Shown: piece after piece, positions 1 to 64,000 of the stretch
Position numbering within the stretch: the stretch's first letter is position 1
How the letters are laid out: each line of letters opens with the position of its first letter
Assembly: GCA_947503305.1 (NCBI GenBank)
Contig: CANNDF010000002.1
Coordinates: 558,001 to 622,000 of the forward strand
From: an uncultured Dokdonia sp.
GTDB lineage: Bacteria > Bacteroidota > Bacteroidia > Flavobacteriales > Flavobacteriaceae
Direction: 5' to 3'
DNA length: 64,000 bases
The notes under the pieces: generated by a model
What the model was told of the DNA's origin: nothing
What the model saw: the letters and a program-made list of their open reading frames with translations, nothing else
Databases searched by the model: none
Translations under genes and position numbers: made by a program

Positions 1-271
1 AGGTAGCTATACTCATAGTTTCCATCATTTCTTCTGTAGTAACGCCTTCTTTATAGGCAGTCTCCAAATGGTATTTGACACAATCATCACATCGTAAAAC
101 TGTAGAAGCAACAAGACCAAGGAGTTCTTTGGTTTTTACATCTAAGGCGCCTTCTGCAAAAGCATTTGTGTCTAAGTTAAATATGCGTTTTACAATTTTA
201 TTATTGTCAGCAAGGATCTTTTCGTTCATCTTAGAACGATAGTCATTAAATTCTTTTATTGGGTTGCTCAT
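1..271 (-). CDS. Carboxymuconolactone decarboxylase family protein (AhpD-like), partial
   Basis: The gene starts with ATG at 271 and runs off the left edge, so only the first 90 residues are visible. A CDDC pair at residues 61-64 followed by His68 is the redox/proton-relay motif of the AhpD/CMD fold, which binds peroxidatic substrates or acts as a small alkylhydroperoxidase-type disulfide reductase. It lies 39 bp downstream of tatC on the same strand, so it is probably the third gene of the kdsD-tatC transcript. The family is clear from the motif; the true substrate cannot be told. The C-terminus is unseen. Confidence 0.85.
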   Translation of the reverse strand, partial: MSNPIKEFNDYRSKMNEKILADNNKIVKRIFNLDTNAFAEGALDVKTKELLGLVASTVLRCDDCVKYHLETAYKEGVTTEEMMETMSIAT

Positions 272-310
272 CTATTATTGATTTAATGAGTTTATTATTC
301 TATATATTAT

Positions 311-1153
311 TTATGCTTGTTGCTTTTTAAGCTTTTTTTCTTCTCTTTTTACGACAATCTTACTGATGAATATACTTACTTCATATAAGATCAAAATTGG
401 GATAGCAACAATGACTTGTGTAGAGATATCTGGTGGTGTTATAATAGCCGATAAAATGAGTACAATTACTAATGCAAATTTTCTGTACTTGCGCATCACT
501 TCTGGAGTGACAAGTCCTATCTTGGATAAGAAGTAAACGACTATGGGTAATTCAAAAATAAGCCCGGCAGCAAGTACTGATGCTCTTACCAGACTGATAT
601 ATGAATCGATATCAAATTCATTTTGTACAGTATCAGAAATTTTAAAAGATGCTAAAAAATTTATAGATAAGGGTGCAATTACATAATACCCAAAAATAAC
701 ACCTATAAAAAATAACATAGATGCTACTATAATAAAACCTCTTGAATTTTTTCGTTCATTTTCATACAATCCAGGAGATATAAATTTCCAAAATTCATAG
801 AGTATATATGGAAAGCCTACAACAACTCCAGCAGTTATAGATGTCCATATGGCTGCACTAAACTGACCTGCTACTTTTCGGCTTTGAATTATAAAGTCCA
901 TATCCCCTTCACCTATACATCCTTTTTCTAATCCAAAGAAGCTGGAAATCTTACATAGGATATCATAGGAAACAAAACCTGGATATGATGGTCCAAAGAT
1001 GATTACATCAAATAGAAACCCCCTAAAAATAAAGGCTACAATCCCTATAATAACAACGGCTAATGTAGAACGTATTAAATGCCAACGTAATTCTTCTAGA
1101 TGATCCAGAAAAGACATTTCTTCCGGATTTTTATTGCTCTTTTTTGCTGTCAT
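311..1153 (-). CDS. tatC: Sec-independent protein translocase TatC
   Basis: TatC is the twin-arginine-signal receptor of the Tat export pathway, an inner-membrane protein that exports folded, cofactor-loaded proteins. The 280-residue product carries the cytoplasmic N-terminal signature FLDHLEELR near residues 15-23 and about six hydrophobic segments. A longer than usual first periplasmic loop (about residues 50-92) is common in Bacteroidota. Its ATG shares one base with the TAA stop of kdsD (TAATG), which suggests translational coupling. The C-terminus is Lys-rich. No tatA/tatB gene is present in the window, so the partner must be elsewhere. Confidence 0.96.
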   Translation of the reverse strand: MTAKKSNKNPEEMSFLDHLEELRWHLIRSTLAVVIIGIVAFIFRGFLFDVIIFGPSYPGFVSYDILCKISSFFGLEKGCIGEGDMDFIIQSRKVAGQFSAAIWTSITAGVVVGFPYILYEFWKFISPGLYENERKNSRGFIIVASMLFFIGVIFGYYVIAPLSINFLASFKISDTVQNEFDIDSYISLVRASVLAAGLIFELPIVVYFLSKIGLVTPEVMRKYRKFALVIVLILSAIITPPDISTQVIVAIPILILYEVSIFISKIVVKREEKKLKKQQA

Positions 1154-2118
1154 TAGATAATACCTTCTTTTATCAAGTCATGTATATGTACAACGCCAGC
1201 ATATGTAGTGTCTTTTACGGCAAGGAGCTGACTAATTCCATTTTCTTCCATGATACGTTTTGCTTTTACGGCCATGGCATCATTTTCTATAATCTTTGGG
1301 GAAGGGCTCATAATGTCTTGCGCCGTAAGCCCTTCTAAATGGTCATTTTGAGATAACATCCGTCGTAAATCCCCATCCGTAATGATTCCTATAATTTCTT
1401 TATCCTTTATAACTGCAGTGACTCCTAATCTTTTTGCAGAAATCTCAATGATCACTTCTTTGATACTTGCCTCAGGAGGAACAGAAGGCTTTTCACTAGC
1501 TGCTGTAAGGTCACCTACACGTAAGTATAACTTTTTTCCTAAAGCACCGCCTGGATGGTACTTTGCAAAATCTTTATCAGAAAACCCTTTAAGGTCTAAC
1601 AGTGCAACCGCTACTGCATCTCCTATAACGAGTTGAGCCGTAGTGCTGGTCGTTGGAGCCAGATTGTTTGGACATGCTTCTACATTTGCATATGCATGTA
1701 AAATATAATCTGCTTGTGTGCCCAAAAAAGAATCTCTGTTTGATGTGATTGCAATGAGAATATTATCTGTTTTCTTTATAAGTGGTACGAGTACTTTAAT
1801 CTCAGGTGTATTACCACTTTTTGAAATACAAATGACGACATCGTCTTGTTGTATAGTTCCTAAGTCACCATGTATTGCATCTGCGGCATGCATAAAAATA
1901 GAAGGGGTTCCTGTACTATTAAGAGTAGCCACAATTTTTTGAGCGATAATGGCGCTTTTGCCTATTCCTGTGATAATTACCCTGCCTTTAGAGGTGTATA
2001 TAGCTTCTACGGCTTTTGCAAATTCATCATCTATAAGTGAATGAAGATGAGCAATAGCTTCTTGTTCTATGTGTATGGTTTTTTGGGCGCTAGCAATAAT
2101 TTGCTGAAAGATGTTCAA
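1153..2118 (-). CDS. kdsD: KpsF/GutQ family arabinose-5-phosphate isomerase, TTG start
   Basis: The enzyme interconverts D-ribulose 5-phosphate and D-arabinose 5-phosphate, the first step towards Kdo for lipopolysaccharide. The 321 residues hold an N-terminal SIS sugar-isomerase domain (about 35-170, with ITGIGKSA and CISKSGNTPE phosphosugar loops) and two C-terminal CBS domains (about 205-320). The only initiator that gives the full family N-terminus is TTG at 2116-2118; a stop lies two codons upstream and the next in-frame Met is far inside. It heads an operon with tatC. The regulatory gene gutQ is an alternative name, but a Kdo-kinase-like gene elsewhere in the window fits the Kdo route. 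Confidence 0.93.
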   Translation of the reverse strand: MNIFQQIIASAQKTIHIEQEAIAHLHSLIDDEFAKAVEAIYTSKGRVIITGIGKSAIIAQKIVATLNSTGTPSIFMHAADAIHGDLGTIQQDDVVICISKSGNTPEIKVLVPLIKKTDNILIAITSNRDSFLGTQADYILHAYANVEACPNNLAPTTSTTAQLVIGDAVAVALLDLKGFSDKDFAKYHPGGALGKKLYLRVGDLTAASEKPSVPPEASIKEVIIEISAKRLGVTAVIKDKEIIGIITDGDLRRMLSQNDHLEGLTAQDIMSPSPKIIENDAMAVKAKRIMEENGISQLLAVKDTTYAGVVHIHDLIKEGII

Positions 2119-2137
2119 AACTTACTATTTATTACGT

Positions 2138-2167
2138 TTGTATACCTTAAGGAATTCCTTATATTTA
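2138..2167 (+). promoter_or_regulatory. Candidate recQ promoter with a 14-bp palindrome in the spacer
   Basis: TTG (2138-2140) is followed after 19 bases by TATATTTA (2160-2167), one base off the Bacteroidota -7 consensus TAnnTTTG, about 37 bases before the recQ ATG. The perfect palindrome TAAGGAATTCCTTA (2148-2161) fills the spacer and would be well placed for an operator. On the other strand TACCTTTG (2182-2175) could be the -7 element for kdsD, although no TTG lies at the right distance. The promoter call is an inference from consensus only. Confidence 0.4.
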
Positions 2168-2203
2168 GGTAATGCAAAGGTATGTAAAAATGCAGAAGAA
2201 TAA

Positions 2204-4402
2204 ATGAGTACAGACCAATTAGACTTACACGAGGCTCTTAAAAAATATTTTGGTTTCAGTCAGTTCAAAGGTCTTCAGGAAGAAGTTATAAAAAGTATAG
2301 TTGGGGAGGACCATACATTTGTGATTATGCCTACAGGAGGTGGGAAGTCACTTTGTTATCAATTACCAGCATTACTCAAGGAAGGAACAGCAATTGTTGT
2401 ATCACCTCTTATTGCTCTGATGAAGAACCAAGTAGACGCGCTGCGAGGAATATCACAAGAAGATGGTATTGCACATGTTCTTAACTCATCGCTTACTAAA
2501 GGTGAGATTAAAACAGTAAAGGAAGATATTGTCAGAGGGGTTACAAAACTACTATATGTTGCGCCTGAGTCCTTGACCAAAGAAGAGAATGCCGAATTTT
2601 TAAGATCCGTCCCGATCTCTTTTCTTGCTATAGATGAAGCCCATTGCATATCAGAATGGGGGCATGATTTTAGACCAGAATATCGTAATCTTCGAAAAAT
2701 CTTATTGCGTATAGGTGATAATATTCCAATTATCGCAGTTACTGCTACAGCGACTCCTAAGGTGCAAGAAGATATTTTGAAAAATCTGGGAATTACGAAT
2801 GCAAATACATTCAAAGCTTCTTTTAATAGACCAAATCTGTATTATGAAATACGTCCTAAAACCAAGGATGTAGATGCCGATATTATTCGTTTTGTAAAAC
2901 AGAATGAAGGGAAGAGCGGTATTGTATATTGTCTTTCGCGAAAGCGGGTAGAAGAACTCGCACAAACATTACAGGTAAATGGATTAAAAGCAGTTCCGTA
3001 TCATGCAGGTTTAGATGCAAAAACAAGAGTACGACATCAAGATATGTTTTTGATGGAAGACACAGATGTTGTAGTAGCTACAATAGCTTTTGGTATGGGT
3101 ATAGATAAACCCGATGTGCGATTTGTAATCCATCATGATATTCCTAAGAGTATAGAGAGCTATTATCAAGAGACAGGACGTGCAGGTCGTGATGGGGGTG
3201 AAGGGCATTGTCTAGCATTTTATGCATATAAGGATATTGAAAAGCTCGAAAAGTTTATGAGCGGAAAACCAGTTGCCGAACAGGAAATTGGCCAGGCATT
3301 ACTTCAAGAAGTCGTTGCTTATTGTGAGACGAGTATTTCAAGACGTAAGTTTATATTACATTATTTTGGAGAAGAGTTTGATAATGAAACAGGAGAAGGG
3401 GGGATGCTGGATGATAATATGCGTTTCCCAAAAAAGAAACATGAAGCTCAAGAAGAATTACAAACGCTTCTTAAAACTGTGACTGATACCAATCAGATTT
3501 ATAAAAGTAAAGAGCTTGTATTTACCTTAAGAGGTGATGAAAATGCAATAATTACATCTCACAAAACCCATATGCAACCTTTCTTTGGAGCTGGAAAAGA
3601 GCGAGAAAAAGGTTATTGGCATGCTTTGATACGACAAGCGTTGGTTGCTAGCTATATCAAGAAAGATATAGAAACTTATGGCGTAATTAAGATTACAGAA
3701 AAAGGACTAGATTATATAAAGACACCTTCTTCTTTTATGATGACAGATGATCATGTATTTGATGAAAATACAGATAATCAGATTGTCTCAAATGCTAAGG
3801 GAGGTGGTGCTGTAGATACGCAACTTGTAGGGATGCTTAAAGATTTGCGTAAGAAAGTTTCAAAAAAGCTGGACGTTCCACCATTTGTTGTTTTTCAAGA
3901 CCCTTCTCTTAATGATATGGCTATTAAATACCCGATGACGATCGAAGAACTTTCTTCCGTACATGGTGTAGGAGATGGAAAAGCAAAGAAATACGGAAAA
4001 GAATTTGTAGCACTCATCGATCGGTATGTCAAAGAGAATGATATTTTAAGACCTGATGATCTTATAGTCAAAAGTACGGGAGCAAATAGTGGACTTAAGC
4101 TATATATTATTCAAAATGTAGATCGCAAATTACCTATAGATGATCTTGCTGCAGCAAAAGGTAAAGATATGGTTGACTTCATAAAAGAGATGGAAGCCAT
4201 TGTATATAGCGGTACAAAATTAAATATAGGATACTGGGTAGATGAGCTGCTAGATGAAGATCAACAAGAAGAACTTTATGAGTATTTTATCGAAGCAGAA
4301 ACCGATGGAATAGAAGCTGCTCTTGAAGAATTTGATGGAGATTATGATGATGAAGAGTTACGATTATACCGTATCAAATTCATCAGTGAGGTAGCCAATT
4401 AA
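2204..4402 (+). CDS. recQ: ATP-dependent DNA helicase RecQ
   Basis: RecQ is a 3'-5' DNA helicase used in recombination and stalled-fork repair. Visible parts of the 732 residues are motif I PTGGGKS (about 43-49), DEAH box (144-147) followed by the aromatic-rich loop, helicase C domain ending in QETGRAGRDG, a winged-helix RQC region, an HRDC domain (about 540-620) and a C-terminal helical HTH_40-like region. The CxxC zinc cluster of E. coli RecQ is absent: the segment after HYFGEE is acidic and Cys-free. I believe this is usual in Bacteroidota. A near copy of the dispersed palindrome encodes LSRKR near residue 244. Confidence 0.96.
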   Translation: MSTDQLDLHEALKKYFGFSQFKGLQEEVIKSIVGEDHTFVIMPTGGGKSLCYQLPALLKEGTAIVVSPLIALMKNQVDALRGISQEDGIAHVLNSSLTKGEIKTVKEDIVRGVTKLLYVAPESLTKEENAEFLRSVPISFLAIDEAHCISEWGHDFRPEYRNLRKILLRIGDNIPIIAVTATATPKVQEDILKNLGITNANTFKASFNRPNLYYEIRPKTKDVDADIIRFVKQNEGKSGIVYCLSRKRVEELAQTLQVNGLKAVPYHAGLDAKTRVRHQDMFLMEDTDVVVATIAFGMGIDKPDVRFVIHHDIPKSIESYYQETGRAGRDGGEGHCLAFYAYKDIEKLEKFMSGKPVAEQEIGQALLQEVVAYCETSISRRKFILHYFGEEFDNETGEGGMLDDNMRFPKKKHEAQEELQTLLKTVTDTNQIYKSKELVFTLRGDENAIITSHKTHMQPFFGAGKEREKGYWHALIRQALVASYIKKDIETYGVIKITEKGLDYIKTPSSFMMTDDHVFDENTDNQIVSNAKGGGAVDTQLVGMLKDLRKKVSKKLDVPPFVVFQDPSLNDMAIKYPMTIEELSSVHGVGDGKAKKYGKEFVALIDRYVKENDILRPDDLIVKSTGANSGLKLYIIQNVDRKLPIDDLAAAKGKDMVDFIKEMEAIVYSGTKLNIGYWVDELLDEDQQEELYEYFIEAETDGIEAALEEFDGDYDDEELRLYRIKFISEVAN
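2932..2945. repeat. Dispersed palindrome, near copy inside recQ
   Basis: 13 of 14 bases match GCTTTCGCGAAAGC. It is read in the LSRK frame. Confidence 0.7.
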
Positions 4403-4433
4403 TGTATATCTCTATAGTCTAGATAAAGAATTC

Positions 4434-4447
4434 GCTTTCGCGAAAGC
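4434..4447. repeat. Dispersed palindrome, exact copy between convergent genes
   Basis: Exact GCTTTCGCGAAAGC in the 69-bp spacer between the convergent 3' ends of recQ and the hydrolase/OsmC gene. There is no T-run, so it is not a typical terminator. Confidence 0.85.
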
Positions 4448-4471
4448 ATCCTCATCATTAAATAGATTCCC

Positions 4472-5686
4472 CTATTTTACAAGCGTCGTAATGACTTGCG
4501 TATCATTGTGTAATGTCTTGTGGACAGGGCACTTATCTGCAATTTGTAATACTCGTTGTATTTGTTTTTCGTCAAGTTGAGATACTAATTTTATCTCTCT
4601 AGTAAAGGTGTCAATTTTTGCACTATTTTCATCACAATCTTCACAATCCTGCGCATAATCTTTTCCGTAACTTGTATGAACTTCTACATTATCTATAGGC
4701 CAGCCTTTACGTTTTGCATACATCTGAATAGTCATCGCTGTACAAGCAGATAAGCCAGCAGCAACTAGTTCATAAGGAGTCGGTCCTAAATCTTTACCAC
4801 CTACACGCTCTGGTTCATCGGCAAGCATATAGTGATTTCCTACTTTCATTTTTGTTGTAAACCCTTCATCACCATCAAGACTGGCAACCACATTGTGTTT
4901 AGTACGTAATTGTTCATTTTCTGGAAAAAGAATATATCGTGAAGACCATCCTGCAATCACCTGACCTACATAGAGTGAATCTTTTTTGGCACTCATTAAA
5001 TGATCTGCACCATCTAAGGAGATAAAACTTTTTGGGTGATGTGCTGCCACATAAATCTCTTCAGCATTTTTAATACCCACTGTTGTATCTTGAGGGGAAT
5101 GCAAGACTAAAATAGGTTTGCGAAGTTCCTTAACTACATCTGGAAGCGACTTAGTATTTAAGTCATCTATAAATTGTTTTTTAATAGTAAAAGTACGCCC
5201 TCCTATATTTACATTTGAGACTCCTTTTGTCAAGATATCATCAATACCATCATGCAATAAATGTTGTACGTGACCAGGATTACTGGGAGCTCCTACAGTA
5301 GCAACTGCCTGAATACTATCGATCTGCTCTGCTGCAAATATAGCAGCAGCTCCTCCTAAAGAATGCCCTATAATAAGAGAGGGTGCTTGGTATTTATCTT
5401 TTAAAAAAGTCGCAGCTGCAACAAGATCTTCTACATTTCCAGAAAAGTTTGTGTCTTCAAAATCCCCTTCGCTTTCACCTAGCCCTGTAAAATCAAATCG
5501 TAAAACACCAAACCCTTGAGAAGTTAAGGCCCTACTTATATTACGTACAGCGCCTAAGTTTTTATTACAGGTAAAACAATGCGCAAAAAGAGCAAAGTGA
5601 TGAGGTTGTTGGTCTGCAGGAAGTTCTAATCTTCCTGAAAGATTCTGACCATCAGGGTTTTTAAAAGCGACTTTTGTAGTTTGCAT
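4472..5686 (-). CDS. Bifunctional alpha/beta hydrolase / OsmC family protein
   Basis: Two-domain fusion of 404 residues. The N-terminal half (about 1-255) is an alpha/beta hydrolase with nucleophile elbow GHSLGG, Asp in HSPQDT and His in GADHLM. The C-terminal half (about 265-404) is an OsmC/Ohr-like domain with its two conserved Cys in LSACTAM and KCPVHKTL, which reduce organic hydroperoxides. The two domains together are a recurring architecture in Bacteroidota and Proteobacteria; the hydrolase substrate is unknown. No signal peptide is seen, so it is likely cytoplasmic. It converges on recQ with a palindrome between them. Confidence 0.93.
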   Translation of the reverse strand: MQTTKVAFKNPDGQNLSGRLELPADQQPHHFALFAHCFTCNKNLGAVRNISRALTSQGFGVLRFDFTGLGESEGDFEDTNFSGNVEDLVAAATFLKDKYQAPSLIIGHSLGGAAAIFAAEQIDSIQAVATVGAPSNPGHVQHLLHDGIDDILTKGVSNVNIGGRTFTIKKQFIDDLNTKSLPDVVKELRKPILVLHSPQDTTVGIKNAEEIYVAAHHPKSFISLDGADHLMSAKKDSLYVGQVIAGWSSRYILFPENEQLRTKHNVVASLDGDEGFTTKMKVGNHYMLADEPERVGGKDLGPTPYELVAAGLSACTAMTIQMYAKRKGWPIDNVEVHTSYGKDYAQDCEDCDENSAKIDTFTREIKLVSQLDEKQIQRVLQIADKCPVHKTLHNDTQVITTLVK

Positions 5687-5825
5687 TGAAATGTTAGTTT
5701 TTTATGATACGCATTAGGTCGAAAGTATATCTACAACCTAACTTTTAAGGATTAAGATACAAAGATTGACACATACTAAAGTAGAAAATAGATCATCTAT
5801 TTTCTACTTTTATAGTTATGCGTCT

Positions 5826-6524
5826 TTATGGACGTGTATCTTCTGTTTTTTTTCTGAAATCTGTTTTTAACCAAATACCTACTTGTAAACGATCAAAATT
5901 TCTACCTGTAAAGTGATTTTTTAAATACCCAAATTGAGCCGATAGATTCTTAGAAAAGTTATATCCTATAGCTCCAAAAAGACGATTCTGACCGAATATG
6001 GGTTCTTGCAAATTAATGAATACCTCGTCGTAGGCTGTTAGAAACCAAGTATCATTTAATGGGTAAGTAACACGTAAAAAATAACGAGCTCTATGTTGAG
6101 TATCATTACCTGTAGTAGGACTGTCTATAAAACGTTGTTCCAGACGGTAGCGATGACTGAATTTAAATTTACCTACGTTGTTGCGTAATACAAACTGTTG
6201 ATAGATACGGTGTTCTGATGTATTTTCCTCTCCAGGTGGCTCTTCAAAGGTCCCATCTGTGCTAATAAACCCGTACCCAAAAGTAGCCATAGCTTTATCT
6301 GAAATATGATAATTGAGCCCAGTACGTAATAATAACTGATTAAAGTTGGACCCTACCTCGTACGTACGATACTGCACTTCCCCATGGATACTTAGTTTGT
6401 CAGAAACTCTGTTGGTTGTAAATAGCATGCTCCATGCACCTAAGTCATCTTCTCCTGTCTCTTGAGACAATAGTGTTAGATTGCATAGAAGAAATAGGAT
6501 AAAGAATAGGCATATTTTTTTCAT
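5826..6524 (-). CDS. DUF2490 domain-containing outer-membrane-type protein
   Basis: About 232 residues with an N-terminal signal peptide (MKKICLFFILFLLC...LLSQ). The rest alternates polar and aromatic residues in beta-strand periodicity (QYRTYEV, HRYRLEQRF, LRVTYPL) and ends at a basic tail, as in the DUF2490 beta-barrel family. I chose ATG at 6524 because it gives the signal peptide at once; the open frame extends 19 codons further upstream, but that part reads through the hairpin at 6547-6593. The function is unknown. Confidence 0.85.
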   Translation of the reverse strand: MKKICLFFILFLLCNLTLLSQETGEDDLGAWSMLFTTNRVSDKLSIHGEVQYRTYEVGSNFNQLLLRTGLNYHISDKAMATFGYGFISTDGTFEEPPGEENTSEHRIYQQFVLRNNVGKFKFSHRYRLEQRFIDSPTTGNDTQHRARYFLRVTYPLNDTWFLTAYDEVFINLQEPIFGQNRLFGAIGYNFSKNLSAQFGYLKNHFTGRNFDRLQVGIWLKTDFRKKTEDTRP

Positions 6525-6546
6525 AAACTGTAATTGGTCAAAAATT

Positions 6547-6593
6547 AAACCTGCCGAAGTGTATTCTTCTAGAACAAGCACTTCGACAGGTTT
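6547..6593 (-). terminator. Hairpin after the VPS10/BNR gene
   Basis: Inverted repeat of 15 bases (6547-6561 with 6579-6593, one mismatch). The loop contains the self-complementary TTCTAGAA. Read on the minus strand it is followed by TTTAATTTTT. It lies between the stop of the 6602-9814 gene and the start of the DUF2490 gene, so it fits a rho-independent terminator. Confidence 0.6.
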
Positions 6594-6601
6594 AAGATAT
6601 A

Positions 6602-9600
6602 TTAATTTATTTTAAATTGTTTAATCTCTTTAAATGGTTTTACGTCCAGACTTTCTAGTTTTGTTTGGAAGGGTTTCCATTCGTCAGTAAAGAAAGTGTT
6701 CGTTTTTTCTAAGGCATCTGCAAGTTGATCTTTTGCCTGTTGTATTAGAAGATTTTCGGTAGTGGTTAATCCATCTGGGCGACTTCCGGCATAACGTCTA
6801 GCAAGTCCTATACGTTGCATTACTGTAATTTCTGGATTTCGGGTGATTCCTTGACGTTTATCTTCTTTTCCAAGATAGAGAGCAATTACCTTATCAATAC
6901 TTTTTACAATAGTGCCTATACTTTTAAGATCTTCTTTATGAGTGTCGTCTTTATCAAGCTTTTTCAAGGCTTTCTTATAATCTTGTGCGATGGTCTTATT
7001 TTCTACCAATTGTTTTACAGCATCGGCTGCGGTTTGTGTAAGACCTTCTAGTGTTTTTCCTGCATCATAGGCTTCATTTATTGCTTTTTGAGAGACATTA
7101 AGTCTAGGATCTGAAGCTACAGTAATAGAAGATTCACTGGTTTGATCCCCATAGGTCATAACAAGTTTATAAGTGCCGGGTTTTACTCCCACACCACTTG
7201 GCTCATTTTTGCGTTTGCGTATGGTACGAGAAGGGCGATCACCTCCAGCTTCGTTTAAAAACCATGTTGTTTTATGAATTCCTGTACTATCGGGTGTTTT
7301 CCATTTTAAATGGCGGATTTTACGTGTGCCATCATATATAGTAAGATGGATGGAATCCCATTTAATTTTGGCTTCATCCTTTTCTTCATCTGCAGCTGCA
7401 TCATCGTCTTTATCTTCAGGATCTTTTGTGTCTTTTTGAGGACTTTCCTTTGTAATAAAGTAAGCAATGTGAGCTCCGTATTTACGATTCTCCCCATTGT
7501 ATAATGCATCGCCTCCAAAACGACTTCCCGTAGGTTGTTGATAGGCAGGATCGTATGCTGTAGGAGGTTGAAAGATAGCTAGCTTCTGTGAAGTAATACT
7601 CTTATCTTTTGCAATAGCGCGTAGTGGTCTGATATCATCAAGTACCCATGCTGCACGTCCAAATGTACCGATCACCAGATCATGTTCTCTGGGTTGAATT
7701 ACCAAATCTTTGACTGATGTAGTTGGAAATCCTTTGGTCCATTTCTCCCAACTGTTCCCTGCGTCTAGTGATATATACAACCCATCATCGGTACCTAAAA
7801 ATAGTAAGTTAGGTTCTTCTATATCTTCTACAATGGACAAGGCATAACTTTGGGCATCATTCCCATCTACAATACGTTCCCATGTCTTTCCATAATTACG
7901 GGTACGGTATACATAAGGAGTGTAGTTAAAACGGCGGTAATCATTTGCGACGAGTAAAGCTTCTCCTTGTTTTTTATTACTGGCTTTGATTTGTACAATC
8001 CAACTTCCAGATGGAAGTCCTTTGATATTAGAAGTAACTTCGGTATAGGTATTTCCTCCATCTGTGGTATAATGTACTCGTCCGTCATCAGTTCCTACCC
8101 AGAACATATTTTGTTCCATAGGGCTAGGTTCAATCACTAGGATGGTGCAATAATTTTCGGCACCAGTAGCATCCATAGTCAGTCCTCCGGATTCTGATTG
8201 TTTTTGTTTTGCAGGATCGTTTGTTGTAAGATCTGGCGAGATCACACTCCATGTCAGGCCTTTGTCTGTAGATTTATGAACAAACTGACTTCCAAAATAG
8301 ATGGTGCTATTGTCAAAAGGGTCAATATTTATAGCAGAATTCCAATTGAAACGCAATAGCATTTCTGGATCTGGATGCGTAGGTTTTACGCCATAATTAT
8401 TACCAGTTACCCAGTCATAACGACTCACAAACCCTTGCTGACTCATACTCCATCCATAGCGACTATCGTCTTTGTCGGGAACCACATCAAATCCATCTCC
8501 AAAAGAGATTTCTTGCCAATAGCTATTACGGATGCCTTGTGCTCTCCATACATAAGCTGGGCCTCTCCAGCTTCCATTATCCTGCATTCCTCCATATACA
8601 TTATAAGGGAATTCATTATCTACATTGATATGGTAGAATTGGGCTACAGGTAAATTTCCTATAAAGCGCCATGTTTTTCCTCCATCTTTTGTGATATTCA
8701 TCCCTCCATCATTACCATCGATCATAAACTGACCATTGTCAGGATGGATCCACCATGCGTGATGATCTGGATGTACACCATTATCTACTCCGTATGCAGG
8801 CATTAACTGTTCAAAATTTTTACCTCCATCTTCAGAGACATTGACATACGTAAATACAGAAAAAACTCTATTTTCATTATCTGGGTCTACATGAATATCT
8901 GAGTAATAAAAAGGACGATTTCCGATATCGTTTTTATCATTTATTTTTTTCCAGGTAAAACCACCATCGTTAGAACGATATAACGCATTCTTTTTGGCTT
9001 CGATAAGTGCGTAGATTACACTTGGTTTATTAGGAGCTATAGAAATTCCGATACGTCCTAACTCTCCTTTGGGAAGTCCGTCTTTATCTGTAAGTTTTTT
9101 CCAGGTTTTCCCACCATCATGCGTCATGTGTAATCCAGAACCTTCACCTCCGGATTTAAAAAACCAAGGATCTCGCTTATGCTCCCACATAGCTACTAGT
9201 AGCTTATTAGGGTTGGTAGGATCCATGACCATATCTGCAACTCCCGTTTTGTTATTGGCAAACAGGATTTTATTCCATGTTTTTCCTCCATCTATGGTTT
9301 TATAGAGACCTCGTTCCGGATGTACTCCCCATGGTGATCCTATAGCGCCTACATATACTACATCTGGATTGGTAGGATCTATAATCACCCTATGGATATG
9401 TCGTGTGTTTTCAAGTCCCATCGACTGCCATGTTTTTCCTCCGTCTAAAGATTTGTAAACACCATACCCTCCATTGAGGGAGTTACGAGGATTTCCTTCT
9501 CCAGTACCTACCCAAATCACACTTGGATTAGACTGTTGGATAGCAACGGCACCTATAGATGCTGTAAGTTCATTGTCAAAAATAGGGTTCCATTTTATCC

Positions 9601-9814
9601 CTCCAGAAGTAGATTTCCATAGTCCACCAGAGGCTGTACCTACATACATAATATCAGGATTACTGGTAACGACATCAATGGCAGTGACACGACCTGACAT
9701 ACCACCAGGGCCTATATTACGAGGTTCCATTTCCTGTAGTAAGGACATGTCTAACTTTTGTGCGCTCATTAATGTACAGACACACAATAAGAGTAGTGAG
9801 AAGAATTGTTTCAT
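6602..9814 (-). CDS. VPS10/sortilin-type BNR-repeat exported protein
   Basis: A 1070-residue protein with signal peptide MKQFF...LMSAQ. The N-terminal two thirds (about 30-720) form beta-propeller repeats with many SxDGGxTW Asp-box motifs (KSTSGGIKW, KSLDGGKTW, RSNDGGFTW), the hallmark of sortilin/VPS10 and BNR glycosidase-like propellers. An acidic linker (about 795-815) and an Ig-like segment follow, then a helical C-terminal region. Such proteins are often labelled glycosyl hydrolase, but I see no catalytic evidence; polymer or peptide binding at the surface is as likely. No type IX sorting domain was recognised. Confidence 0.88.
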   Translation of the reverse strand: MKQFFSLLLLCVCTLMSAQKLDMSLLQEMEPRNIGPGGMSGRVTAIDVVTSNPDIMYVGTASGGLWKSTSGGIKWNPIFDNELTASIGAVAIQQSNPSVIWVGTGEGNPRNSLNGGYGVYKSLDGGKTWQSMGLENTRHIHRVIIDPTNPDVVYVGAIGSPWGVHPERGLYKTIDGGKTWNKILFANNKTGVADMVMDPTNPNKLLVAMWEHKRDPWFFKSGGEGSGLHMTHDGGKTWKKLTDKDGLPKGELGRIGISIAPNKPSVIYALIEAKKNALYRSNDGGFTWKKINDKNDIGNRPFYYSDIHVDPDNENRVFSVFTYVNVSEDGGKNFEQLMPAYGVDNGVHPDHHAWWIHPDNGQFMIDGNDGGMNITKDGGKTWRFIGNLPVAQFYHINVDNEFPYNVYGGMQDNGSWRGPAYVWRAQGIRNSYWQEISFGDGFDVVPDKDDSRYGWSMSQQGFVSRYDWVTGNNYGVKPTHPDPEMLLRFNWNSAINIDPFDNSTIYFGSQFVHKSTDKGLTWSVISPDLTTNDPAKQKQSESGGLTMDATGAENYCTILVIEPSPMEQNMFWVGTDDGRVHYTTDGGNTYTEVTSNIKGLPSGSWIVQIKASNKKQGEALLVANDYRRFNYTPYVYRTRNYGKTWERIVDGNDAQSYALSIVEDIEEPNLLFLGTDDGLYISLDAGNSWEKWTKGFPTTSVKDLVIQPREHDLVIGTFGRAAWVLDDIRPLRAIAKDKSITSQKLAIFQPPTAYDPAYQQPTGSRFGGDALYNGENRKYGAHIAYFITKESPQKDTKDPEDKDDDAAADEEKDEAKIKWDSIHLTIYDGTRKIRHLKWKTPDSTGIHKTTWFLNEAGGDRPSRTIRKRKNEPSGVGVKPGTYKLVMTYGDQTSESSITVASDPRLNVSQKAINEAYDAGKTLEGLTQTAADAVKQLVENKTIAQDYKKALKKLDKDDTHKEDLKSIGTIVKSIDKVIALYLGKEDKRQGITRNPEITVMQRIGLARRYAGSRPDGLTTTENLLIQQAKDQLADALEKTNTFFTDEWKPFQTKLESLDVKPFKEIKQFKIN

Positions 9815-9910
9815 TTGGTTGATTGTATTTTGGTTGTCCGCTTGGTATAACGGTTTAATGGACTAAGTTAATAAAATGTGAAAGGAGAAATCTTAAAGGG
9901 TTGTTAAGTT

Positions 9911-9926
9911 CGCTTTCGCGAAAGCG
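9911..9926. repeat. Dispersed palindrome, exact 16-bp copy in a divergent promoter region
   Basis: CGCTTTCGCGAAAGCG lies between the divergent VPS10/BNR gene and the vWA gene, 35 bases before the vWA ATG. Confidence 0.88.
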
Positions 9927-9960
9927 TATTTAACACAAATGTCTTATTTTTAATGTGCTT

Positions 9961-11106
9961 ATGAAAAAAGAACATTTTGATGGGTTAACTCCCCCCAAAA
10001 AACAGAAAGGCTTTGTCTTTAAAACCTATGAAGCTCCAAGTCAATCTCCTTTTGAAAAATTGCTTGATATTTTTCAGGAATTAATTACACATACTTCTGG
10101 AGATTTTGATGAGGCGATGGACTGGCTTAAGGAGTTGGATAAAGAATATGAACTAACGGATGACGAGTATACCTTAGATGACTTTGTTCAGGACTTAAAA
10201 GATAAAGGATATATTCGTGAAGAGATCCGCCCTGATGGTTCCCAAGGGGCTACCATAACAGAAAAGACAGAACGGGCAATACGCCAGCGAGCACTAGATC
10301 AGATTTTTGGAAAACTTAAAAAGAGCGCACAAGGCAATCATAAATCAAAAATGAATGGCCGTGGTGATGAGCATACTGGGGATTATCGTGGATACCGTTT
10401 TGGCGATCCTTTAGAGCGTATCTCCATGACAGAAAGTTTACGTAATGCACAGGTAAATAACGGTGTAGGTGATTTTACATTGCAAGAGAGTGATCTGGTA
10501 GTCGAAGAAACCCATTTTAAAGCGCAGATGAGTACTGTACTTATGATTGATATTTCTCATAGTATGATCTTATACGGGGAAGATCGTATTACACCTGCTA
10601 AGAAAGTAGCGATGGCTCTTGCACAGCTTATTACGACACGGTATCCTAAAGATACCTTAGATATTATTGTATTTGGAAATGATGCATGGCCTATAAAAAT
10701 TAAAGATTTACCTTATTTGCAGGTAGGACCTTATCATACCAATACGGTAGCAGGCTTAGAACTAGCAATGGATATCCTTCGCAGAAAGCGTAATACCAAC
10801 AAACAAATCTTTATGATTACAGATGGAAAACCTAGTTGTTTACGTCTTAAAGATGGGCGGTATTATAAAAACCCCAATGGTCTTGATCAACATATCGTAG
10901 GGAAGTGCTATACGATGGCACGTCAAGCACGAAAATTGCATATTCCTATCACTACCTTTATGATTGCAAGTGACCCGTATTTACAGCGATTTGTAGATGG
11001 GTTTACAGAAGCCAACCAAGGGAAAGCATTCTATACAGGCCTCCAAGGACTAGGCGAGATGATTTTTCAAGATTATGAGACCAATAGAAAAAAACGAATA
11101 AAGTAA
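9961..11106 (+). CDS. von Willebrand factor A domain protein (CoxE/BatA-like partner of a MoxR ATPase)
   Basis: About 381 residues. A charged helical N-terminal region (about 1-170) precedes a vWA domain whose MIDAS motif is DISHSM (DxSxS), with later conserved Thr and Asp in MITDGKPS. These domains bind a metal ion and partner proteins. The next gene on the strand is a MoxR-type AAA ATPase, the usual partner, so the two probably form a chelatase-like or chaperone-like assembly. ATG at 9961 is preferred; a GTG two codons upstream is possible. Its last codons recur in the following spacer. Confidence 0.88.
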   Translation: MKKEHFDGLTPPKKQKGFVFKTYEAPSQSPFEKLLDIFQELITHTSGDFDEAMDWLKELDKEYELTDDEYTLDDFVQDLKDKGYIREEIRPDGSQGATITEKTERAIRQRALDQIFGKLKKSAQGNHKSKMNGRGDEHTGDYRGYRFGDPLERISMTESLRNAQVNNGVGDFTLQESDLVVEETHFKAQMSTVLMIDISHSMILYGEDRITPAKKVAMALAQLITTRYPKDTLDIIVFGNDAWPIKIKDLPYLQVGPYHTNTVAGLELAMDILRRKRNTNKQIFMITDGKPSCLRLKDGRYYKNPNGLDQHIVGKCYTMARQARKLHIPITTFMIASDPYLQRFVDGFTEANQGKAFYTGLQGLGEMIFQDYETNRKKRIK

Positions 11107-11149
11107 TTCTATAAAATGATAAGAATAGGCGCTTAGTTATAGGGTGGCT

Positions 11150-11190
11150 ATTCAAAAAAATGACTATTTTTTTGAATCATTTTTTTGAAT
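11150..11190. terminator. A/T-rich hairpin with a third repeat arm after the vWA gene
   Basis: ATTCAAAAAAAT (11150-11161) pairs perfectly with ATTTTTTTGAAT (11166-11177) across GACT, and the second arm is repeated at 11179-11190. It may be a weak terminator or slippage product between the vWA and AAA genes; it has no GC clamp. Confidence 0.35.
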
Positions 11191-11221
11191 TTTCCGTTGT
11201 AACACTATTTAGATGAAGATA

Positions 11222-11245
11222 CCAATAGAAAAAAGAATAAAGTAA
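11222..11245 (+). repeat. Partial copy of the 3' end of the vWA gene
   Basis: These 24 bases repeat the end of the vWA reading frame including its stop (11081-11106), apart from a two-base deletion. The copy lies in the 202-bp spacer before the AAA gene and may mark an old duplication or gene-loss scar. Confidence 0.55.
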
Positions 11246-11308
11246 GGATGGGGTATTTGTTTTGAGGTAATTCTCAATGTAATACACAAGATCATTTTTT
11301 TTAAATAT

Positions 11309-12775
11309 ATGAAAATAGAAGACATACAAACCTTAGGCGAATTAAAAGCCTCAGACTGGACATCAAGAAGTATCAAAGAAGAACTTCGCAAAAATTTAAT
11401 TGCTAAACTCCAAAATGGAGCACCGACTTTTGAAGGGATTCACGGGTATGAGAATACTGTAATTCCAGAACTAGAGCGGGCTATATTATCACGTCATAAT
11501 ATCAATTTATTAGGATTACGGGGACAGGCAAAAACACGACTGGCACGCCAGATGGTCAATCTACTGGACGAATGGATGCCTATAGTTGCGGGATCTGAAA
11601 TTAATGATGATCCTTTCCATCCGATCTCTCGCTATGCGACAGAATTGATTGCCGAAAAAGGAGATGTTACGCCTATTGCATGGGTACACCGCGATGAGCG
11701 CTTTGCTGAAAAACTGGCCACACCCGATGTGACTGTTGCCGATATTATAGGGGATGTAGATCCGATTAAAGCAGCAAATCTAAAATTGAGCTATGCTGAT
11801 GACCGTGTGATCCATTATGGGATGATTCCAAGAGCCAACCGTAGCATTTTTGTGATTAATGAGCTTCCTGATTTACAGGCTCGTATTCAGGTGGCACTCT
11901 TCAATATTTTACAAGAAGGAGATATCCAGATACGGGGTTTTAAATTGCGATTACCTCTGGATATGCAATTTGTTTTTACTGCAAATCCAGAAGATTATAC
12001 CAATCGTGGGAGTATTGTAACCCCGCTTAAAGATCGTATAGGGTCTCAAATATTAACGCATTATCCAGAAGATGTTGCTACTGCTCGTACAATTACTGAG
12101 CAAGAAGCCAAGCTGGATGAACGTCAAAAAGAGAAAGTACATGTACCAGATCTTGTAAAAGATCTCCTGGAAGAAATCAGTTTTGTTGCACGTGATAGTG
12201 AGTTTATTGATGAGAAGAGCGGGATCAGTGCGCGTATGAGTATTACGGCCTTTGAAAATCTAATGAGTACCGCAGAGCGTCGTATGCTCCTTAGCGGAGA
12301 ATCACATACGGCTATTCGGTTTGGGGATTTAATGGGTATTGTTCCTGCAATTACAGGAAAAGTAGAATTGGTGTACGAAGGAGAACAGGAAGGTGCCGCT
12401 TTTGTAGCAAAAACATTAATAGGTGATGCTACAAAATCGCTCTTTGATGATCAATTTCCTAAAATAGAAAAATTGACCAAAGAGTCTGATCATGATCCAT
12501 ATGAAGCCTTACTCGCCTGGTTTTTTGAACAGAGTGGGTTTGTGCTGGAAGATGATCTTTCAGATACAGATTATAAAGCAAAACTTGATAGTATTACACC
12601 TCTTACTGCTTTAATTACAAAATACCAACCCGATATAGAAGCTGCCGATTTGTATTTTATGAAAGAGTTTATCCTTTGGGCACTTGTTGAGTATAAAAAA
12701 TTAAGTAAGTATCCATTGTCTAATGGGATGCGTTTTAATGACTTATACGGAAGCTATATTTCTGGATTGTCATGA
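11309..12775 (+). CDS. MoxR-family AAA ATPase (magnesium-chelatase ChlI-like)
   Basis: A 488-residue ATPase with Walker A GLRGQAKTR (about 72-80), Walker B FVINELPDL with Glu in place (about 190-198), sensor-like TANPEDYTNRG and arginine-rich C-terminal lid. The layout resembles magnesium-chelatase I subunits and MoxR chaperones, which act together with vWA proteins. The preceding vWA gene supports that pairing. There is no sign that it belongs to chlorophyll synthesis: no other chelatase gene is nearby. The substrate of the pair is unknown. Confidence 0.88.
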   Translation: MKIEDIQTLGELKASDWTSRSIKEELRKNLIAKLQNGAPTFEGIHGYENTVIPELERAILSRHNINLLGLRGQAKTRLARQMVNLLDEWMPIVAGSEINDDPFHPISRYATELIAEKGDVTPIAWVHRDERFAEKLATPDVTVADIIGDVDPIKAANLKLSYADDRVIHYGMIPRANRSIFVINELPDLQARIQVALFNILQEGDIQIRGFKLRLPLDMQFVFTANPEDYTNRGSIVTPLKDRIGSQILTHYPEDVATARTITEQEAKLDERQKEKVHVPDLVKDLLEEISFVARDSEFIDEKSGISARMSITAFENLMSTAERRMLLSGESHTAIRFGDLMGIVPAITGKVELVYEGEQEGAAFVAKTLIGDATKSLFDDQFPKIEKLTKESDHDPYEALLAWFFEQSGFVLEDDLSDTDYKAKLDSITPLTALITKYQPDIEAADLYFMKEFILWALVEYKKLSKYPLSNGMRFNDLYGSYISGLS

Positions 12776-12794
12776 CACATCATTAGTATATCAT

Positions 12795-12832
12795 AAAACC
12801 ACTGGCTTATAGCGGCTAGTGGTTTTTTTATT
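12795..12832 (+). terminator. Rho-independent terminator after the AAA gene
   Basis: AAAACCACT (12795-12803) pairs with AGTGGTTTT (12818-12826) and is followed by a T-run. It ends the vWA-AAA transcript 20 bp after the stop. Confidence 0.75.
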
Positions 12833-12980
12833 GATGGTTGCTTACAGCAATGAGGGATTTGTACTATAGTCTCTCTATTTATAATAGCACTTTTTTAAAC
12901 AAAAAAAGCTCAGGTAGGCCCCTAAACAGCTATTACTTATATACTTTGTGAACATTTATTTATTTGAAATCTTATCTGTT

Positions 12981-13358
12981 CTACTTTTTTTCTTCTCGCA
13001 AAATTTTCTCCATTTTACGACCTTTGGCCAATTCATCAATCAGCTTTTCCATCTGTCTGCATTGTTTATACAATTCAAATTCATCCTCTATTTCTTCGAT
13101 TCGATACCCACAAACGACTCCTTTAATCATGTGTGCGTTAGGATGTATTTTAGCTTTTTGAAAAAATGTTCTAAAAGTCACTTTTTCATCAATAAGTGCT
13201 TGTAACGTATTTTGATCAAATCCTGTAAACCATTTAATTACTTGGTTGAGTTCTTCTTTTGTTCTCCCATTTTTTTCCAATCTATTCAGGTAAAGTGGAT
13301 AAATGGATGCAAATATCATCTTGGCTACTTTTTCATTTTTTTCGACTGTAACTTTCAT
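12981..13358 (-). CDS. DUF2200 family protein
   Basis: 125 residues, highly charged, with the family core in which a short helical N-terminus (EKVAKMIFASIYPLYL) is followed by ELNQVIKWFTGFD and HPNAHMIKGVVCGYRIE. DUF2200 proteins are small cytoplasmic proteins of unknown function often found in accessory or cassette-like positions. It is first (most downstream) of a run of minus-strand accessory genes. ATG at 13358 gives the expected length. Confidence 0.85.
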   Translation of the reverse strand: MKVTVEKNEKVAKMIFASIYPLYLNRLEKNGRTKEELNQVIKWFTGFDQNTLQALIDEKVTFRTFFQKAKIHPNAHMIKGVVCGYRIEEIEDEFELYKQCRQMEKLIDELAKGRKMEKILREEKK

Positions 13359-13453
13359 TTTTATTTGATTTTGGATTGACTGGCTAATGGTCTTATATGT
13401 CGTGTTTACTTCCCGAAGGGCGCTTATACAAGATACAAATTGTTGCTGATAGT

Positions 13454-14362
13454 TTATTCATTTTTAAAATAGTCCCAAGTCAACTTAGCTATTTCAGCAA
13501 TTATCTTTTGGTTAGTGTCATCACTTTCTTTTGAATCACTCACCAAAATGCTTAGGTAGAAGTAAGAATTATCTGGTAAAAATACAATTCCTATATCATT
13601 TACAGCGCCAGTTACACCATTGTCGTTTTTCCCCGAATGGCCTGTTTTATGTGCTATAACGGCTTCTTTTGGTAATAACCCTCTAATACTTTTTTCCCCA
13701 GTTTTGGTGCTTTTTAAAACATTTAGCAGAAAGGTATGACTTTCAGTACTTAATAGCGTGTTCGTATTTTCAAAGAACAGTTGTAAAGCTTGGTTTGCAG
13801 CTTTTGCTGTAGTCCAGTTCTCGTATTGGTTTTCCCATTCGGACTGCATTACCATTTCTGTATGAACTATAGCAATGTCTTCAATTCCAATATGATGTAA
13901 GTATGATTGTACTACATCGGTCCCTCCAACGAGTTTAAAAAGCACGTCACATCCTAGATTATCACTCCATGCTACCGTATTTTTAAGTATATCTGCTAAG
14001 GTTATTTTACCTCCGTTAGGATATTTTTTGCGAAGAGGACTCCATAAATGTTTGTATGATTCCATTAGCTCTTTATCAAGCGAAATCATCTTTTCCAAGC
14101 TTAATTTTCCTTGGTCCACTTGATGCAATACTGCTAATGCTAAGTGATACTTAAATACACTCTGCATTGGTAAATGCTTATCCCCATTTATAGAAATTGT
14201 GTCTTGGGGATTAGTACCTCTAATGGCAATTCCTACAGTAACTGATTTGTCTTTTAAGACCTTATCTATTTTCTGCCTGAGGGTATCAATAGATTGGGCT
14301 TTAGTTTCGTATACGGCCAATAAAGCTAATAGAATGATGAATAGTGTTGCTTTTTTTGTCAT
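13454..14362 (-). CDS. bla: Class A beta-lactamase, subclass A2-like (PER/VEB/CfxA type)
   Basis: A 302-residue exported serine beta-lactamase. After a signal peptide ending near KAQ (23), catalytic SVFK is at 68-71, SDN at 133-135, the omega-loop Glu in HTEM near 169, and KTG at 239-241. The segment QYENWTT after the omega loop and the extended KTGHSGKNDNG loop point to the A2 subclass typical of Bacteroidota. All catalytic residues are present, so the enzyme should be active; its spectrum cannot be predicted. It lies in an AT-rich accessory block and has element copy 1 just upstream, which may hold its promoter. Confidence 0.93.
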   Translation of the reverse strand: MTKKATLFIILLALLAVYETKAQSIDTLRQKIDKVLKDKSVTVGIAIRGTNPQDTISINGDKHLPMQSVFKYHLALAVLHQVDQGKLSLEKMISLDKELMESYKHLWSPLRKKYPNGGKITLADILKNTVAWSDNLGCDVLFKLVGGTDVVQSYLHHIGIEDIAIVHTEMVMQSEWENQYENWTTAKAANQALQLFFENTNTLLSTESHTFLLNVLKSTKTGEKSIRGLLPKEAVIAHKTGHSGKNDNGVTGAVNDIGIVFLPDNSYFYLSILVSDSKESDDTNQKIIAEIAKLTWDYFKNE

Positions 14363-14390
14363 TTGTTTCCAGGGAGATAATTAGCTATAC

Positions 14391-14468
14391 TGGTCTAGTA
14401 TAAGAAAGGTAGCGTATATACAAACGCTAACTTTTAGAATTTAGCACGAAACGAATTTTTATATTTTG
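14391..14468 (-). repeat. 78-bp intergenic element, copy 1 (upstream of bla)
   Basis: It aligns end to end with 17115-17192 at roughly three quarters identity. Both contain the perfect stem TAGCGT-N8-ACGCTA with unrelated 8-base loops, so the structure is better conserved than the sequence. Both end in the same TTTTTATATTTTG tract. It sits 29 bp upstream of the bla start. It could be a cassette or insertion boundary, or a conserved regulatory leader. Confidence 0.6.
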
Positions 14469-14590
14469 TTTTTAACGTATTAATCTTAAACACCAAATTT
14501 AAAAATTTAGAAGTATTTGTAAATAAGCACCAAACTTTAGAGTTAGTACTTATTAGCAATAAATTGCACACGGTGTTGTACTTTTATTAT
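14469..14590 (-). other. Non-coding tail between UbiA gene and element copy 1
   Basis: No gene seen. On the minus strand, just after the UbiA stop, it carries the inverted CACGGTG-type motif and two CACCAAA boxes (plus-strand 14491-14497 and 14528-14534). The arrangement reminds me of intergenic units that recur near accessory genes in flavobacteria. This is recall, not a search result. Confidence 0.35.
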
Positions 14591-15436
14591 TTATACTGAG
14601 GCTAGTGCAAACCCTAATAGTCCCATCATTAGTACATTCCTTAAATGGTTTCTTGCTGTTATGTACTCGGTTTTAGAATTTGCTTTCCAGAAAATTTTTA
14701 TATAATAAATTAAGTAAATATTTATAACTAAATATGGGATTAGTATTTGAGTAAATTTTATAGTAAGAATGACTGAAATGAGTATACTAATAAATATTAA
14801 AAGGATAACAAATAGTTTAGCCTTTGTTCTTCCTATTAAAATTGGTAATGTTTTACAATTTGCTAATCTATCTCCTTCTTCATCTTCAATGTCTAAACTT
14901 ATTTCTCTCGGTAGCATTATTGAAAACGAAAAACAGGAATAAGTAATTATTAGATCATTTAAATTCGGATTTTCAATAAATGCGTCATTTGGTAAAAAGA
15001 AGAGCATAACAATTGGTAAAAATGAAGCCAATCCAGCTATTATAATGTTTCCAATCAATGGTGTTTGTTTTAGAAACAAACTATAAATAATTAATATTGA
15101 ATAAACAGAAAGCCCAATAATTGCCCACTCCTTAAAAACATAGTTTGAAATATAATAAGTTAAAAAAGCAATAATTATTGAGAAAATAAATATTAATTTT
15201 TTTGCTTCTATAACACTAATTGTTTTACCTATACTATAATGATTTGGTCTATTTACTTCATCAATTTCTTTGTCAACAATATCATTAAAAATAAAACCAA
15301 CAGACATTATCAATTGAATTGTAAGACATAGAATAATGAATTCAAAAAGCTTTACTGAATTTACACTATTTTTTATGTATATGAGATAAATAGCGATTAT
15401 TGGTGCAACTCCTAGTAAAACATTCCACCAGCGCAT
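14591..15436 (-). CDS. UbiA-family prenyltransferase
   Basis: A 281-residue integral membrane enzyme with about eight or nine hydrophobic segments. The first Asp-rich motif NDIVDKEID (51-59, NDxxDxxxD) and the second, LDIEDEEGD (about 181-189), are both intact; they bind Mg-diphosphate of the prenyl donor. The family transfers prenyl chains to aromatic rings or to glycerol phosphate, as in menaquinone, heme O or archaeal-type lipids. This one is not next to any quinone or heme gene. It starts 17 bp after a LuxI/FeeM-like acyltransferase, so the two are probably co-transcribed. The region is strikingly AT-rich (24 GC in 15121-15240). Confidence 0.85.
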   Translation of the reverse strand: MRWWNVLLGVAPIIAIYLIYIKNSVNSVKLFEFIILCLTIQLIMSVGFIFNDIVDKEIDEVNRPNHYSIGKTISVIEAKKLIFIFSIIIAFLTYYISNYVFKEWAIIGLSVYSILIIYSLFLKQTPLIGNIIIAGLASFLPIVMLFFLPNDAFIENPNLNDLIITYSCFSFSIMLPREISLDIEDEEGDRLANCKTLPILIGRTKAKLFVILLIFISILISVILTIKFTQILIPYLVINIYLIYYIKIFWKANSKTEYITARNHLRNVLMMGLLGFALASV

Positions 15437-15453
15437 TAAGTGTAATATGTTTT

Positions 15454-16011
15454 TTATTTTTCGAATGATATTCTATTAGTTATTGCGACTAAATTCATTT
15501 CTCCAAGTGAAGAGTATAAAGAATAATCTGCCATTTGTAAATCTCTAATAATTTTGACTTGATAGTTAAGTTTATGACACATAAAAGCCGTCATTCTAGC
15601 TATATGTCTTGGCGCAATAGTTAAAATAATTTCAATCCCAATTTGCTTTGCTTTTAGGCAAATTGACTCAAATACATTTTGAAGTAACTCTAGACTCCTT
15701 TCATTTTTTTTAATCGAAATTCTACCTACTTCTCCTACTTGATTTTCCGTATATTGAGATAAGTCAATATAGTCATTTAGACAAAACCCATTTTCTTCCA
15801 TTGGCAAATCTCCAGGCGCTTTTCGAATAAGTCTAGCACCTCCTATAATATTATTTTCCTTTAGAATAAGTAAATGTTCACTTTTGATATCGTGGGTGTC
15901 CAGTTTAACATTAAAACCTAATCCTGAAAAATAAAGTCCATCTCTCAATTCAAAATACTCATTAAGTAATTTGTTGTTTTTTGTGTATATTATTTTTATT
16001 GAGGGATTCAT
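15454..16011 (-). CDS. LuxI/FeeM-like N-acyltransferase (GNAT fold)
   Basis: 185 residues. The order of conserved positions matches autoinducer synthases and N-acyl amino acid synthases: Arg23 in ELRDGLYF, Asp38/Asp41, Arg60 in GGARLIRK, the LPME segment, and Glu94-Val-Gly-Arg97 in EVGRISI (the ExxR of LuxI). Those enzymes transfer an acyl chain from acyl-ACP to an amino donor to make signals or lipids. No LuxR-type gene is near. It precedes a UbiA prenyltransferase by 17 bp. It could also be a plain acetyltransferase, so the substrate is inference. Confidence 0.7.
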   Translation of the reverse strand: MNPSIKIIYTKNNKLLNEYFELRDGLYFSGLGFNVKLDTHDIKSEHLLILKENNIIGGARLIRKAPGDLPMEENGFCLNDYIDLSQYTENQVGEVGRISIKKNERSLELLQNVFESICLKAKQIGIEIILTIAPRHIARMTAFMCHKLNYQVKIIRDLQMADYSLYSSLGEMNLVAITNRISFEK

Positions 16012-16151
16012 TTCTTTTATAGCTCATTCGTTTGTCATAATGAAGCATAACGATTTATGTATTATTAATTACTCTAATAGTAAGTAAAACAATACATTAA
16101 AAAAAACTATATGTAATAAGTGGGCTAATACAGGAATAAGTGGGAAGACAA

Positions 16152-16361
16152 TTAATTATACACCTTGCTGTAAAACGGTGTTAATTCTGTATCTAACATT
16201 TTTCCAAGTTTAATCAACCTAACAGAATCCTCTAAGTTAAATTCATTTTCGAATTTCAGTAAGATTGAATTGTCTATAAATTGCAAACTAAACCCATCGA
16301 GCCTTATGAGTTTGTCTGTCAGTTTTTGTGTTATTAATTTTTCCAATTCTGATAGACTCAA
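16152..16361 (-). CDS. Small hypothetical protein (69 aa)
   Basis: I do not recognise it. 69 residues, no signal peptide, mixed helix and strand, with LSELEKLITQKL at the start and ending in FYSKVYN. It begins 8 bp after the stop of the exported 219-residue protein, which supports co-transcription with it. It could be an immunity or chaperone-like partner of that exported protein, but nothing in the sequence proves this. The 140 bp between it and the acyltransferase show no further gene. Confidence 0.5.
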   Translation of the reverse strand: MSLSELEKLITQKLTDKLIRLDGFSLQFIDNSILLKFENEFNLEDSVRLIKLGKMLDTELTPFYSKVYN

Positions 16362-16369
16362 AGAGGATT

Positions 16370-17029
16370 CTAAAATGAAATTGTTCCTATGAGCCCATAT
16401 GTCGGATGATAAACCTCATTTTCCTCATTAAAGCTTAAGATAACACCCCAAATCGATAATTTATAATTATTTGGTGATGCGTTGTCATAAGTATAAGTTT
16501 CTGTGTTTAATGTTCTTTCATTATGTCCCGTAAAAGTGTATTTATTGTTTGCAAAATTTCCTGTATATGTTTTGCCACATAGTAAAGTTCCTAAAGGATC
16601 ATTTTCCCCTATATACCCAATGTCAGACGGACAATTACTCCCATCAAGTTTAACGCTAAAAGTTGTTCCATTAAGAATTTGCTCTTGATTCTCATTACTT
16701 GGGTCATCAATAATGGAAACACCTTTTTCAATACTTAGTACTTCAAATTTTCTTTCGAATCCACCTTCATTTACCGCACATCCAATTTTTATCATTTGAT
16801 TAGGAGTTAGTACTTCGGTTTCTTTTTCTAAATCTGTACCATTCGTTTCGATCCTTTTATATCTTACTTTTATGCTAATAGCTGTATATAAGTTTTTTAT
16901 GAACACAGGTTTGGAAACTCCAATACAAGATTCTGTATTAGGTTGCCCGATAATCATAAATTCATCATTTGTCTGTCCGTAACTTATTCCGATTGTTAAG
17001 AATAAAATAATCATTGGTATGATCTTCAT
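16370..17029 (-). CDS. Hypothetical exported protein (219 aa)
   Basis: I do not recognise a family. The signal peptide MKIIPMIILFLTIGISYGQ is clear. The mature part is rich in beta-strand pattern, has four or five Cys (TESCIGV, KIGCAVN, SNCPSD, LLCGKTY) suggestive of extracytoplasmic disulfides, and ends in PTYGLIGTISF. It is the first gene of the minus-strand accessory block that contains the acyltransferase and prenyltransferase. Element copy 2 lies 86 bp upstream. A periplasmic or surface role is likely from the leader only. Confidence 0.6.
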   Translation of the reverse strand: MKIIPMIILFLTIGISYGQTNDEFMIIGQPNTESCIGVSKPVFIKNLYTAISIKVRYKRIETNGTDLEKETEVLTPNQMIKIGCAVNEGGFERKFEVLSIEKGVSIIDDPSNENQEQILNGTTFSVKLDGSNCPSDIGYIGENDPLGTLLCGKTYTGNFANNKYTFTGHNERTLNTETYTYDNASPNNYKLSIWGVILSFNEENEVYHPTYGLIGTISF

Positions 17030-17114
17030 ATTATTTTAGTTTTATTTTATAAAATTGATAAAACTAAAATTCTAATTAAATACCATTTACTGGGTATATT
17101 TAAAATAGTATCAA

Positions 17115-17192
17115 TGGTCTAGTGTATGAAATTTAGCGTGTAATAAGACGCTATTTTTTTGGATTAACACAAAACCAAATTTTTATATTTTG
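17115..17192 (-). repeat. 78-bp intergenic element, copy 2 (upstream of the exported protein)
   Basis: Partner of 14391-14468, same length and orientation, with the stem TAGCGT-N8-ACGCTA. On the minus strand the stem runs into TAAATTTC (TACCTTTC in copy 1), one base from the -7 consensus TAnnTTTG, so a promoter role is possible. Confidence 0.6.
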
Positions 17193-17430
17193 ATCACTCC
17201 TTGTTTATACAATTACAAACTATTGTAATTATTTGTAGTCAGTTGTTATTGAGAAATGGAGTAGGAGGTTGTTTTCGCGAAAGTGAGCCATTAGTACAAG
17301 AGATAAAATAGAATATGATTATAGGTGTCTTTATAAATGGTCATCGGGTTTTAATTTTTATACAAATACCTCTAGCACATTTTGTATTTCATTAAAATAC
17401 CCTTCCTTTATAGCTTAAAAACTAAATGCT
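17193..17430. other. Spacer between the accessory block and the thioesterase operon
   Basis: No gene seen. It holds a degenerate copy of the dispersed palindrome (17271-17284) and a perfect inverted repeat ACAATTACAA...-type stretch around 17207-17232 that is AT-rich. Promoters for both flanking transcripts should be here, but I could not pick a convincing TTG-TAnnTTTG pair. Confidence 0.35.
17271..17284. repeat. Dispersed palindrome, degenerate copy
   Basis: 12 of 14 bases match, with the TTTCGCGAAA core intact. It lies in the divergent spacer at the right edge of the accessory block. Confidence 0.55.
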
Positions 17431-17814
17431 ATGACCAACCAAGAACGGATAGCAGCATCTACCACTACGATATTTAAAGCGGTGTTTCCTAATACGACCA
17501 ATCATTACCATACGCTTTTTGGAGGGACAGCCATGCAACTCATGGATGAAACCGCCTTTATTACGGCCACTAGGTATAGTAGACAACAAATGGTGACTGT
17601 GAGTAGCGACCGTATTGATTTTAAAAAACCGATTCCTGCGGGAACCATTGTAGAATTAGTAGGTAAAGTAACTTATCTTGGAACGACAAGCTTAAAAGTA
17701 AGGGTTGATATTTATGTAGAGGAAATGTATTCAGAATCCAGAGAAAAAGCTGTGTCTGGAGAGTTTACATTTGTGGCGATAGGGAATGATAAAACACCTG
17801 TTAAAATACAATAA
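17431..17814 (+). CDS. Acyl-CoA thioesterase, hotdog fold (YciA/BACH-like)
   Basis: 127 residues forming a single hotdog domain. The N-terminal signature NHYHTLFGGTAMQLMDETAF (about 22-41) carries the catalytic Asp/Glu of the acyl-CoA hydrolase family, followed by SSDRIDFKKPIPAGTIVEL. Such enzymes hydrolyse acyl-CoA to the free acid and CoA in the cytoplasm. It is the first of four same-strand genes with short gaps (21, 69 and 12 bp). Confidence 0.88.
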   Translation: MTNQERIAASTTTIFKAVFPNTTNHYHTLFGGTAMQLMDETAFITATRYSRQQMVTVSSDRIDFKKPIPAGTIVELVGKVTYLGTTSLKVRVDIYVEEMYSESREKAVSGEFTFVAIGNDKTPVKIQ

Positions 17815-17835
17815 CAATCCCTAGATTTATATTTT

Positions 17836-18396
17836 ATGAATTCGTCTTTGATTGCATATCTACAACGTACGGGGAGTTATTCTCAAGAAGAACTCACTCT
17901 TCTTGAAGAAAAACTCGAGTATCAAACTTACCCAAAAGAAACGTTTTTATTAAATAAAGACGAGGTATGCTCATCACTTTATTTTATTGAGTCTGGAGCG
18001 ATCTGTCAGTATAAAGAAGATGATGCAGGGGAGAAACATATGATTGATCTCAATGTTACTCATGACTGGGTTATTAATCATAAAAGTTTTACTTCCAGAA
18101 AACCTTCGGAGTATTATATCCAAGCCTATGAAGCCTGTGAGGTGTATATCTTATCTATAGAGGCCATACATACATTGATTGCGGAGTCACAAGCCTTTTT
18201 TCAACTAGGAAAAATCCTGGAAGCATCTACTGCAAGAGTCCATTTTTTTGATAATAACTATACTCCCGATGAGAAGTATGCCTATGTTTTAAAGCATAAA
18301 CCTGCACTTGTACAGAAATTCCCTCAGACGCTACTAGCCTCATATCTTAAAATGACTCCAGAAACCTTAAGTCGGGTTCGGAAACGTATTTCTTGA
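17836..18396 (+). CDS. Crp/Fnr family transcriptional regulator
   Basis: 186 residues. The N-terminal cyclic-nucleotide-binding-type beta roll (about 20-115: LYFIESGAICQY, YIQAYEACEVYILS) is followed by a dimer helix and a short helix-turn-helix at the end (LLASYLKMTPETLSRVRKRIS region). The ligand is unknown; many Bacteroidota members lack cAMP-binding residues, and no Cys cluster for FeS is seen. It begins 21 bp after the thioesterase stop and may regulate its own operon. Confidence 0.88.
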   Translation: MNSSLIAYLQRTGSYSQEELTLLEEKLEYQTYPKETFLLNKDEVCSSLYFIESGAICQYKEDDAGEKHMIDLNVTHDWVINHKSFTSRKPSEYYIQAYEACEVYILSIEAIHTLIAESQAFFQLGKILEASTARVHFFDNNYTPDEKYAYVLKHKPALVQKFPQTLLASYLKMTPETLSRVRKRIS

Positions 18397-18465
18397 TTTG
18401 AATCAAGTGCTGTTTTAAAAGAAGGAGTAGATCTTTGATGTTTTAATCAATACGGTCTAGTCTAT

Positions 18466-19098
18466 ATGCAACATCAAATACAAAAAAGCACAGGTATCTC
18501 TCTTAGTATAGGGTCATTGCTAGCGATCCTAACAATGGTAGTACATCCCGTAGGAGGGAGCATACCGCATCTTATTCAAATTTCAGATGTAATCATAGGC
18601 ACACATGCGCTTGCAATTTTTTGTTTGCCTTTTATACTCTTTGGGTTTTATGGACTTACCATACACCTTATGGACCGTAGCGGTATTGTGATACTCGCAT
18701 TTATAATAATGGCTTTTGGCCTTATTGCTGCCATGTGTGCTGCGGCAGTCAATGGATTGACACTTCCTTATTTTCTTGGGAAGTATGCAGATACTATAGA
18801 AGTCCATGAAGCTGTAATCCAACCGATTATGAGCTATAGTTTTGCGCTTAATAAATCCTTAGATTTTATCTTTATTGTCGCCAGCTTTCTGTCGATTGCA
18901 TTATATTCAGTGAGTAGTATACGTACTAAAAAGCTTCCGTTAGTGCTCGTTTATGTAGGGATTGGAAGTGTGGTATTTGTGCTTATAGGTGCACTCACAG
19001 GATTTGTATTTACTAGTCTTACAGGGTTTAGAATTGTTGTTTTTAGTCTTGCAGGGTGGATTTTAAGCGCAGGGATATTCTTAATACGATCAAAATAG
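18466..19098 (+). CDS. Multi-pass membrane protein, unknown
   Basis: 210 residues with six clear hydrophobic segments (around 13-30, 42-65, 72-95, 123-145, 157-178 and 185-205) and short loops. The pattern resembles DUF4386-type or similar small integral membrane proteins, but I do not recognise conserved catalytic residues. It lies between the Crp/Fnr regulator and a methyltransferase in the same operon. Confidence 0.75.
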   Translation: MQHQIQKSTGISLSIGSLLAILTMVVHPVGGSIPHLIQISDVIIGTHALAIFCLPFILFGFYGLTIHLMDRSGIVILAFIIMAFGLIAAMCAAAVNGLTLPYFLGKYADTIEVHEAVIQPIMSYSFALNKSLDFIFIVASFLSIALYSVSSIRTKKLPLVLVYVGIGSVVFVLIGALTGFVFTSLTGFRIVVFSLAGWILSAGIFLIRSK

Positions 19099-19110
19099 AT
19101 ATACTACATT

Positions 19111-19830
19111 ATGAGTAAAGAAAAAATAAAAGAGGCTTATGAGACTCTAGCCTATCAATATAATGCCCGTATCGATCATAAACCGCATAATGCGTATTAT
19201 GATCGGCCTAATACTCTTAGTCTTATAGGAGATGTAAAAGGGAAGACTATTCTTGATGCTGCCTGCGGTCCTGGAAAATATGCTGAGCTATTACTAGCGC
19301 AAGGGGCTGCAGTTACAGGTTTTGACATCAGTACTCAGATGGTGCGTTATGCTAAAGAGCGGAACCCAAAGGCAGGGATCTTTTTTGTACACGATCTGGA
19401 AGACCCATTGACGATGCTGGATACGGGGACTTTTGATACTGTTGTATGTGCACTGGCCATGCATTATATCCAGGATTGGAATGCAACAATAAAAGAATTT
19501 TATCGCGTATTAAAACCTGGCGGAGAGCTCGTAATTTCTATAGAACATCCATTTTTTGAATACCATTACTTTGCGTCAGAACACTATTTTGATACAGAAG
19601 CTGTCAAGTGTACCTGGAATGGTTTTGGAGATCCTATAGAAATCCATAGTTATAGAAGATCGCTGCAAGAGTGTATCTACCCATTAACAACAAATGGGTT
19701 TTATATTGAGACACTTTTAGAACCTAAACCTGTAGCTGCTTTTGAAGTTTTAGATCCAAAACATTATAAAGAATTGAATGCATTTCCTGCTTTTATGTGT
19801 ATCAAAGCGATACGAAACGATACAGTATAG
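19111..19830 (+). CDS. Class I SAM-dependent methyltransferase
   Basis: 239 residues. The SAM-binding motif I LDAACGPGKY (about 49-58), motif II acidic residue in GFDIST and the post-motif CALAMHYIQDW, with VLKPGGELVIS, place it in the Methyltransf_11/25 group (UbiE/BioC-like). The substrate is unknown. It starts 12 bp after the membrane protein, as the last gene of the operon. Confidence 0.9.
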   Translation: MSKEKIKEAYETLAYQYNARIDHKPHNAYYDRPNTLSLIGDVKGKTILDAACGPGKYAELLLAQGAAVTGFDISTQMVRYAKERNPKAGIFFVHDLEDPLTMLDTGTFDTVVCALAMHYIQDWNATIKEFYRVLKPGGELVISIEHPFFEYHYFASEHYFDTEAVKCTWNGFGDPIEIHSYRRSLQECIYPLTTNGFYIETLLEPKPVAAFEVLDPKHYKELNAFPAFMCIKAIRNDTV

Positions 19831-19949
19831 GAATTAAAAACTACAGTTCAGGTAGTAAAAATGATACTTCGGTAGTGGTGTGATTCTAAAGTTGTAACAA
19901 TTAATTTTTTTAGTCGTCTATTAAGTATCAATCAATAAATCAGAAAATT

Positions 19950-20084
19950 ATGGAAACTAGAAATGAATCAAACCGCAAAGAAGAAATAAGGCCAAAGCAC
20001 AATACAGCTTTAGGAATTTATGTAATCTTAACTTCTACATTTGTTGCAGCCTATACACTTATACAATTAGTAACTGTTATGTAA
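19950..20084 (+). CDS. Small single-span membrane protein (44 aa)
   Basis: ATG at 19950 to TAA at 20082-20084. The N-terminal 18 residues are charged (METRNESNRKEEIRPKHN) and the rest is one hydrophobic segment (ALGIYVILTSTFVAAYTLIQ). A strong hairpin follows 9 bp after the stop, which supports a real short transcript. I know no family for it. Nothing else is seen in 19831-20241. Confidence 0.55.
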   Translation: METRNESNRKEEIRPKHNTALGIYVILTSTFVAAYTLIQLVTVM

Positions 20085-20092
20085 AACAAAAA

Positions 20093-20114
20093 TCTGCGTA
20101 CTTGCGTACGCAGA
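20093..20114 (+). terminator. Hairpin after the 44-aa ORF
   Basis: TCTGCGTAC pairs perfectly with GTACGCAGA across a TTGC loop, followed by CTTTCTTCTTC and preceded by AAAACAAAAA. It probably works in both directions. Confidence 0.7.
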
Positions 20115-20241
20115 CTTTCTTCTTCATCATAGCAGATTTTTTAATGTTTTTCAACACTAAAAAGGATGAAATACTGCACTATCTGTCTGTGATTATAATA
20201 GAACCTTACAATACTGTATATTAGCTTTAAAATTTTTTGAT

Positions 20242-20775
20242 ATGCGTCACTTGTATTGTATGTATCTGTTATTGGCTTTTTGTATGATAAGCTGTAATCA
20301 AACCGTGGAACCCCCTGTAGAAGCGATAACTCCAGAAGTAAAAACAACGACGTATTACTTGATCCGTCATGCCGAAAAAGATAGGAGTGATCCGGAAAAT
20401 AGAAATCCCGAACTTACAGAAGAAGGAATGCAACGCTCCTTACAATGGAGTAATGTATTTGCAGATATTCCATTGGATATGGTCTATACGACCAATTATA
20501 CACGTACCAAATCTACAGCATATATTACTTCCAAAAGCAAATCACTGGAGATGACTATTTATGACCCTAGACAGCTTTATGATGCAGATTTTCAGGAAGC
20601 GACACATGGTAAAACAGTATTGGTCGTCGGTCATAGTAACACGACACCTTCTCTGGCAAATGCTATGCTAGGTGAAGAACGTTATCCGTCTATAGATGAT
20701 ACCAATAACGGAAACCTGTATATCATTACCATAACAGGCGATACCAAAACAAGTCAGTTATTACATATTAACTAG
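20242..20775 (+). CDS. Histidine phosphatase family lipoprotein (SixA/PGAM-like)
   Basis: 177 residues, with a lipoprotein signal (lipobox Cys in MISCNQ, about residue 18). The phosphoglycerate-mutase-like domain shows the catalytic RHAEK (about 43-47) and the second His in VVGHSNTTP. The family dephosphorylates sugar phosphates or phosphohistidine; here it is exported to the envelope. Its TAG stop and that of the convergent DUF6503 gene overlap in one CTAG (20772-20775). Confidence 0.85.
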   Translation: MRHLYCMYLLLAFCMISCNQTVEPPVEAITPEVKTTTYYLIRHAEKDRSDPENRNPELTEEGMQRSLQWSNVFADIPLDMVYTTNYTRTKSTAYITSKSKSLEMTIYDPRQLYDADFQEATHGKTVLVVGHSNTTPSLANAMLGEERYPSIDDTNNGNLYIITITGDTKTSQLLHIN

Positions 20776-21551
20776 CATTGTGGACAGGTTGTAACCTTAG
20801 GGTTTTCAAGCTCTATCTTTGATAGAAGTGTGAGTTGCCCTCCTTCAAATTGACTATCCAAATCTGTTAACGGGGGGTATTGTGTTTTGGGTTTGTAGTT
20901 TTTATAATCTACAAAACGAACTCCGTTGATAATACGTTCATTATAAGCTTCTCTAAAACGAGTTCCCCCTTCATCTACTTGATAGTTATATGCGAGATAA
21001 TCTACGTCATAGGTATCTACATCAATCCAATATAGATACTCATCTTCAAAATCGGTACCACCACCATCTTGTGCAAAAGTGACTTTGACTCTATAATAAG
21101 ATTTGCCCTTTACTTCTGCCATGTCTACAAATGTTTTATTGACAGCGGCATCATTAAGTCCATAGGGAAGTACAGAAAAATAATGTACAGAATTGATGCT
21201 ATTTGCATATTTTGTTTTCATTGTATCAGGAACAGGGGTGAGTGCGCTTTCGCGAAAGCGTACAAAAGATCCATCATTTGCCAATACATCTTTTTGTAAT
21301 TCACAAGCAGCATCGGTACATCTTTCAAAGGTGCGTACACCGTTTTCTCTTTTTGCACGATAATGATAATCCCTAAATTTAAAGGCGATACTGGCATTGG
21401 AAATAACAGCACCTCCACTACGTGCAATCGCTCTATCTACAATAGTTTGAGCATCTGGTGTTGCTTCTTTACAGGCCGTAAAAAGGGATAGGGTGAAAAG
21501 GCTTATGAGCCCAAAAATTTTATATATCGATGTGTGGTTGCGGGTGTGCAT
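20772..21551 (-). CDS. DUF6503-type lipoprotein
   Basis: 259 residues with an N-terminal basic and hydrophobic segment and lipobox LFTACKE (Cys about 27). The mature part is a beta-rich LolA/LppX-like fold in outline (EDEYLYWIDVDTYDVDYLAYNY). This matches the Bacteroidota DUF6503 group; the function is unknown. The exact 16-bp dispersed palindrome lies inside, read as RFRESA. The gene is convergent with the histidine phosphatase and overlaps its stop. Confidence 0.75.
   Translation of the reverse strand: MHTRNHTSIYKIFGLISLFTLSLFTACKEATPDAQTIVDRAIARSGGAVISNASIAFKFRDYHYRAKRENGVRTFERCTDAACELQKDVLANDGSFVRFRESALTPVPDTMKTKYANSINSVHYFSVLPYGLNDAAVNKTFVDMAEVKGKSYYRVKVTFAQDGGGTDFEDEYLYWIDVDTYDVDYLAYNYQVDEGGTRFREAYNERIINGVRFVDYKNYKPKTQYPPLTDLDSQFEGGQLTLLSKIELENPKVTTCPQC
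21245..21260. repeat. Dispersed palindrome, exact 16-bp copy in DUF6503 gene
   Basis: CGCTTTCGCGAAAGCG read on the minus strand in the RFRES frame. Confidence 0.88.
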
Positions 21552-21637
21552 ACTAAAGAAATTTGATCTATTTTACGTAGGGGTGAATCCCTAGATAATA
21601 ATATATAAAAATAAGCTTTTTCACTACATTTGTGGCC

Positions 21638-22099
21638 ATGTCGAACACCGTTAACATATTAAATAAACGCGCTCGCTTTGAATATGAGATTATAGATAGG
21701 CTTACAGCAGGGATTGTTCTTGCAGGTACAGAAATAAAATCCATACGTGAAGGGAAGGCTTCTATCGCCGAAAGTTTTTGTGAGTTTAATGATCACTCAG
21801 AATTATTTGTCATAAATATGACCATACAAGAATATTCGCATGCAACATATTTTAATCATAAACCCAAGAGCGAACGTAAGTTACTACTCAATAAACGGGA
21901 ACTTAAAAAATGGGAACGTGAGGTTCATAAAGCGGGACTGACTATTGTTCCTTTGCGGTTATTTACAAATGAAAAAGGATTTGCAAAACTAGAAATTGCA
22001 CTTGCCAAAGGAAAGAAAATCTATGATAAACGGGAACATATTAAGGATAGAGATAATAAACGTGATTTGAGTAGAATCAAAAAAGCGTTTAACAATTGA
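21638..22099 (+). CDS. smpB: SsrA-binding protein SmpB
   Basis: SmpB delivers tmRNA to stalled ribosomes for trans-translation. The product has the family start NILNKRARFEYEI, the core AGIVLAGTEIKSIREGKAS, the KLLLN-REL block and the basic C-terminal tail ending in RIKKAFNN. ATG at 21638 gives 153 residues; a GTG two codons upstream is also open. TACATTTG (21625-21632) could be a -7 element that places transcription at the ATG. The tmRNA gene itself is not in the window. Confidence 0.97.
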   Translation: MSNTVNILNKRARFEYEIIDRLTAGIVLAGTEIKSIREGKASIAESFCEFNDHSELFVINMTIQEYSHATYFNHKPKSERKLLLNKRELKKWEREVHKAGLTIVPLRLFTNEKGFAKLEIALAKGKKIYDKREHIKDRDNKRDLSRIKKAFNN

Positions 22100-22193
22100 T
22101 ACGTATTCATATTAAATAAATCACAACTAACATTTCTTTAAGAAGTTTGCCTTTTTAAGTATAGTTTCTTTGGGCAACTAACGATCTCTTTTT

Positions 22194-24686
22194 ATGAATA
22201 AAACCATACTCTCACTTTTCTTTTTTTTCTCATTATATACACTTTCTGCACAAATTACAGGAACAGTAGTAGATGATCAGGGAACATCTCTTCCCTTTGT
22301 AAATATATATCTAGAAGGCTCTTCAGAAGGCACGACTTCTAATGGCTCTGGTGTTTATGAGCTGGATATACTATCGTCAGATACAGCAGGAGAAACGTAT
22401 ACGATTGTTTTTCAGTTTTTAGGCTATACGACCGTTCGGAAAGAAGTCACGGTTACGACAACTCAGTATACCCTGGATGTTACTATGACACCAGAAACAA
22501 CCTCACTGGAAGAGGTGGTTATAGAAGCGGGTGTAAATCCTGCCGATCGTATTATACGTGCTACGATTGCAAATCGTAAGATAAACCTAGACAGGCTAGG
22601 GGAGTATACTGCAAATTTTTATTCTCGTGGCGTCTGGCAAGTAAAGAATGCACCCGAAAAAATATTTGGACAAGAAGTAGGAGATCTGGGAGGAGGACTG
22701 GATTCTACCCGAACGGGGATTATCTATCTAAGTGAAACTATTTCTGAAATTGCTTACCAACGGCCTGATAACTTTTCAGAAAAAATAATTGCTAGTAAAG
22801 TAAGTGGTGACGATAACGGATTTAGTTTTAATACTGCAATTGATGCTAATTTTTCATTTTATGAAAATACCATAAATATCAATTCTCAAATGATCTCTCC
22901 TATAGGGACCAATGCTCTTGCGTACTATACCTATACACTCATAGGAACTTTTTATGAGCAAGGGAAGCTTATTAATAAAATTGAAGTAACGCCTCGACGT
23001 CCTAAAGATCGTGTGTTTAGTGGCCTCATTTATATTGTAGAAGATGACTGGCAATTATATGGAGTAGAGCTAGCGACCAATGGAGAAGCCATTCAGGTTC
23101 CTGTCGTTGAGGATTTGATGTTTACACAAAATTTTAAATATGACGAAGATTATAATCAATGGGTAAAAATATCTCAGGTGATTGATTTTAGCTTTGGATT
23201 TTTAGGTTTTAAAGGCGACGGACGTTTTACGGCTGGATATAGTGATTATGATTTTACCCCTGATTTTTCTAAAGATTCTTTTTCTAATGAAGTATTGTCA
23301 TTTGCAGAAGAAGCCAATAAAAAAGATAGCCTCTACTGGGAGGGTAAGCGCCCTGTACCACTTACTATAGAGGAGGCCGATGACTATGTCCGTAAAGACA
23401 GTATTCAAGTGATCAGGAAGTCACAAAAATATATGGACTCTATAGATGGAAGGAGCAATAAACTTAAACTACTATCTCCATTAACGGGGTATACTTATAC
23501 AAATTCATATAAGCGATGGCGTATTGGGTATGATGGGGTTGTAAAAGATATTAACTACAATACAGTACAAGGGTGGAATGGTACTACGGGGATTAATTAT
23601 TTTACATGGAGTGATGATGATTATCAGAAGACATTTTACGCTTTCGCCAAAGCGAACTATGGTTTTTCAGATGATAGGTTACGATATACAGCAGGGTTTA
23701 CCCGCAGATTTAATAGAAGGAATAGAGCGACATTAAGTGTGCGTGGAGGAGTAGAAACGCAACAATTTAATAATACAAACCCTATAAGTAACCTTATAAA
23801 TACAGTAGCTTCCTTGTTTTTTGAACGAAATTATTTAAAGATTTATGAGCGTTCTTTTATAGAAGCAAATTATAGTCAGGAGGTTATTAATGGTGTGCGT
23901 GTTTATGCAAATGCCACCTATGAAGATAGAAAGGGGTTGTTAAATACGACAGACCAAACATTTTATCCCGATGATGAGATTGTGTTTTTAAGTAATAACC
24001 CATTAGATCCGTTGGATGAAACCACTACAGGAATAGAAGATCATTCTATTGTAAAAGCGCAAGTCACAACACGTATTAATTTTGGTCAAAAATATTATAA
24101 TTATCCTTCCGGTAAGTTTACTATTTCTAGTGATAAGTATCCTACACTATACCTTACGTACGAAGGAGGATTTGGAGCTTCTAATAGTGATTTTAATTTC
24201 AGCCAACTCAGAGCACGGATACGGCAAGGGTTTAATATAGGAAATAAAGGACGTTTTAATTACCATCTTAAAGCTGGGACTTTTCTTGATTCGGGAGATG
24301 ATATAAGCTTTATAGATTACCAACATTTTAATGGAAACCAAACGCGGGTAGGTACAGAAAGCAGTTATCTGGATCGGTTTAATTTATTACCCTACTATGA
24401 GCGAAGTACAAATAACAGCTATTTTGAAGCGCATATAGAGCATGATTTTAAGGGATGGATCTTAGGGAAAATTCCAGGTATAAATGAGCTTAACTTTAAT
24501 CTTGTTGCAGGAGCTCATGTATTGAGTACGCAAGATAACAGACCGTATACAGAACTTTCTATCGGACTGGATAATATAGGGTGGGGTAAATATAGATTCC
24601 TTAGACTAGATTATGTGCGATCCTCAGGTTTGGGATCTAATGATGGTGCCTTTGTCTTTGGGTTAAAGTTTTTAGATTTCTTCTAA
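22194..24686 (+). CDS. DUF5686 outer-membrane protein with carboxypeptidase-regulatory-like N-terminal domain
   Basis: 830 residues. Signal peptide (to about LSAQ), then a CarboxypepD_reg-like beta sandwich (about 20-105: GTVVDDQGTSLPFVNIYLEGS), then a long DUF5686 region with beta-barrel style strands to the end (GLKFLDFF, terminal Phe). This is a common surface protein type in Bacteroidota; the function is unknown. A near copy of the dispersed palindrome encodes YAFAKAN near residue 484. The gene is followed 5 bp later by a convergent stop. Confidence 0.88.
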   Translation: MNKTILSLFFFFSLYTLSAQITGTVVDDQGTSLPFVNIYLEGSSEGTTSNGSGVYELDILSSDTAGETYTIVFQFLGYTTVRKEVTVTTTQYTLDVTMTPETTSLEEVVIEAGVNPADRIIRATIANRKINLDRLGEYTANFYSRGVWQVKNAPEKIFGQEVGDLGGGLDSTRTGIIYLSETISEIAYQRPDNFSEKIIASKVSGDDNGFSFNTAIDANFSFYENTININSQMISPIGTNALAYYTYTLIGTFYEQGKLINKIEVTPRRPKDRVFSGLIYIVEDDWQLYGVELATNGEAIQVPVVEDLMFTQNFKYDEDYNQWVKISQVIDFSFGFLGFKGDGRFTAGYSDYDFTPDFSKDSFSNEVLSFAEEANKKDSLYWEGKRPVPLTIEEADDYVRKDSIQVIRKSQKYMDSIDGRSNKLKLLSPLTGYTYTNSYKRWRIGYDGVVKDINYNTVQGWNGTTGINYFTWSDDDYQKTFYAFAKANYGFSDDRLRYTAGFTRRFNRRNRATLSVRGGVETQQFNNTNPISNLINTVASLFFERNYLKIYERSFIEANYSQEVINGVRVYANATYEDRKGLLNTTDQTFYPDDEIVFLSNNPLDPLDETTTGIEDHSIVKAQVTTRINFGQKYYNYPSGKFTISSDKYPTLYLTYEGGFGASNSDFNFSQLRARIRQGFNIGNKGRFNYHLKAGTFLDSGDDISFIDYQHFNGNQTRVGTESSYLDRFNLLPYYERSTNNSYFEAHIEHDFKGWILGKIPGINELNFNLVAGAHVLSTQDNRPYTELSIGLDNIGWGKYRFLRLDYVRSSGLGSNDGAFVFGLKFLDFF
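23639..23654. repeat. Dispersed palindrome, one-mismatch copy in DUF5686 gene
   Basis: CGCTTTCGCCAAAGCG. The single change G to C is synonymous (GCG to GCC) and keeps the AFAKA peptide seen at other copies. Confidence 0.7.
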
Positions 24687-24691
24687 TTTCA

Positions 24692-26251
24692 TTATTCTGG
24701 AAAAACAATACTCTCATAGGCTCCTAGATCGGGAGCTGAGGTTCTATTGGTTCCAATAATATCAAAAGGAAATAGTAATGCCGAACTTAGTAGTGCTTGA
24801 CCATTTGCAGCAGACTCTTCTCCTATTTGTAATTGATTTTGAGTTTCATCCCGAAAATCGGGATCCAGATCTACCCCTCGTAAGATGTTAGTAAAAAGAA
24901 CGGGGTTCGTAAAGTCATAAAGTGGGTCTTCTTCAAAATCTCCAAATGTATCATCAAAACGTAATAATGTATTTGTAAAATTGTAATTGAAGGTGCCTCC
25001 ATTATCTTGGTTAAAGCCTAGCTCTTCGCCTTGGTTACCATATATAATACAGTTTGTGAAGTTGGCACTTTCCAGATCGGCTATAAATAAAGTTTCTCCA
25101 GAAGCTAAGGTATTATCTAAAAATACAGCTGGAGTATTTCTAAAACTCTGTGTCCAGTAATTGGCAAATGTACAGTGGGTAAAGTCATAATTACCTCCTA
25201 ATTGTACGAGCATAGAAAACTGCCCGCAATTATTAATAACCATATTTGATCCTTCTACGGTAGAGAAACGATTGAGAAGCCCTACAGCCGAGGCATTATA
25301 AATTTGTGTATTACTGACAGTAAGATTTGCTTGCCCTGTCTGCGTGCTGGATTCATTTAAGATACCTACGGTCGCATTTTTTATAGTAGCATAGTCTATC
25401 TCATTGTTTACACTGCCATCTGTAAGAAGGATAGTCCCCCATTGTCCTGGGATTTCCGAAAAAGTTGTTTCTAGGCGGTCTCCTTCAAAAATGACTTCGT
25501 TTTCCATAGCATCTGGATCTGTACTTAGTGCTCCATTAACATCCAATGTTCCATTATCTGCAACGATAATCCCGCTATCTGCATGGAAGTGTATACGTGC
25601 CCCCGGTTCTATAGTTAATGTTTTTGGAGTACCCCCTATAGGGTCTCCTACAGCCATATATCCATAGATGACATAAGGTCTGTCTGCTGTAAATGTAAGT
25701 TCGTCGTCAGTAAGATATCTTCCCTCAAGAGAGGTTTCTACGCCATTGATAGTCAGCGTTTCTATAATACCCGTAGCTTCATCCCTGTCACCAAAAAGGA
25801 AAATAGCATCTTTTACAAGGGTCACTAGTTCTACTTCCTGAAGATTGCCTGCGGTATCAAACTGAATTTGATCTGTATTTAAAAACTCTGCACTTCCAGG
25901 TCCTACTTCGTTGATATCCAGTGTAGTCTCTACAAAGACAAAAATACTGTCATTGGCTAGAATTTCTACATTTTCAAAAGTACGCCCAGGAATTCCGTTT
26001 ACGTTAAGACGGTAACTGGAAGCTTCTCCATTTCCTAATCGAACACTAGGAATGTTTATAGCCTCATCACTATCATTATATACTTTTAAGTTAAACGTAC
26101 TTGAACCTATATTTGTAAAGACTGTATCTAAAAATATAGTGTCTTTAGAAAATCGTAGATTCCCCGTACTAGCGGTGGTTTCAAAATCATTACGGCAAGA
26201 ACTTACCAAAATAATAATACCTAAAAGAAGTAATGTATAAATACTGCGCAT
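24692..26251 (-). CDS. Lipoprotein with parallel beta-helix-like region
   Basis: 519 residues with lipobox VSSCRND (Cys about 19). An Ig-like N-terminal part with two halves (about 25-140) is followed by repeats with TINGVET, YATIKNATVGI, NTQIYNASAVG and FTNCIIYG, the pattern of right-handed parallel beta-helix surface proteins. It is widespread in flavobacteria and of unknown function. It converges on the DUF5686 gene with 5 bp between the stops. Confidence 0.8.
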   Translation of the reverse strand: MRSIYTLLLLGIIILVSSCRNDFETTASTGNLRFSKDTIFLDTVFTNIGSSTFNLKVYNDSDEAINIPSVRLGNGEASSYRLNVNGIPGRTFENVEILANDSIFVFVETTLDINEVGPGSAEFLNTDQIQFDTAGNLQEVELVTLVKDAIFLFGDRDEATGIIETLTINGVETSLEGRYLTDDELTFTADRPYVIYGYMAVGDPIGGTPKTLTIEPGARIHFHADSGIIVADNGTLDVNGALSTDPDAMENEVIFEGDRLETTFSEIPGQWGTILLTDGSVNNEIDYATIKNATVGILNESSTQTGQANLTVSNTQIYNASAVGLLNRFSTVEGSNMVINNCGQFSMLVQLGGNYDFTHCTFANYWTQSFRNTPAVFLDNTLASGETLFIADLESANFTNCIIYGNQGEELGFNQDNGGTFNYNFTNTLLRFDDTFGDFEEDPLYDFTNPVLFTNILRGVDLDPDFRDETQNQLQIGEESAANGQALLSSALLFPFDIIGTNRTSAPDLGAYESIVFPE

Positions 26252-26293
26252 TCAGAAAAAGTTTATCACAAATATAACTTTTTAGAGGTTGCA

Positions 26294-27112
26294 TTATTGT
26301 CTGTTTTTATCATTCTTTTTTTTCAAGGCTTTTCGGGCTTCTTTTTTCTGTGCTCGTTTGTAATTTTGATAGGCTTTTACTTTTGCCAAATGTGCTTTCC
26401 TTTCTTCTGGAGTCTCTTTTGTTGTTGAGGTATAATAATCATCAACCATAGAGAACCCTCCGACAATAATTTCTCCCTGGAGGTTTGGATCTTCTGGAAG
26501 AACGACATTAATAGTACGTTGGGATGTTATTTTTATTTCTTGGGTTTCAAGACCGACATATGAGAATATCAAAACATCATTAAGAGCTGCTTCGATTTCA
26601 AAATTTCCATCAAAGTCTGCATGAGTCCCTTTTTCTGTTCCTTTGATAGTAATCGTTACCCCAGGTAATGGCCCTGTCGTATCTGAAACATTTCCGTTTA
26701 TAATGACGAGATCCGATTGAGGATGCATTTTTTGCTTTCGCGAAAGCGAACTAATTCCCAAACTTCTATAGGATGTATCTGTTTGTTCTGTAGTAGGTTG
26801 TGTATTTTGTGTTTTGACCTCTTGTGTTGATAGAATTGCTGCAGGAATAAGAAGAGATGCTGCGTAGTTGACCCATGACTTTCTTTCTTTTCGTTGAATA
26901 CGAATTGTGCGATTGAGTTGTGATTTTGTAAAACGACCACATAGGTTTGCTCCAGAGGTTACGGTTTTGTATATATCTTCGTCTGTTTTTGATGTAAAAT
27001 CAATGACATCTTTTTGACAGCTGGCACAATGCTTCCCTTTTTGAGTGGGGGTCATTTTTGCCCAGTCCTCATGACAGGGTTCTTCAATAGTAATTTGGAT
27101 AGATTTTTTCAT
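26294..27112 (-). CDS. Membrane protein with cysteine-rich N-terminus and carboxypeptidase-regulatory-like domain
   Basis: 272 residues. The N-terminal segment carries CHEDW and KHCASCQKDVIDFT (a CxxC zinc or redox-like element typical of this Bacteroidota group), then a single membrane segment (about 80-95), then a CarboxypepD_reg-like beta domain (about 135-210: VSDTTGPLPGVTITIKG) and a Lys/Arg/Glu-rich tail. The gene's exact palindrome copy encodes SLSRKQK between the membrane segment and the beta domain. A surface or TonB-related role is inferred from the domain only. Confidence 0.75.
   Translation of the reverse strand: MKKSIQITIEEPCHEDWAKMTPTQKGKHCASCQKDVIDFTSKTDEDIYKTVTSGANLCGRFTKSQLNRTIRIQRKERKSWVNYAASLLIPAAILSTQEVKTQNTQPTTEQTDTSYRSLGISSLSRKQKMHPQSDLVIINGNVSDTTGPLPGVTITIKGTEKGTHADFDGNFEIEAALNDVLIFSYVGLETQEIKITSQRTINVVLPEDPNLQGEIIVGGFSMVDDYYTSTTKETPEERKAHLAKVKAYQNYKRAQKKEARKALKKKNDKNRQ
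26734..26748. repeat. Dispersed palindrome, exact 14-mer copy in a coding region
   Basis: GCTTTCGCGAAAGCG, read on the minus strand in the LSRK frame. Confidence 0.85.
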
Positions 27113-27277
27113 CAGTACTTTGTTTTGATATACTCAAACCTATAGGTTTTATGAGTCGTACAAAACAACCAATGAGGGAATAGGTCGATTCAGTGAGGGA
27201 AAGGGATCATGAGTGCCCTTTTTAAAATGGAATTTTTATCCGATTAAAGAGGTTTTTTAGGTTTGTAAATCAATGAC

Positions 27278-27490
27278 TTGTGGGGTTATATTTGGAAAAA
27301 ACCTAAGGAAAACTTCATTAAAGTAACAGGCTGGAAAGTAGGGCAGTATATTGCTATTCCTTTACAATCCCCTTTTCAAAAAGGTGATACTATAAAAGCA
27401 ATACCTGTTGAGATTAAAGGGGTAATTCCTGGAAAATCATATATAAGATGGCCTTCGGAAGATATAGAATGGTTGAAGTTTATTCAGTAA
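27278..27490 (+). CDS. Short open frame, possible gene remnant
   Basis: I do not recognise it. The frame opens after a stop at 27266 and holds only TTG at 27278 as a start, giving 70 residues rich in Lys, Trp and Pro (GWKVGQYIAIPLQSP). Base composition looks coding-like and it sits between two minus-strand genes. It may be a tiny gene, or the tail of a lost one. Confidence 0.25.
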   Translation: MWGYIWKKPKENFIKVTGWKVGQYIAIPLQSPFQKGDTIKAIPVEIKGVIPGKSYIRWPSEDIEWLKFIQ

Positions 27491-27499
27491 ATATGCAGT

Positions 27500-28561
27500 T
27501 TATTTATCTACGATCTCTATTTCAAAAAGTGTATCCCAATGCTTCCCTGTAACAAAAAGCCGATTTTCATTTGCCTTATATGCAATTCCATTTAATACCT
27601 CATTTTTAGGATCAAGACCTCCTTGTACTTCTTTAGGTAAAGATCGTAAATCAATAACACCTTCTATAGCTCCAGTGGCTGGATCTATAATTGTAATACT
27701 CGGTTTTTGATAGGTATTTGCATAGATTTTACCATTAAAAAACTCTAATTCATTAAAGGCTTTTGACACACTTTTATGACTCGTAGGTTCTATATAGCTT
27801 TGTTCTGCCATAGTTGTGGGATCTAAGGTCCATATTTTACTCGTTCCATCAGATTTATAAACTACTTGTCCATCATTACATAGTCCCCAACCTTCTTTAC
27901 TTTTATTATATGCAAAGGTCCCAGTCTTTTTAAAAGTTGTCTGATCATATATAAAGCCAGTGTTTTCTTTCCAGGTAAGTTGATAGATATTGTTGTTGAG
28001 TATGGTAAGCCCTTCTGCAAAATAGGCGTTGTCTAGTGTAATCTCTTTTAAAACACCTCCTGTTTTATAGTCTATCTTACGAAGTGATGAGAGTCCATAC
28101 TGGCCATTACTTTCATATAACGTATCTCCTACAAACTCTAAGCCTTGTGTATAGGCATCGGTTTGATGTGGATATCTATTGACAATCTTATATTTATAAA
28201 CTTTGGGAGGAACCGGGTTTAATACAATTAATTGATTTTGAGCTGTAGCATTTCCTTCTGGAGCGTAAATCGTGGCTTTGATAACTTTATGGCCCAACTT
28301 ATCTGTATTTACTTTTGTTTTATAGTCAGATACTGATGTAGTTGCTTTGAGTTTTTTTCCATCTATTTCATAAATAATAGAATCTATAGCGTAGTTTTTT
28401 TTTGCTTTAAGCGAAATTGAAATCTCCCCTCCATTAGGGACTGCATTTTTTTCTGCAGAGGTCTCTATAGCATAGTTGCTTGCTAGATTTTTTGTATCTC
28501 CACAAGAGTAGATAAGTAGTGGTAAACACAAAAAGATGAGTGTCTTATATAGTGATGTCAT
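27500..28561 (-). CDS. Glutaminyl-peptide cyclotransferase family lipoprotein
   Basis: 353 residues, lipobox YSCGDT (Cys about 20). An N-terminal Ig-like part (about 28-115) precedes a five-bladed-propeller QCT domain with the family start YPHQTDAYTQGLEF, YESNGQYGLSSLR, ELTWKEN-like strands and GWGLCNDG. Glutamine cyclotransferases turn N-terminal Gln into pyroglutamate on exported proteins, which fits SPI-exported proteins of Bacteroidota with Gln after the signal. Its location in the envelope comes from the lipobox. Confidence 0.88.
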   Translation of the reverse strand: MTSLYKTLIFLCLPLLIYSCGDTKNLASNYAIETSAEKNAVPNGGEISISLKAKKNYAIDSIIYEIDGKKLKATTSVSDYKTKVNTDKLGHKVIKATIYAPEGNATAQNQLIVLNPVPPKVYKYKIVNRYPHQTDAYTQGLEFVGDTLYESNGQYGLSSLRKIDYKTGGVLKEITLDNAYFAEGLTILNNNIYQLTWKENTGFIYDQTTFKKTGTFAYNKSKEGWGLCNDGQVVYKSDGTSKIWTLDPTTMAEQSYIEPTSHKSVSKAFNELEFFNGKIYANTYQKPSITIIDPATGAIEGVIDLRSLPKEVQGGLDPKNEVLNGIAYKANENRLFVTGKHWDTLFEIEIVDK

Positions 28562-28612
28562 TAGTATCTAATTTGAGTAGCAATTTATAACAAAAAATCG
28601 GGCTAAAAAATC

Positions 28613-28642
28613 TTGTACAAGATATCAAATGCTGTATCTTTG
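28613..28642 (+). promoter_or_regulatory. SRP RNA promoter, full Bacteroidota consensus
   Basis: TTG (28613-28615), a 19-base spacer and TATCTTTG (28635-28642) match the TTG/TAnnTTTG consensus exactly, with the RNA 5' end at about 28647. It is a useful internal reference for the organism's promoters. Confidence 0.85.
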
Positions 28643-28646
28643 CATC

Positions 28647-28740
28647 GGCAAGTCCTACACAACTAGCTCCTGTTGAATCCCCCAGGGTGGGAACACAGCA
28701 AGGGTAGACGGTCGTAGCAGTGTGATGTAGGTAGCTTGCC
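28647..28740 (+). ncRNA. ffs: Signal recognition particle RNA (bacterial small SRP RNA)
   Basis: The SRP RNA binds Ffh and targets nascent membrane proteins to FtsY. The 94 bases begin with GGCAAG and end with CTTGCC, which pair. The apical region has the conserved CAGGGTGGGAACACAGCAAGGGTA-like core (CCCAGG...GGAACACAGCAAGGGT), which corresponds to the Ffh-binding internal loops. It is followed at once by a run of seven T. It is present in most bacteria as a single copy, so this is likely the only one. Ends were set from pairing and the promoter. Confidence 0.93.
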
Positions 28741-28789
28741 TTTTTTTATGCTCAAAAATGAACGGGAAACGTTCTTATGATCAATATAG

Positions 28790-28824
28790 AAAATCCCATT
28801 CGACATAAATGAATCTGGGATTTT
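28790..28824. terminator. Bidirectional terminator between SRP RNA and ribB
   Basis: AAAATCCCA (28790-28798) pairs with TGGGATTTT (28816-28824), followed by ATTTTATAG. It serves the plus-strand SRP RNA and the minus-strand ribB, which ends at 28848. A smaller hairpin GAACG-GGAAA-CGTTC is at 28760-28774. Confidence 0.7.
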
Positions 28825-28847
28825 ATTTTATAGTTATTTAATAGCTA

Positions 28848-29990
28848 TTAGTAGTTGACGCGATCTACGATCTCAAGTCCATATCCTATCATACCTACAC
28901 GTTTGGTACCATCACTATTAGAGAGTAATTTTATTTTGGTGATTGAAAGGTCGTGTAAGATCTGAGCCCCTATCCCAAAATCTTTGGTATCCATTACAAT
29001 ATTTGGAGCTTTCATAACTCCTTCTTTCTGTCTTTTTTTAAGATCACTTAATCTACCTAATAAATTTACTGCGATATTGTCCTGATTGATAAAAACAATG
29101 GCTCCTTTTTCAGCATTGTTAATAGCCTTGAACATATCATCTAGCTTCTTATCTAGATTATTGGTAAGTGTACCTAAAATATCGTTATTGATCTGTGTAG
29201 AGTTTACACGTACAAGGACAGGCTCATCTATTTCCCAACTTCCTTTTGTAAGTGCTATATGTACTTGATCATTTGTGGTTTGTTTATAGGCTCGTAAACG
29301 AAATTCTCCAAAACGCGTTTGTACGTTGAAGTCTTCCTTTTTTTCAATAAGACTATCATGATCCATACGATACGCTACGAGGTCTTCTATAGATACTAGC
29401 TTAAGATCAAACTTTTTGGCTACTTCTCGAAGTTGAGGAAGACGTGCCATGGTACCATCTTCATTAAGAATTTCAACTAAGATACCAGCGGGTTGTAATC
29501 CTGCAAGGCGTGCAAAATCTATAGCAGCTTCTGTATGCCCCGTTCTACGTAAAACACCTCCTTCTTTAGCTTTTAATGGGAAGATATGTCCTGGTCTACC
29601 TAAATCATTTGATTTTGTATTGGGATTGACTAGAGCATTAATGGTTTTGGCGCGATCATGTACAGAAATTCCTGTCGTACACCCTTGTCCTATTAAATCT
29701 ACAGAAACGGTAAATTGTGTATGGTGAAGTACTGTATTGTTTTCTACCATCATATTGAGAGATAATTCTTCACAACGTTCTTCTGTTAAAGGTGCACAAA
29801 TAAGACCTCTTCCGTGGGTTGCCATGAAATTAATCATCTCTGGGGTAACCATCTCTGCTGCGGCAATAAAATCACCTTCATTCTCACGATCTTCATCATC
29901 TACAACAATGATTACTTTTCCCTGCTTTATATCTTCTATAGCTTCCTGAATAGTATGGAGTTGTGTCGTTTTTTCTGCAGTCATTTGCAT
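28848..29990 (-). CDS. ribB: 3,4-dihydroxy-2-butanone-4-phosphate synthase with degenerate GTP cyclohydrolase II domain
   Basis: 380 residues. The N-terminal DHBP synthase domain (about 10-208) makes the four-carbon precursor of riboflavin and is intact: [20 protein letters not shown]-like [18 protein letters not shown]. The C-terminal half (about 215-380) aligns with GTP cyclohydrolase II but lacks its zinc ligands; where SLRCDCG is expected it has [10 protein letters not shown], and RQEGRGIGL is [10 protein letters not shown]. So the riboflavin role is probably limited to RibB. It is the last gene of the ftsK-lolA-lptF/G-ribB run. Confidence 0.93.
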
Positions 29991-30058
29991 AGCTCAAATT
30001 TTAGATGGTAAAGATAATGAATATAGGTAAGTATCGTTTTGATATAATTAGATCAGAT

Positions 30059-31708
30059 TTACTTTTTTTTATTTTCATAAAAGCCTTGAACTTTTAAATT
30101 TTCTTTAGATATACCTAGGTCAGCTAATCGATCAAGGGCTCCATATCTTATAGCATCACTATATCCATATTGTTTATGGTTTTTTACAATATCTTTTAAT
30201 TGGTTTATAGAGCGCGCATCGAGTAATTCGGTTTCTTCTTGTGTAAGTGTATAGTCTATTTTTTCTTCGATGACTTCTACATCTTCTTTTTTCTTGATTC
30301 CGAAGATTTTTTGAATGAATTGTTTTGTACCGTCTATGTCAAAAATACCTTGATCCGTAGTAGCTCTATAAGTAAGGTAGATCCCTATAGGTAAGGTGAT
30401 AAAGGTACTTAACCAGCTTGCGGTAAACGCAGATATGGTTCCGTCTTCTGCACTGTTTTTTGCAAAGATTCCTATAAAGTGGAATGTCAGGAAAAGCCCT
30501 ACACCAACAACAATAGGAAGTCCTAATCCTCCTTTACGTATAATGGCTCCTAGAGGTGCTCCCACAAAAAAGAGAACAATACAACTAAACCCTAATACAT
30601 ACTTCTCATGCAAAGCAATCTCAAATTTATTAAGACGTTTTACATCGATGGCTACGCCCGTTCTTCGAGTATCTAAGGAGGTAATTGAATTTGTTACATT
30701 GGACTTTGCTATTTCTAAAATCTTTGCACGATCAGCCGTTTTATAGTTATCCAGTAATTCTTCTTTTAATGAATCTTTTACAGGTATTCTAAAATCTTTG
30801 AGCGGGGTAAAGTTTGCCTTTTTTACAAAACTGTTTCCAAAATTGATTCTATCTTGCATAAAGCGCTCCGACTGCTTCTGTAAAGAAGAATCTAATTCGG
30901 TAACGTTAAGCATTTGATAACTATTATCAACCCCTTTTTCATCTAAGTCTACATCATCTAGACTACTAAGATCTATATTGAGTGTATACGTATCAAAATA
31001 GCTTTTTGCAAAAGGTTCTCTTTTCCTCTTTTTAAAGTCTTTTTGTTTGACCTCACTATAGTAATTTCCGTCTGTAAGTTTTAAGGATAGTGTAGGCGAG
31101 TCTAAGGAACTAATGAGTTCTCCTTCTCTAGCTTTTATAACGGTATAATTTCCGATACGACCTGGCTCTTTCTGATGAATAATAACATCTGTCAGAAATT
31201 GATCACGTTCTCCATACTTTTCGGCAACACGAATGTTTATATCTTCTCCTACCGGGTTAAACTGTCCAGAACGTATAATCATTGCGGGTTTTAATTTACC
31301 AATGTTTCTTCTCAAATTTCTAAACTCAAATTGAGAGGCAGGAATGACATAATTTGCAAACAGGAAAGAAGTAATTCCTAAAAATACGATAAAAACAATC
31401 AGGCTTTTCATAGCGCGCTGAAGCGATATTCCTGTAGATTTCATAGCAGCAAACTCATAGTTTTCGGCAAAATTTCCGAAGGTCATGATACTTGTGAGTA
31501 ATACGGATAGTGGCAGTACAAGTGTAACTAAGCTAGGAGTTACAAACAACAAGAATTTAATAATAACACTGATATCTAGATCACGACCTGCAAGTTCTTG
31601 GATATATAACCAGACACTTTGTAAAACAAAAATGAACATCAATATGATAAAGATGCTCAGGAATGTTTTTACAAATGTAAAAAGGATATAACGGTCAAGT
31701 ATTTTCAT
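30059..31708 (-). CDS. LptF/LptG family LPS-transport permease
   Basis: 549 residues of the YjgP/YjgQ family, one of the two transmembrane subunits of the LptB2FG ABC extractor that moves lipopolysaccharide out of the inner membrane. It starts MKILDRYILFTFVKTF, the family signature, has three N-terminal membrane segments, a long periplasmic beta-jellyroll (about 130-370), and three C-terminal membrane segments. A Lys/Glu-rich cytoplasmic tail of about 90 residues is typical for Bacteroidota. LptF and LptG cannot be told apart here. It lies 59 bp after lolA. Confidence 0.92.
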   Translation of the reverse strand: MKILDRYILFTFVKTFLSIFIILMFIFVLQSVWLYIQELAGRDLDISVIIKFLLFVTPSLVTLVLPLSVLLTSIMTFGNFAENYEFAAMKSTGISLQRAMKSLIVFIVFLGITSFLFANYVIPASQFEFRNLRRNIGKLKPAMIIRSGQFNPVGEDINIRVAEKYGERDQFLTDVIIHQKEPGRIGNYTVIKAREGELISSLDSPTLSLKLTDGNYYSEVKQKDFKKRKREPFAKSYFDTYTLNIDLSSLDDVDLDEKGVDNSYQMLNVTELDSSLQKQSERFMQDRINFGNSFVKKANFTPLKDFRIPVKDSLKEELLDNYKTADRAKILEIAKSNVTNSITSLDTRRTGVAIDVKRLNKFEIALHEKYVLGFSCIVLFFVGAPLGAIIRKGGLGLPIVVGVGLFLTFHFIGIFAKNSAEDGTISAFTASWLSTFITLPIGIYLTYRATTDQGIFDIDGTKQFIQKIFGIKKKEDVEVIEEKIDYTLTQEETELLDARSINQLKDIVKNHKQYGYSDAIRYGALDRLADLGISKENLKVQGFYENKKK

Positions 31709-31767
31709 TAGGTCGTACTACGTGACAAAAATACGTCAAGTTCTTCATTGCCTAGGCAAGGACGTTG

Positions 31768-32415
31768 TTATATTTTGTTAATATAGTAGTCACTGTATTT
31801 ACTTTGATCAAAGGTAAAAGCATTTTTTGCTATGGGTTGATTAGGTTTAAAAGTATTTACAGTAATGGTAATCTTTGTGTCATTTTTTTGCACAATGATT
31901 AATCTATAGATATGTTTAGTCTCAGTATCTATTCCTAACAAGGTATGTTTTATCTCACTATTTGTATCTATAGGGGTGAGTTTTACATATTGTATCGTAC
32001 GTCCTTTCACTTTTTGAGAGATATCCATTTTTTGAGTATATCCATCATTAAAAAACGAAAGCATTTTGGAAGGAGTAATGGCATTTTCATCTTGATCGCT
32101 TACCGAGCTTATAGTTACTTCTTCATCTTCTGGTACAATCGTATAAATATTTTTACCATCAAAAAGTTGTGTAGTTCCCATCAGGTTGAGGGCATAGAGA
32201 TCACCTTCTAGTACGACAGTTCCTTTAGTTTCTTGGTTGACACCTTCTGCTTCATTACTCAAAGCATATCTAAAGTCTATAGAGATATTCTTATAGCTTT
32301 TTACTTTTGTATCTACTTCTTTAAGAAGGGATTGTGCAGATTGTGCTTTCGCGAAAGCGTATCCACCCAATACCACTAATACCGTCATTATAAATCGCAT
32401 ACGTGCTTTATTCAT
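31768..32415 (-). CDS. lolA: LolA-like outer-membrane lipoprotein carrier
   Basis: About 215 residues with signal peptide ending near AKAQS, and the LolA/LppX half-barrel pattern (SIDFRYAL, GTVVLEGDLYAL, LFDGKNIYTIVPEDEEV). LolA carries lipoproteins across the periplasm to the outer membrane. Starts at 32424, 32415 or 32400 are all possible; the first two overlap the ftsK stop (32408), which suggests coupling. An exact palindrome copy encodes AFAKA at the end of the leader. Confidence 0.88.
   Translation of the reverse strand: MNKARMRFIMTVLVVLGGYAFAKAQSAQSLLKEVDTKVKSYKNISIDFRYALSNEAEGVNQETKGTVVLEGDLYALNLMGTTQLFDGKNIYTIVPEDEEVTISSVSDQDENAITPSKMLSFFNDGYTQKMDISQKVKGRTIQYVKLTPIDTNSEIKHTLLGIDTETKHIYRLIIVQKNDTKITITVNTFKPNQPIAKNAFTFDQSKYSDYYINKI
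32345..32359. repeat. Dispersed palindrome, exact copy within lolA signal peptide
   Basis: GCTTTCGCGAAAGCG read on the minus strand in the AFAKA frame, across the signal-peptide cleavage region. Confidence 0.88.
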
Positions 32416-34882
32416 TTCCTTCATTGTTTAAATGTTGATCCAGACTGGCAATATCAGAAAACAGCACTTGTCGTGCTTTACTTCCTTCAAAAGGGCCTAC
32501 GATTCCTGCTGCTTCCAACTGATCGATAAGGCGTCCGGCTCTATTATATCCTAGTTTGAGTTTTCGTTGTAATAGGGAAGCGCTCCCCTGTTGTGCAATC
32601 ACAAGTACTTCTGCTGCATCACGGAATAGCGCATCTCTATCGCTTATATTTATATCAAGACTTGTGCCACTTTCTTCTCCTACATATTCTGGTAATAGGT
32701 GTGCATCTGGATAGGCTTTTTGCCCCCCTATATAGTCTACAATACGTTCTACTTCTGGAGTATCTACAAAAGCACATTGTATACGGGTAAGATCATTACC
32801 TTGTGTGTATAACATATCACCACGCCCTATTAATTGATCTGCTCCAGGACTATCTAAAATAGTACGGCTATCTATTTTTGAAGTAACTCTAAAAGCAATA
32901 CGTGCGGGGAAGTTTGCCTTAATAATACCGGTGATTACATTTACAGAAGGGCGCTGTGTGGCTATAATAAGATGTATACCAATAGCACGAGCTAGTTGTG
33001 CTAGACGAGCAATAGGAGTTTCTACTTCTTTACCTGCTGTCATGATAAGGTCTGCAAATTCATCAACCACAAGTACGATATATGGTAAAAACTTATGTCC
33101 ATTATTTGGGTTGAGTTTACGAGTCTTAAACTTTGTATTGTACTCTTTTATGTTACGTACCATTGCATCTTTGAGCAAGTCATACCGATTGTCCATCTCT
33201 ATACAGAGAGAATTGAGCGTATTAATTACCTTTGAGTTGTCTGTTATAATGGCTTCGTCTGTATCTGGGAGTTTGGCGAGATAATGACGTTCTATTTTAT
33301 TAAATAATGTAAGTTCTACTTTTTTAGGATCTACGAGTACAAATTTTACTTCAGCGGGATGTTTTTTATAAAGTAATGATGCCAGAATTGCATTAAGTCC
33401 TACAGACTTTCCTTGCCCTGTGGCTCCTGCCATAAGTAAATGCGGCATTTTTGCTAGATCTACTACAAAAGTCTCATTAGAAATGGTTTTACCAAGTGTA
33501 AGAGGTAATTCCATTTCTGCAGCTTGGAATTTTGGAGATGCGACTGCAGATCGCATGGATACAATCTTTGGATTTTTATTAGGAACTTCAATACCTATCG
33601 TTCCTTTTCCAGGAATAGGGGCAATGATTCGGATTCCTAACGCACTTAGTGATAATGCAATGTCATCTTCGAGGTTTTTTATTTTCGAGATTCGAACTCC
33701 TGCTTCTGGAACAATTTCATAAAGCGTTACAGTAGGGCCTACCGTAGCTTTGATATTTGCAATGCCAATTTTATAGTTATTTAATGTTTCGACAATTTTA
33801 TTTTTGTTCTCTTCAAGTTCTTCTTGATTGATCGTGATTCCTTGCCCTCCAGTATAATCTTTTAAGAGATCAATGGGAGGAAATTTATAATTGCCTAACT
33901 CTAAGGTAGGGTCAAATTCACCAAAGTCTTCAACTAAGGTATCGCTTAAGTTTTTTGATACACTTTTTTCTTCTTGGGTAGCAGCAACTTCTACTTTGAT
34001 TTCTTCGGCCTCTGGAGTTATCACTAACTCGGGTTCGGGAGCTGTAACCTCAAGTGGTGTGTCTAATGGATCTTTACTTTTTGATTTAGTACCGATAGTA
34101 GGTTGAAGATTTTCTACATTCATCTCAAATGTAGATTTTGTAGATGCTTCTTCTGGAGGAGTTGCTATTTCTTGTTGGGATGAAGTCGTGTTTTGTTCTG
34201 TAGTTTGAGTAGTATTCTTACTCTCAGATTCTTGAGAGGTGTTTTCTACTGGAACTTCTGTAAATTCTTCTGAGAGTTGTGTTTTTGTTTTTTTAAAGAA
34301 AGCGCCTACTTTTTCTGGAGTGGCTTTAAGGCGTATAACTGCATATGCAATGGCTAAAAATGCCATGATCAATATCGTCCCTATATTTCCTATATAATCT
34401 TGTAAAAAATCATTGATTTCATACCCTACAGTTCCTCCTAATAAGTCGTTTTTTTTGTGAAAAAAACCTAAAAACACAGAAAACCATAACATAACCAGTA
34501 TACCCCACATCCAGAATTTTCGTAAGGCCAGTTTTCCATAATTAAAAAAATAATAAATACCGGATACTGATAAAAGTATTGCAAGTATAAAAGCTGGTAT
34601 ACCAAATCCTCTATAGATAAAAAAATGACTGACAGCGGCACCAAATTTACTGAGCCAGTTTGCCGTAGGGGTATCTCTGTTTGTAATATCTGAAAGTACA
34701 CTTTGGTCTACTTTCCATGTAAATAGATATGAAACAAATGAAAAAAGGAGCGCAATACCTAGAAAAAATAAAAAGCTACCTAGAATAATCTGTTGCTGTT
34801 TGGATAGCTTTAAGCTTATAGGTTTCCTAGGGGTTCTAGTCGATTTTGGTTTGCTCTTGGTCGTTGTTTTCTTTTTTGCCAT
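32408..34882 (-). CDS. ftsK: DNA translocase FtsK
   Basis: 824 residues. A basic N-terminus, four membrane segments (about 30-185), a long Thr/Ser/Glu-rich linker (about 200-330), the alpha and RecA-like motor domains with Walker A GATGQGKSV (about 480-488) and Walker B VLVVDEFADL, and the gamma winged helix at the end (RKLKLGYNRAGRLIDQLE). It pumps chromosome DNA at the septum and activates dimer resolution by XerCD. It is the first of the four-gene minus-strand run ftsK-lolA-lptF/G-ribB, an order I know from other flavobacteria. Confidence 0.97.
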   Translation of the reverse strand: MAKKKTTTKSKPKSTRTPRKPISLKLSKQQQIILGSFLFFLGIALLFSFVSYLFTWKVDQSVLSDITNRDTPTANWLSKFGAAVSHFFIYRGFGIPAFILAILLSVSGIYYFFNYGKLALRKFWMWGILVMLWFSVFLGFFHKKNDLLGGTVGYEINDFLQDYIGNIGTILIMAFLAIAYAVIRLKATPEKVGAFFKKTKTQLSEEFTEVPVENTSQESESKNTTQTTEQNTTSSQQEIATPPEEASTKSTFEMNVENLQPTIGTKSKSKDPLDTPLEVTAPEPELVITPEAEEIKVEVAATQEEKSVSKNLSDTLVEDFGEFDPTLELGNYKFPPIDLLKDYTGGQGITINQEELEENKNKIVETLNNYKIGIANIKATVGPTVTLYEIVPEAGVRISKIKNLEDDIALSLSALGIRIIAPIPGKGTIGIEVPNKNPKIVSMRSAVASPKFQAAEMELPLTLGKTISNETFVVDLAKMPHLLMAGATGQGKSVGLNAILASLLYKKHPAEVKFVLVDPKKVELTLFNKIERHYLAKLPDTDEAIITDNSKVINTLNSLCIEMDNRYDLLKDAMVRNIKEYNTKFKTRKLNPNNGHKFLPYIVLVVDEFADLIMTAGKEVETPIARLAQLARAIGIHLIIATQRPSVNVITGIIKANFPARIAFRVTSKIDSRTILDSPGADQLIGRGDMLYTQGNDLTRIQCAFVDTPEVERIVDYIGGQKAYPDAHLLPEYVGEESGTSLDINISDRDALFRDAAEVLVIAQQGSASLLQRKLKLGYNRAGRLIDQLEAAGIVGPFEGSKARQVLFSDIASLDQHLNNEGNE

Positions 34883-35063
34883 TAAGCACTTGGTTGAATT
34901 GTGTTAAAAATACAAATATGAAACGGAATTATTTAAGATTTGGTGCTCATTTAATATAATGATGGTAAGAAATCGTGCAGTTTTAAATAAAAGTGAGACA
35001 TTGCAGTATAGTGAGATGTGTATATTCTATACTTAATACTATTTCATATAGGAATATTATTCT

Positions 35064-35528
35064 TTATTCAATAGGTATATATAGGTCAACAATGAACTTG
35101 TTTTCAGGATGTTCTCTGAAGTCGTTTTGATAGATCTCAAAAGGAGTATTTTCAGATTTTTTGTACCCATGTTCATTCATCCATATAAAAAGGCTAGTCC
35201 ACGCTTTTTCAAATTCATTCATAGTGATTTCAAAATGTCCTACAATATGTCTTCCTCCATGGATAGTTATTTTTTTTATTTCTCCAGTAGATTCAAAAGG
35301 GTGATTGGTCTGTAGGATAACACTCATACGTACTTTGTCTGGGGCAGTAATTTTAAAACTATCATAAAAAATCCTACCCATTTTTGCATCTGGGGTTTTA
35401 AATATATTTTTTGAGTTACCCCATTTGATAAGTTTTTCAAATACAGTTTCCATACCATTTACTCCTATATGCGTTATTCCAGCAGCACTTAGTTCTGTAA
35501 TTTCTTTAATATCAATTTTTGCATTCAT
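35064..35528 (-). CDS. GyrI-like (AraC effector-binding) domain, C-terminal part of an AraC-family regulator
   Basis: From ATG at 35528 the frame gives 154 residues with the GyrI-like small-molecule-binding fold (ITHIGVNGMETVFEKLIKW, YDSFKITAPDKVRM, GGRHIVGHFEITMNEFEKAW). The frame continues upstream without a stop into an AraC helix-turn-helix (see next entry), so this ATG is probably internal and the intended product is about 301 residues. Without a start upstream only this domain can be made by standard rules. It lies 35 bp after the dgkA stop in the same direction if the full frame is used. Confidence 0.7.
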   Translation of the reverse strand: MNAKIDIKEITELSAAGITHIGVNGMETVFEKLIKWGNSKNIFKTPDAKMGRIFYDSFKITAPDKVRMSVILQTNHPFESTGEIKKITIHGGRHIVGHFEITMNEFEKAWTSLFIWMNEHGYKKSENTPFEIYQNDFREHPENKFIVDLYIPIE

Positions 35529-35969
35529 TGTGATCCATTTTTTTAGTTGAGTAATAATGCAAATATATTTTTCATAAGAAGGATATACTTGACCATTCTT
35601 GCTTTCTACTTGACGAATCTTGCTAAACTTATTTGGATTTTGCTTTTTAAATGCGGTCGGACTTATTCCGTAGTATTTTTTAAAAGCTCGGGTAAATGAC
35701 GAATGATCATTAAAACCTGATTGTAATGAGATGTCAGATATATGATTATTTTTATGAATTAAATCTGATGCTGCTTTTTCAAGTTTTTTACGTATTACAT
35801 ATTGATTTACAGTTTCTGAAGTAATGTATTTAAAAATTCTATGGAAATGATATGGTGAAAAATGTGCGATTCCAGCAAGTGTATGTAATGATAGATCTCC
35901 ATCTAGATGTTCATCAATATACTTGAAAACATTATGAATTCTGTTTTTATAGTCTATTTGATTTTCTAT
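35529..35969 (-). pseudogene. AraC-type DNA-binding region in frame with the GyrI domain, initiator lost (ATA)
   Basis: The same frame reads back through two helix-turn-helix motifs (LSLHTLAGIAHFSPYHFHRIFK and ISLQSGFNDHSSFTRAFKKYYG, split here for clarity) with YGISPTAFKK, the AraC signature. A stop lies upstream at about 35997-35999 and no ATG, GTG or TTG occurs between it and 35528. At 35969-35967 the codon before ENQIDYKNRI is ATA, where relatives as I recall have ATG. So the gene has lost its start, uses ATA, or holds a sequence error. Confidence 0.6.
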
Positions 35970-36004
35970 AGTCTTTTTGTTTGGAGTGGGGTATAACCCT
36001 TATT

Positions 36005-36367
36005 TTAAAATACTTTCGGGATATAGATTATTGCAGCTACAATAACAGCTATAAGTGCAGCAATGCCTACTGCCCCTGCAGCAATATCTTTGATTTTTCC
36101 TATTTTTTTATGAAAGTCTGGATGTACAAAATCTGCAATTTCTTCTATAGCCGTATTTAAGCCTTCTATACTCATAACAAGGCCTATGCATAGTGTTTGC
36201 GCAATCCATTCTACAGGAGATATGTGGTAGTAAAATCCTGCGATTGTAATAAGGATAGCAATGCCAAATTGAACCTGAATACTAGCTTCAGATTTTAATA
36301 ATGTAATGCCGCCTTTAAAGGAATATATACAGCCTTTAAGGCGGCCTTTGATAAAATTAATAATCAT
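36005..36367 (-). CDS. dgkA: Diacylglycerol kinase family protein (DgkA/undecaprenol kinase-like)
   Basis: 120 residues with three membrane segments and the family block MSIEGLNTAIEEIADFV (about 66-82) holding the catalytic Glu and Asn. It phosphorylates diacylglycerol or undecaprenol in the inner membrane. Its ATG follows the TAA of tpx directly (TAAATG), so the two are translationally linked. Lengths and motif are normal for Gram-negative and Bacteroidota members. Confidence 0.9.
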   Translation of the reverse strand: MIINFIKGRLKGCIYSFKGGITLLKSEASIQVQFGIAILITIAGFYYHISPVEWIAQTLCIGLVMSIEGLNTAIEEIADFVHPDFHKKIGKIKDIAAGAVGIAALIAVIVAAIIYIPKVF

Positions 36368-36865
36368 TTATAGCGCATTAAGAGCAGCATTATAATTGGG
36401 TTCCTGGCCTATTTCAGGTACTTGTTCTGTATATAGTATTTTACCTCTTTCATCGACGATTACAATTGCTCTAGAATGTAATCCTTCAAAACCACCATCT
36501 ACAAGAATTAAACCATAATCTTTTCCAAACTCTCCAGATTTAAAATCGGACAATGTATGTACATTTTCTATGCCTTCTGCACCGCAAAATCGTGCTTGAG
36601 CAAATGGAAGATCACGAGAAATACACAGTACTTCTGTATTTTCTAATGAGGCTGCTTTTTCATTAAAAGTACGTATGGATTGTGCACATACACCCGTATC
36701 TACACTAGGAAAAATGTTTAAGATAAGTTTCTTCCCTCTATAATCATTCAGGGATACTGAGGATAAGTCATTTCGCGAAAGCGTAAATGCAGGAGCAGGA
36801 CTTCCCACTTCAGGAAGATTGCCTATCGTATTGACGGGAGTTCCGCCTAGAGTTACTGATGCCAT
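36368..36865 (-). CDS. tpx: Thiol peroxidase Tpx
   Basis: 165 residues, peroxiredoxin fold. Peroxidatic Cys60 in PSVDTGVCAQS and resolving Cys94 in RFCGAEG match the E. coli Tpx pair, and it reduces peroxides with thioredoxin. A near copy of the dispersed palindrome encodes TLSRND at residues 28-33. It is the first gene of the tpx-dgkA pair. Confidence 0.95.
   Translation of the reverse strand: MASVTLGGTPVNTIGNLPEVGSPAPAFTLSRNDLSSVSLNDYRGKKLILNIFPSVDTGVCAQSIRTFNEKAASLENTEVLCISRDLPFAQARFCGAEGIENVHTLSDFKSGEFGKDYGLILVDGGFEGLHSRAIVIVDERGKILYTEQVPEIGQEPNYNAALNAL
36769..36782. repeat. Dispersed palindrome, near copy in tpx
   Basis: 12 of 14 bases match with the TTTCGCGAAA core intact; read on the minus strand in the LSR frame. 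Confidence 0.6.
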
Positions 36866-36929
36866 ATGGTTTTGTTTTCTTGTAAAAATAAAGAATCCAT
36901 CACAGAAAACCGTTAATTATTCGCAAAGA

Positions 36930-36956
36930 AAAAGCTTCATTATCAACGAAGCTTTT
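36930..36956 (-). terminator. Terminator after nhaC
   Basis: AAAAGCTTC (36930-36938) pairs with GAAGCTTTT (36948-36956); on the minus strand it is followed by TTTTTCTTTG. A degenerate palindrome GCTTTGGCGAAAGT lies at 36981-36994, before the hairpin. Confidence 0.7.
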
Positions 36957-36997
36957 CATGTATATTTTAGTTGTAGTTATGCTTTGGCGAAAGTAAT

Positions 36998-38497
36998 CTA
37001 TCCTCCTTTTTTGGCATCCTTAAGTTGGCGTATTTTAATGTTAAACGCTGCAAAGAGTAGGGTGGTAAAAGGACTTAGCCAGTTGAATATCGCATAGACA
37101 AAATAGTCTGCAACAGAAACGCCTAATACGCCACTTTGATAGGCTCCACAGGTATTCCAAGGAATTAGTACTGAGGTTACAGTACCAGAATCCTCCAAAG
37201 TACGAGATAGGTTTTCTGGAGCGAGTCCTTTTTCTTCAAAAGCTTTACTATACATTTTTCCTGGAACTACAATCGCTAGATATTGATCACTTGCCGTTAG
37301 ATTTAAAGCAAGGCAACTGGTTACCGTACTGGCAAACAATCCAAATGTAGTATGAAATAAACTTAATAAAGCCTTACTGATACGTGCTAATGCTCCTATG
37401 GCATCCATTATTCCACCAAACACCATTGCGCATACAATAAGCCATATAGTACCTAGCATCCCACTCATACCTCCTGCAGAGAATAGATCATTAAGAGATT
37501 CATTATCAGTAGCGACTGCTGTATCTACTGTAATTGCATTCATAATTCCTTTATATCCATTAATAAAATTAAGGGAATCTCCTCCTGAAACTGCTTGTAC
37601 AATAGTAGGCTGAAAAATAAGCGCTGCAACTGCTCCTAAAAGTGTGCCTGTGAGTAATGCAATGAGTGGCGGTGTCTTACGTACGATTAATACAATGACA
37701 ATAATAGGAACCAAAAATAACCAAGGGCTTATCGTAAAAGAGTTGTCTATGGATGCAAGGATAGATGCGGTGTCTGCAGTACCTGTAGGGTCTAGATTAA
37801 GACCTATTATAATAAATATGATGAGCGTTACTATAATAGTTGGTACCGTAGTAATTGTCATGTATTTTATATGGGTAAAAAGATCTGTACCTGCCATTGC
37901 AGGAGCAAGGTTTGTGGTATCACTCATTGGAGATAATTTATCTCCAAAATAAGCGCCAGATAAAACGGCGCCAGCGGTCATGCCTAATGAGATTCCAAGA
38001 GCTTCTGCAATTCCAATAAGAGCAATACCTACAGTTGCAGATGTTGTCCAACTACTACCAGTTGCTATAGAAATAATAGCACAAATGATTACACAAGAAG
38101 CTAGGAAAATGGTAGGGTTTAAGATTTGCATTCCATAATAAATCATAGTGGGTATAATGCCACTTATGAGCCATGTTCCTGCGAGTGCACCTACCATCAA
38201 TAAAATAAGAATTGCTCCTGTTGTCGATTTTAAGTTTTCAGACACTTCTTCAATCATTCGTTTGTAGCTTACTTTATTAAAGTATCCTACAATGGCTGCT
38301 ACGGCGGCCCCTAATAAAAGGATAAATTGATTTGAACCTGATAAAGCGTCATCTCCAAATGCATAAAAAACATTAAAAAATAACATAGCTACGAGTGCAA
38401 GAACAGGAATAAGTGCTTCCCAAATACTAAGTTCTTTATTATCTATAATCTTTTGGTCTTCTATTTCGATTTCAGATAGATTGTCTTGGTCTTGCAT
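36998..38497 (-). CDS. nhaC: Na+/H+ antiporter NhaC family
   Basis: 499 residues, about eleven to twelve membrane segments, and the family features GSSWTTSATVGIALIGI, AGAVLSGAYFGDKLSPMSDTTNLAPA and SVLIPWNTCGAYQSGVLG. It exchanges cytoplasmic Na+ for H+, as expected in a marine bacterium. It is transcribed alone, with its own terminator. Confidence 0.93.
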   Translation of the reverse strand: MQDQDNLSEIEIEDQKIIDNKELSIWEALIPVLALVAMLFFNVFYAFGDDALSGSNQFILLLGAAVAAIVGYFNKVSYKRMIEEVSENLKSTTGAILILLMVGALAGTWLISGIIPTMIYYGMQILNPTIFLASCVIICAIISIATGSSWTTSATVGIALIGIAEALGISLGMTAGAVLSGAYFGDKLSPMSDTTNLAPAMAGTDLFTHIKYMTITTVPTIIVTLIIFIIIGLNLDPTGTADTASILASIDNSFTISPWLFLVPIIVIVLIVRKTPPLIALLTGTLLGAVAALIFQPTIVQAVSGGDSLNFINGYKGIMNAITVDTAVATDNESLNDLFSAGGMSGMLGTIWLIVCAMVFGGIMDAIGALARISKALLSLFHTTFGLFASTVTSCLALNLTASDQYLAIVVPGKMYSKAFEEKGLAPENLSRTLEDSGTVTSVLIPWNTCGAYQSGVLGVSVADYFVYAIFNWLSPFTTLLFAAFNIKIRQLKDAKKGG

Positions 38498-38604
38498 ATT
38501 TTATGTTTTAATACCGTAATGTTACGATTTTGAAATCCTAAATGCAAGAAAAGCCTACCATACTAGAGGCAGACTTTTCTAAAAGTAAAGTAATATATAG
38601 TTGT

Positions 38605-39819
38605 CTAAGCGAGTAAAGGTTCTAGAATTTGCAATTCTTCCATGCATTTTTTCATGATCTTATAGGTGCGTTCTATATCATTGTCTAATCCAACAGAAAA
38701 GCGAATAAGCCCATCTGTAAGCCCCATTTCTATTTGTTCTTGTTCAGGGATTTCTGATGATGTAGAAGTACCAGGGGCACTAAAGAGAGTTTTGTAAAAG
38801 CCTAGACTCACTGCTAGATACCCAAGGTTACGTTCTTGCATAAGCTCCATAAGCGCATTTGCTTTTTCTAAGGAACCTACATCTATCGTAAGCATTCCTC
38901 CGAATCCGTATTCCGTATTCATCATTTTTTTGAATATTTCATGACTGGGATGGGATTTTAATCCCGGATATACGGTGCGCAGTCCATCTGCTTCAAAGCA
39001 TTTTGCGAGATACATCGCATTATGGCTATGTTGTTTCATACGGATATGTAACGTTCTCATATTTTTGAGAACGGATGCTGCTCTTAAGCTATCCATAGAT
39101 GGGCCTAGTAACATACTTGCTCCATCATTAACATTACGTAAATTGTCTATAAATTCTTGACTACCACATACGACACCTCCTACGGCGTCTGAAGATCCAT
39201 TAATAAATTTAGTAAGGCTATGAATCACGATATCTGCACCCTGTTTTGCAGGAGAGATAGATAATGGGGAAAAGGTATTGTCTACAACAAGTTTGAGATT
39301 GTTTTTTCTGGAAAGATGACTTAATGCTTGTAGATCTGCAATTTCTAATAATGGGTTACTTACAGATTCACAATACAGGACTTTCGTAGTGTCTTTTATA
39401 GCGGCGGTTACAGCATCAATATCTGTGATATCTACAAATGTGGTAGTAATTCCTAGTTTTGGAGCAAAGTTTTTTAAGAAGGCATACGTGCCTCCATAAA
39501 TAGTTCTACTGGATATAATGTGATCTCCTGCAGCACATAATTGTAATAGCGTAGGAGTAATGGCTCCCATTCCACTGGCAGCTACATTTGCTGTTTCTGT
39601 TCCTTCCATAGCAGCTAGGGCTTCTCCTAGGTATAGATTGGATGGTGTACTATGGCGTGAGTATAAATAGCATCCATCTGCATTACCTTCAAATGTATCA
39701 AACATCGTTTTTGCAGATAAAAATGTATAGGTAGAACTATCTGATATAGATGGGTTTACACCTCCAAATTCTCCAAAGTATTGTAAATCCTGTATTTCGT
39801 TTGCGGGTTTAAAAGCCAT
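38605..39819 (-). CDS. Cys/Met metabolism PLP-dependent enzyme (cystathionine gamma-synthase/lyase or methionine gamma-lyase)
   Basis: 404 residues, fold type I PLP enzyme. PLP Lys is in HSLTKFINGSSDAVGG; the Tyr/Arg phosphate-binding YSRHSTPS and VDNTFSPL are present. The Cys of classical methionine gamma-lyases is Gly here (YGGT), which points to a cystathionine-type enzyme but does not decide it. The gene is divergent from an Lrp/AsnC regulator (40027), a typical local regulator of amino-acid catabolism. Confidence 0.85.
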   Translation of the reverse strand: MAFKPANEIQDLQYFGEFGGVNPSISDSSTYTFLSAKTMFDTFEGNADGCYLYSRHSTPSNLYLGEALAAMEGTETANVAASGMGAITPTLLQLCAAGDHIISSRTIYGGTYAFLKNFAPKLGITTTFVDITDIDAVTAAIKDTTKVLYCESVSNPLLEIADLQALSHLSRKNNLKLVVDNTFSPLSISPAKQGADIVIHSLTKFINGSSDAVGGVVCGSQEFIDNLRNVNDGASMLLGPSMDSLRAASVLKNMRTLHIRMKQHSHNAMYLAKCFEADGLRTVYPGLKSHPSHEIFKKMMNTEYGFGGMLTIDVGSLEKANALMELMQERNLGYLAVSLGFYKTLFSAPGTSTSSEIPEQEQIEMGLTDGLIRFSVGLDNDIERTYKIMKKCMEELQILEPLLA

Positions 39820-39977
39820 CTTGTATTTATTAAAAAAATGATTGCCTCGGAAGATATACTTCTTAAAGGCATTTATTTTGTTAGTTATACATCAAAACTA
39901 CAGTATTATAGATGATTTGTCAATGATTAATAGTATATTTAGAAAATTAAACTATAAACATAAATTTTTGAAGGTAT

Positions 39978-39992
39978 GCTTTCGCGAAAGCG
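39978..39992. repeat. Dispersed palindrome, exact copy in the PLP-enzyme/Lrp divergent spacer
   Basis: GCTTTCGCGAAAGCG, 36 bases before the Lrp start. An ATG at 39976 overlaps it but is not the natural start. Confidence 0.88.
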
Positions 39993-40026
39993 TACTTATT
40001 TTTTAAGAATTAGAAATATTTTCAGT

Positions 40027-40485
40027 ATGAATTTTGACGACATCGATCGAAAGCTTCTTGGCTATCTTCAAGTAGATTGTAAAAAAACCAATAAAGAATT
40101 ATCTGGACTTTTAAACTTATCTGTTACTGCGGTATATGAACGTATTAAAAAGTTAGAACGTGAAGGTATAATAGAAGGGTATGTGGGGCTGGTAAACAAG
40201 ACTAAAATAAAACGAGATTTTATAGTTTTATGCCATATTAAATTATTACAGCATCGTAAGGAATATCTTACTACTTTTGAAAGAGCTGTGCTAGCTATAG
40301 AAGAAGTAGTAGAATGTTACCATGTAAGCGGAGATTATGATTATATTCTAAAGGTATTGGTAGCAGATATGAATGATTTTAGAGAGTTTATGGTGACCAA
40401 ATTAACTACCCTTGACCATATAGGGAGTACACATAGCTCGTTTGTTATTAATGAAGTAAAACATACTACAGCAATTACTATTTGA
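40027..40485 (+). CDS. Lrp/AsnC family transcriptional regulator
   Basis: 152 residues. The winged helix-turn-helix at the start (FDDIDRKLLGYLQVDCKKTNKELSG, split region 2-26) is followed by the RAM ligand-binding domain (about 60-150: EVVECYHVSGDYDYILKV). It binds amino acids and probably controls the divergent PLP enzyme. ATG at 40027 is chosen; an upstream in-frame ATG at 39976 would add 17 residues encoded mainly by the palindrome. The stop is followed by one base and the next ATG. Confidence 0.92.
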   Translation: MNFDDIDRKLLGYLQVDCKKTNKELSGLLNLSVTAVYERIKKLEREGIIEGYVGLVNKTKIKRDFIVLCHIKLLQHRKEYLTTFERAVLAIEEVVECYHVSGDYDYILKVLVADMNDFREFMVTKLTTLDHIGSTHSSFVINEVKHTTAITI

Positions 40486-40486
40486 T

Positions 40487-41125
40487 ATGAAGTCCACAAG
40501 ATACCTAGGAGCAGAGTTTTTTATTCTTTTTATAGTATTACCTCTCAGTTTATTATTACCCTATAGTTTTAAGATTAAAGGAATTTCTATTCTTATTGCT
40601 TTTATATATCTACTATTTGTTCTTTTTAAGAAAACATCTATTAAGTTTAAAATAAAAAAAGAAATCTCGTGGAGTTCATTTTTAAAAATAACACTCATAA
40701 AATTTCTGGTAATTGCTATTGTAACTAGTGCTTATGTCTATATCATGGATGCGTCAAAACTTTTTTGTGTCCCACTTAATAAACCTAAACTATGGGTAAC
40801 TATTTTATTTATCTATACATTCTTATCGGTTTGGCCTCAGGAAGTTATCTATAGGACTTTCTTTTTTGAGCGTTATGGAAGTTACTTTACAAATAAGAAT
40901 ATTCTCATTTTTGTAAATGCGATCATATTTTCTATGGCACATTTGTTTTTACGTAATACGCTTGTGACTGTACTCACTTTTATAGGAGGTCTATTATTTG
41001 CATATACATTTCATAAAACGAAGTCTACAACATTAGTTTCTATAGAACATGCACTCTATGGAAATTGGTTATTCACTGTAGGTATGGGGCAAATGCTAGC
41101 ATTTCCAGGAATGGATAGTTGTTGA
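40487..41125 (+). CDS. CPBP family intramembrane metalloprotease
   Basis: 212 residues, six to seven membrane segments. The family motifs are PQEVIYR (for EExxxR; the first Glu is Gln here), FSMAHL (FxxxH) and HALYGN (HxxxN). These are abortive-infection/CAAX prenyl protease relatives of uncertain function. It starts one base after the Lrp stop, so co-transcription is likely. The Q in motif 1 is a common variant in this family. Confidence 0.85.
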   Translation: MKSTRYLGAEFFILFIVLPLSLLLPYSFKIKGISILIAFIYLLFVLFKKTSIKFKIKKEISWSSFLKITLIKFLVIAIVTSAYVYIMDASKLFCVPLNKPKLWVTILFIYTFLSVWPQEVIYRTFFFERYGSYFTNKNILIFVNAIIFSMAHLFLRNTLVTVLTFIGGLLFAYTFHKTKSTTLVSIEHALYGNWLFTVGMGQMLAFPGMDSC

Positions 41126-41134
41126 TAGATTAAC

Positions 41135-42274
41135 TTAGCCGACTATTACTTCTTCTAAAATTGCATCTACAAGCTGTTGTAATTTACCGGCTGTTTCTAG
41201 ATCACTTTGATTGGTCACGACATATATTCCAAGATCATATTTCGGGTAGATATATAACCAGTTTTGAGTACCATAGGCCCCTCCATGGTGATTGTAATAT
41301 GTCCCATGAGGCGTATTGAGGCGTATAGGCCAGAAATATCCTGAACCATAATCTCCCAGATCAATGAGTATTTCTTGAGATTTAGAGATCATTTTGTTTT
41401 CTGATTGTAAAAGAAGTTCCATGTAGTTTACCATATCGGGCACTGTAGATTTGATGCCTCCATCGGCTCCCCAAAGTGTATTTGAAAAATGAGGTACGAG
41501 TCTTCTATTGATACCATATCCATTTGCCAAATTTTGTTTTTCAGATGTGGATAGGTGTATTTTTGTATGTGGCATTCTGGCAATAGCGGTTATTTTTTTT
41601 AAAACAATATCTTCATATGGCATATCATAAATAGTCTCTAGAATATATGCCATTAATTCCACATCTACATTTGAGTAATGATATTGAGAGCCTGGAATAG
41701 CGGTAAGTTCTATTGTTTTCAAATCTGTAAGGAAGCGATCTTTAGAATATGCCTTTTCTATCTCGTGTACTTTAAAAGGAAGTTCTTCATTAATTTGATT
41801 CATTGCTTCTCCTATTGCTGTAGGCAAGAATTGTGGAAGACCCGCTTGGTGTGTTAGTAAATGTATGATGCGTATCGGTTCTCCTTCAAACTCAAAGTTT
41901 GGATATGCTTCTGTTAAATATTTTCTAATATCATCTTGAAGAGATAACTTACCTTCTAACTCGGCTTGGGCAACAAGCGCTCCAGCAAATGTTTTACTTA
42001 CAGATGCAATCTCATAATATGTAGCATCTGTTGGGGTATTTTTTTTGCCAGAATCCAGCTCTCCATAATGTGCTGTTATTTTTTTTCCATCCTTAATGAT
42101 CCCTATAGATACTGAAGTTATGAGGGAGTCTTCTAAAAATTGATGAGCTTGTTTATCAATACTATGTTGTATAGCAGTTTTATTTTCTAGAACAGTGACA
42201 TCTTTTTTAATACATGATGTAGTAATGAAGTATATCGCTAAAAGTAATAGTATGGGTAGTCTGTACTGTTTCAT
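41135..42274 (-). CDS. Serine hydrolase lipoprotein (class C beta-lactamase/PBP4* fold)
   Basis: 379 residues, lipobox TTSCIKK (Cys about 21). The active site has SVSK (about 91-94, SxxK), YHYSNVD (YxN) and HHGGAYG (HxG in place of KTG). This group includes esterases, D-aminopeptidases and beta-lactamase-like proteins, and cannot be called a true AmpC from sequence. It is the last gene before a convergent Lrp/CPBP pair and has its own divergent promoter spacer. Confidence 0.88.
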   Translation of the reverse strand: MKQYRLPILLLLAIYFITTSCIKKDVTVLENKTAIQHSIDKQAHQFLEDSLITSVSIGIIKDGKKITAHYGELDSGKKNTPTDATYYEIASVSKTFAGALVAQAELEGKLSLQDDIRKYLTEAYPNFEFEGEPIRIIHLLTHQAGLPQFLPTAIGEAMNQINEELPFKVHEIEKAYSKDRFLTDLKTIELTAIPGSQYHYSNVDVELMAYILETIYDMPYEDIVLKKITAIARMPHTKIHLSTSEKQNLANGYGINRRLVPHFSNTLWGADGGIKSTVPDMVNYMELLLQSENKMISKSQEILIDLGDYGSGYFWPIRLNTPHGTYYNHHGGAYGTQNWLYIYPKYDLGIYVVTNQSDLETAGKLQQLVDAILEEVIVG

Positions 42275-42345
42275 AATAGATATAGATTAGGTCTACTACT
42301 CTAAATACTGATAGATATTAAAAATGTTGCAAGTGTTTTATAAAA

Positions 42346-42359
42346 GCTTTCGCGAAAGC
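42346..42359. repeat. Dispersed palindrome, exact copy upstream of the serine hydrolase
   Basis: Exact 14-mer in the divergent spacer, 72 bases from the hydrolase start. Confidence 0.85.
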
Positions 42360-42426
42360 AAAAAAAGGAGTTATATGTAAAATAACTATTTTCGTATTAT
42401 TCTAAACAAGTAGTTGTTTAATCAAT

Positions 42427-42498
42427 GAAGGCTGGAGTAAAGCTGTTTATTTTCAATCTCTCACTACAAAGAAAATAAACCATAAAACTCCAACCTTC
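42427..42498. repeat. Large imperfect inverted repeat (two-stage stem)
   Basis: Outer arms GAAGGCTGGAGT (42427-42438) and ACTCCAACCTTC (42487-42498) pair with one mismatch; inner arms GTTTATTTTC (42445-42454) and GAAAATAAAC (42471-42480) pair perfectly; the loop is 16 bases and the internal loop six on each side. No T-run follows. It could be a structured RNA, a REP/MITE-like unit or a protein site. Confidence 0.6.
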
Positions 42499-42867
42499 CA
42501 ACTCCAACCTCAAAACATTTTCACCAACTTATTAAAACTTTAGAGGCATTGGTGTTAACTGATCTAACTTGTATTTTTTTTAGACTTTTTACGACTATAT
42601 ATAATAGTTAATTATGTCATTACAAAAATACTAGGATTTAAAAACTAAAATTTTTGGACTACAATTTTGATGGGAATTCTGTTTTTAATTCGATTAAAGA
42701 CAGTTTATACTGGATAAAATGTATTCTTAGTGAGTTTTCTTAGAACAGAAATGCATTTTCTGGTAAGATATAATAGTTTTTTTGATGTATTTCTGACTCA
42801 GAAATGATGGCAATAGTCAAGTTTTTAAGAGACATTATATGTTAAGAAAACTTTGTTTTTTAGCTCT

Positions 42868-42897
42868 TTGTGAGACCATTCTAATAGCTTAAATTTA
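42868..42897 (+). promoter_or_regulatory. Candidate lpdA promoter
   Basis: TTG (42868-42870) and TAAATTTA (42890-42897) with 19 bases between, one base off the -7 consensus, 21 bases before the lpdA ATG. Confidence 0.4.
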
Positions 42898-42918
42898 CAA
42901 TCTAATAAAAAAAGATAT

Positions 42919-44322
42919 ATGAGTTCATATGATGTAGCTGTAATAGGCTCTGGTCCTGGTGGATATGTTGCTGCCATACGATGTGCACAACTTGGAATGA
43001 AAACTGCAATTATAGAAAAATACGATACTCTGGGCGGCACTTGCCTTAATGTAGGGTGTATTCCTTCTAAAGCATTACTAGATTCTTCACATCATTATGA
43101 AGACGCTATAAAACATTTTGAAGAGCATGGTATTGAAGTAGGGGATGTGAAATTCAACCTTGAAAAAATGATCAATCGCAAACAAGGTGTTGTTGATATG
43201 ACCACCAAAGGGATTGTGTTTTTAATGGATAAAAACAAAATAGATGTCTACCATGGAGTAGGGGCGTTTAAAGATGCAACGCATATAGATATTACTCCAG
43301 CCGAAGGAGATGTACAAACTATAGAAGCAAAAAATACTATAATAGCTACAGGTTCTAAGCCTAGCTCTCTTCCTTTTATAACTATAGATAAAGAACGTAT
43401 CATTACATCTACGGAAGCGTTAAAACTTCCAGAGGTACCTAAGCATATGATTGTTATAGGCGGAGGTGTGATTGGATTAGAATTAGGACAGGTTTATAAA
43501 CGTCTTGGAGCTGAGGTTACTGTTGTAGAATATATGGATCGTATCATCCCTACCATGGATGGCGCGCAGAGTAAGGAAATGCTTAAAGTGTTTAAAAAGC
43601 AGAAAATGAAATTTGCATTATCACATGGAGTTACCGCTGTCGAGCGTAACGGAGATGAGGTAATTGTGAAAGCTACTGACAAAAAAGGAAATGATGTTGA
43701 GTTTAAAGGCGATTATTGTCTAGTATCAGTAGGGCGTCGTGCATACACAGATGGATTAAATCTGGAAGCGGTTGGTATTTCTACAGATGATAGAGGTCGT
43801 GTAGAAGTAAATGAACATTTGCAAACAAATGTGTCTAATATCTATGCAATAGGCGATGTTATACAAGGAGCGATGCTTGCTCATAAAGCAGAAGAAGAAG
43901 GTGTATTTGTAGCCGAAACGATGGCTGGTCAAAAACCACATATTGATTATAATTTAATTCCAGGGGTTGTATATACATGGCCAGAAGTTGCCTCTGTTGG
44001 TAAAACGGAGGAACAACTTAAAGAATCAGGTATTTCTTATAAATCAGGACAGTTCCCAATGCGTGCACTAGGCCGTAGCCGTGCAAGTGGTGATATAGAC
44101 GGATTTGTAAAAATACTGGCAGATAAAACAACAGATGAAGTTTTAGGCGTGCATATGGTAGGCGCTCGTGTAGCCGATCTAATCGCTGAAGGAGTAACAG
44201 CTATGGAGTTTAGAGCAAGTGCAGAAGACATTTCTCGAATGAGTCATTCACATCCTACGTATGCAGAAGCTGTCAAAGAAGCTGCTTTAGCTGCTACAGA
44301 AGACAGGGCTTTGCATATATAA
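42919..44322 (+). CDS. lpdA: Dihydrolipoyl dehydrogenase
   Basis: 467 residues. FAD motif GSGPGGYVAAIR (11-22), redox disulfide Cys42/Cys47 in GGTCLNVGC, NAD-binding GGGVIGLELGQ, and the C-terminal HPTYAEAVKEA with the active-site His. It reoxidises lipoamide in pyruvate and 2-oxoglutarate dehydrogenase complexes and the glycine cleavage system. No E1 or E2 gene is adjacent, so the complex partners are elsewhere. It is convergent with the surface-protein gene. Confidence 0.97.
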   Translation: MSSYDVAVIGSGPGGYVAAIRCAQLGMKTAIIEKYDTLGGTCLNVGCIPSKALLDSSHHYEDAIKHFEEHGIEVGDVKFNLEKMINRKQGVVDMTTKGIVFLMDKNKIDVYHGVGAFKDATHIDITPAEGDVQTIEAKNTIIATGSKPSSLPFITIDKERIITSTEALKLPEVPKHMIVIGGGVIGLELGQVYKRLGAEVTVVEYMDRIIPTMDGAQSKEMLKVFKKQKMKFALSHGVTAVERNGDEVIVKATDKKGNDVEFKGDYCLVSVGRRAYTDGLNLEAVGISTDDRGRVEVNEHLQTNVSNIYAIGDVIQGAMLAHKAEEEGVFVAETMAGQKPHIDYNLIPGVVYTWPEVASVGKTEEQLKESGISYKSGQFPMRALGRSRASGDIDGFVKILADKTTDEVLGVHMVGARVADLIAEGVTAMEFRASAEDISRMSHSHPTYAEAVKEAALAATEDRALHI

Positions 44323-44333
44323 ATAGGGGCTAT

Positions 44334-45515
44334 TTAAAAATGTATAACACTCACATTCCATCCTCTAGAGGATGGATTTTGTGATGAACTGCTTGTATTA
44401 CACACACGTACAGTGACAGTATTTGGAGCACTTACATAACAACTCCATACTAAATAACTTTCAATACCTGATGCTGGGGTTCCCGAACATGTATCACCTA
44501 CGTTTGCTCCAGCAACAGTCATTGTTAATTCTGCAGTACCTCCTGCGCTTATTGTACCAAAATTTAAGTTGCTACTATTTTTATACCCTTTTAAGAGAAT
44601 TTGTCTAGTAGAATTTTCTGTGACATAAAGATCGTTTCCATCAAACTCTACCGCACCATTTTCAGGGGTAGTTAGTAAGGTTCCAGATTCTAATTTTATG
44701 GGTGCGCCTCCTACGGATGCAGTACCTGCTCTAAGATGTAATGTTGCGGTTGGGTCATCTATTCCAACTCCCATTTTTCCATCGTTATCTATAGTCATAC
44801 GCTCTTGTTGTGATATAGATCCTTCTGGAGTCGTTGAAACTACTAGACGGGATGGTGTACTACCTGTCGTAGGTGTACCATCAATATAAAAACGGAAACC
44901 TCCTGGTTCAGTAATTCGGGTACCATCATGTGTTTTCACAATAAAAGAACCCAACTCTTGATTTGGAGCCGTTAATCCAGGGTTTTCCAATGTACCTCCT
45001 GTATTATAAAATATGACATTAGGAGGATTTGTATTTGCACTAGATAATTGTAAATCATTATCTCCTGGACTTTTAATTTCTACACGTTCTATAGGATCAT
45101 CGGTTCCTATACCTAACCACCCATCATCTCGTATAGCAATATCTACACCTGCTGTTCCTGCTTGTGAAGCAAAAATAATAGGGTCTCCAGATTCGTTTGT
45201 GCCGTCTTTCCATTCTCCTGAAAAACCAATCCATTTTGTATTGGTGTAATCCCAATAATAAAATCCACTTGCATTAGATCCTACAGCTGTAGTCAAAAAG
45301 ATAAGCATCCCATTTTGATCGCTTCCAGGATCGGTAGATGGAAATGTATCTATACGCGGAATAATGATACCGTCTTTGTTAGATGGATCCGAAGCGTCTG
45401 CAACTTGAATGTCCAATAAACTGTTGGGTGATGTTGTGCCTATACCTACCTGTGCAGTAGAAAATGTTCCAATACATAGGGCACATACAAGAAGTGCTTG
45501 TTGTAGATTTTTCAT
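44334..45515 (-). CDS. Exported surface protein with phage-tail-fibre-like VGIGTTSP head
   Basis: 393 residues. Signal peptide to about STAQ, followed by VGIGTTSPNSLLDIQ, then beta-rich blocks in which LGIGTDDPIERVEI and MGVGIDDPTATLHL echo it, and a C-terminal Ser/Thr-rich region. These motifs are typical of flavobacterial T9SS-associated or adhesion-type surface proteins related to tail-fibre stalks. No type A/B sorting domain was recognised at the end. The function is unknown. Confidence 0.75.
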   Translation of the reverse strand: MKNLQQALLVCALCIGTFSTAQVGIGTTSPNSLLDIQVADASDPSNKDGIIIPRIDTFPSTDPGSDQNGMLIFLTTAVGSNASGFYYWDYTNTKWIGFSGEWKDGTNESGDPIIFASQAGTAGVDIAIRDDGWLGIGTDDPIERVEIKSPGDNDLQLSSANTNPPNVIFYNTGGTLENPGLTAPNQELGSFIVKTHDGTRITEPGGFRFYIDGTPTTGSTPSRLVVSTTPEGSISQQERMTIDNDGKMGVGIDDPTATLHLRAGTASVGGAPIKLESGTLLTTPENGAVEFDGNDLYVTENSTRQILLKGYKNSSNLNFGTISAGGTAELTMTVAGANVGDTCSGTPASGIESYLVWSCYVSAPNTVTVRVCNTSSSSQNPSSRGWNVSVIHF

Positions 45516-45787
45516 ATGTTCAATTCGATTTGGGGTTCGAATAGTGCGAAATTAAATAGAAAGCCATTAATCGATTTAATAAATTATTGACTTTTCGATA
45601 TAAGAGATTAAAAATTCGATGAAATTCACAAAAAACCACTCATTTTATACGATTTACACGTACTTTTTTTACGGTTTTGCCCTACTTTTTTGGGGTAGGA
45701 GTAGTATAAAAAGGCTTCAAAAAGGCGTATTTTTGCATATAATTTTATGTGTTATTTATATCATAAACTATTTCAAAACATCTTATA

Positions 45788-46840
45788 ATGTACAGAAAGG
45801 CTCTTAAAATATCTATTATATTTCTTTACCTTATTATCATCGCTGGAGCCGTTGTACGGATGACAGGTAGTGGGATGGGTTGCCCAGATTGGCCTCAGTG
45901 TTTTGGGTATTTAATACCTCCTACAGAAGAAATACAATTACAATGGCATCCCAATCACGATTATAAAAAAGGGCATGTTATTATCGTAGATGAATCTCTT
46001 CGGGTAGCAAGTGAAGATTTTAGTACAAATGATATCTATAACGAAGCTAACTGGAATCGTTATGATACCCATGATTATGCTACGTTTAATGTCTGGCATA
46101 CTTGGATAGAATACATCAACAGATTAATAAGTGTATTGGCTGGAATTCCTATGTTACTCGCTGTTATATTTTCTTTTTGGTATTGGAAAGGTCGCCCTTG
46201 GCTTATTTTTGGAACGTTTATGATTATTCCTTTTATGGGATTTCAGGCTTGGTTAGGAAAAGAAGTGGTGGACTCTAACTTACTTCCTGTTAAGATTACC
46301 ATACATATGATCGCAGCATTACTTATCGTTGCATTATTATTATACCTATGGTATAAATCTCAATTAAAAGAAGAGGGTTTGCTTTTGCATAAGCAAACCA
46401 AATCTTATGACCCCTTATTTAAGTATTTAATCCTTCTTGCTGGAGTATTGACATTGGTACAAGTGGCTTTTGGTACTCAAGTACGCCAGTATGTAGATGA
46501 ACGTGTTATGCAAGTAGGATATGATGCTAAAGAATTATGGCTTCACCCAGAAACGACTATGTTTTATGTACATCGATCATTTTCTATTCTTATTACAGTA
46601 CTTAATCTTTATATTTTTTATAGAAATAGAAAATACCTTTTAGGGCATACATCGCTTCTTAATATGATGTTACTCCTTATTGGACTGGAAGTTCTTACTG
46701 GGATAGCAATGTATTATATAGACTTTCCTTTTGGGAGTCAACCATTACATTTGGTACTAGCTTCATTACTTTTTGGTGTACAGTTTTATATTTTGTTAGA
46801 AAGTTTCAGTAAAACTAGAGGTCAAGCAAACATTGTTTGA
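45788..46840 (+). CDS. ctaA: Heme A synthase (COX15/CtaA)
   Basis: 350 residues with eight membrane segments. The N-terminal GAVVRMTGSGMGCPDWPQCFG is the family signature. The His ligands of the two heme sites lie in KGHVI, WHTWIEY, IHMIA and YVHRSFS. It oxidises heme O to heme A for cytochrome aa3 oxidase. The Bacteroidota protein has a longer extracytoplasmic loop between segments 1 and 2. CtaB is not nearby. A TATTTTTG (45728-45735) lies upstream but has no TTG partner at the right distance. Confidence 0.95.
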   Translation: MYRKALKISIIFLYLIIIAGAVVRMTGSGMGCPDWPQCFGYLIPPTEEIQLQWHPNHDYKKGHVIIVDESLRVASEDFSTNDIYNEANWNRYDTHDYATFNVWHTWIEYINRLISVLAGIPMLLAVIFSFWYWKGRPWLIFGTFMIIPFMGFQAWLGKEVVDSNLLPVKITIHMIAALLIVALLLYLWYKSQLKEEGLLLHKQTKSYDPLFKYLILLAGVLTLVQVAFGTQVRQYVDERVMQVGYDAKELWLHPETTMFYVHRSFSILITVLNLYIFYRNRKYLLGHTSLLNMMLLLIGLEVLTGIAMYYIDFPFGSQPLHLVLASLLFGVQFYILLESFSKTRGQANIV

Positions 46841-46878
46841 AGGGAACATCTTATCTTTACAGCCTTAAATTTACGAGA

Positions 46879-47388
46879 ATGATATATCGTTTTAGAGTAA
46901 TTCTAGATACGGAAGAAGATGTTTTTAGAGATCTAGAGATTGATCAAACGGCAACTCTTGAAGATTTTCATAATGCTGTAAGTCAGTCTTTTGGTTTTGA
47001 TGGGTCAGAAATGGCTTCGTTTTATAGAAGTGATGATCAATGGAATCAAGGGCAAGAAATCTCTCTTTTTGATATGAGTGATGGTACCAGTGAAGTACGA
47101 TTAATGAGTGAGACACTGGTCGAAGACGTCGTAAGTGAAGCCGAAACTCGCTTACTATATGTATATGATTTCTTTAATATGTGGCGCTTTATGGTAGAAC
47201 TTGCAGAAATTGCTGAGCATGAAGAAGGGATGACATATCCTAATCTGATGTTTGTCCATGGCCAGATCCCAGAAGAAGCTCCAGAAATTTCTTTTGAAGC
47301 AGATGATGATAATTCAGATTCTGAATTTAATGATGATATCGATATAGATGATCTAGACAATCTTGATTTTGATCAAAATTGGAATTAA
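46879..47388 (+). CDS. pRiA4b ORF-3-like (IS1096 TnpR-annotated) family protein
   Basis: 169 residues. The fold begins IYRFRVILDTEEDVFRDLEI and continues with DQTATLEDFHNAVSQSFGFDGSEMASFY, typical of the plasmid pRiA4b ORF-3 family, with an acidic C-terminal tail (DDNSDSEFNDDIDIDDLDN). It is not evidence of a transposon here; the family is widespread on chromosomes. ATG at 46879 is chosen; the frame extends 14 codons upstream only to a TTG. A weak -7 element TATCTTTA lies at 46852-46859. Confidence 0.8.
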   Translation: MIYRFRVILDTEEDVFRDLEIDQTATLEDFHNAVSQSFGFDGSEMASFYRSDDQWNQGQEISLFDMSDGTSEVRLMSETLVEDVVSEAETRLLYVYDFFNMWRFMVELAEIAEHEEGMTYPNLMFVHGQIPEEAPEISFEADDDNSDSEFNDDIDIDDLDNLDFDQNWN

Positions 47389-47449
47389 TTGCTTTGATCT
47401 AGGACACTATTAAATTTTTACTAATAACTACCCAAAACATACGACTTTA

Positions 47450-48505
47450 ATGATCAATTTATATTCGGCTCAAATAGAGTCTCTTTCTATTCATAGAGTT
47501 GGTAATAAAAGTAAAGCAGAAGGCCTTTTTGTTTCTAATGATCCTTATCCATTAAGTGACGAGGTTACTCCATTGATTAAAGAGTTTTTTTTCAAACCTT
47601 TTAGAGAAAAAGAAGAAAATTATTATCGCTTTGATCACGAGACAGATTTAGAATTCCATACCTTATTTGGTATTGTCCAAAAGGTTTTTGAAAACCCTAG
47701 TGCTACGCATTTGCTTTCTGAAGAGATTGCAAAGCATTTATATGATCAAAGTGAGCACCCACATATAAAGGCAGGAGAAGTGTATATCGCACATTTGGAA
47801 AATGTGATGATTGATAATACAAAAACAGATGCTATAGGGATTTTTAAGAGCGAGTTAAAGCAGGATTTCTTACAATTTCGCGAAAGCGGAACAAATCTAG
47901 AGATGCTTTTGGAACAAGGAATTAACCTTAATAAACTTGATAAAGGGTGTCTTATATTTAATCACAAGCCCGAGGAAGGGTATAAGGTATTATCAATAGA
48001 TTCTAATAGGTATGATACAAAGTATTGGCTAGAGAATTTCTTAGGAGTTACTACTTTTGAAGATGAGAATTTTTACACAAAAAAATACTTAAAGTTCTGC
48101 CAGGATTTTGCCAAGGATGTTGTTCTGCCTGCAGAAGATAAAAAAGAAGAAGTACTATTTATGAATCGTGCTGTTAATCATTTTGCAAAGAATGATGCTT
48201 TCGAAGAAAGTGCATTTGTTAATGAAGTAATAGATAATCCTGATTTAATACCCGAGTTCAGACATTATAAGACAGAACAGTCTCCAAAATATAAAATAGA
48301 AGATCTTACAGAGTTTCCTATTAGTAATAAAGCGGTTTCTGCACAACGTAAAAAGATTAAAAATGTCATTAATCTAGATACAAATATTCAGATTAAGATG
48401 GATTTTATCAACCCTGAAAGCGCAGAAAAATTTGTTGAGAAAGGCTGGGATGAAGAAAAACAGATGTATTATTATCTGGTCTATTTTAATAAAGAGCAAA
48501 ATTAA
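47450..48505 (+). CDS. Nucleoid-associated protein (YejK/NdpA family)
   Basis: 351 residues. N-terminal SIESLSIHRVGNKSKAEGLFVS matches the 37-kDa nucleoid-associated (NdpA) family; the rest is mixed alpha/beta with EVYIAHLENVMIDNTKTDAIGIFKSELKQDFL. The proteins bind DNA or are found in phage-defence neighbourhoods, but the function is not settled. A near copy of the palindrome encodes QFRESG at about residue 142. Transcription ends at the hairpin at 48509-48528. Confidence 0.85.
   Translation: MINLYSAQIESLSIHRVGNKSKAEGLFVSNDPYPLSDEVTPLIKEFFFKPFREKEENYYRFDHETDLEFHTLFGIVQKVFENPSATHLLSEEIAKHLYDQSEHPHIKAGEVYIAHLENVMIDNTKTDAIGIFKSELKQDFLQFRESGTNLEMLLEQGINLNKLDKGCLIFNHKPEEGYKVLSIDSNRYDTKYWLENFLGVTTFEDENFYTKKYLKFCQDFAKDVVLPAEDKKEEVLFMNRAVNHFAKNDAFEESAFVNEVIDNPDLIPEFRHYKTEQSPKYKIEDLTEFPISNKAVSAQRKKIKNVINLDTNIQIKMDFINPESAEKFVEKGWDEEKQMYYYLVYFNKEQN
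47874..47887. repeat. Dispersed palindrome, near copy in NdpA-like gene
   Basis: 12 of 14 bases match with the core intact; read in the FRES frame. Confidence 0.6.
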
Positions 48506-48508
48506 TTT

Positions 48509-48534
48509 AATCCCGCTATTGCGGGATTTTTTGT
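48509..48534 (+). terminator. Rho-independent terminator after NdpA-like gene
   Basis: AATCCCGC pairs with GCGGGATT across a TATT loop, followed by a T-run. Confidence 0.85.
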
Positions 48535-48588
48535 AACAAAAAATAGGGTTATACGTCTAGTTAAGACAATCAATCAAAAACTTTTTTT

Positions 48589-49488
48589 TTGGAAACAATA
48601 CTCACGTTAAATAATCTTACCAAACATTATGGGGTTGTAAGAGCTGTAAATGATCTTTCATTTACTATAGAAAAGGGAAATGTATATGGAATATTAGGTC
48701 CTAATGGTAGTGGTAAATCTACAACCTTAGGAATGGTACTCAATGTTGTAAACGCCACGAGTGGAGGATATCATTGGTTTGATGGGTCAGACTCGACACA
48801 TAACGCATTAAAAAAAGTAGGAGCCATTATAGAGCGCCCTAATTTTTATCCATATATGACGGCGAGTCAAAATTTAGAACTGGTCTGTAAAATTAAAGGA
48901 GTTACTGCAGATAAGATAGAAGAAAAACTTGAAGTTGTAGGACTCTTGGATAGAAAGGATAGTAAATTCAGGACGTATTCTTTAGGGATGAAACAACGCC
49001 TTGCGATAGCTTCTGCATTGCTCAATGATCCTCAGATATTAATTTTAGACGAACCTACCAACGGGCTTGATCCTCAGGGGATTCACCAGATTCGTGAGAT
49101 TATTAAGAAAATTGCATCTACCGGTACTACAATATTACTCGCATCACACCTACTTGATGAAGTAGAAAAAGTATGTAGTCATGTTGTGATTTTACGGAAG
49201 GGTGTAAAACTATATTCAGGAAGGGTAGATGCTATGAATGCGAGTCATGGTTTCTTTGAAGTAAAAAGTGAGAACAATGATCAGTTACTCGCATTTTTAA
49301 AAAATCAGTCTCATTTTGGAGAAGTAAAAATAGAAGGAGAACTTATTACTGGCTTTTTGAAGAGTCCATTGAGTGCAAAAGAACTCAATACACACCTTCA
49401 TTCAGAAGGTATTGTACTTACACATCTTGTAAAACGTAAGGAAAGCCTCGAAGAACAATTTTTACAACTTACTAATAATCTAAACTAA
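48589..49488 (+). CDS. ABC transporter ATP-binding protein, TTG start
   Basis: 299 residues. Walker A GPNGSGKST (about 38-46), signature YSLGMKQR, Walker B LILDEPTNGLDP, and a switch His in LLASHLLDE. The C-terminal domain resembles the BcrA/CcmA-type exporters. TTG at 48589 is the only initiator between an upstream stop (48562) and the Walker motif; it follows a T tract. It is six bases before a permease gene, which completes an ABC-2 exporter. The exported substrate is unknown. Confidence 0.9.
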   Translation: METILTLNNLTKHYGVVRAVNDLSFTIEKGNVYGILGPNGSGKSTTLGMVLNVVNATSGGYHWFDGSDSTHNALKKVGAIIERPNFYPYMTASQNLELVCKIKGVTADKIEEKLEVVGLLDRKDSKFRTYSLGMKQRLAIASALLNDPQILILDEPTNGLDPQGIHQIREIIKKIASTGTTILLASHLLDEVEKVCSHVVILRKGVKLYSGRVDAMNASHGFFEVKSENNDQLLAFLKNQSHFGEVKIEGELITGFLKSPLSAKELNTHLHSEGIVLTHLVKRKESLEEQFLQLTNNLN

Positions 49489-49494
49489 GCCAAA

Positions 49495-50331
49495 ATGTTA
49501 CGACTACTTCATATAGAATTTCAAAAATTAAGGTATAGTAAATCGGCAAAGGTATTGACCATCGCTTATTTTATTATTCTATTGTTTATTGCACTTATTG
49601 TCTCTATAGAATTTAATATAGGAGATATCAAAGTGCGTATTGCAGATCAAGGGATATTTAATTTTCCTTTTATATGGCATTTTAATACATATATGGCAGC
49701 CACGCTGAAATTCTTTTTGGCAGTCGTTATTGTGTCTATGATGGCAAATGAGTACAGTAACCGTACACTAAAACAGAATTTAATAGATGGCTTGAGTAAA
49801 GGAGAATTTGTACTTAGTAAGTTCTTGACAGTTGCAGTATTTGCTTTAGTATCTACTATTTTTGTATTTGTGATGACTCTTATTCTAGGGTATTCATTTT
49901 CAGATTTTAATGAGTTTAGTATTGTCATTCAAGACACAGAATTTATTATAGCATACTTTCTTAAATTAACGGCTTTCTTTTCTTTTTGTCTATTCTTAGG
50001 AGTTCTTGTAAAACGATCTGCCTTTGCTCTAGGATTCCTGTTTATATGGTGGATTATAGAAAATATTGTTTTTGCATTACTTAAATGGGAGCTTTTTAAA
50101 GGAACTAATGTAGCAGATAATGTTACCCAGTTCTTTCCGCTGTGGTCTATGAGTAATTTGATTGACAGACCTTTTGAACGTCTTAATTTTGTACAAAGTG
50201 CCGCAAGCCAACTTAATGCCGATATTGGTATTGATTATGCAGTGCATTGGTACGAAGTGCTTATTGTTTCTGCTTGGATTTTCTTATTTGTTTATGGATC
50301 GTATGCCCTTTTAAAGAAAAGAGATTTATAA
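49495..50331 (+). CDS. ABC-2 type transporter permease
   Basis: 278 residues with six membrane segments and the pattern MMANEYSNRTLKQNLIDGLSKGEF near residues 82-105, typical of the ABC-2 exporters that pair with BcrA-type ATPases. It is the second gene of the operon. The substrate cannot be told from the sequence. Confidence 0.88.
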   Translation: MLRLLHIEFQKLRYSKSAKVLTIAYFIILLFIALIVSIEFNIGDIKVRIADQGIFNFPFIWHFNTYMAATLKFFLAVVIVSMMANEYSNRTLKQNLIDGLSKGEFVLSKFLTVAVFALVSTIFVFVMTLILGYSFSDFNEFSIVIQDTEFIIAYFLKLTAFFSFCLFLGVLVKRSAFALGFLFIWWIIENIVFALLKWELFKGTNVADNVTQFFPLWSMSNLIDRPFERLNFVQSAASQLNADIGIDYAVHWYEVLIVSAWIFLFVYGSYALLKKRDL

Positions 50332-50352
50332 CGTTTTATAGGGTATAGGTAC

Positions 50353-50366
50353 GCTTTCGCGAAAGC
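50353..50366. repeat. Dispersed palindrome, exact copy between ABC permease and T9SS gene
   Basis: Exact 14-mer, 21 bases after the permease stop. A further hairpin AGCCTTA-CATTTA-TAAGGCT lies at 50401-50420, just before the next ATG. Confidence 0.85.
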
Positions 50367-50430
50367 ATAAAACACATCGATACCTTTTCTCTCAAAAAGA
50401 AGCCTTACATTTATAAGGCTATAAGAGAGA

Positions 50431-53394
50431 ATGTATAAAAACTACACCATATTATTTTTTCTATTGATGACTTCTTATGGAGTTATGGGACAACAAATCG
50501 AACAGTTTGAAATTTTTGCTGGACGGTTTGATTATGTAGCTATAGGAAACACCCTTAATTTAACTGAAAATAATGATGGGGGTACATGTGATATACTTAC
50601 AGAAAGTAGCGCCGTATTATCGTTAGAAAGCGATCAAACGATAGTAGCAGCATACTTATACTGGGCAGGTTCTGGAGAAGGAGATTTTGATGTAACTCTC
50701 AATGATATTCCTATCACTGCCGAACGTACTTTTACGGATCAAATAGACGAGGCTCGTGTTTTCTTTGCCGGATTTGCAAATGTCACGGCTATCGTTGAAG
50801 AAACAGGGTCAGATATATATACACTTGCAGAGCTTGATCTTACAGAAGTGATAGCTACATTCTGCCCCAGTGGAACAAACTTTGGAGGATGGGCGATTAC
50901 AGTAATTTTTGAAGATCCAGATTTACCTTTAAATCAGATTAATATTTTTGATGGATTAGAAAATGTATCTCAATTTAACAATGAGCTTACTATAGAACTG
51001 GAGAACCTTAATGTACTGGATAACGAGAATGCAAGAATTGGCTTTATTGCTTGGGAAGGAGATGCAGGACTTGCACTTAATGAAACACTCTCTATTAATG
51101 GAAATATTTTAAGTAACCCTCCTCTAAATCCAATAGATAATCAGTTTAATGGGACCAATAGTTTTTTAGGCGAAGATGGATTATTCAATATGGATATTGA
51201 CGTTTATGATATAGAAGACAACATAAATATTGGAGATACGTCTGCTACAATTATGTTAACTTCTGGGCAGGATTTTGTAATGATCAACAATATCATTACT
51301 GTTTTAAATAGTCAACTTCCAGATGGTCTTATTGAGATTGATGACGTCAGTGTAAATTGTAGTAGCAGGGATATTGATATTTTATATACTGTAAGTAATA
51401 TTGGAACAGATCCTCTTCCTGCTGGCACAAGCATAGCTTTTTATGTAGATGGAGTATTTGTAGGAACCACAACACTTCCTACAGATGTTCTTCCCAATGA
51501 GACTGTATCTAGTACTGCCATGGTTTCTATCCCTATAGGCGTTCCAGATATTTTTGAGATTATAGCCGTTGTAGATGATGATGGTTCTGGTACAGGAATC
51601 GTTGTAGAAACAGATGAAGATAATAATGAATCCTTGCCATTTACAGTTAATCTCACATTAATAGATATTACAACACCTCTAGATGATTTTACTGTATGTG
51701 ATGATGTGTCTAATGATGGCGTAGCTTTTTTTGATCTTACTATTAATGGAGATCTGGCTATTGGAGGACAATCTGGTATTTCTGTAAGTTACCATCTTTC
51801 TTCTGATGATGCAATGACAGGGAATAATCCTATTTCAACTCCAGAAGCATATCAAAATACATCAAACCCTCAACAAATATTTGTGAGGTTTACACTAGAT
51901 ATTGACCCTCTTTGTATGCGTATAGAAACATTTTTTATAGCTGTAGAAGAACAACCTATAATTCCAATGCTTGATGACTTAATAGCATGTGATGATGAAT
52001 CTAATGATGGGGTAGTTATTTTTGATCTGACTGTCCAGAATAATAGCATCGAAGCGGGGCAAGACGCAGTAGAAATTCTCTTTTTTACATCTCTTGAAGA
52101 TGCTCAAATGAGCACAAATCCTATATCAAACCCTACTACATATTCAAATACATCAAACCCTCAAACCCTATTTGTACGACTTACAAATGTGAATTTTACA
52201 GATTGTTTTGATACCTCAAGTTTTGAAATTATTGTAGAAGATGTTCCTGTAGTAGCAGCTCCACTAGAAGATTTCATACGATGCGATGATCCTTCTAATA
52301 ATGGAGTCGATATTTTTGATATAACAATTAATGAAGTCTTAGCAATAGGGAATCAATCTCAAATAGGCCTTACTTTTCATACCAGTGAGACAGAGGCTAT
52401 TGCTGGGATAAACCCTATTTCAGATCCTGAGAATTTTGAAAATACCACAAACCCACAAACCATCTACATTCGCATGGTTCAAGATGGAGACATAAACTGT
52501 TTTACAATAGATTCTTTTACGCTGGAATTATTTGACCAACCTACAATCCCTACCTTAGATCCTATTGAAGAATGTGATGATAGTAGTAATGATGGGTTTT
52601 TGATTTTTGATCTTACGCAACAAGAAACACTAATCCTTGCTGAGCAGACAGATGTAATAATTACCTATCATATAAGTTCTGGAGATGCATTAAATGGAAT
52701 AAATGCTATTGAAAACCCAGAAAATTATGAAAATACCCAAGTAACTGAGACCATCTATGTACGTTTAGAAAATATTCTAAATACAGACTGTTTTGATATA
52801 GGAACTTTTGAAATTACAGTGCTTTCTATAGATACTCCACAAATATTACCAGAATTACTTCAATGTAATGAGGGCTTTGACATGTCTGTCTTTGATTTAA
52901 GTCTGGCAGGTGAGAATATAGATCTTATTACCGGAGAAGAGATTACAGGGTATTATCTTAATCCCATAGATGCCTTTAATGAAGTAAATGCTATTGAAGA
53001 TCCTTTTAATTATACAAATAGCACAAACCCTCAGACTATCTATATACGAACAGATATATTAAAAGATGACTTGTGTTATAATCTAGCTAGTTTTGAATTG
53101 CGTATTGAGAATTGTCCTCCCTTTGTTCCAGAAGGGTTTTCTCCTAATAATGATGGTTTTAATGATACGTTTGAGATCACTGGGATAAAAAATATCTTTA
53201 ACTATGAACTCACGATCTATTCAAGATTAGGTAATTTGATTTATAGAGGAGATACGACAGTTCCATTTTGGAATGGCATCCCTAATGAAGGTATAGGAGG
53301 AAGTCTTGCTCCTACTGGAGTATACTATTGGGTTCTTAGACTACGGGATGATAATTTTGATGATATGGCGGGCTGGGTTTATTTAAACCGATAA
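50431..53394 (+). CDS. T9SS type B sorting domain protein with five repeats
   Basis: 987 residues. After the signal peptide an N-terminal beta domain (about 20-290) precedes a CARDB-like region (about 295-410), and then five ~97-residue repeats (about 415-900; 51670-53120) that each open with a D/E-rich xxCDDxSNDG motif and contain NPQTIYVR-like strands. The C-terminal 85 residues (FSPNNDGFNDTFEITGI...GVYYWVLRL) are the type B/gliding-motility C-terminal domain that routes proteins through type IX secretion. So the product is secreted and likely attached to the surface. The ligand is unknown. Confidence 0.92.
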   Translation: MYKNYTILFFLLMTSYGVMGQQIEQFEIFAGRFDYVAIGNTLNLTENNDGGTCDILTESSAVLSLESDQTIVAAYLYWAGSGEGDFDVTLNDIPITAERTFTDQIDEARVFFAGFANVTAIVEETGSDIYTLAELDLTEVIATFCPSGTNFGGWAITVIFEDPDLPLNQINIFDGLENVSQFNNELTIELENLNVLDNENARIGFIAWEGDAGLALNETLSINGNILSNPPLNPIDNQFNGTNSFLGEDGLFNMDIDVYDIEDNINIGDTSATIMLTSGQDFVMINNIITVLNSQLPDGLIEIDDVSVNCSSRDIDILYTVSNIGTDPLPAGTSIAFYVDGVFVGTTTLPTDVLPNETVSSTAMVSIPIGVPDIFEIIAVVDDDGSGTGIVVETDEDNNESLPFTVNLTLIDITTPLDDFTVCDDVSNDGVAFFDLTINGDLAIGGQSGISVSYHLSSDDAMTGNNPISTPEAYQNTSNPQQIFVRFTLDIDPLCMRIETFFIAVEEQPIIPMLDDLIACDDESNDGVVIFDLTVQNNSIEAGQDAVEILFFTSLEDAQMSTNPISNPTTYSNTSNPQTLFVRLTNVNFTDCFDTSSFEIIVEDVPVVAAPLEDFIRCDDPSNNGVDIFDITINEVLAIGNQSQIGLTFHTSETEAIAGINPISDPENFENTTNPQTIYIRMVQDGDINCFTIDSFTLELFDQPTIPTLDPIEECDDSSNDGFLIFDLTQQETLILAEQTDVIITYHISSGDALNGINAIENPENYENTQVTETIYVRLENILNTDCFDIGTFEITVLSIDTPQILPELLQCNEGFDMSVFDLSLAGENIDLITGEEITGYYLNPIDAFNEVNAIEDPFNYTNSTNPQTIYIRTDILKDDLCYNLASFELRIENCPPFVPEGFSPNNDGFNDTFEITGIKNIFNYELTIYSRLGNLIYRGDTTVPFWNGIPNEGIGGSLAPTGVYYWVLRLRDDNFDDMAGWVYLNR

Positions 53395-53454
53395 CTATCA
53401 ATTTCTTACAAGAGTTTTGTTAAAATTGTTTAGATTTGCCCACTATATTATGCT

Positions 53455-54813
53455 ATGACATTTAGGGATCTAAATCTTACAAATTTTTTATGGAACGCTC
53501 TAGACGATTTAGGCTTTACTGAGCCTACATCTATACAAGAGCTTGCATTTTCTCCAATAATGTCTGGTAAAGATACCGTAGGGATTGCACAAACGGGTAC
53601 AGGAAAGACTTATGCTTATATGCTTCCTATTTTACGAAGTTTATCCTATTCACGTCAGGAGAATCCTAGAGTTTTGATTTTAGTTCCTACAAGAGAACTT
53701 GTTGTTCAAGTAGTAGATGAGATTGAAAAACTATGTGGGTATCTTGATATGCGTATTGCTGGAGTCTATGGAGGAGCAAATATTAATACACAAAAAAAAC
53801 TAATAGCTCAAGGGCAAGATATTATAGTTGCTACACCAGGAAGATTATATGATCTGGCAGTAAGCCGTGTATTACAGTTAAAATCTATTCAGAAGCTAGT
53901 GATTGATGAAGTAGATGTGATGTTAGATTTAGGGTTTAGACCCCAGCTTATGAATATATTTGATATTCTTCCTCCGCGTAGACAGAATATCATGTTTTCT
54001 GCAACGATGACAGATGATGTTAATGAGCTCATCGTAGATTTCTTTCAAAACCCATCTCGTATTTCTGTTGCTCGCAGTGGTACTCCACTTAATACAATTA
54101 CGCAAGTAGGGTATAAGATTCCTAATTTTTATACGAAGGTTAATTTTTTACTAGACGAACTTGCCTCTGCTAAAAAATATCCTAAGGTTCTATTATTTAC
54201 ACGGGATAAACGGATGGCAGATCGGTTGTTTAAAAAATTAGACGAAGCTTTTCCTAGTCAATGTGAAGTAATCCATTCTAATAAAACACAAAATTATAGA
54301 TTAAATAGTATCAAAGACTTCTCAGAAGGTGTTGTTCGGATTATGGTAGCTACCGATGTTATGGCAAGAGGTTTGGATATAGATGATATTTCTCATGTTA
54401 TTAACGTAGATACCCCTAATTATCCAGAAAACTATTTACATCGTATAGGACGTACTGGGCGGGCACAACGTCAAGGAACTGCATGGGTACTTACAACCCC
54501 AAAAGAAGAAAAAGCATTAGAAGCGATAGAGGATCTTATGAAATATAAGATCCCACAAGTTGTTTTACCAGATACAATAGAAATCTCTCAAGAACTTGCA
54601 CCAGAAGAACGGCCAGAAGCAAAGGAAATCTATAATCCTAATAGAAGGAATATAGAAGATGAAAATGCACCAGGACCCGCTTTTCATGAAAAGAAAGAAA
54701 AAAATAAAAAAGTGAATTTGGGTGGTTCATATAAGCGTACTATAAAACAGAAGTACAAAAAACCTAAAACACGAGGGGATAAAACCTACAATAAAAAGTA
54801 CAAGAAGAAATGA
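53455..54813 (+). CDS. DEAD/DEAH-box RNA helicase with DEVD motif
   Basis: 452 residues. Motif [10 protein letters not shown] (about 46-54), motif II DEVD instead of DEAD (about 154-157), SAT, and HRIGRTGRA at the end of the helicase core; the Lys-rich C-terminal tail is basic as in RhlE-type helicases. It unwinds RNA in ribosome assembly or decay. The last bases overlap the start of the metallo-beta-lactamase gene (ATGA). Confidence 0.92.
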   Translation: MTFRDLNLTNFLWNALDDLGFTEPTSIQELAFSPIMSGKDTVGIAQTGTGKTYAYMLPILRSLSYSRQENPRVLILVPTRELVVQVVDEIEKLCGYLDMRIAGVYGGANINTQKKLIAQGQDIIVATPGRLYDLAVSRVLQLKSIQKLVIDEVDVMLDLGFRPQLMNIFDILPPRRQNIMFSATMTDDVNELIVDFFQNPSRISVARSGTPLNTITQVGYKIPNFYTKVNFLLDELASAKKYPKVLLFTRDKRMADRLFKKLDEAFPSQCEVIHSNKTQNYRLNSIKDFSEGVVRIMVATDVMARGLDIDDISHVINVDTPNYPENYLHRIGRTGRAQRQGTAWVLTTPKEEKALEAIEDLMKYKIPQVVLPDTIEISQELAPEERPEAKEIYNPNRRNIEDENAPGPAFHEKKEKNKKVNLGGSYKRTIKQKYKKPKTRGDKTYNKKYKKK

Positions 54814-55586
54814 TTTCAATGTATACGTTAAGATATATCATCGTAGGTGTCGTTTTTTGCACACTTTCCTCCTGTATAGATTCTCATAAGTATGACCCCA
54901 AACCTTATTTACGACCTCTTGAGATTGTAAAATTATCAACCAATAATTACTTGCATATATCGTATAAGAAACTTGAAAATGGGAACTATTTTCCTTGCAA
55001 TGGTTTTATTTATATGAAAGGAAAAGAAGCTATTGTTTTTGATACACCTTTTAACGATTCTATTTCTTCTCAACTTATAACCTTTATTCAAGAAGATCTC
55101 GATGCTACTATAAAAGGAGTAGTTTTAAATCATGCTCATGAAGATGCTGCGGGTGGGGTTAACGCTTTCGCGAAAGCGAATATCCCTTCATATGCCTCTT
55201 CTTTGACAGCAGAGATCCTTGCAAAAGATTCTATCTATATCACACACCCATTTGAGGAAAAACAAGAATTATTTATTGGAGGCACTACTATTGAAAACCG
55301 TTATTTTGGCCCGGCACATACGAACGATAATATAGTTTCCTATATAAAAGATGAAGATGTGTTATTTGGGGGATGTATGATAAAACCATTGGATGCTAAT
55401 CACGGAAATATAAAGGATGCAGATATAGCAGCATGGCCTTCTACAGTAACTGCTATAAAAGAGGCATATCCAGATGTAAAACTTGTTATTCCTGGTCATG
55501 GAGGGAGAGGGGATAGTTCATTACTAGATTATACAATAGACATGTATACACCATCTGTGGAGCAAGTCATATATAGTTTAGAATAA
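54810..55586 (+). CDS. Subclass B1 metallo-beta-lactamase, lipoprotein
   Basis: 258 residues with lipobox LSSC (Cys22). All zinc ligands of subclass B1 are there: His108-x-His110-x-Asp112 in NHAHEDA, His170 in GPAHTND, Cys189 in FGGCMIK, His230 in IPGHGG; Lys192 and Asn200 match the substrate-binding residues of the family. It should hydrolyse beta-lactams with two zinc ions at the periplasmic face. Start overlaps the helicase stop by four bases. An exact palindrome copy encodes NAFAKAN just after the zinc motif without changing the length of that loop relative to known B1 enzymes. Confidence 0.9.
   Translation: MISMYTLRYIIVGVVFCTLSSCIDSHKYDPKPYLRPLEIVKLSTNNYLHISYKKLENGNYFPCNGFIYMKGKEAIVFDTPFNDSISSQLITFIQEDLDATIKGVVLNHAHEDAAGGVNAFAKANIPSYASSLTAEILAKDSIYITHPFEEKQELFIGGTTIENRYFGPAHTNDNIVSYIKDEDVLFGGCMIKPLDANHGNIKDADIAAWPSTVTAIKEAYPDVKLVIPGHGGRGDSSLLDYTIDMYTPSVEQVIYSLE
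55163..55178. repeat. Dispersed palindrome, exact 16-bp copy in metallo-beta-lactamase gene
   Basis: CGCTTTCGCGAAAGCG in the AFAKA frame. Confidence 0.88.
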
Positions 55587-55658
55587 TTCCAAAAACCTTT
55601 CTTAGTATCTTAGTTGTGAGATGGATTATAAGTATCTCATAAACCTACTATTATTGAT

Positions 55659-55901
55659 ATGGAAAATAACAAAAAAAGAGGGGGTGATGCACCTATAGGG
55701 TGTGATCTAGTTGCTGGAAAAAAATATTCATGGTGTACGTGTGGTCATAGTGAGGGACAACCCTTTTGTGATGGAAGCCATAATGCTGCAGAAAGTACGC
55801 CTAATCTGCGTTTTGAAGCTCAAGAAACAGGAACAGCATACCTTTGTACCTGTAAAGAAACAAAAAACCCTCCTTATTGTGATGGGTCTCATGCTAGTTA
55901 A
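55659..55901 (+). CDS. Dual CDGSH iron-sulfur domain protein
   Basis: 80 residues with two CDGSH motifs: Cys26, Cys28, Cys37 and His41; Cys63, Cys65, Cys74 and His78. Each binds a 2Fe-2S cluster (mitoNEET-like). The protein probably acts in electron or cluster transfer. No other iron-sulfur gene is adjacent. It ends 12 bp before the convergent tRNA nucleotidyltransferase stop. Confidence 0.93.
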   Translation: MENNKKRGGDAPIGCDLVAGKKYSWCTCGHSEGQPFCDGSHNAAESTPNLRFEAQETGTAYLCTCKETKNPPYCDGSHAS

Positions 55902-55913
55902 AAAGTCTGTAAT

Positions 55914-57332
55914 TTATAAGACTTGAAGACCAAGTGATTTTCCCTTTTGAAGCATAAAATCACGAGCTGCTTCATACTCATTGGGGATTACGCCTTCTAG
56001 GATTGCTTCTTTAATGGCTTCTTTTATAAGTCCAATCTCACGACAGGGTTTTAAGTCAAAAGTTTTCATAATTTCTTCTCCAGTCACTGGGGGTTGGAAA
56101 TTACGAATATGATCACGCTCTTCAACTTCCTTAATTTTGCGCCGAACTACTTTAAAGTTATTGTGGTATTTTGTAAAACGCTTAGGGTTTTTTGTGGTAA
56201 TATCTGCTTCACAAAGTGTCATTAAGTCCTCAATATAATCCCCTGCATCAAAGACTAGACGTCGTACGGCACTATCGGTTACATGATCTTCTGATATGAC
56301 AATAGGACGAGAGCTCATCAATACCATTTTTTGTACAAACTTCATTTTATCATTCAATGGCATTTTAAGCCGTTTGAATAATTTATATACCATTTTAGAG
56401 CCTACAAACTCATGCCCATGGAATGTCCAGCCTACTTTTTTACTGAATTTTTTAGTAGGTGCTTTCCCTATATCATGCAGTAATGCAGCCCATCGTAACC
56501 ATAGATTGCTCGTATTTTCTGATATATTATCGACAACCTCTAGTGTATGATAGAAGTTATCTTTATGTTTTTGCCCTTCTACTTCGTCAATCCCTTTTAA
56601 GGCGACAAGTTCTGGTAAAATATAATGAAGAAGCCCAGTTTTTTCTAATAATAGAAAGCCTTTTGAAGGTTGTTCACTGAGCATGATTTTATGAAGCTCA
56701 TCTACAATGCGCTCATTTGTAATAATCTCAATACGAGATGCATTGCGAGTAATAGCTTGCAGAGATTCTTTTTCAATAGTAAAATGAAGCTGTGTAGCAA
56801 ATCGTATTGCGCGCATCATCCGTAATGGATCATCACTATACGTAATATCTGGGTCTAAAGGAGTTTTGATAATCCCTTTTTCTAAATCCTTAACCCCTTC
56901 AAATGGATCTAATAATGTTCCATAATTCTTATCATTAAGACTGAGTGCAAGTGCATTAATGGTAAAGTCACGGCGGTTTTGATCATCTTGTAAACTTCCA
57001 TTTTCAACAATTGGATTGCGACTATCTCGTGTATATGATTCTTTACGGGCTCCTACAAATTCTACTTCTATTTGTCCGCTACGTAACATAGCAGTACCAT
57101 ATGTTTTAAACACCTGTACCTTAGGTTTATTAGGTAATAGCTCGGCAACTTTTTTTGCAAGCGTAATACCACTTCCTACAGCTACTATATCAATGTCTTT
57201 TGCAGATCCTCTACGCAAGATGTAATCTCTTACATATCCACCTATTACATAGGTTTCTAATCCCAGTATTTCCGAAGCCTGAGATATCGTTTTAAAGATG
57301 GGTTTTGTAAGTGCGTTTTGGTAGTTGGGCAT
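55914..57332 (-). CDS. cca: CCA tRNA nucleotidyltransferase / HD domain protein
   Basis: 472 residues. Class II nucleotidyltransferase head with GGYVRDYILRR (about 32-42) and the DxD in AKDIDIV, RRDFTINALAL, and an HD phosphohydrolase domain (about 255-330: LLHDIGKAP, FHGHEFVG). It adds or repairs the CCA end of tRNAs. In Bacteroidota this gene is usually the only CCA enzyme. It precedes the threonylcarbamoyl-AMP synthase on the same strand by 38 bp (that gene is upstream). Confidence 0.92.
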   Translation of the reverse strand: MPNYQNALTKPIFKTISQASEILGLETYVIGGYVRDYILRRGSAKDIDIVAVGSGITLAKKVAELLPNKPKVQVFKTYGTAMLRSGQIEVEFVGARKESYTRDSRNPIVENGSLQDDQNRRDFTINALALSLNDKNYGTLLDPFEGVKDLEKGIIKTPLDPDITYSDDPLRMMRAIRFATQLHFTIEKESLQAITRNASRIEIITNERIVDELHKIMLSEQPSKGFLLLEKTGLLHYILPELVALKGIDEVEGQKHKDNFYHTLEVVDNISENTSNLWLRWAALLHDIGKAPTKKFSKKVGWTFHGHEFVGSKMVYKLFKRLKMPLNDKMKFVQKMVLMSSRPIVISEDHVTDSAVRRLVFDAGDYIEDLMTLCEADITTKNPKRFTKYHNNFKVVRRKIKEVEERDHIRNFQPPVTGEEIMKTFDLKPCREIGLIKEAIKEAILEGVIPNEYEAARDFMLQKGKSLGLQVL

Positions 57333-57369
57333 TCGTATAGTTCCTTAGATATAGAATAAAGAGGCGAGT

Positions 57370-57930
57370 TTATTTTCTTATAATCTTCACTTTGCCATCA
57401 TTACTTAACTTTATAATTGCAGATGGTGCAGGACTCTTTTTTTCACGATCCAAATTTACAATATAGTCTACGCCTTCCAAAATGACAGGATGTATTTCTT
57501 TATAGCTCCTGGGTGTAGGATCTCCACTTATATTAGCACTTGTAGATACAATAGGCTTTCTGAATTTTTTGAGAAGAATATTGCAAAAGGTATTACGACA
57601 TACTCGAAAACCTAATGTATTGTCTGGTGCAATTAAGTTTTCGGAAATACGGATAGGGTCATCGTAGATAATTGTAGTAGGTTTTGTAGCATATTTAAGA
57701 ATGTCATAAGCTACTTCCGGAATTTCTTCAACGTATTGCTGTAGCATTTTAAAATCACTTACCAGACAGATAAGGGCCTTGCTCTCTATCCTTTTTTTGA
57801 GAGCATATACCTTATCTATGGCATCAGGATTGGTAGCATCACAGCCTATTCCCCATACAGTATCCGTAGGGTAAAGTATTAATCCACCTCGTTTAAGTAC
57901 TGCTATTGCTTGTTCGTGTTCTTCTCTCAT
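57370..57930 (-). CDS. tsaC: L-threonylcarbamoyladenylate synthase (Sua5/YrdC family)
   Basis: 186 residues of the YrdC domain only, without the Sua5 extension. The start GGLILYPTDTVWGIGCDAT, KKRIESKALICLV and SANISGDPTP are the family signatures. It makes threonylcarbamoyl-AMP for the t6A37 modification of ANN-decoding tRNAs. With the adjacent CCA enzyme it forms a small tRNA-maturation pair. Confidence 0.93.
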   Translation of the reverse strand: MREEHEQAIAVLKRGGLILYPTDTVWGIGCDATNPDAIDKVYALKKRIESKALICLVSDFKMLQQYVEEIPEVAYDILKYATKPTTIIYDDPIRISENLIAPDNTLGFRVCRNTFCNILLKKFRKPIVSTSANISGDPTPRSYKEIHPVILEGVDYIVNLDREKKSPAPSAIIKLSNDGKVKIIRK

Positions 57931-57949
57931 AGATTCTATAATATACTGA

Positions 57950-59029
57950 CTATTTGGTAAGGCTTCTATACACTTCTATATATTGCTTTGCAGCCGTACG
58001 CCAATGAAAACTTTTTGCATGTTCAATATATACTTTTGATAATGCTTCTTTATTCTCATTGTAATTTTTAAGACCTTTTTCAATTACAGAAGCCATGTAC
58101 TCAGGATCATAATGATCCCAATAAAAAGCATGTGATCCTCCAACTTCAGGTAATGATGTATTATTTGATATAAATACAGGTTTCCCAAAACGCATTGCTT
58201 CAATAGGAGGGATTCCAAATCCTTCTCTTAAAGAGGGGAAAACAAAGGCAGTACAATGTTTTAAATAATATTGCTTGTCAAATTCGGATACTTTTCCTGT
58301 TAGAATAACGCGATCTTGCATTCCAAATTTTTGGATAGTTTCATCTAGTAAGCCACGCGCATAATCAGAGTTGTTATTTCCAGAAATTACAAGCGTATAA
58401 TCAGGTAGGAATTGTAACATTTCTACCAATGCATGATAATTTTTACGATGCCTAAACTCTCCTATAGTATATAAAAATGGAGCTTTTATATCTATTTTGG
58501 GAATATGATCTTCTGGAAGTGTTATTTCCTGTAATGTATTTCCATTGTATATGATATGTTCTGGGACATTAGGAACATTAAAATGAGCATGTGTAGATGT
58601 CTGTGCATACTTTGAAATGTATGTAATGGCACTACTCTTATTTAATTTTTCCTGAAAGCGTCTATTACGCTCATGATTCATGTCTGATGATACTTCATCT
58701 ATAAAATTTACATCATGTACTGTAAGGATATAGGGGATGTTATAATGAGGTTCTACTTTAATATTTTGATTAAGACAATGCCAGATATTATACTTTTTCC
58801 TAATTTTAAATTGCTTTAACCTTCGAAAAGAATAGTATTTTTTATACCCAAAAAAATCACCAAATTCTTCCTGTAAAAGTTCGATGTGTTTTGCATGAAG
58901 TATAATATGTATGTCTTTTTGCTGTTCTTGATAAATAGCTTTAATAAGATGATAGTTAAATTGCCCAAATCCAGAGTATGGGTTTTTGAGATTATGACTT
59001 TCTAAAAAAATAGTGGGAGTAATAGACAT
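57950..59029 (-). CDS. Family 1/4 glycosyltransferase
   Basis: 359 residues from ATG at 59029. The GT-B C-terminal half has VISGNNNSDYARG, LTGKVSEFDKQYYLKHCTAFVFPSLREGFGIPPIEAM with the donor-binding Glu in REGFGIPPIE. The frame extends upstream to 59170, but that part overlaps the divergent gene. On the minus strand TATCTTTG (59042-59035) is followed five bases later by the ATG, so the message may be leaderless. It is probably involved in LPS or polysaccharide assembly, given the divergent Kdo-kinase-like neighbour. Confidence 0.9.
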   Translation of the reverse strand: MSITPTIFLESHNLKNPYSGFGQFNYHLIKAIYQEQQKDIHIILHAKHIELLQEEFGDFFGYKKYYSFRRLKQFKIRKKYNIWHCLNQNIKVEPHYNIPYILTVHDVNFIDEVSSDMNHERNRRFQEKLNKSSAITYISKYAQTSTHAHFNVPNVPEHIIYNGNTLQEITLPEDHIPKIDIKAPFLYTIGEFRHRKNYHALVEMLQFLPDYTLVISGNNNSDYARGLLDETIQKFGMQDRVILTGKVSEFDKQYYLKHCTAFVFPSLREGFGIPPIEAMRFGKPVFISNNTSLPEVGGSHAFYWDHYDPEYMASVIEKGLKNYNENKEALSKVYIEHAKSFHWRTAAKQYIEVYRSLTK

Positions 59030-59057
59030 GCTGGCAAAGATAAATGAAAACTCCTGA

Positions 59058-59088
59058 TTGTGCATTAGTTTTATAAAATGTAGCTTTG
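59058..59088 (+). promoter_or_regulatory. Promoter of the Kdo-kinase-like gene
   Basis: TTG (59058-59060), 20-base spacer, TAGCTTTG (59081-59088) match the consensus. Transcription would begin about 59093-59095, at the GTG start codon, so the mRNA should be leaderless. The opposite strand has the -7 box for the glycosyltransferase within the same 64-bp spacer. Confidence 0.65.
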
Positions 59089-59092
59089 TATT

Positions 59093-59851
59093 GTGAATTA
59101 TACCATTACCCCTGAATATAAGGATCAAGAAGATCTGATATGCGATATAATTACCCATTTTGAACAGCAAGGTGAAAATTTTGATGAACGGAATCGTAAT
59201 GCCCTCAAACTTTTTGATCTTAAAGGGATTACCATAAATGTAAAATCATTTAAGGTCCCAAATTTTATAAATCGTATCGTATATAGGTATGTAAGAACAT
59301 CAAAAGCACGACGCTCTTTTGAATATGCGCATCGACTACTAGAAAAGGGGATCTATACACCCAACCCTATTGGGTATTTTGAAGAAAAAAACCTTCTTTT
59401 TGGAAAAAGCTATTATATCAGTGAGCATTTAAATTACGATTTAACCTATAGAGAGCTCATTCATGACTCTCCTTATGTAGGAGATGCAGCTATTTTAAGT
59501 GCATTTGCAAAGTTTACCTATCAACTTCATCAAAAGAATATTCATTTTTTAGATCATTCTGTAGGTAATACATTGATTGTAATCAAAGAAGATGGATATG
59601 ATTTCTATCTAGTAGATCTTAATCGAATGGAGTTCGGACCTATGGATTTTAAAACACGTATGGCAAATTTTGCTAGACTATCATCAGTTGAGTCACATGT
59701 TAAGATTATGGCAGATGCATATGCTTCAGAGAGTGGAGAAGATGCTGATTTAGTATTTACGACCATGTGGAAAGGAATTCAAAATTTTCAAAAGAATTTC
59801 CATAGACGTCAACAAATCAAAAGTCGTATTAAGTTCTGGAAGAAAGCCTAG
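59093..59851 (+). CDS. Lipopolysaccharide kinase (KdkA/WaaP-like), GTG start
   Basis: 252 residues of the eukaryotic-kinase-like LPS kinase family. Lys in NVKSFKVPNF region, catalytic loop DHSVGNTLIV and metal-binding LVDLNRMEFG are visible. The group phosphorylates Kdo or core heptose on lipid A cores. GTG at 59093 gives the shortest leader; no ATG lies nearby. It is divergent from a glycosyltransferase, and kdsD elsewhere in the window feeds the same Kdo pathway. Confidence 0.85.
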   Translation: MNYTITPEYKDQEDLICDIITHFEQQGENFDERNRNALKLFDLKGITINVKSFKVPNFINRIVYRYVRTSKARRSFEYAHRLLEKGIYTPNPIGYFEEKNLLFGKSYYISEHLNYDLTYRELIHDSPYVGDAAILSAFAKFTYQLHQKNIHFLDHSVGNTLIVIKEDGYDFYLVDLNRMEFGPMDFKTRMANFARLSSVESHVKIMADAYASESGEDADLVFTTMWKGIQNFQKNFHRRQQIKSRIKFWKKA

Positions 59852-59878
59852 TATAAAGATGTTGTTTCTTTTTAGTAC

Positions 59879-59892
59879 GCTTTCGCGAAAGC
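59879..59892. repeat. Dispersed palindrome, exact copy between LPS kinase and DEAD-box genes
   Basis: Exact 14-mer, 27 bases after the kinase stop. The -7-like TACCTTTG for the next gene is at 59925-59932. Confidence 0.85.
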
Positions 59893-59980
59893 AAACTCAT
59901 ATACACTCCCTAGAAAATTAAACGTACCTTTGTTGCTTATATGAAGCAGAATATGTGATATCTGTTTCTAAACCCTACGT

Positions 59981-61252
59981 ATGTCATTTCAATCATTGGG
60001 CTTATCTGATGCCCTACTCAAAGCTGTGAGTAAAAAAGGATATAATATACCCTCTCCTATACAAGCCAAAGCCATTCCTCTGATATTAGAAGGAAGAGAT
60101 GTACTTGCATCTGCACAAACAGGAACAGGAAAAACGGCAGGATTTACATTACCTATGTTACAGAAATTATCAAAAATTCCTGTACAGCGCAGACGTCCTA
60201 TTCGCGCATTAGTACTTACACCTACGCGCGAACTTGCAGCACAGGTATATGATAATGTTAGAGAGTACAGTACATTTTTAGACATACGATCCACTGTAAT
60301 TTTTGGAGGAGTAAATCAGAAACCACAAGTACGTACCTTACGGCAAGGTGTAGACATACTTGTTGCAACACCAGGCCGTTTACTTGATTTACAAAATCAA
60401 GGAGAAATCTCGTTATCAAAAATAGAATTTTTGGTTCTCGATGAGGCAGATCGAATGCTTGATATGGGATTTCTCAGAGATATAAAAAGGGTATTGGCAT
60501 TAGTACCTAAAAGACGTCAAAACTTGCTTTTTAGCGCTACGTTTTCAAAAGAGATCAAAGCGCTAGCCAACTCAATGTTGCACAAACCTATTCTAGTAGA
60601 AGCTACCCCAGAAAATACAACTGCCGAAAAAGTAGATCAAATAACCTATCGTTGTGACAAATCAAAGAAAACAGCACTCGTTATTAAATTTATTAATGAA
60701 GGTAATTGGGATCAGGTACTCATTTTTACACGGACAAAGCATGGAGCAAATCGTTTAAGTCAAAAATTGGATAAAGCCGGAATTTCATCGGCTGCCATTC
60801 ATGGAAACAAAACGCAAAATGCGCGTACAAAGGCATTGGCAGGATTTAAAAAAGGAAGTATTCGAGTGCTAGTAGCAACAGATATTGCAGCCCGTGGACT
60901 GGATATACCATTACTTCCTTATGTTATCAATTATGAGCTTCCTAATGTGCCAGAAGATTATGTACATCGTATAGGGCGTACAGGAAGAGCAGGTGCTAGC
61001 GGAAAGGCAATCTCACTTGTAGGTGTAGATGAAAAAGAATATATAAAAGGCATTGAAAAATTACTAGGAGAACGTCTGTCAAGTCATATAGTGCCTGGTT
61101 TTGAACCTACAGATACACTAGAAGAACTAAAGGCAAAAGCCGCCGAAAATAAATCACGACATCAACAATCTCGTCGTTCTCGTAATGCTAATTCTAGAAA
61201 GAATGATAATCCTTCTAGTTCTAGAAAAAATAATAGAAAAAGAAGGCGGTAA
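59981..61252 (+). CDS. DEAD-box RNA helicase (RhlE-like)
   Basis: 423 residues with all core motifs: AQTGTGKT (about 46-53), [12 protein letters not shown] (about 154-157), SAT, ARGLDIP and [11 protein letters not shown] basic Ser/Arg/Asn-rich tail (about 385-423) fits RhlE-type cold or ribosome-associated helicases. It is transcribed in the same direction as DUF547, with a 32-bp gap. Confidence 0.93.
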
Positions 61253-61284
61253 ACAATGTATAGGAAAATCATCTAGTAAGCAAT

Positions 61285-61935
61285 ATGGTACAGTTTGATT
61301 CAGAGTCTTTTTCAAAAGATGCAAAAATTGCACGGTATGCCTATCAATATGGTGGAATTACCTCTGATGAAAGTATAGCAATTCATCTTAAACTATTAGA
61401 AAATTTTGACCTTACAACACTTAGGGACGATAGACAGAAAATAGCCTTTTGGGTCAATGTATATAATGGAGCGACCAATTATGCCATTATAAAGTATAGG
61501 GTGCAAAAATCTATGAAGGAAGACCCACAATTTTTTAAGATTCCACTATTAATAATAGGGGATGATACATTTTCATTAGACGATATTGAGCATGGTATCT
61601 TGCGACGTAATGCTCGTAAACATCTAGATCGTAATGACCCTAAGTTACAGTATATGGTACATACGGTAGACTATAGAATTCATTTTGCTTTAAACTGTGG
61701 AGCGTTATCGTGTCCTTCTATCGCTTTTTATAAGGTAACACTTCTAAATGAGCAATTAGAAAAGGCTACCCAATCTTTTGTAACACAAGAATTCTATGTA
61801 AATGATGAAAATAGAACCATTACATGTTCTTCTTTATTTGAATGGTATAAGGTAGATTTTGGAAATCAATTTTTAAACAATCCTCGATATAAAGGATATG
61901 ATGTTCTTTTAAAAGAATATGATTGGTCTATCTAA
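61285..61935 (+). CDS. DUF547 family protein
   Basis: 216 residues. The DUF547 core is present: KIAFWVNVYNGATNYAI (about 51-67), RNARKHLDRNDPKL, and FALNCGALSCPSIAF (about 130-144) with the two conserved Cys. Eukaryotic relatives are glutaredoxin-fused; the biochemical role is unknown. No signal peptide is seen. Confidence 0.85.
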   Translation: MVQFDSESFSKDAKIARYAYQYGGITSDESIAIHLKLLENFDLTTLRDDRQKIAFWVNVYNGATNYAIIKYRVQKSMKEDPQFFKIPLLIIGDDTFSLDDIEHGILRRNARKHLDRNDPKLQYMVHTVDYRIHFALNCGALSCPSIAFYKVTLLNEQLEKATQSFVTQEFYVNDENRTITCSSLFEWYKVDFGNQFLNNPRYKGYDVLLKEYDWSI

Positions 61936-62033
61936 TACTATTTAGAATAAAATAGACCTTGCTTTATAATTTGAACCATTGGATATAATCGCTATGAGCA
62001 CTAATTATAGTTTAATTTTTCTATTACTGAAGC

Positions 62034-62246
62034 TTGTGTTTAATCTATAAATTGCAACATCCTCATTATTCCATTGTTTTTCCAGAAGCAAAAAAAGGAG
62101 TTATGATTATGGTAAATAGCTATCGTGGGGAGAGTATCTATAAAGAATTATTAGAAATAACCCTACGAGATACATACACACCTTATGAATGGGGGAATTT
62201 TATTCCATATAACAAAAGGACATATAAAATAAGTATGCTTCTGTAA
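62034..62246 (+). pseudogene. Serine-hydrolase C-terminal remnant
   Basis: The open frame has 70 residues. From about 62085 it reads FPEAKKGVMIMVNSYRGESIYKELLEITLRD, which I read as the C-terminal strand-helix of a class C beta-lactamase/serine-hydrolase fold (split here as pattern KGVMIMVNS...KELLE). The first 15-20 residues do not look like the family, and the active-site region is missing. So it is probably the tail of a lost gene. It lies in a 344-bp space with nothing else recognisable. Confidence 0.55.
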
Positions 62247-62279
62247 GCCAATATAAAAGGTAGGCAGGAGTATGCTCTC

Positions 62280-63587
62280 TTATTCTATACTTTCTATTAT
62301 AGGTGTACCTGTAGGTTTGGGTTTTTTATAAGGCCTTACGATCAGTCGTAATCCATTATTATACCTCACGTAATTCCATAGCCAGTTTACAAAAACGACT
62401 ACTCGATTTCTAAAACCTACAAGAAGCATAAGATGTACAAACATCCAAACCAGCCAGGCAAAAAAACCTTGAAACTTGAATTTTTGAAGTTCGACAACAG
62501 CTTTATTACGTCCTATAGTTGCCATTGTTCCTTTATCATTATAGATAAATGGTTGTATTTCTTTATTTCGGGCAAGTGCATTGAGAGCTTTAGCAAAGTA
62601 GACACCTTGTTGCATGGCAACAGAAGCTAGCATAGGTAGGCCTTGTGGATATCGTTCTGATTGAATCAATCCTGCGTCTCCTATGACATACACATTTGTA
62701 GTTCCTTGTGCTAGTCCATAGTCATCAGTAATAATTCGGTTACCACGACCTATCGTTGTTGCATCAATACCTTCTGGAAATTGTCCTTTGACACCTGCTG
62801 CCCATATAAGGGTATCTGTCCTAAAAGTCTCCGAACCATTTGTTGTAACGAGATTGCCGGAATAGTCAGTGACAAAGGTTTCGGTCCATATATGGACTCC
62901 AAGTTTTCGAAGAGCTGTAAATGCTTTTTCGGAAGATCGTTCACTCATAGGAGCAAGTACTCTAGGAGCAGCTTCTATCAAATGGATTTTCATAACGCGA
63001 AGATCTAGATCTGGGAAATCATTGGGAAGGATTTTATTTTTAAGTTCTGCAAGAGCACCTGCAAGTTCAACTCCTGTGGGTCCAGCACCTACAATCACAA
63101 AATTGGTCAGTTCTTCACGTAATTCTAAATCGGTAGTGTTTAATGCTTTTTCAAAATTACCTAAAATCTTAGATCGTAAATTAAGCGCATCTGTTAACGA
63201 CTTCATAGGAAGTGAATTTGCTGCGATATTATCATTACCAAAAAAATTATTATTTGCGCCTGTTGCAATAATAAGTTTATCATAAGATAATTCTCCGATA
63301 TCCGTATGTACAATGGAAGAAGATATATCTATACGTTGTACATCGGTAAGCCTATAAAAAGTATTCTTTTTTTTGCGTAACACTTTACGGATAGGATAAG
63401 CAATAGAGTCAGGTTCTAAACCTGCAGAGGATACTTGATATAAAAGGGGTTGAAATGTGTGATAATTATTTTTATCTAAAAGCACTAATTGATACTGACT
63501 TGTATCTAATTTTCTAGCTACTTGAAGCCCTGCAAATCCTGCCCCGATAACAACGATTCGAGGCAAATCGATAGTGGGAATATTCAT
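62280..63587 (-). CDS. ndh: NAD(P)/FAD-dependent oxidoreductase, NDH-2 type
   Basis: 435 residues. FAD-binding GAGFAGLQVAR (about 14-24), NADH-binding GAGPTGVELAGAL, and the second FAD motif VYVIGDAG are intact. One or two hydrophobic segments at the C-terminus (FFAWLVWMFVHLMLLVGF) give a membrane anchor typical of type II NADH:quinone oxidoreductases. It oxidises NADH without pumping protons. Confidence 0.93.
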   Translation of the reverse strand: MNIPTIDLPRIVVIGAGFAGLQVARKLDTSQYQLVLLDKNNYHTFQPLLYQVSSAGLEPDSIAYPIRKVLRKKKNTFYRLTDVQRIDISSSIVHTDIGELSYDKLIIATGANNNFFGNDNIAANSLPMKSLTDALNLRSKILGNFEKALNTTDLELREELTNFVIVGAGPTGVELAGALAELKNKILPNDFPDLDLRVMKIHLIEAAPRVLAPMSERSSEKAFTALRKLGVHIWTETFVTDYSGNLVTTNGSETFRTDTLIWAAGVKGQFPEGIDATTIGRGNRIITDDYGLAQGTTNVYVIGDAGLIQSERYPQGLPMLASVAMQQGVYFAKALNALARNKEIQPFIYNDKGTMATIGRNKAVVELQKFKFQGFFAWLVWMFVHLMLLVGFRNRVVVFVNWLWNYVRYNNGLRLIVRPYKKPKPTGTPIIESIE

Positions 63588-63655
63588 TGAAAATATTTGC
63601 TATAAAGATACAAAATATCCTAGCGTATCTCTAGTTGTTTTACGATCAAAATATT

Positions 63656-64000
63656 TTAATTTTCTAATTTGTATACTACAGCTTGCCACGCACCTAACAT
63701 AAACTCTTTATAAGTCTGATCATCTAGGATAAGGTCATTAGAAATTATTTTTGTTTTACGATTGTACTGTATATGTGAGGGTAGAGAATATGTCACAGTA
63801 ACATCACTAAAATTCAACAAAATCAAGAAGCATTCACCCCCAAGAGTCCGCGTATAAGCATACACCTCTTCATGCTCTGGATGTAGACATTCATAATCAC
63901 CATAAACGAGTGCTAAGTTTGATTTTCTAACAGTTGTAATTTTTCTAAAGTAATGTAAGATAGAATACTCTTCAACTTCTTGAGAAGCCACATTAACACC
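63656..64000 (-). CDS. GH13 alpha-glucosidase, C-terminal fragment (partial)
   Basis: The frame runs off the right edge; the N-terminal part and catalytic site are not visible. The visible ~115 residues include GVNVASQEVEEYSILHYFRKITTVRK and a C-terminal beta-sandwich (FLILLNFSDVTVTY). The pattern matches oligo-1,6-glucosidase/alpha-glucosidase family 13 proteins, which hydrolyse alpha-glucosides in the cytoplasm. A GTG inside the frame at 63991 is not a real start. Confidence 0.85.
   Translation of the reverse strand, partial: GVNVASQEVEEYSILHYFRKITTVRKSNLALVYGDYECLHPEHEEVYAYTRTLGGECFLILLNFSDVTVTYSLPSHIQYNRKTKIISNDLILDDQTYKEFMLGAWQAVVYKLEN

Follow-up and report, generated by a model that had tools for sequence, protein, structure and literature searches.

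An iterated palindrome of Dokdonia chromosomes and their phages as the candidate site of a putative dimeric DNA-binding protein

Results and Discussion

All 18 Dokdonia genomes examined carry the palindrome GCTTTCGCGAAAGC in 369 to 905 copies each, about one per 3.6 to 7.6 kb, and a control word of reversed pattern is found 0 times. Copies are spread over coding and intergenic DNA, keep apart from one another, are mostly conserved between species and are retained in phages. We put the probability at roughly 0.48, just short of even odds, that the palindrome is bound by a putative dimeric protein that would act on the replicon as a whole, organizing or protecting the chromosome.

Copies in the 64-kb window

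The window, the whole 64-kb stretch of DNA analyzed here (G000:C2:558001-622000), comes from a 4.26-Mb genome, G000. It holds 10 exact copies of GCTTTCGCGAAAGC, 2 copies with one mismatch and 4 with two (16 sites); among 100 dinucleotide shuffles of the window, counted at up to two mismatches, the mean was 0.07 matches and the maximum 1. A preliminary description made from the letters had listed 10 exact and 6 near copies, and all 16 of its coordinates were correct, with an excess over shuffled DNA that is real. The core TTTCGCGAAA is kept in 14 of the 16 copies, as that description had stated, and the flanks it had sketched, T[A/T]C...G[T/A]A, recur in 34 exact copies from G000 (C at -1 in 66%, T at -3 in 82%, A or T at -2 in 79%). 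The sites are as follows.

2932..2945: near copy TCTTTCGCGAAAGC, one mismatch, inside a RecQ-type helicase ORF, 2204-4402 (+)
4434..4447: exact, convergent intergenic, about 30 bp past the helicase stop
9912..9925: exact, divergent intergenic, between ORFs 6602-9814 (-) and 9955-11106 (+)
17271..17284: near copy GTTTTCGCGAAAGT, two mismatches (one per arm), divergent intergenic according to the ORF list
21246..21259: exact, within a DUF6503 ORF, 20772-21551 (-)
23640..23653: near copy GCTTTCGCCAAAGC, within a DUF5686 ORF
26734..26747: exact, within ORF 26294-27112 (-)
32345..32358: exact, within a LolA-like ORF, 31768-32424 (-), close to its N-terminal end
36769..36782: one-arm copy CATTTCGCGAAAGC, within a redoxin ORF (-)
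36981..36994: near copy GCTTTGGCGAAAGT, two mismatches, 3 bp past the stop of ORF 36998-38497 (-)
39978..39991: exact, 5' leader of an Lrp/AsnC-type regulator, ORF 39976-40485
42346..42359: exact, divergent intergenic
47874..47887: one-arm copy AATTTCGCGAAAGC, within ORF 47450-48505 (+)
50353..50366: exact, codirectional intergenic, about 20 bp past a stop codon
55164..55177: exact, within a metallo-beta-lactamase-superfamily ORF, 54810-55586 (+)
59879..59892: exact, codirectional intergenic, about 27 bp past a stop codon

Convergent, divergent, codirectional and coding sites are thus all represented, in line with the mixed positions first described, and the accompanying view that the palindrome is not a promoter or terminator alone was correct. 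The regulator of the Lrp/AsnC type likely starts near 40027 rather than at the ORF start, 39976. The palindrome core stands at the same position of its leader in G001 and G017, where protein identity is 58%; this copy is a lead only and is no evidence that the Lrp/AsnC protein binds the palindrome.

Distribution across genomes and taxa

The preliminary description had called for a whole-genome count, which gave 570 exact copies of GCTTTCGCGAAAGC in G000 against 0 of the reversed control; neither a chance-level copy number nor a loss of copies in relatives, the two outcomes it had named as refuting, was seen. The nearest named relatives of the window's DUF5686 protein are six Dokdonia loci at 67 to 77% identity, which places G000 in this genus. 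Among 397 genomes of the family Flavobacteriaceae, drawn from 237 genera, 6 exceeded 400 copies (g1, Dokdonia, 2; g11, 3; g191, 1), and the remaining 391 held 0 to 19, with a single match to the reversed control in one. High copy number is therefore limited to 3 of the 237 genera sampled, and another draw of 149 family genomes agreed. At the level of the phylum, 22 of 395 genomes had a match, all with at most 6 copies except G000. In a protein tree (row L150, which has no protein, was left out), g191 adjoins Dokdonia (support 97/98) and g11 sits on a long branch that leaves an unresolved fork. The carrier label requires two changes on this tree, and its well-supported branches are compatible with one origin.

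In seven other genera, stray copies occur in pairs separated by 933 bp or by about 2.4 to 2.5 kb, at loci that have related long ORFs in common; a stretch of 6.9 kb at one of them matches genes annotated as efflux transporter and multicopper oxidase. We read these pairs as islands received from carriers because the ratio of one-mismatch to exact copies is 0.32 there and 0.06 in G001, an argument blunted by ratios of 0.21 in G000 and 0.26 in phages. Motif "dialects" in other genera were also considered and rejected, as no comparable iterated palindrome appeared in 100-kb samples of six genera. Plasmid searches yielded partial or distant matches only. A search of open-access literature, which leaves out most subscription journals, turned up no genome for which the motif had been reported, and the papers containing a shorter core of the palindrome are, in their accessible parts, unrelated to it.

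Structure of the motif and its mismatches

The full signal is approximately TACGCTTTCGCGAAAGCGTA, flanked out to about 19 bp by DNA with little C on the 5' side and little G on the 3' side. In G001, C occupies -1 in 90% of copies, A occupies -2 in 63% and T occupies -3 in 81%, and C is depleted on the 5' side (G on the 3' side) to about -19. Coding copies (149) and intergenic copies (59) from Dokdonia have much the same flank pattern. In G027, of genus g11, 29 copies share the core and differ in the flank, e.g., T at -10 in 79% and C at -2 in 40%. Bases at mirrored flank positions are uncoupled, both in 199 Dokdonia copies (z from -2.0 to 1.2) and in G001 alone (z from -2.5 to 2.1). As the mirrored flanks vary independently, symmetric recognition of double-stranded DNA through half-sites that are independent of each other is a better fit than a hairpin.

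Exact copies far outnumber one-mismatch words in G001, by 128 to 9 over 520 kb and by 176 to 11 over 700 kb. Decay is less rare in G000, where 7 one-mismatch words accompany 34 exact copies. Two-mismatch words exceed one-mismatch words in G001 (31 to 11), G017 (10 to 3) and G207 (10 to 2), since one arm often loses both bases of its outer GC together; no such excess exists in G000 (5 to 7) or g11 (1 to 4).

Placement and spacing along the chromosome

Exact copies are 7 to 8 times denser in intergenic than in coding DNA in G001, G027 and G000 and 3 times denser in G017. More than half of the copies nevertheless lie in coding DNA in all four of these sampled genomes, where they occupy all three reading frames (AFAKA being the commonest reading). 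Copies favor tolerant positions. Among intergenic regions, divergent gaps are the poorest in copies (0.52 per kb versus 1.32 and 1.80); copies are not concentrated in promoter regions, and a transcription factor regulon was accordingly rejected.

Copies avoid one another below 1 to 2 kb. Spacings shorter than 1 kb make up 5% in G001 and 8% in G017 (26% expected in each) and 3% in G000 and 0% in G027 (17% expected in each), the expectation using the same coding and intergenic weights as the observed copies. Overall, spacings vary less than expected in G017, G000 and G027, whereas in G001 the narrowing is not clear (p 0.07). Lists of spacings were drawn from the first 100 places of two genomes. 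Two sampled gaps in G000, which span 119 kb and encode TraG, relaxase and coupling proteins (conjugation genes), contain no exact copy, 1 one-mismatch copy and 3 two-mismatch copies.

No trend from origin to terminus was detected across 26 20-kb stretches of G001; three stretches, two of them AT-rich, contain just one or two copies each. A resemblance to Noc/parS-like protein sites had been raised at the outset, and the two do have in common a palindromic form of about 14 to 16 bp. The link finds no support beyond that form: the 26 stretches show neither clustering at the origin nor exclusion from the terminus, with the origin itself not located, and the half-site spacing of parS probably differs from that of the Dokdonia palindrome. 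The initial remark that the density is too high for parS holds, as there are hundreds of copies per genome.

Gain and conservation of sites

The site in the DUF5686 gene was gained by substitution and not by insertion, in the one gene examined in this way. Six Dokdonia rows carry the site, three exactly and three (the window's among them) one mismatch off; without the window the five rows divide into 3 exact and 2 one mismatch off. The 14 columns are gap-free in a further eight rows, all from outside the genus, and these rows lack the site. For this gene, the gap-free columns led to the rejection of a REP/BIME or other mobile repeat.

Orthologous conservation, which the preliminary description had asked about, was found at several distances. 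Between G001 and G017 (94.6% identity; HSPs of at least 1,500 bp and >88% identity), 22 of 24 copies are intact, compared with 55% of all 14-mers (binomial P 0.0001). Of 17 genus rows, 15 keep the site in the LolA-like gene (32345) exactly, 1 has it with a single mismatch and 1 has nothing recognizable there; the surrounding DNA is about 66 to 80% identical to the window in the aligned pieces (row L124, a repeat of L223, was uncounted, and L236 was unaligned). A second site, in the gene next to it, turns over: it is exact in 8 of the 15 rows that reach it, near in 2 and absent in 5. Between G000 and G001 (71% identity; HSPs of at least 500 bp), four G000 sites could be aligned, of which two are exact in G001 and a third has a single mismatch. 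Copies are mostly conserved, yet turnover occurs between distant species.

Copies in phages

Among viral records, host-like copies were found alongside genes for portal, major head and tape-measure proteins, transposase and integrase. Twenty viral records chosen by the motif hold 1 to 7 copies each (24 of 120 viral loci were picked by flank score, and these counts are not a sample). Relatives by head protein and phage alignments provide a less selected check. Phages at 65 to 75% nucleotide identity keep several copies intact, one of them common to G413, G428 and G429; aligned G428 copies are exact in 3 of 4 cases in G429 and in 1 of 3 in G413, the other copies being unaligned. All four further head-protein relatives from a protein search (L372-L375, 62 to 63% identical) carry exact copies, and a remote relative (L376, 22% identical) carries none. 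Single-protein searches for phage relatives returned near-copies only, and alignments returned a few more or records already known. This conservation could stem from long coresidence and not from a direct benefit.

A module common to otherwise largely unrelated phages starts at the palindrome. It stays an isolated observation, since no listed G001/G017 alignment end lies within 50 bp of a copy, and a recombination joint was rejected on the same grounds.

Candidate explanations

Symmetric half-sites, a long footprint, regular spacing, placement outside promoters and conservation in host and phages point to a double-stranded-DNA-binding protein that would act on the whole replicon. The palindrome would be read by a predicted symmetric dimeric protein, common to Dokdonia, its sister genus and one more distant genus, that would serve the replicon as a whole and not single genes. 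Sites every 4 to 8 kb may then function as regularly spaced anchors or barriers, with a putative role in organization or protection. Phages presumed to reside in these hosts would retain the sites because their DNA would pass through the same machinery.

The main rival is a DNA uptake signal, in which a receptor for natural transformation would prefer DNA with the palindrome, and biased recombination would spread and keep the copies. It accounts for the distribution on chromosomes no less well than the binding-protein reading but is a poorer fit to the phages, to the symmetry of the motif and to the missing pilus ATPase, and we regard it as unlikely overall, although a serious contender. Gap-free gain by substitution, exact copies in excess of one-mismatch copies, high conservation and spacing repulsion all agree with it, and the tolerant positions and the two conjugation-gene gaps without an exact copy fit uptake sequences equally. 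Published accounts of the DUS of Neisseriaceae and the USS of Pasteurellaceae, in the parts available, describe a parallel pattern of substitution gain, conservation, tolerant positions and repulsion (PMC2397512, PMC1626085), as well as many copies, more exact than one-mismatch words, permissive core positions and recent insertions without copies. Riemerella columbina, assigned to the same family, is described as transformable in the available part of a report (PMC7965970). A ComEC-type protein is encoded in 28 of 28 genomes compared (14 carriers and 14 others holding no more than 19 copies), and is thus just as present in genomes that lack the trait. The pilus/secretion ATPase family PF00437, taken here to stand for the type IV pilus-type ATPase, exceeds the cutoff in 4 carriers and 3 noncarriers (14 genomes in each group), with weak matches below the cutoff in all the others; carriers thus have no consistent pilus ATPase. 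Furthermore, the Dokdonia motif is palindromic and symmetric, unlike USS and DUS, is about 4 to 8 times sparser than these (near one per kb in the accessible parts of those accounts, against one per 3.6 to 7.6 kb), and is kept in phages across deep divergence.

A link between the palindrome and an orphan DNA methyltransferase, of the sort that has been argued for HIP1 (GCGATCGC) of cyanobacteria, is improbable. The likeness to HIP1 noted at first sight stands as to form, as both are perfect palindromes in genome-wide excess in coding and intergenic DNA and bound to a lineage (PMC4390886, in the part available), and the Dokdonia palindrome contains TCGCGA. Counts of two methyltransferase families lend no support to a HIP1-like mechanism: the C5-methyltransferase family PF00145 is absent from 8 of 14 carriers (present in 6, and in 7 of 14 noncarriers), and PF01555 exceeds the cutoff in 2 of 14 carriers and 4 of 14 noncarriers. 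None of the four families compared (ComEC, PF00145, PF01555 and PF00437; 14 versus 14 genomes) tracks the trait. As the methyltransferase test covered two families, it weakens this reading only. A 4- to 6-bp methyltransferase site would not explain a 20-bp core with flanks to 19 bp, and HIP1 has 8 bp, compared with 14 to 20 bp plus long flanks in Dokdonia, whose palindrome is also conserved in phages.

A palindromic counterpart of Chi, acting as a stop signal for enzymes of the RecBCD/AddAB family, appears no less improbable. Chi occurs about once per 5 kb in Escherichia coli, a chromosomal density comparable to that of the palindrome, which is conserved in host and phages and has G/T-rich 5' flanks. 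However, Chi is short and is read single stranded in one orientation, whereas both inner arms are kept here in a symmetric motif with independent halves; three-mismatch words in G001 are only about 15 above shuffles, versus 176 exact copies.

An RNA or DNA hairpin element, such as a terminator or a REP-like repeat, is very unlikely. By inspection, the palindrome could form a stem. However, mirrored flank bases are uncoupled, the DNA immediately past the stem is A-rich and not T-rich, more than half of the copies are coding in all four sampled genomes, and substitution, not insertion, gave the site in the DUF5686 gene. An intrinsic terminator was rejected because neither compensating stem changes nor a T-run after the stem were seen. 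The palindrome of Caldithrix abyssi (AACCGTTnnAACGGTT) is likewise dispersed, prefers intergenic DNA, avoids upstream regions and lies between convergent genes; the available part of its description (PMC5317091) gives 38 exact copies with a strand-specific center and has the authors doubting the coding copies, compared with 369 to 905 copies, more than half of them coding, in Dokdonia. A compositional or codon artifact without function, for which the favored AFAKA frame might speak, is refuted by the counts (570 versus 0 reversed words, and no more than 19 copies in all but 6 of the 397 family genomes), by the use of all three frames and by the same flanks outside genes.

Implications

Few oligonucleotides are known to be kept at hundreds of places across a whole bacterial chromosome, and the solved cases, Chi and USS/DUS, revealed basic processes. 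Returning to the putative dimeric protein, we advance more tentatively the idea of a replicon-wide code in which this protein would take the evenly spaced palindromes for anchors or for a sign of self-DNA, a sign that several phage lineages would have adopted. If true, such a code would represent a class of genome signal separate from HIP1, uptake sequences and Chi. Dokdonia is a marine genus that includes cultured strains, and the sharp consensus is usable as bait. Together with the restriction of high copy numbers to three of the family genera sampled and the conservation in phages, this makes the reader of such palindromes directly testable.

Within the window, an exact copy of the palindrome lies in the leader of a Lrp/AsnC-type regulator (39976-40485), and the core position matches in two further Dokdonia species (genomes G001 and G017). 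Several units of approximately 300 to 400 bp were also observed at a G001 locus (L313:5003-15481), with 84 to 93% identity to two units of G017.

In the distant carrier genus g11 (genome G027; loci L199-L206), the core was identical to that of G001 (L173-L198), whereas the preferred flanking bases differed. Judged from these sequences, the differing flank preference resembles a dialect. Copy numbers in genus g77 (19 in G303 and 16 in G093) fall between those of carriers and non-carriers.

The phages L343 and L351 are otherwise largely unrelated and have one segment in common (90 to 95% identical), which starts 4 bp ahead of the palindrome (L343:3677; L351:13755).

Mutually related islands with efflux-type open reading frames and shared palindrome positions were observed in non-carrier genera of the Flavobacteriaceae (L159-L171). 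The palindrome was exact in 42 of 71 pairwise, nonindependent comparisons of these islands (70 to 80% identity). Its retention at matching positions suggests that the islands were passed from carriers to non-carrier genera.
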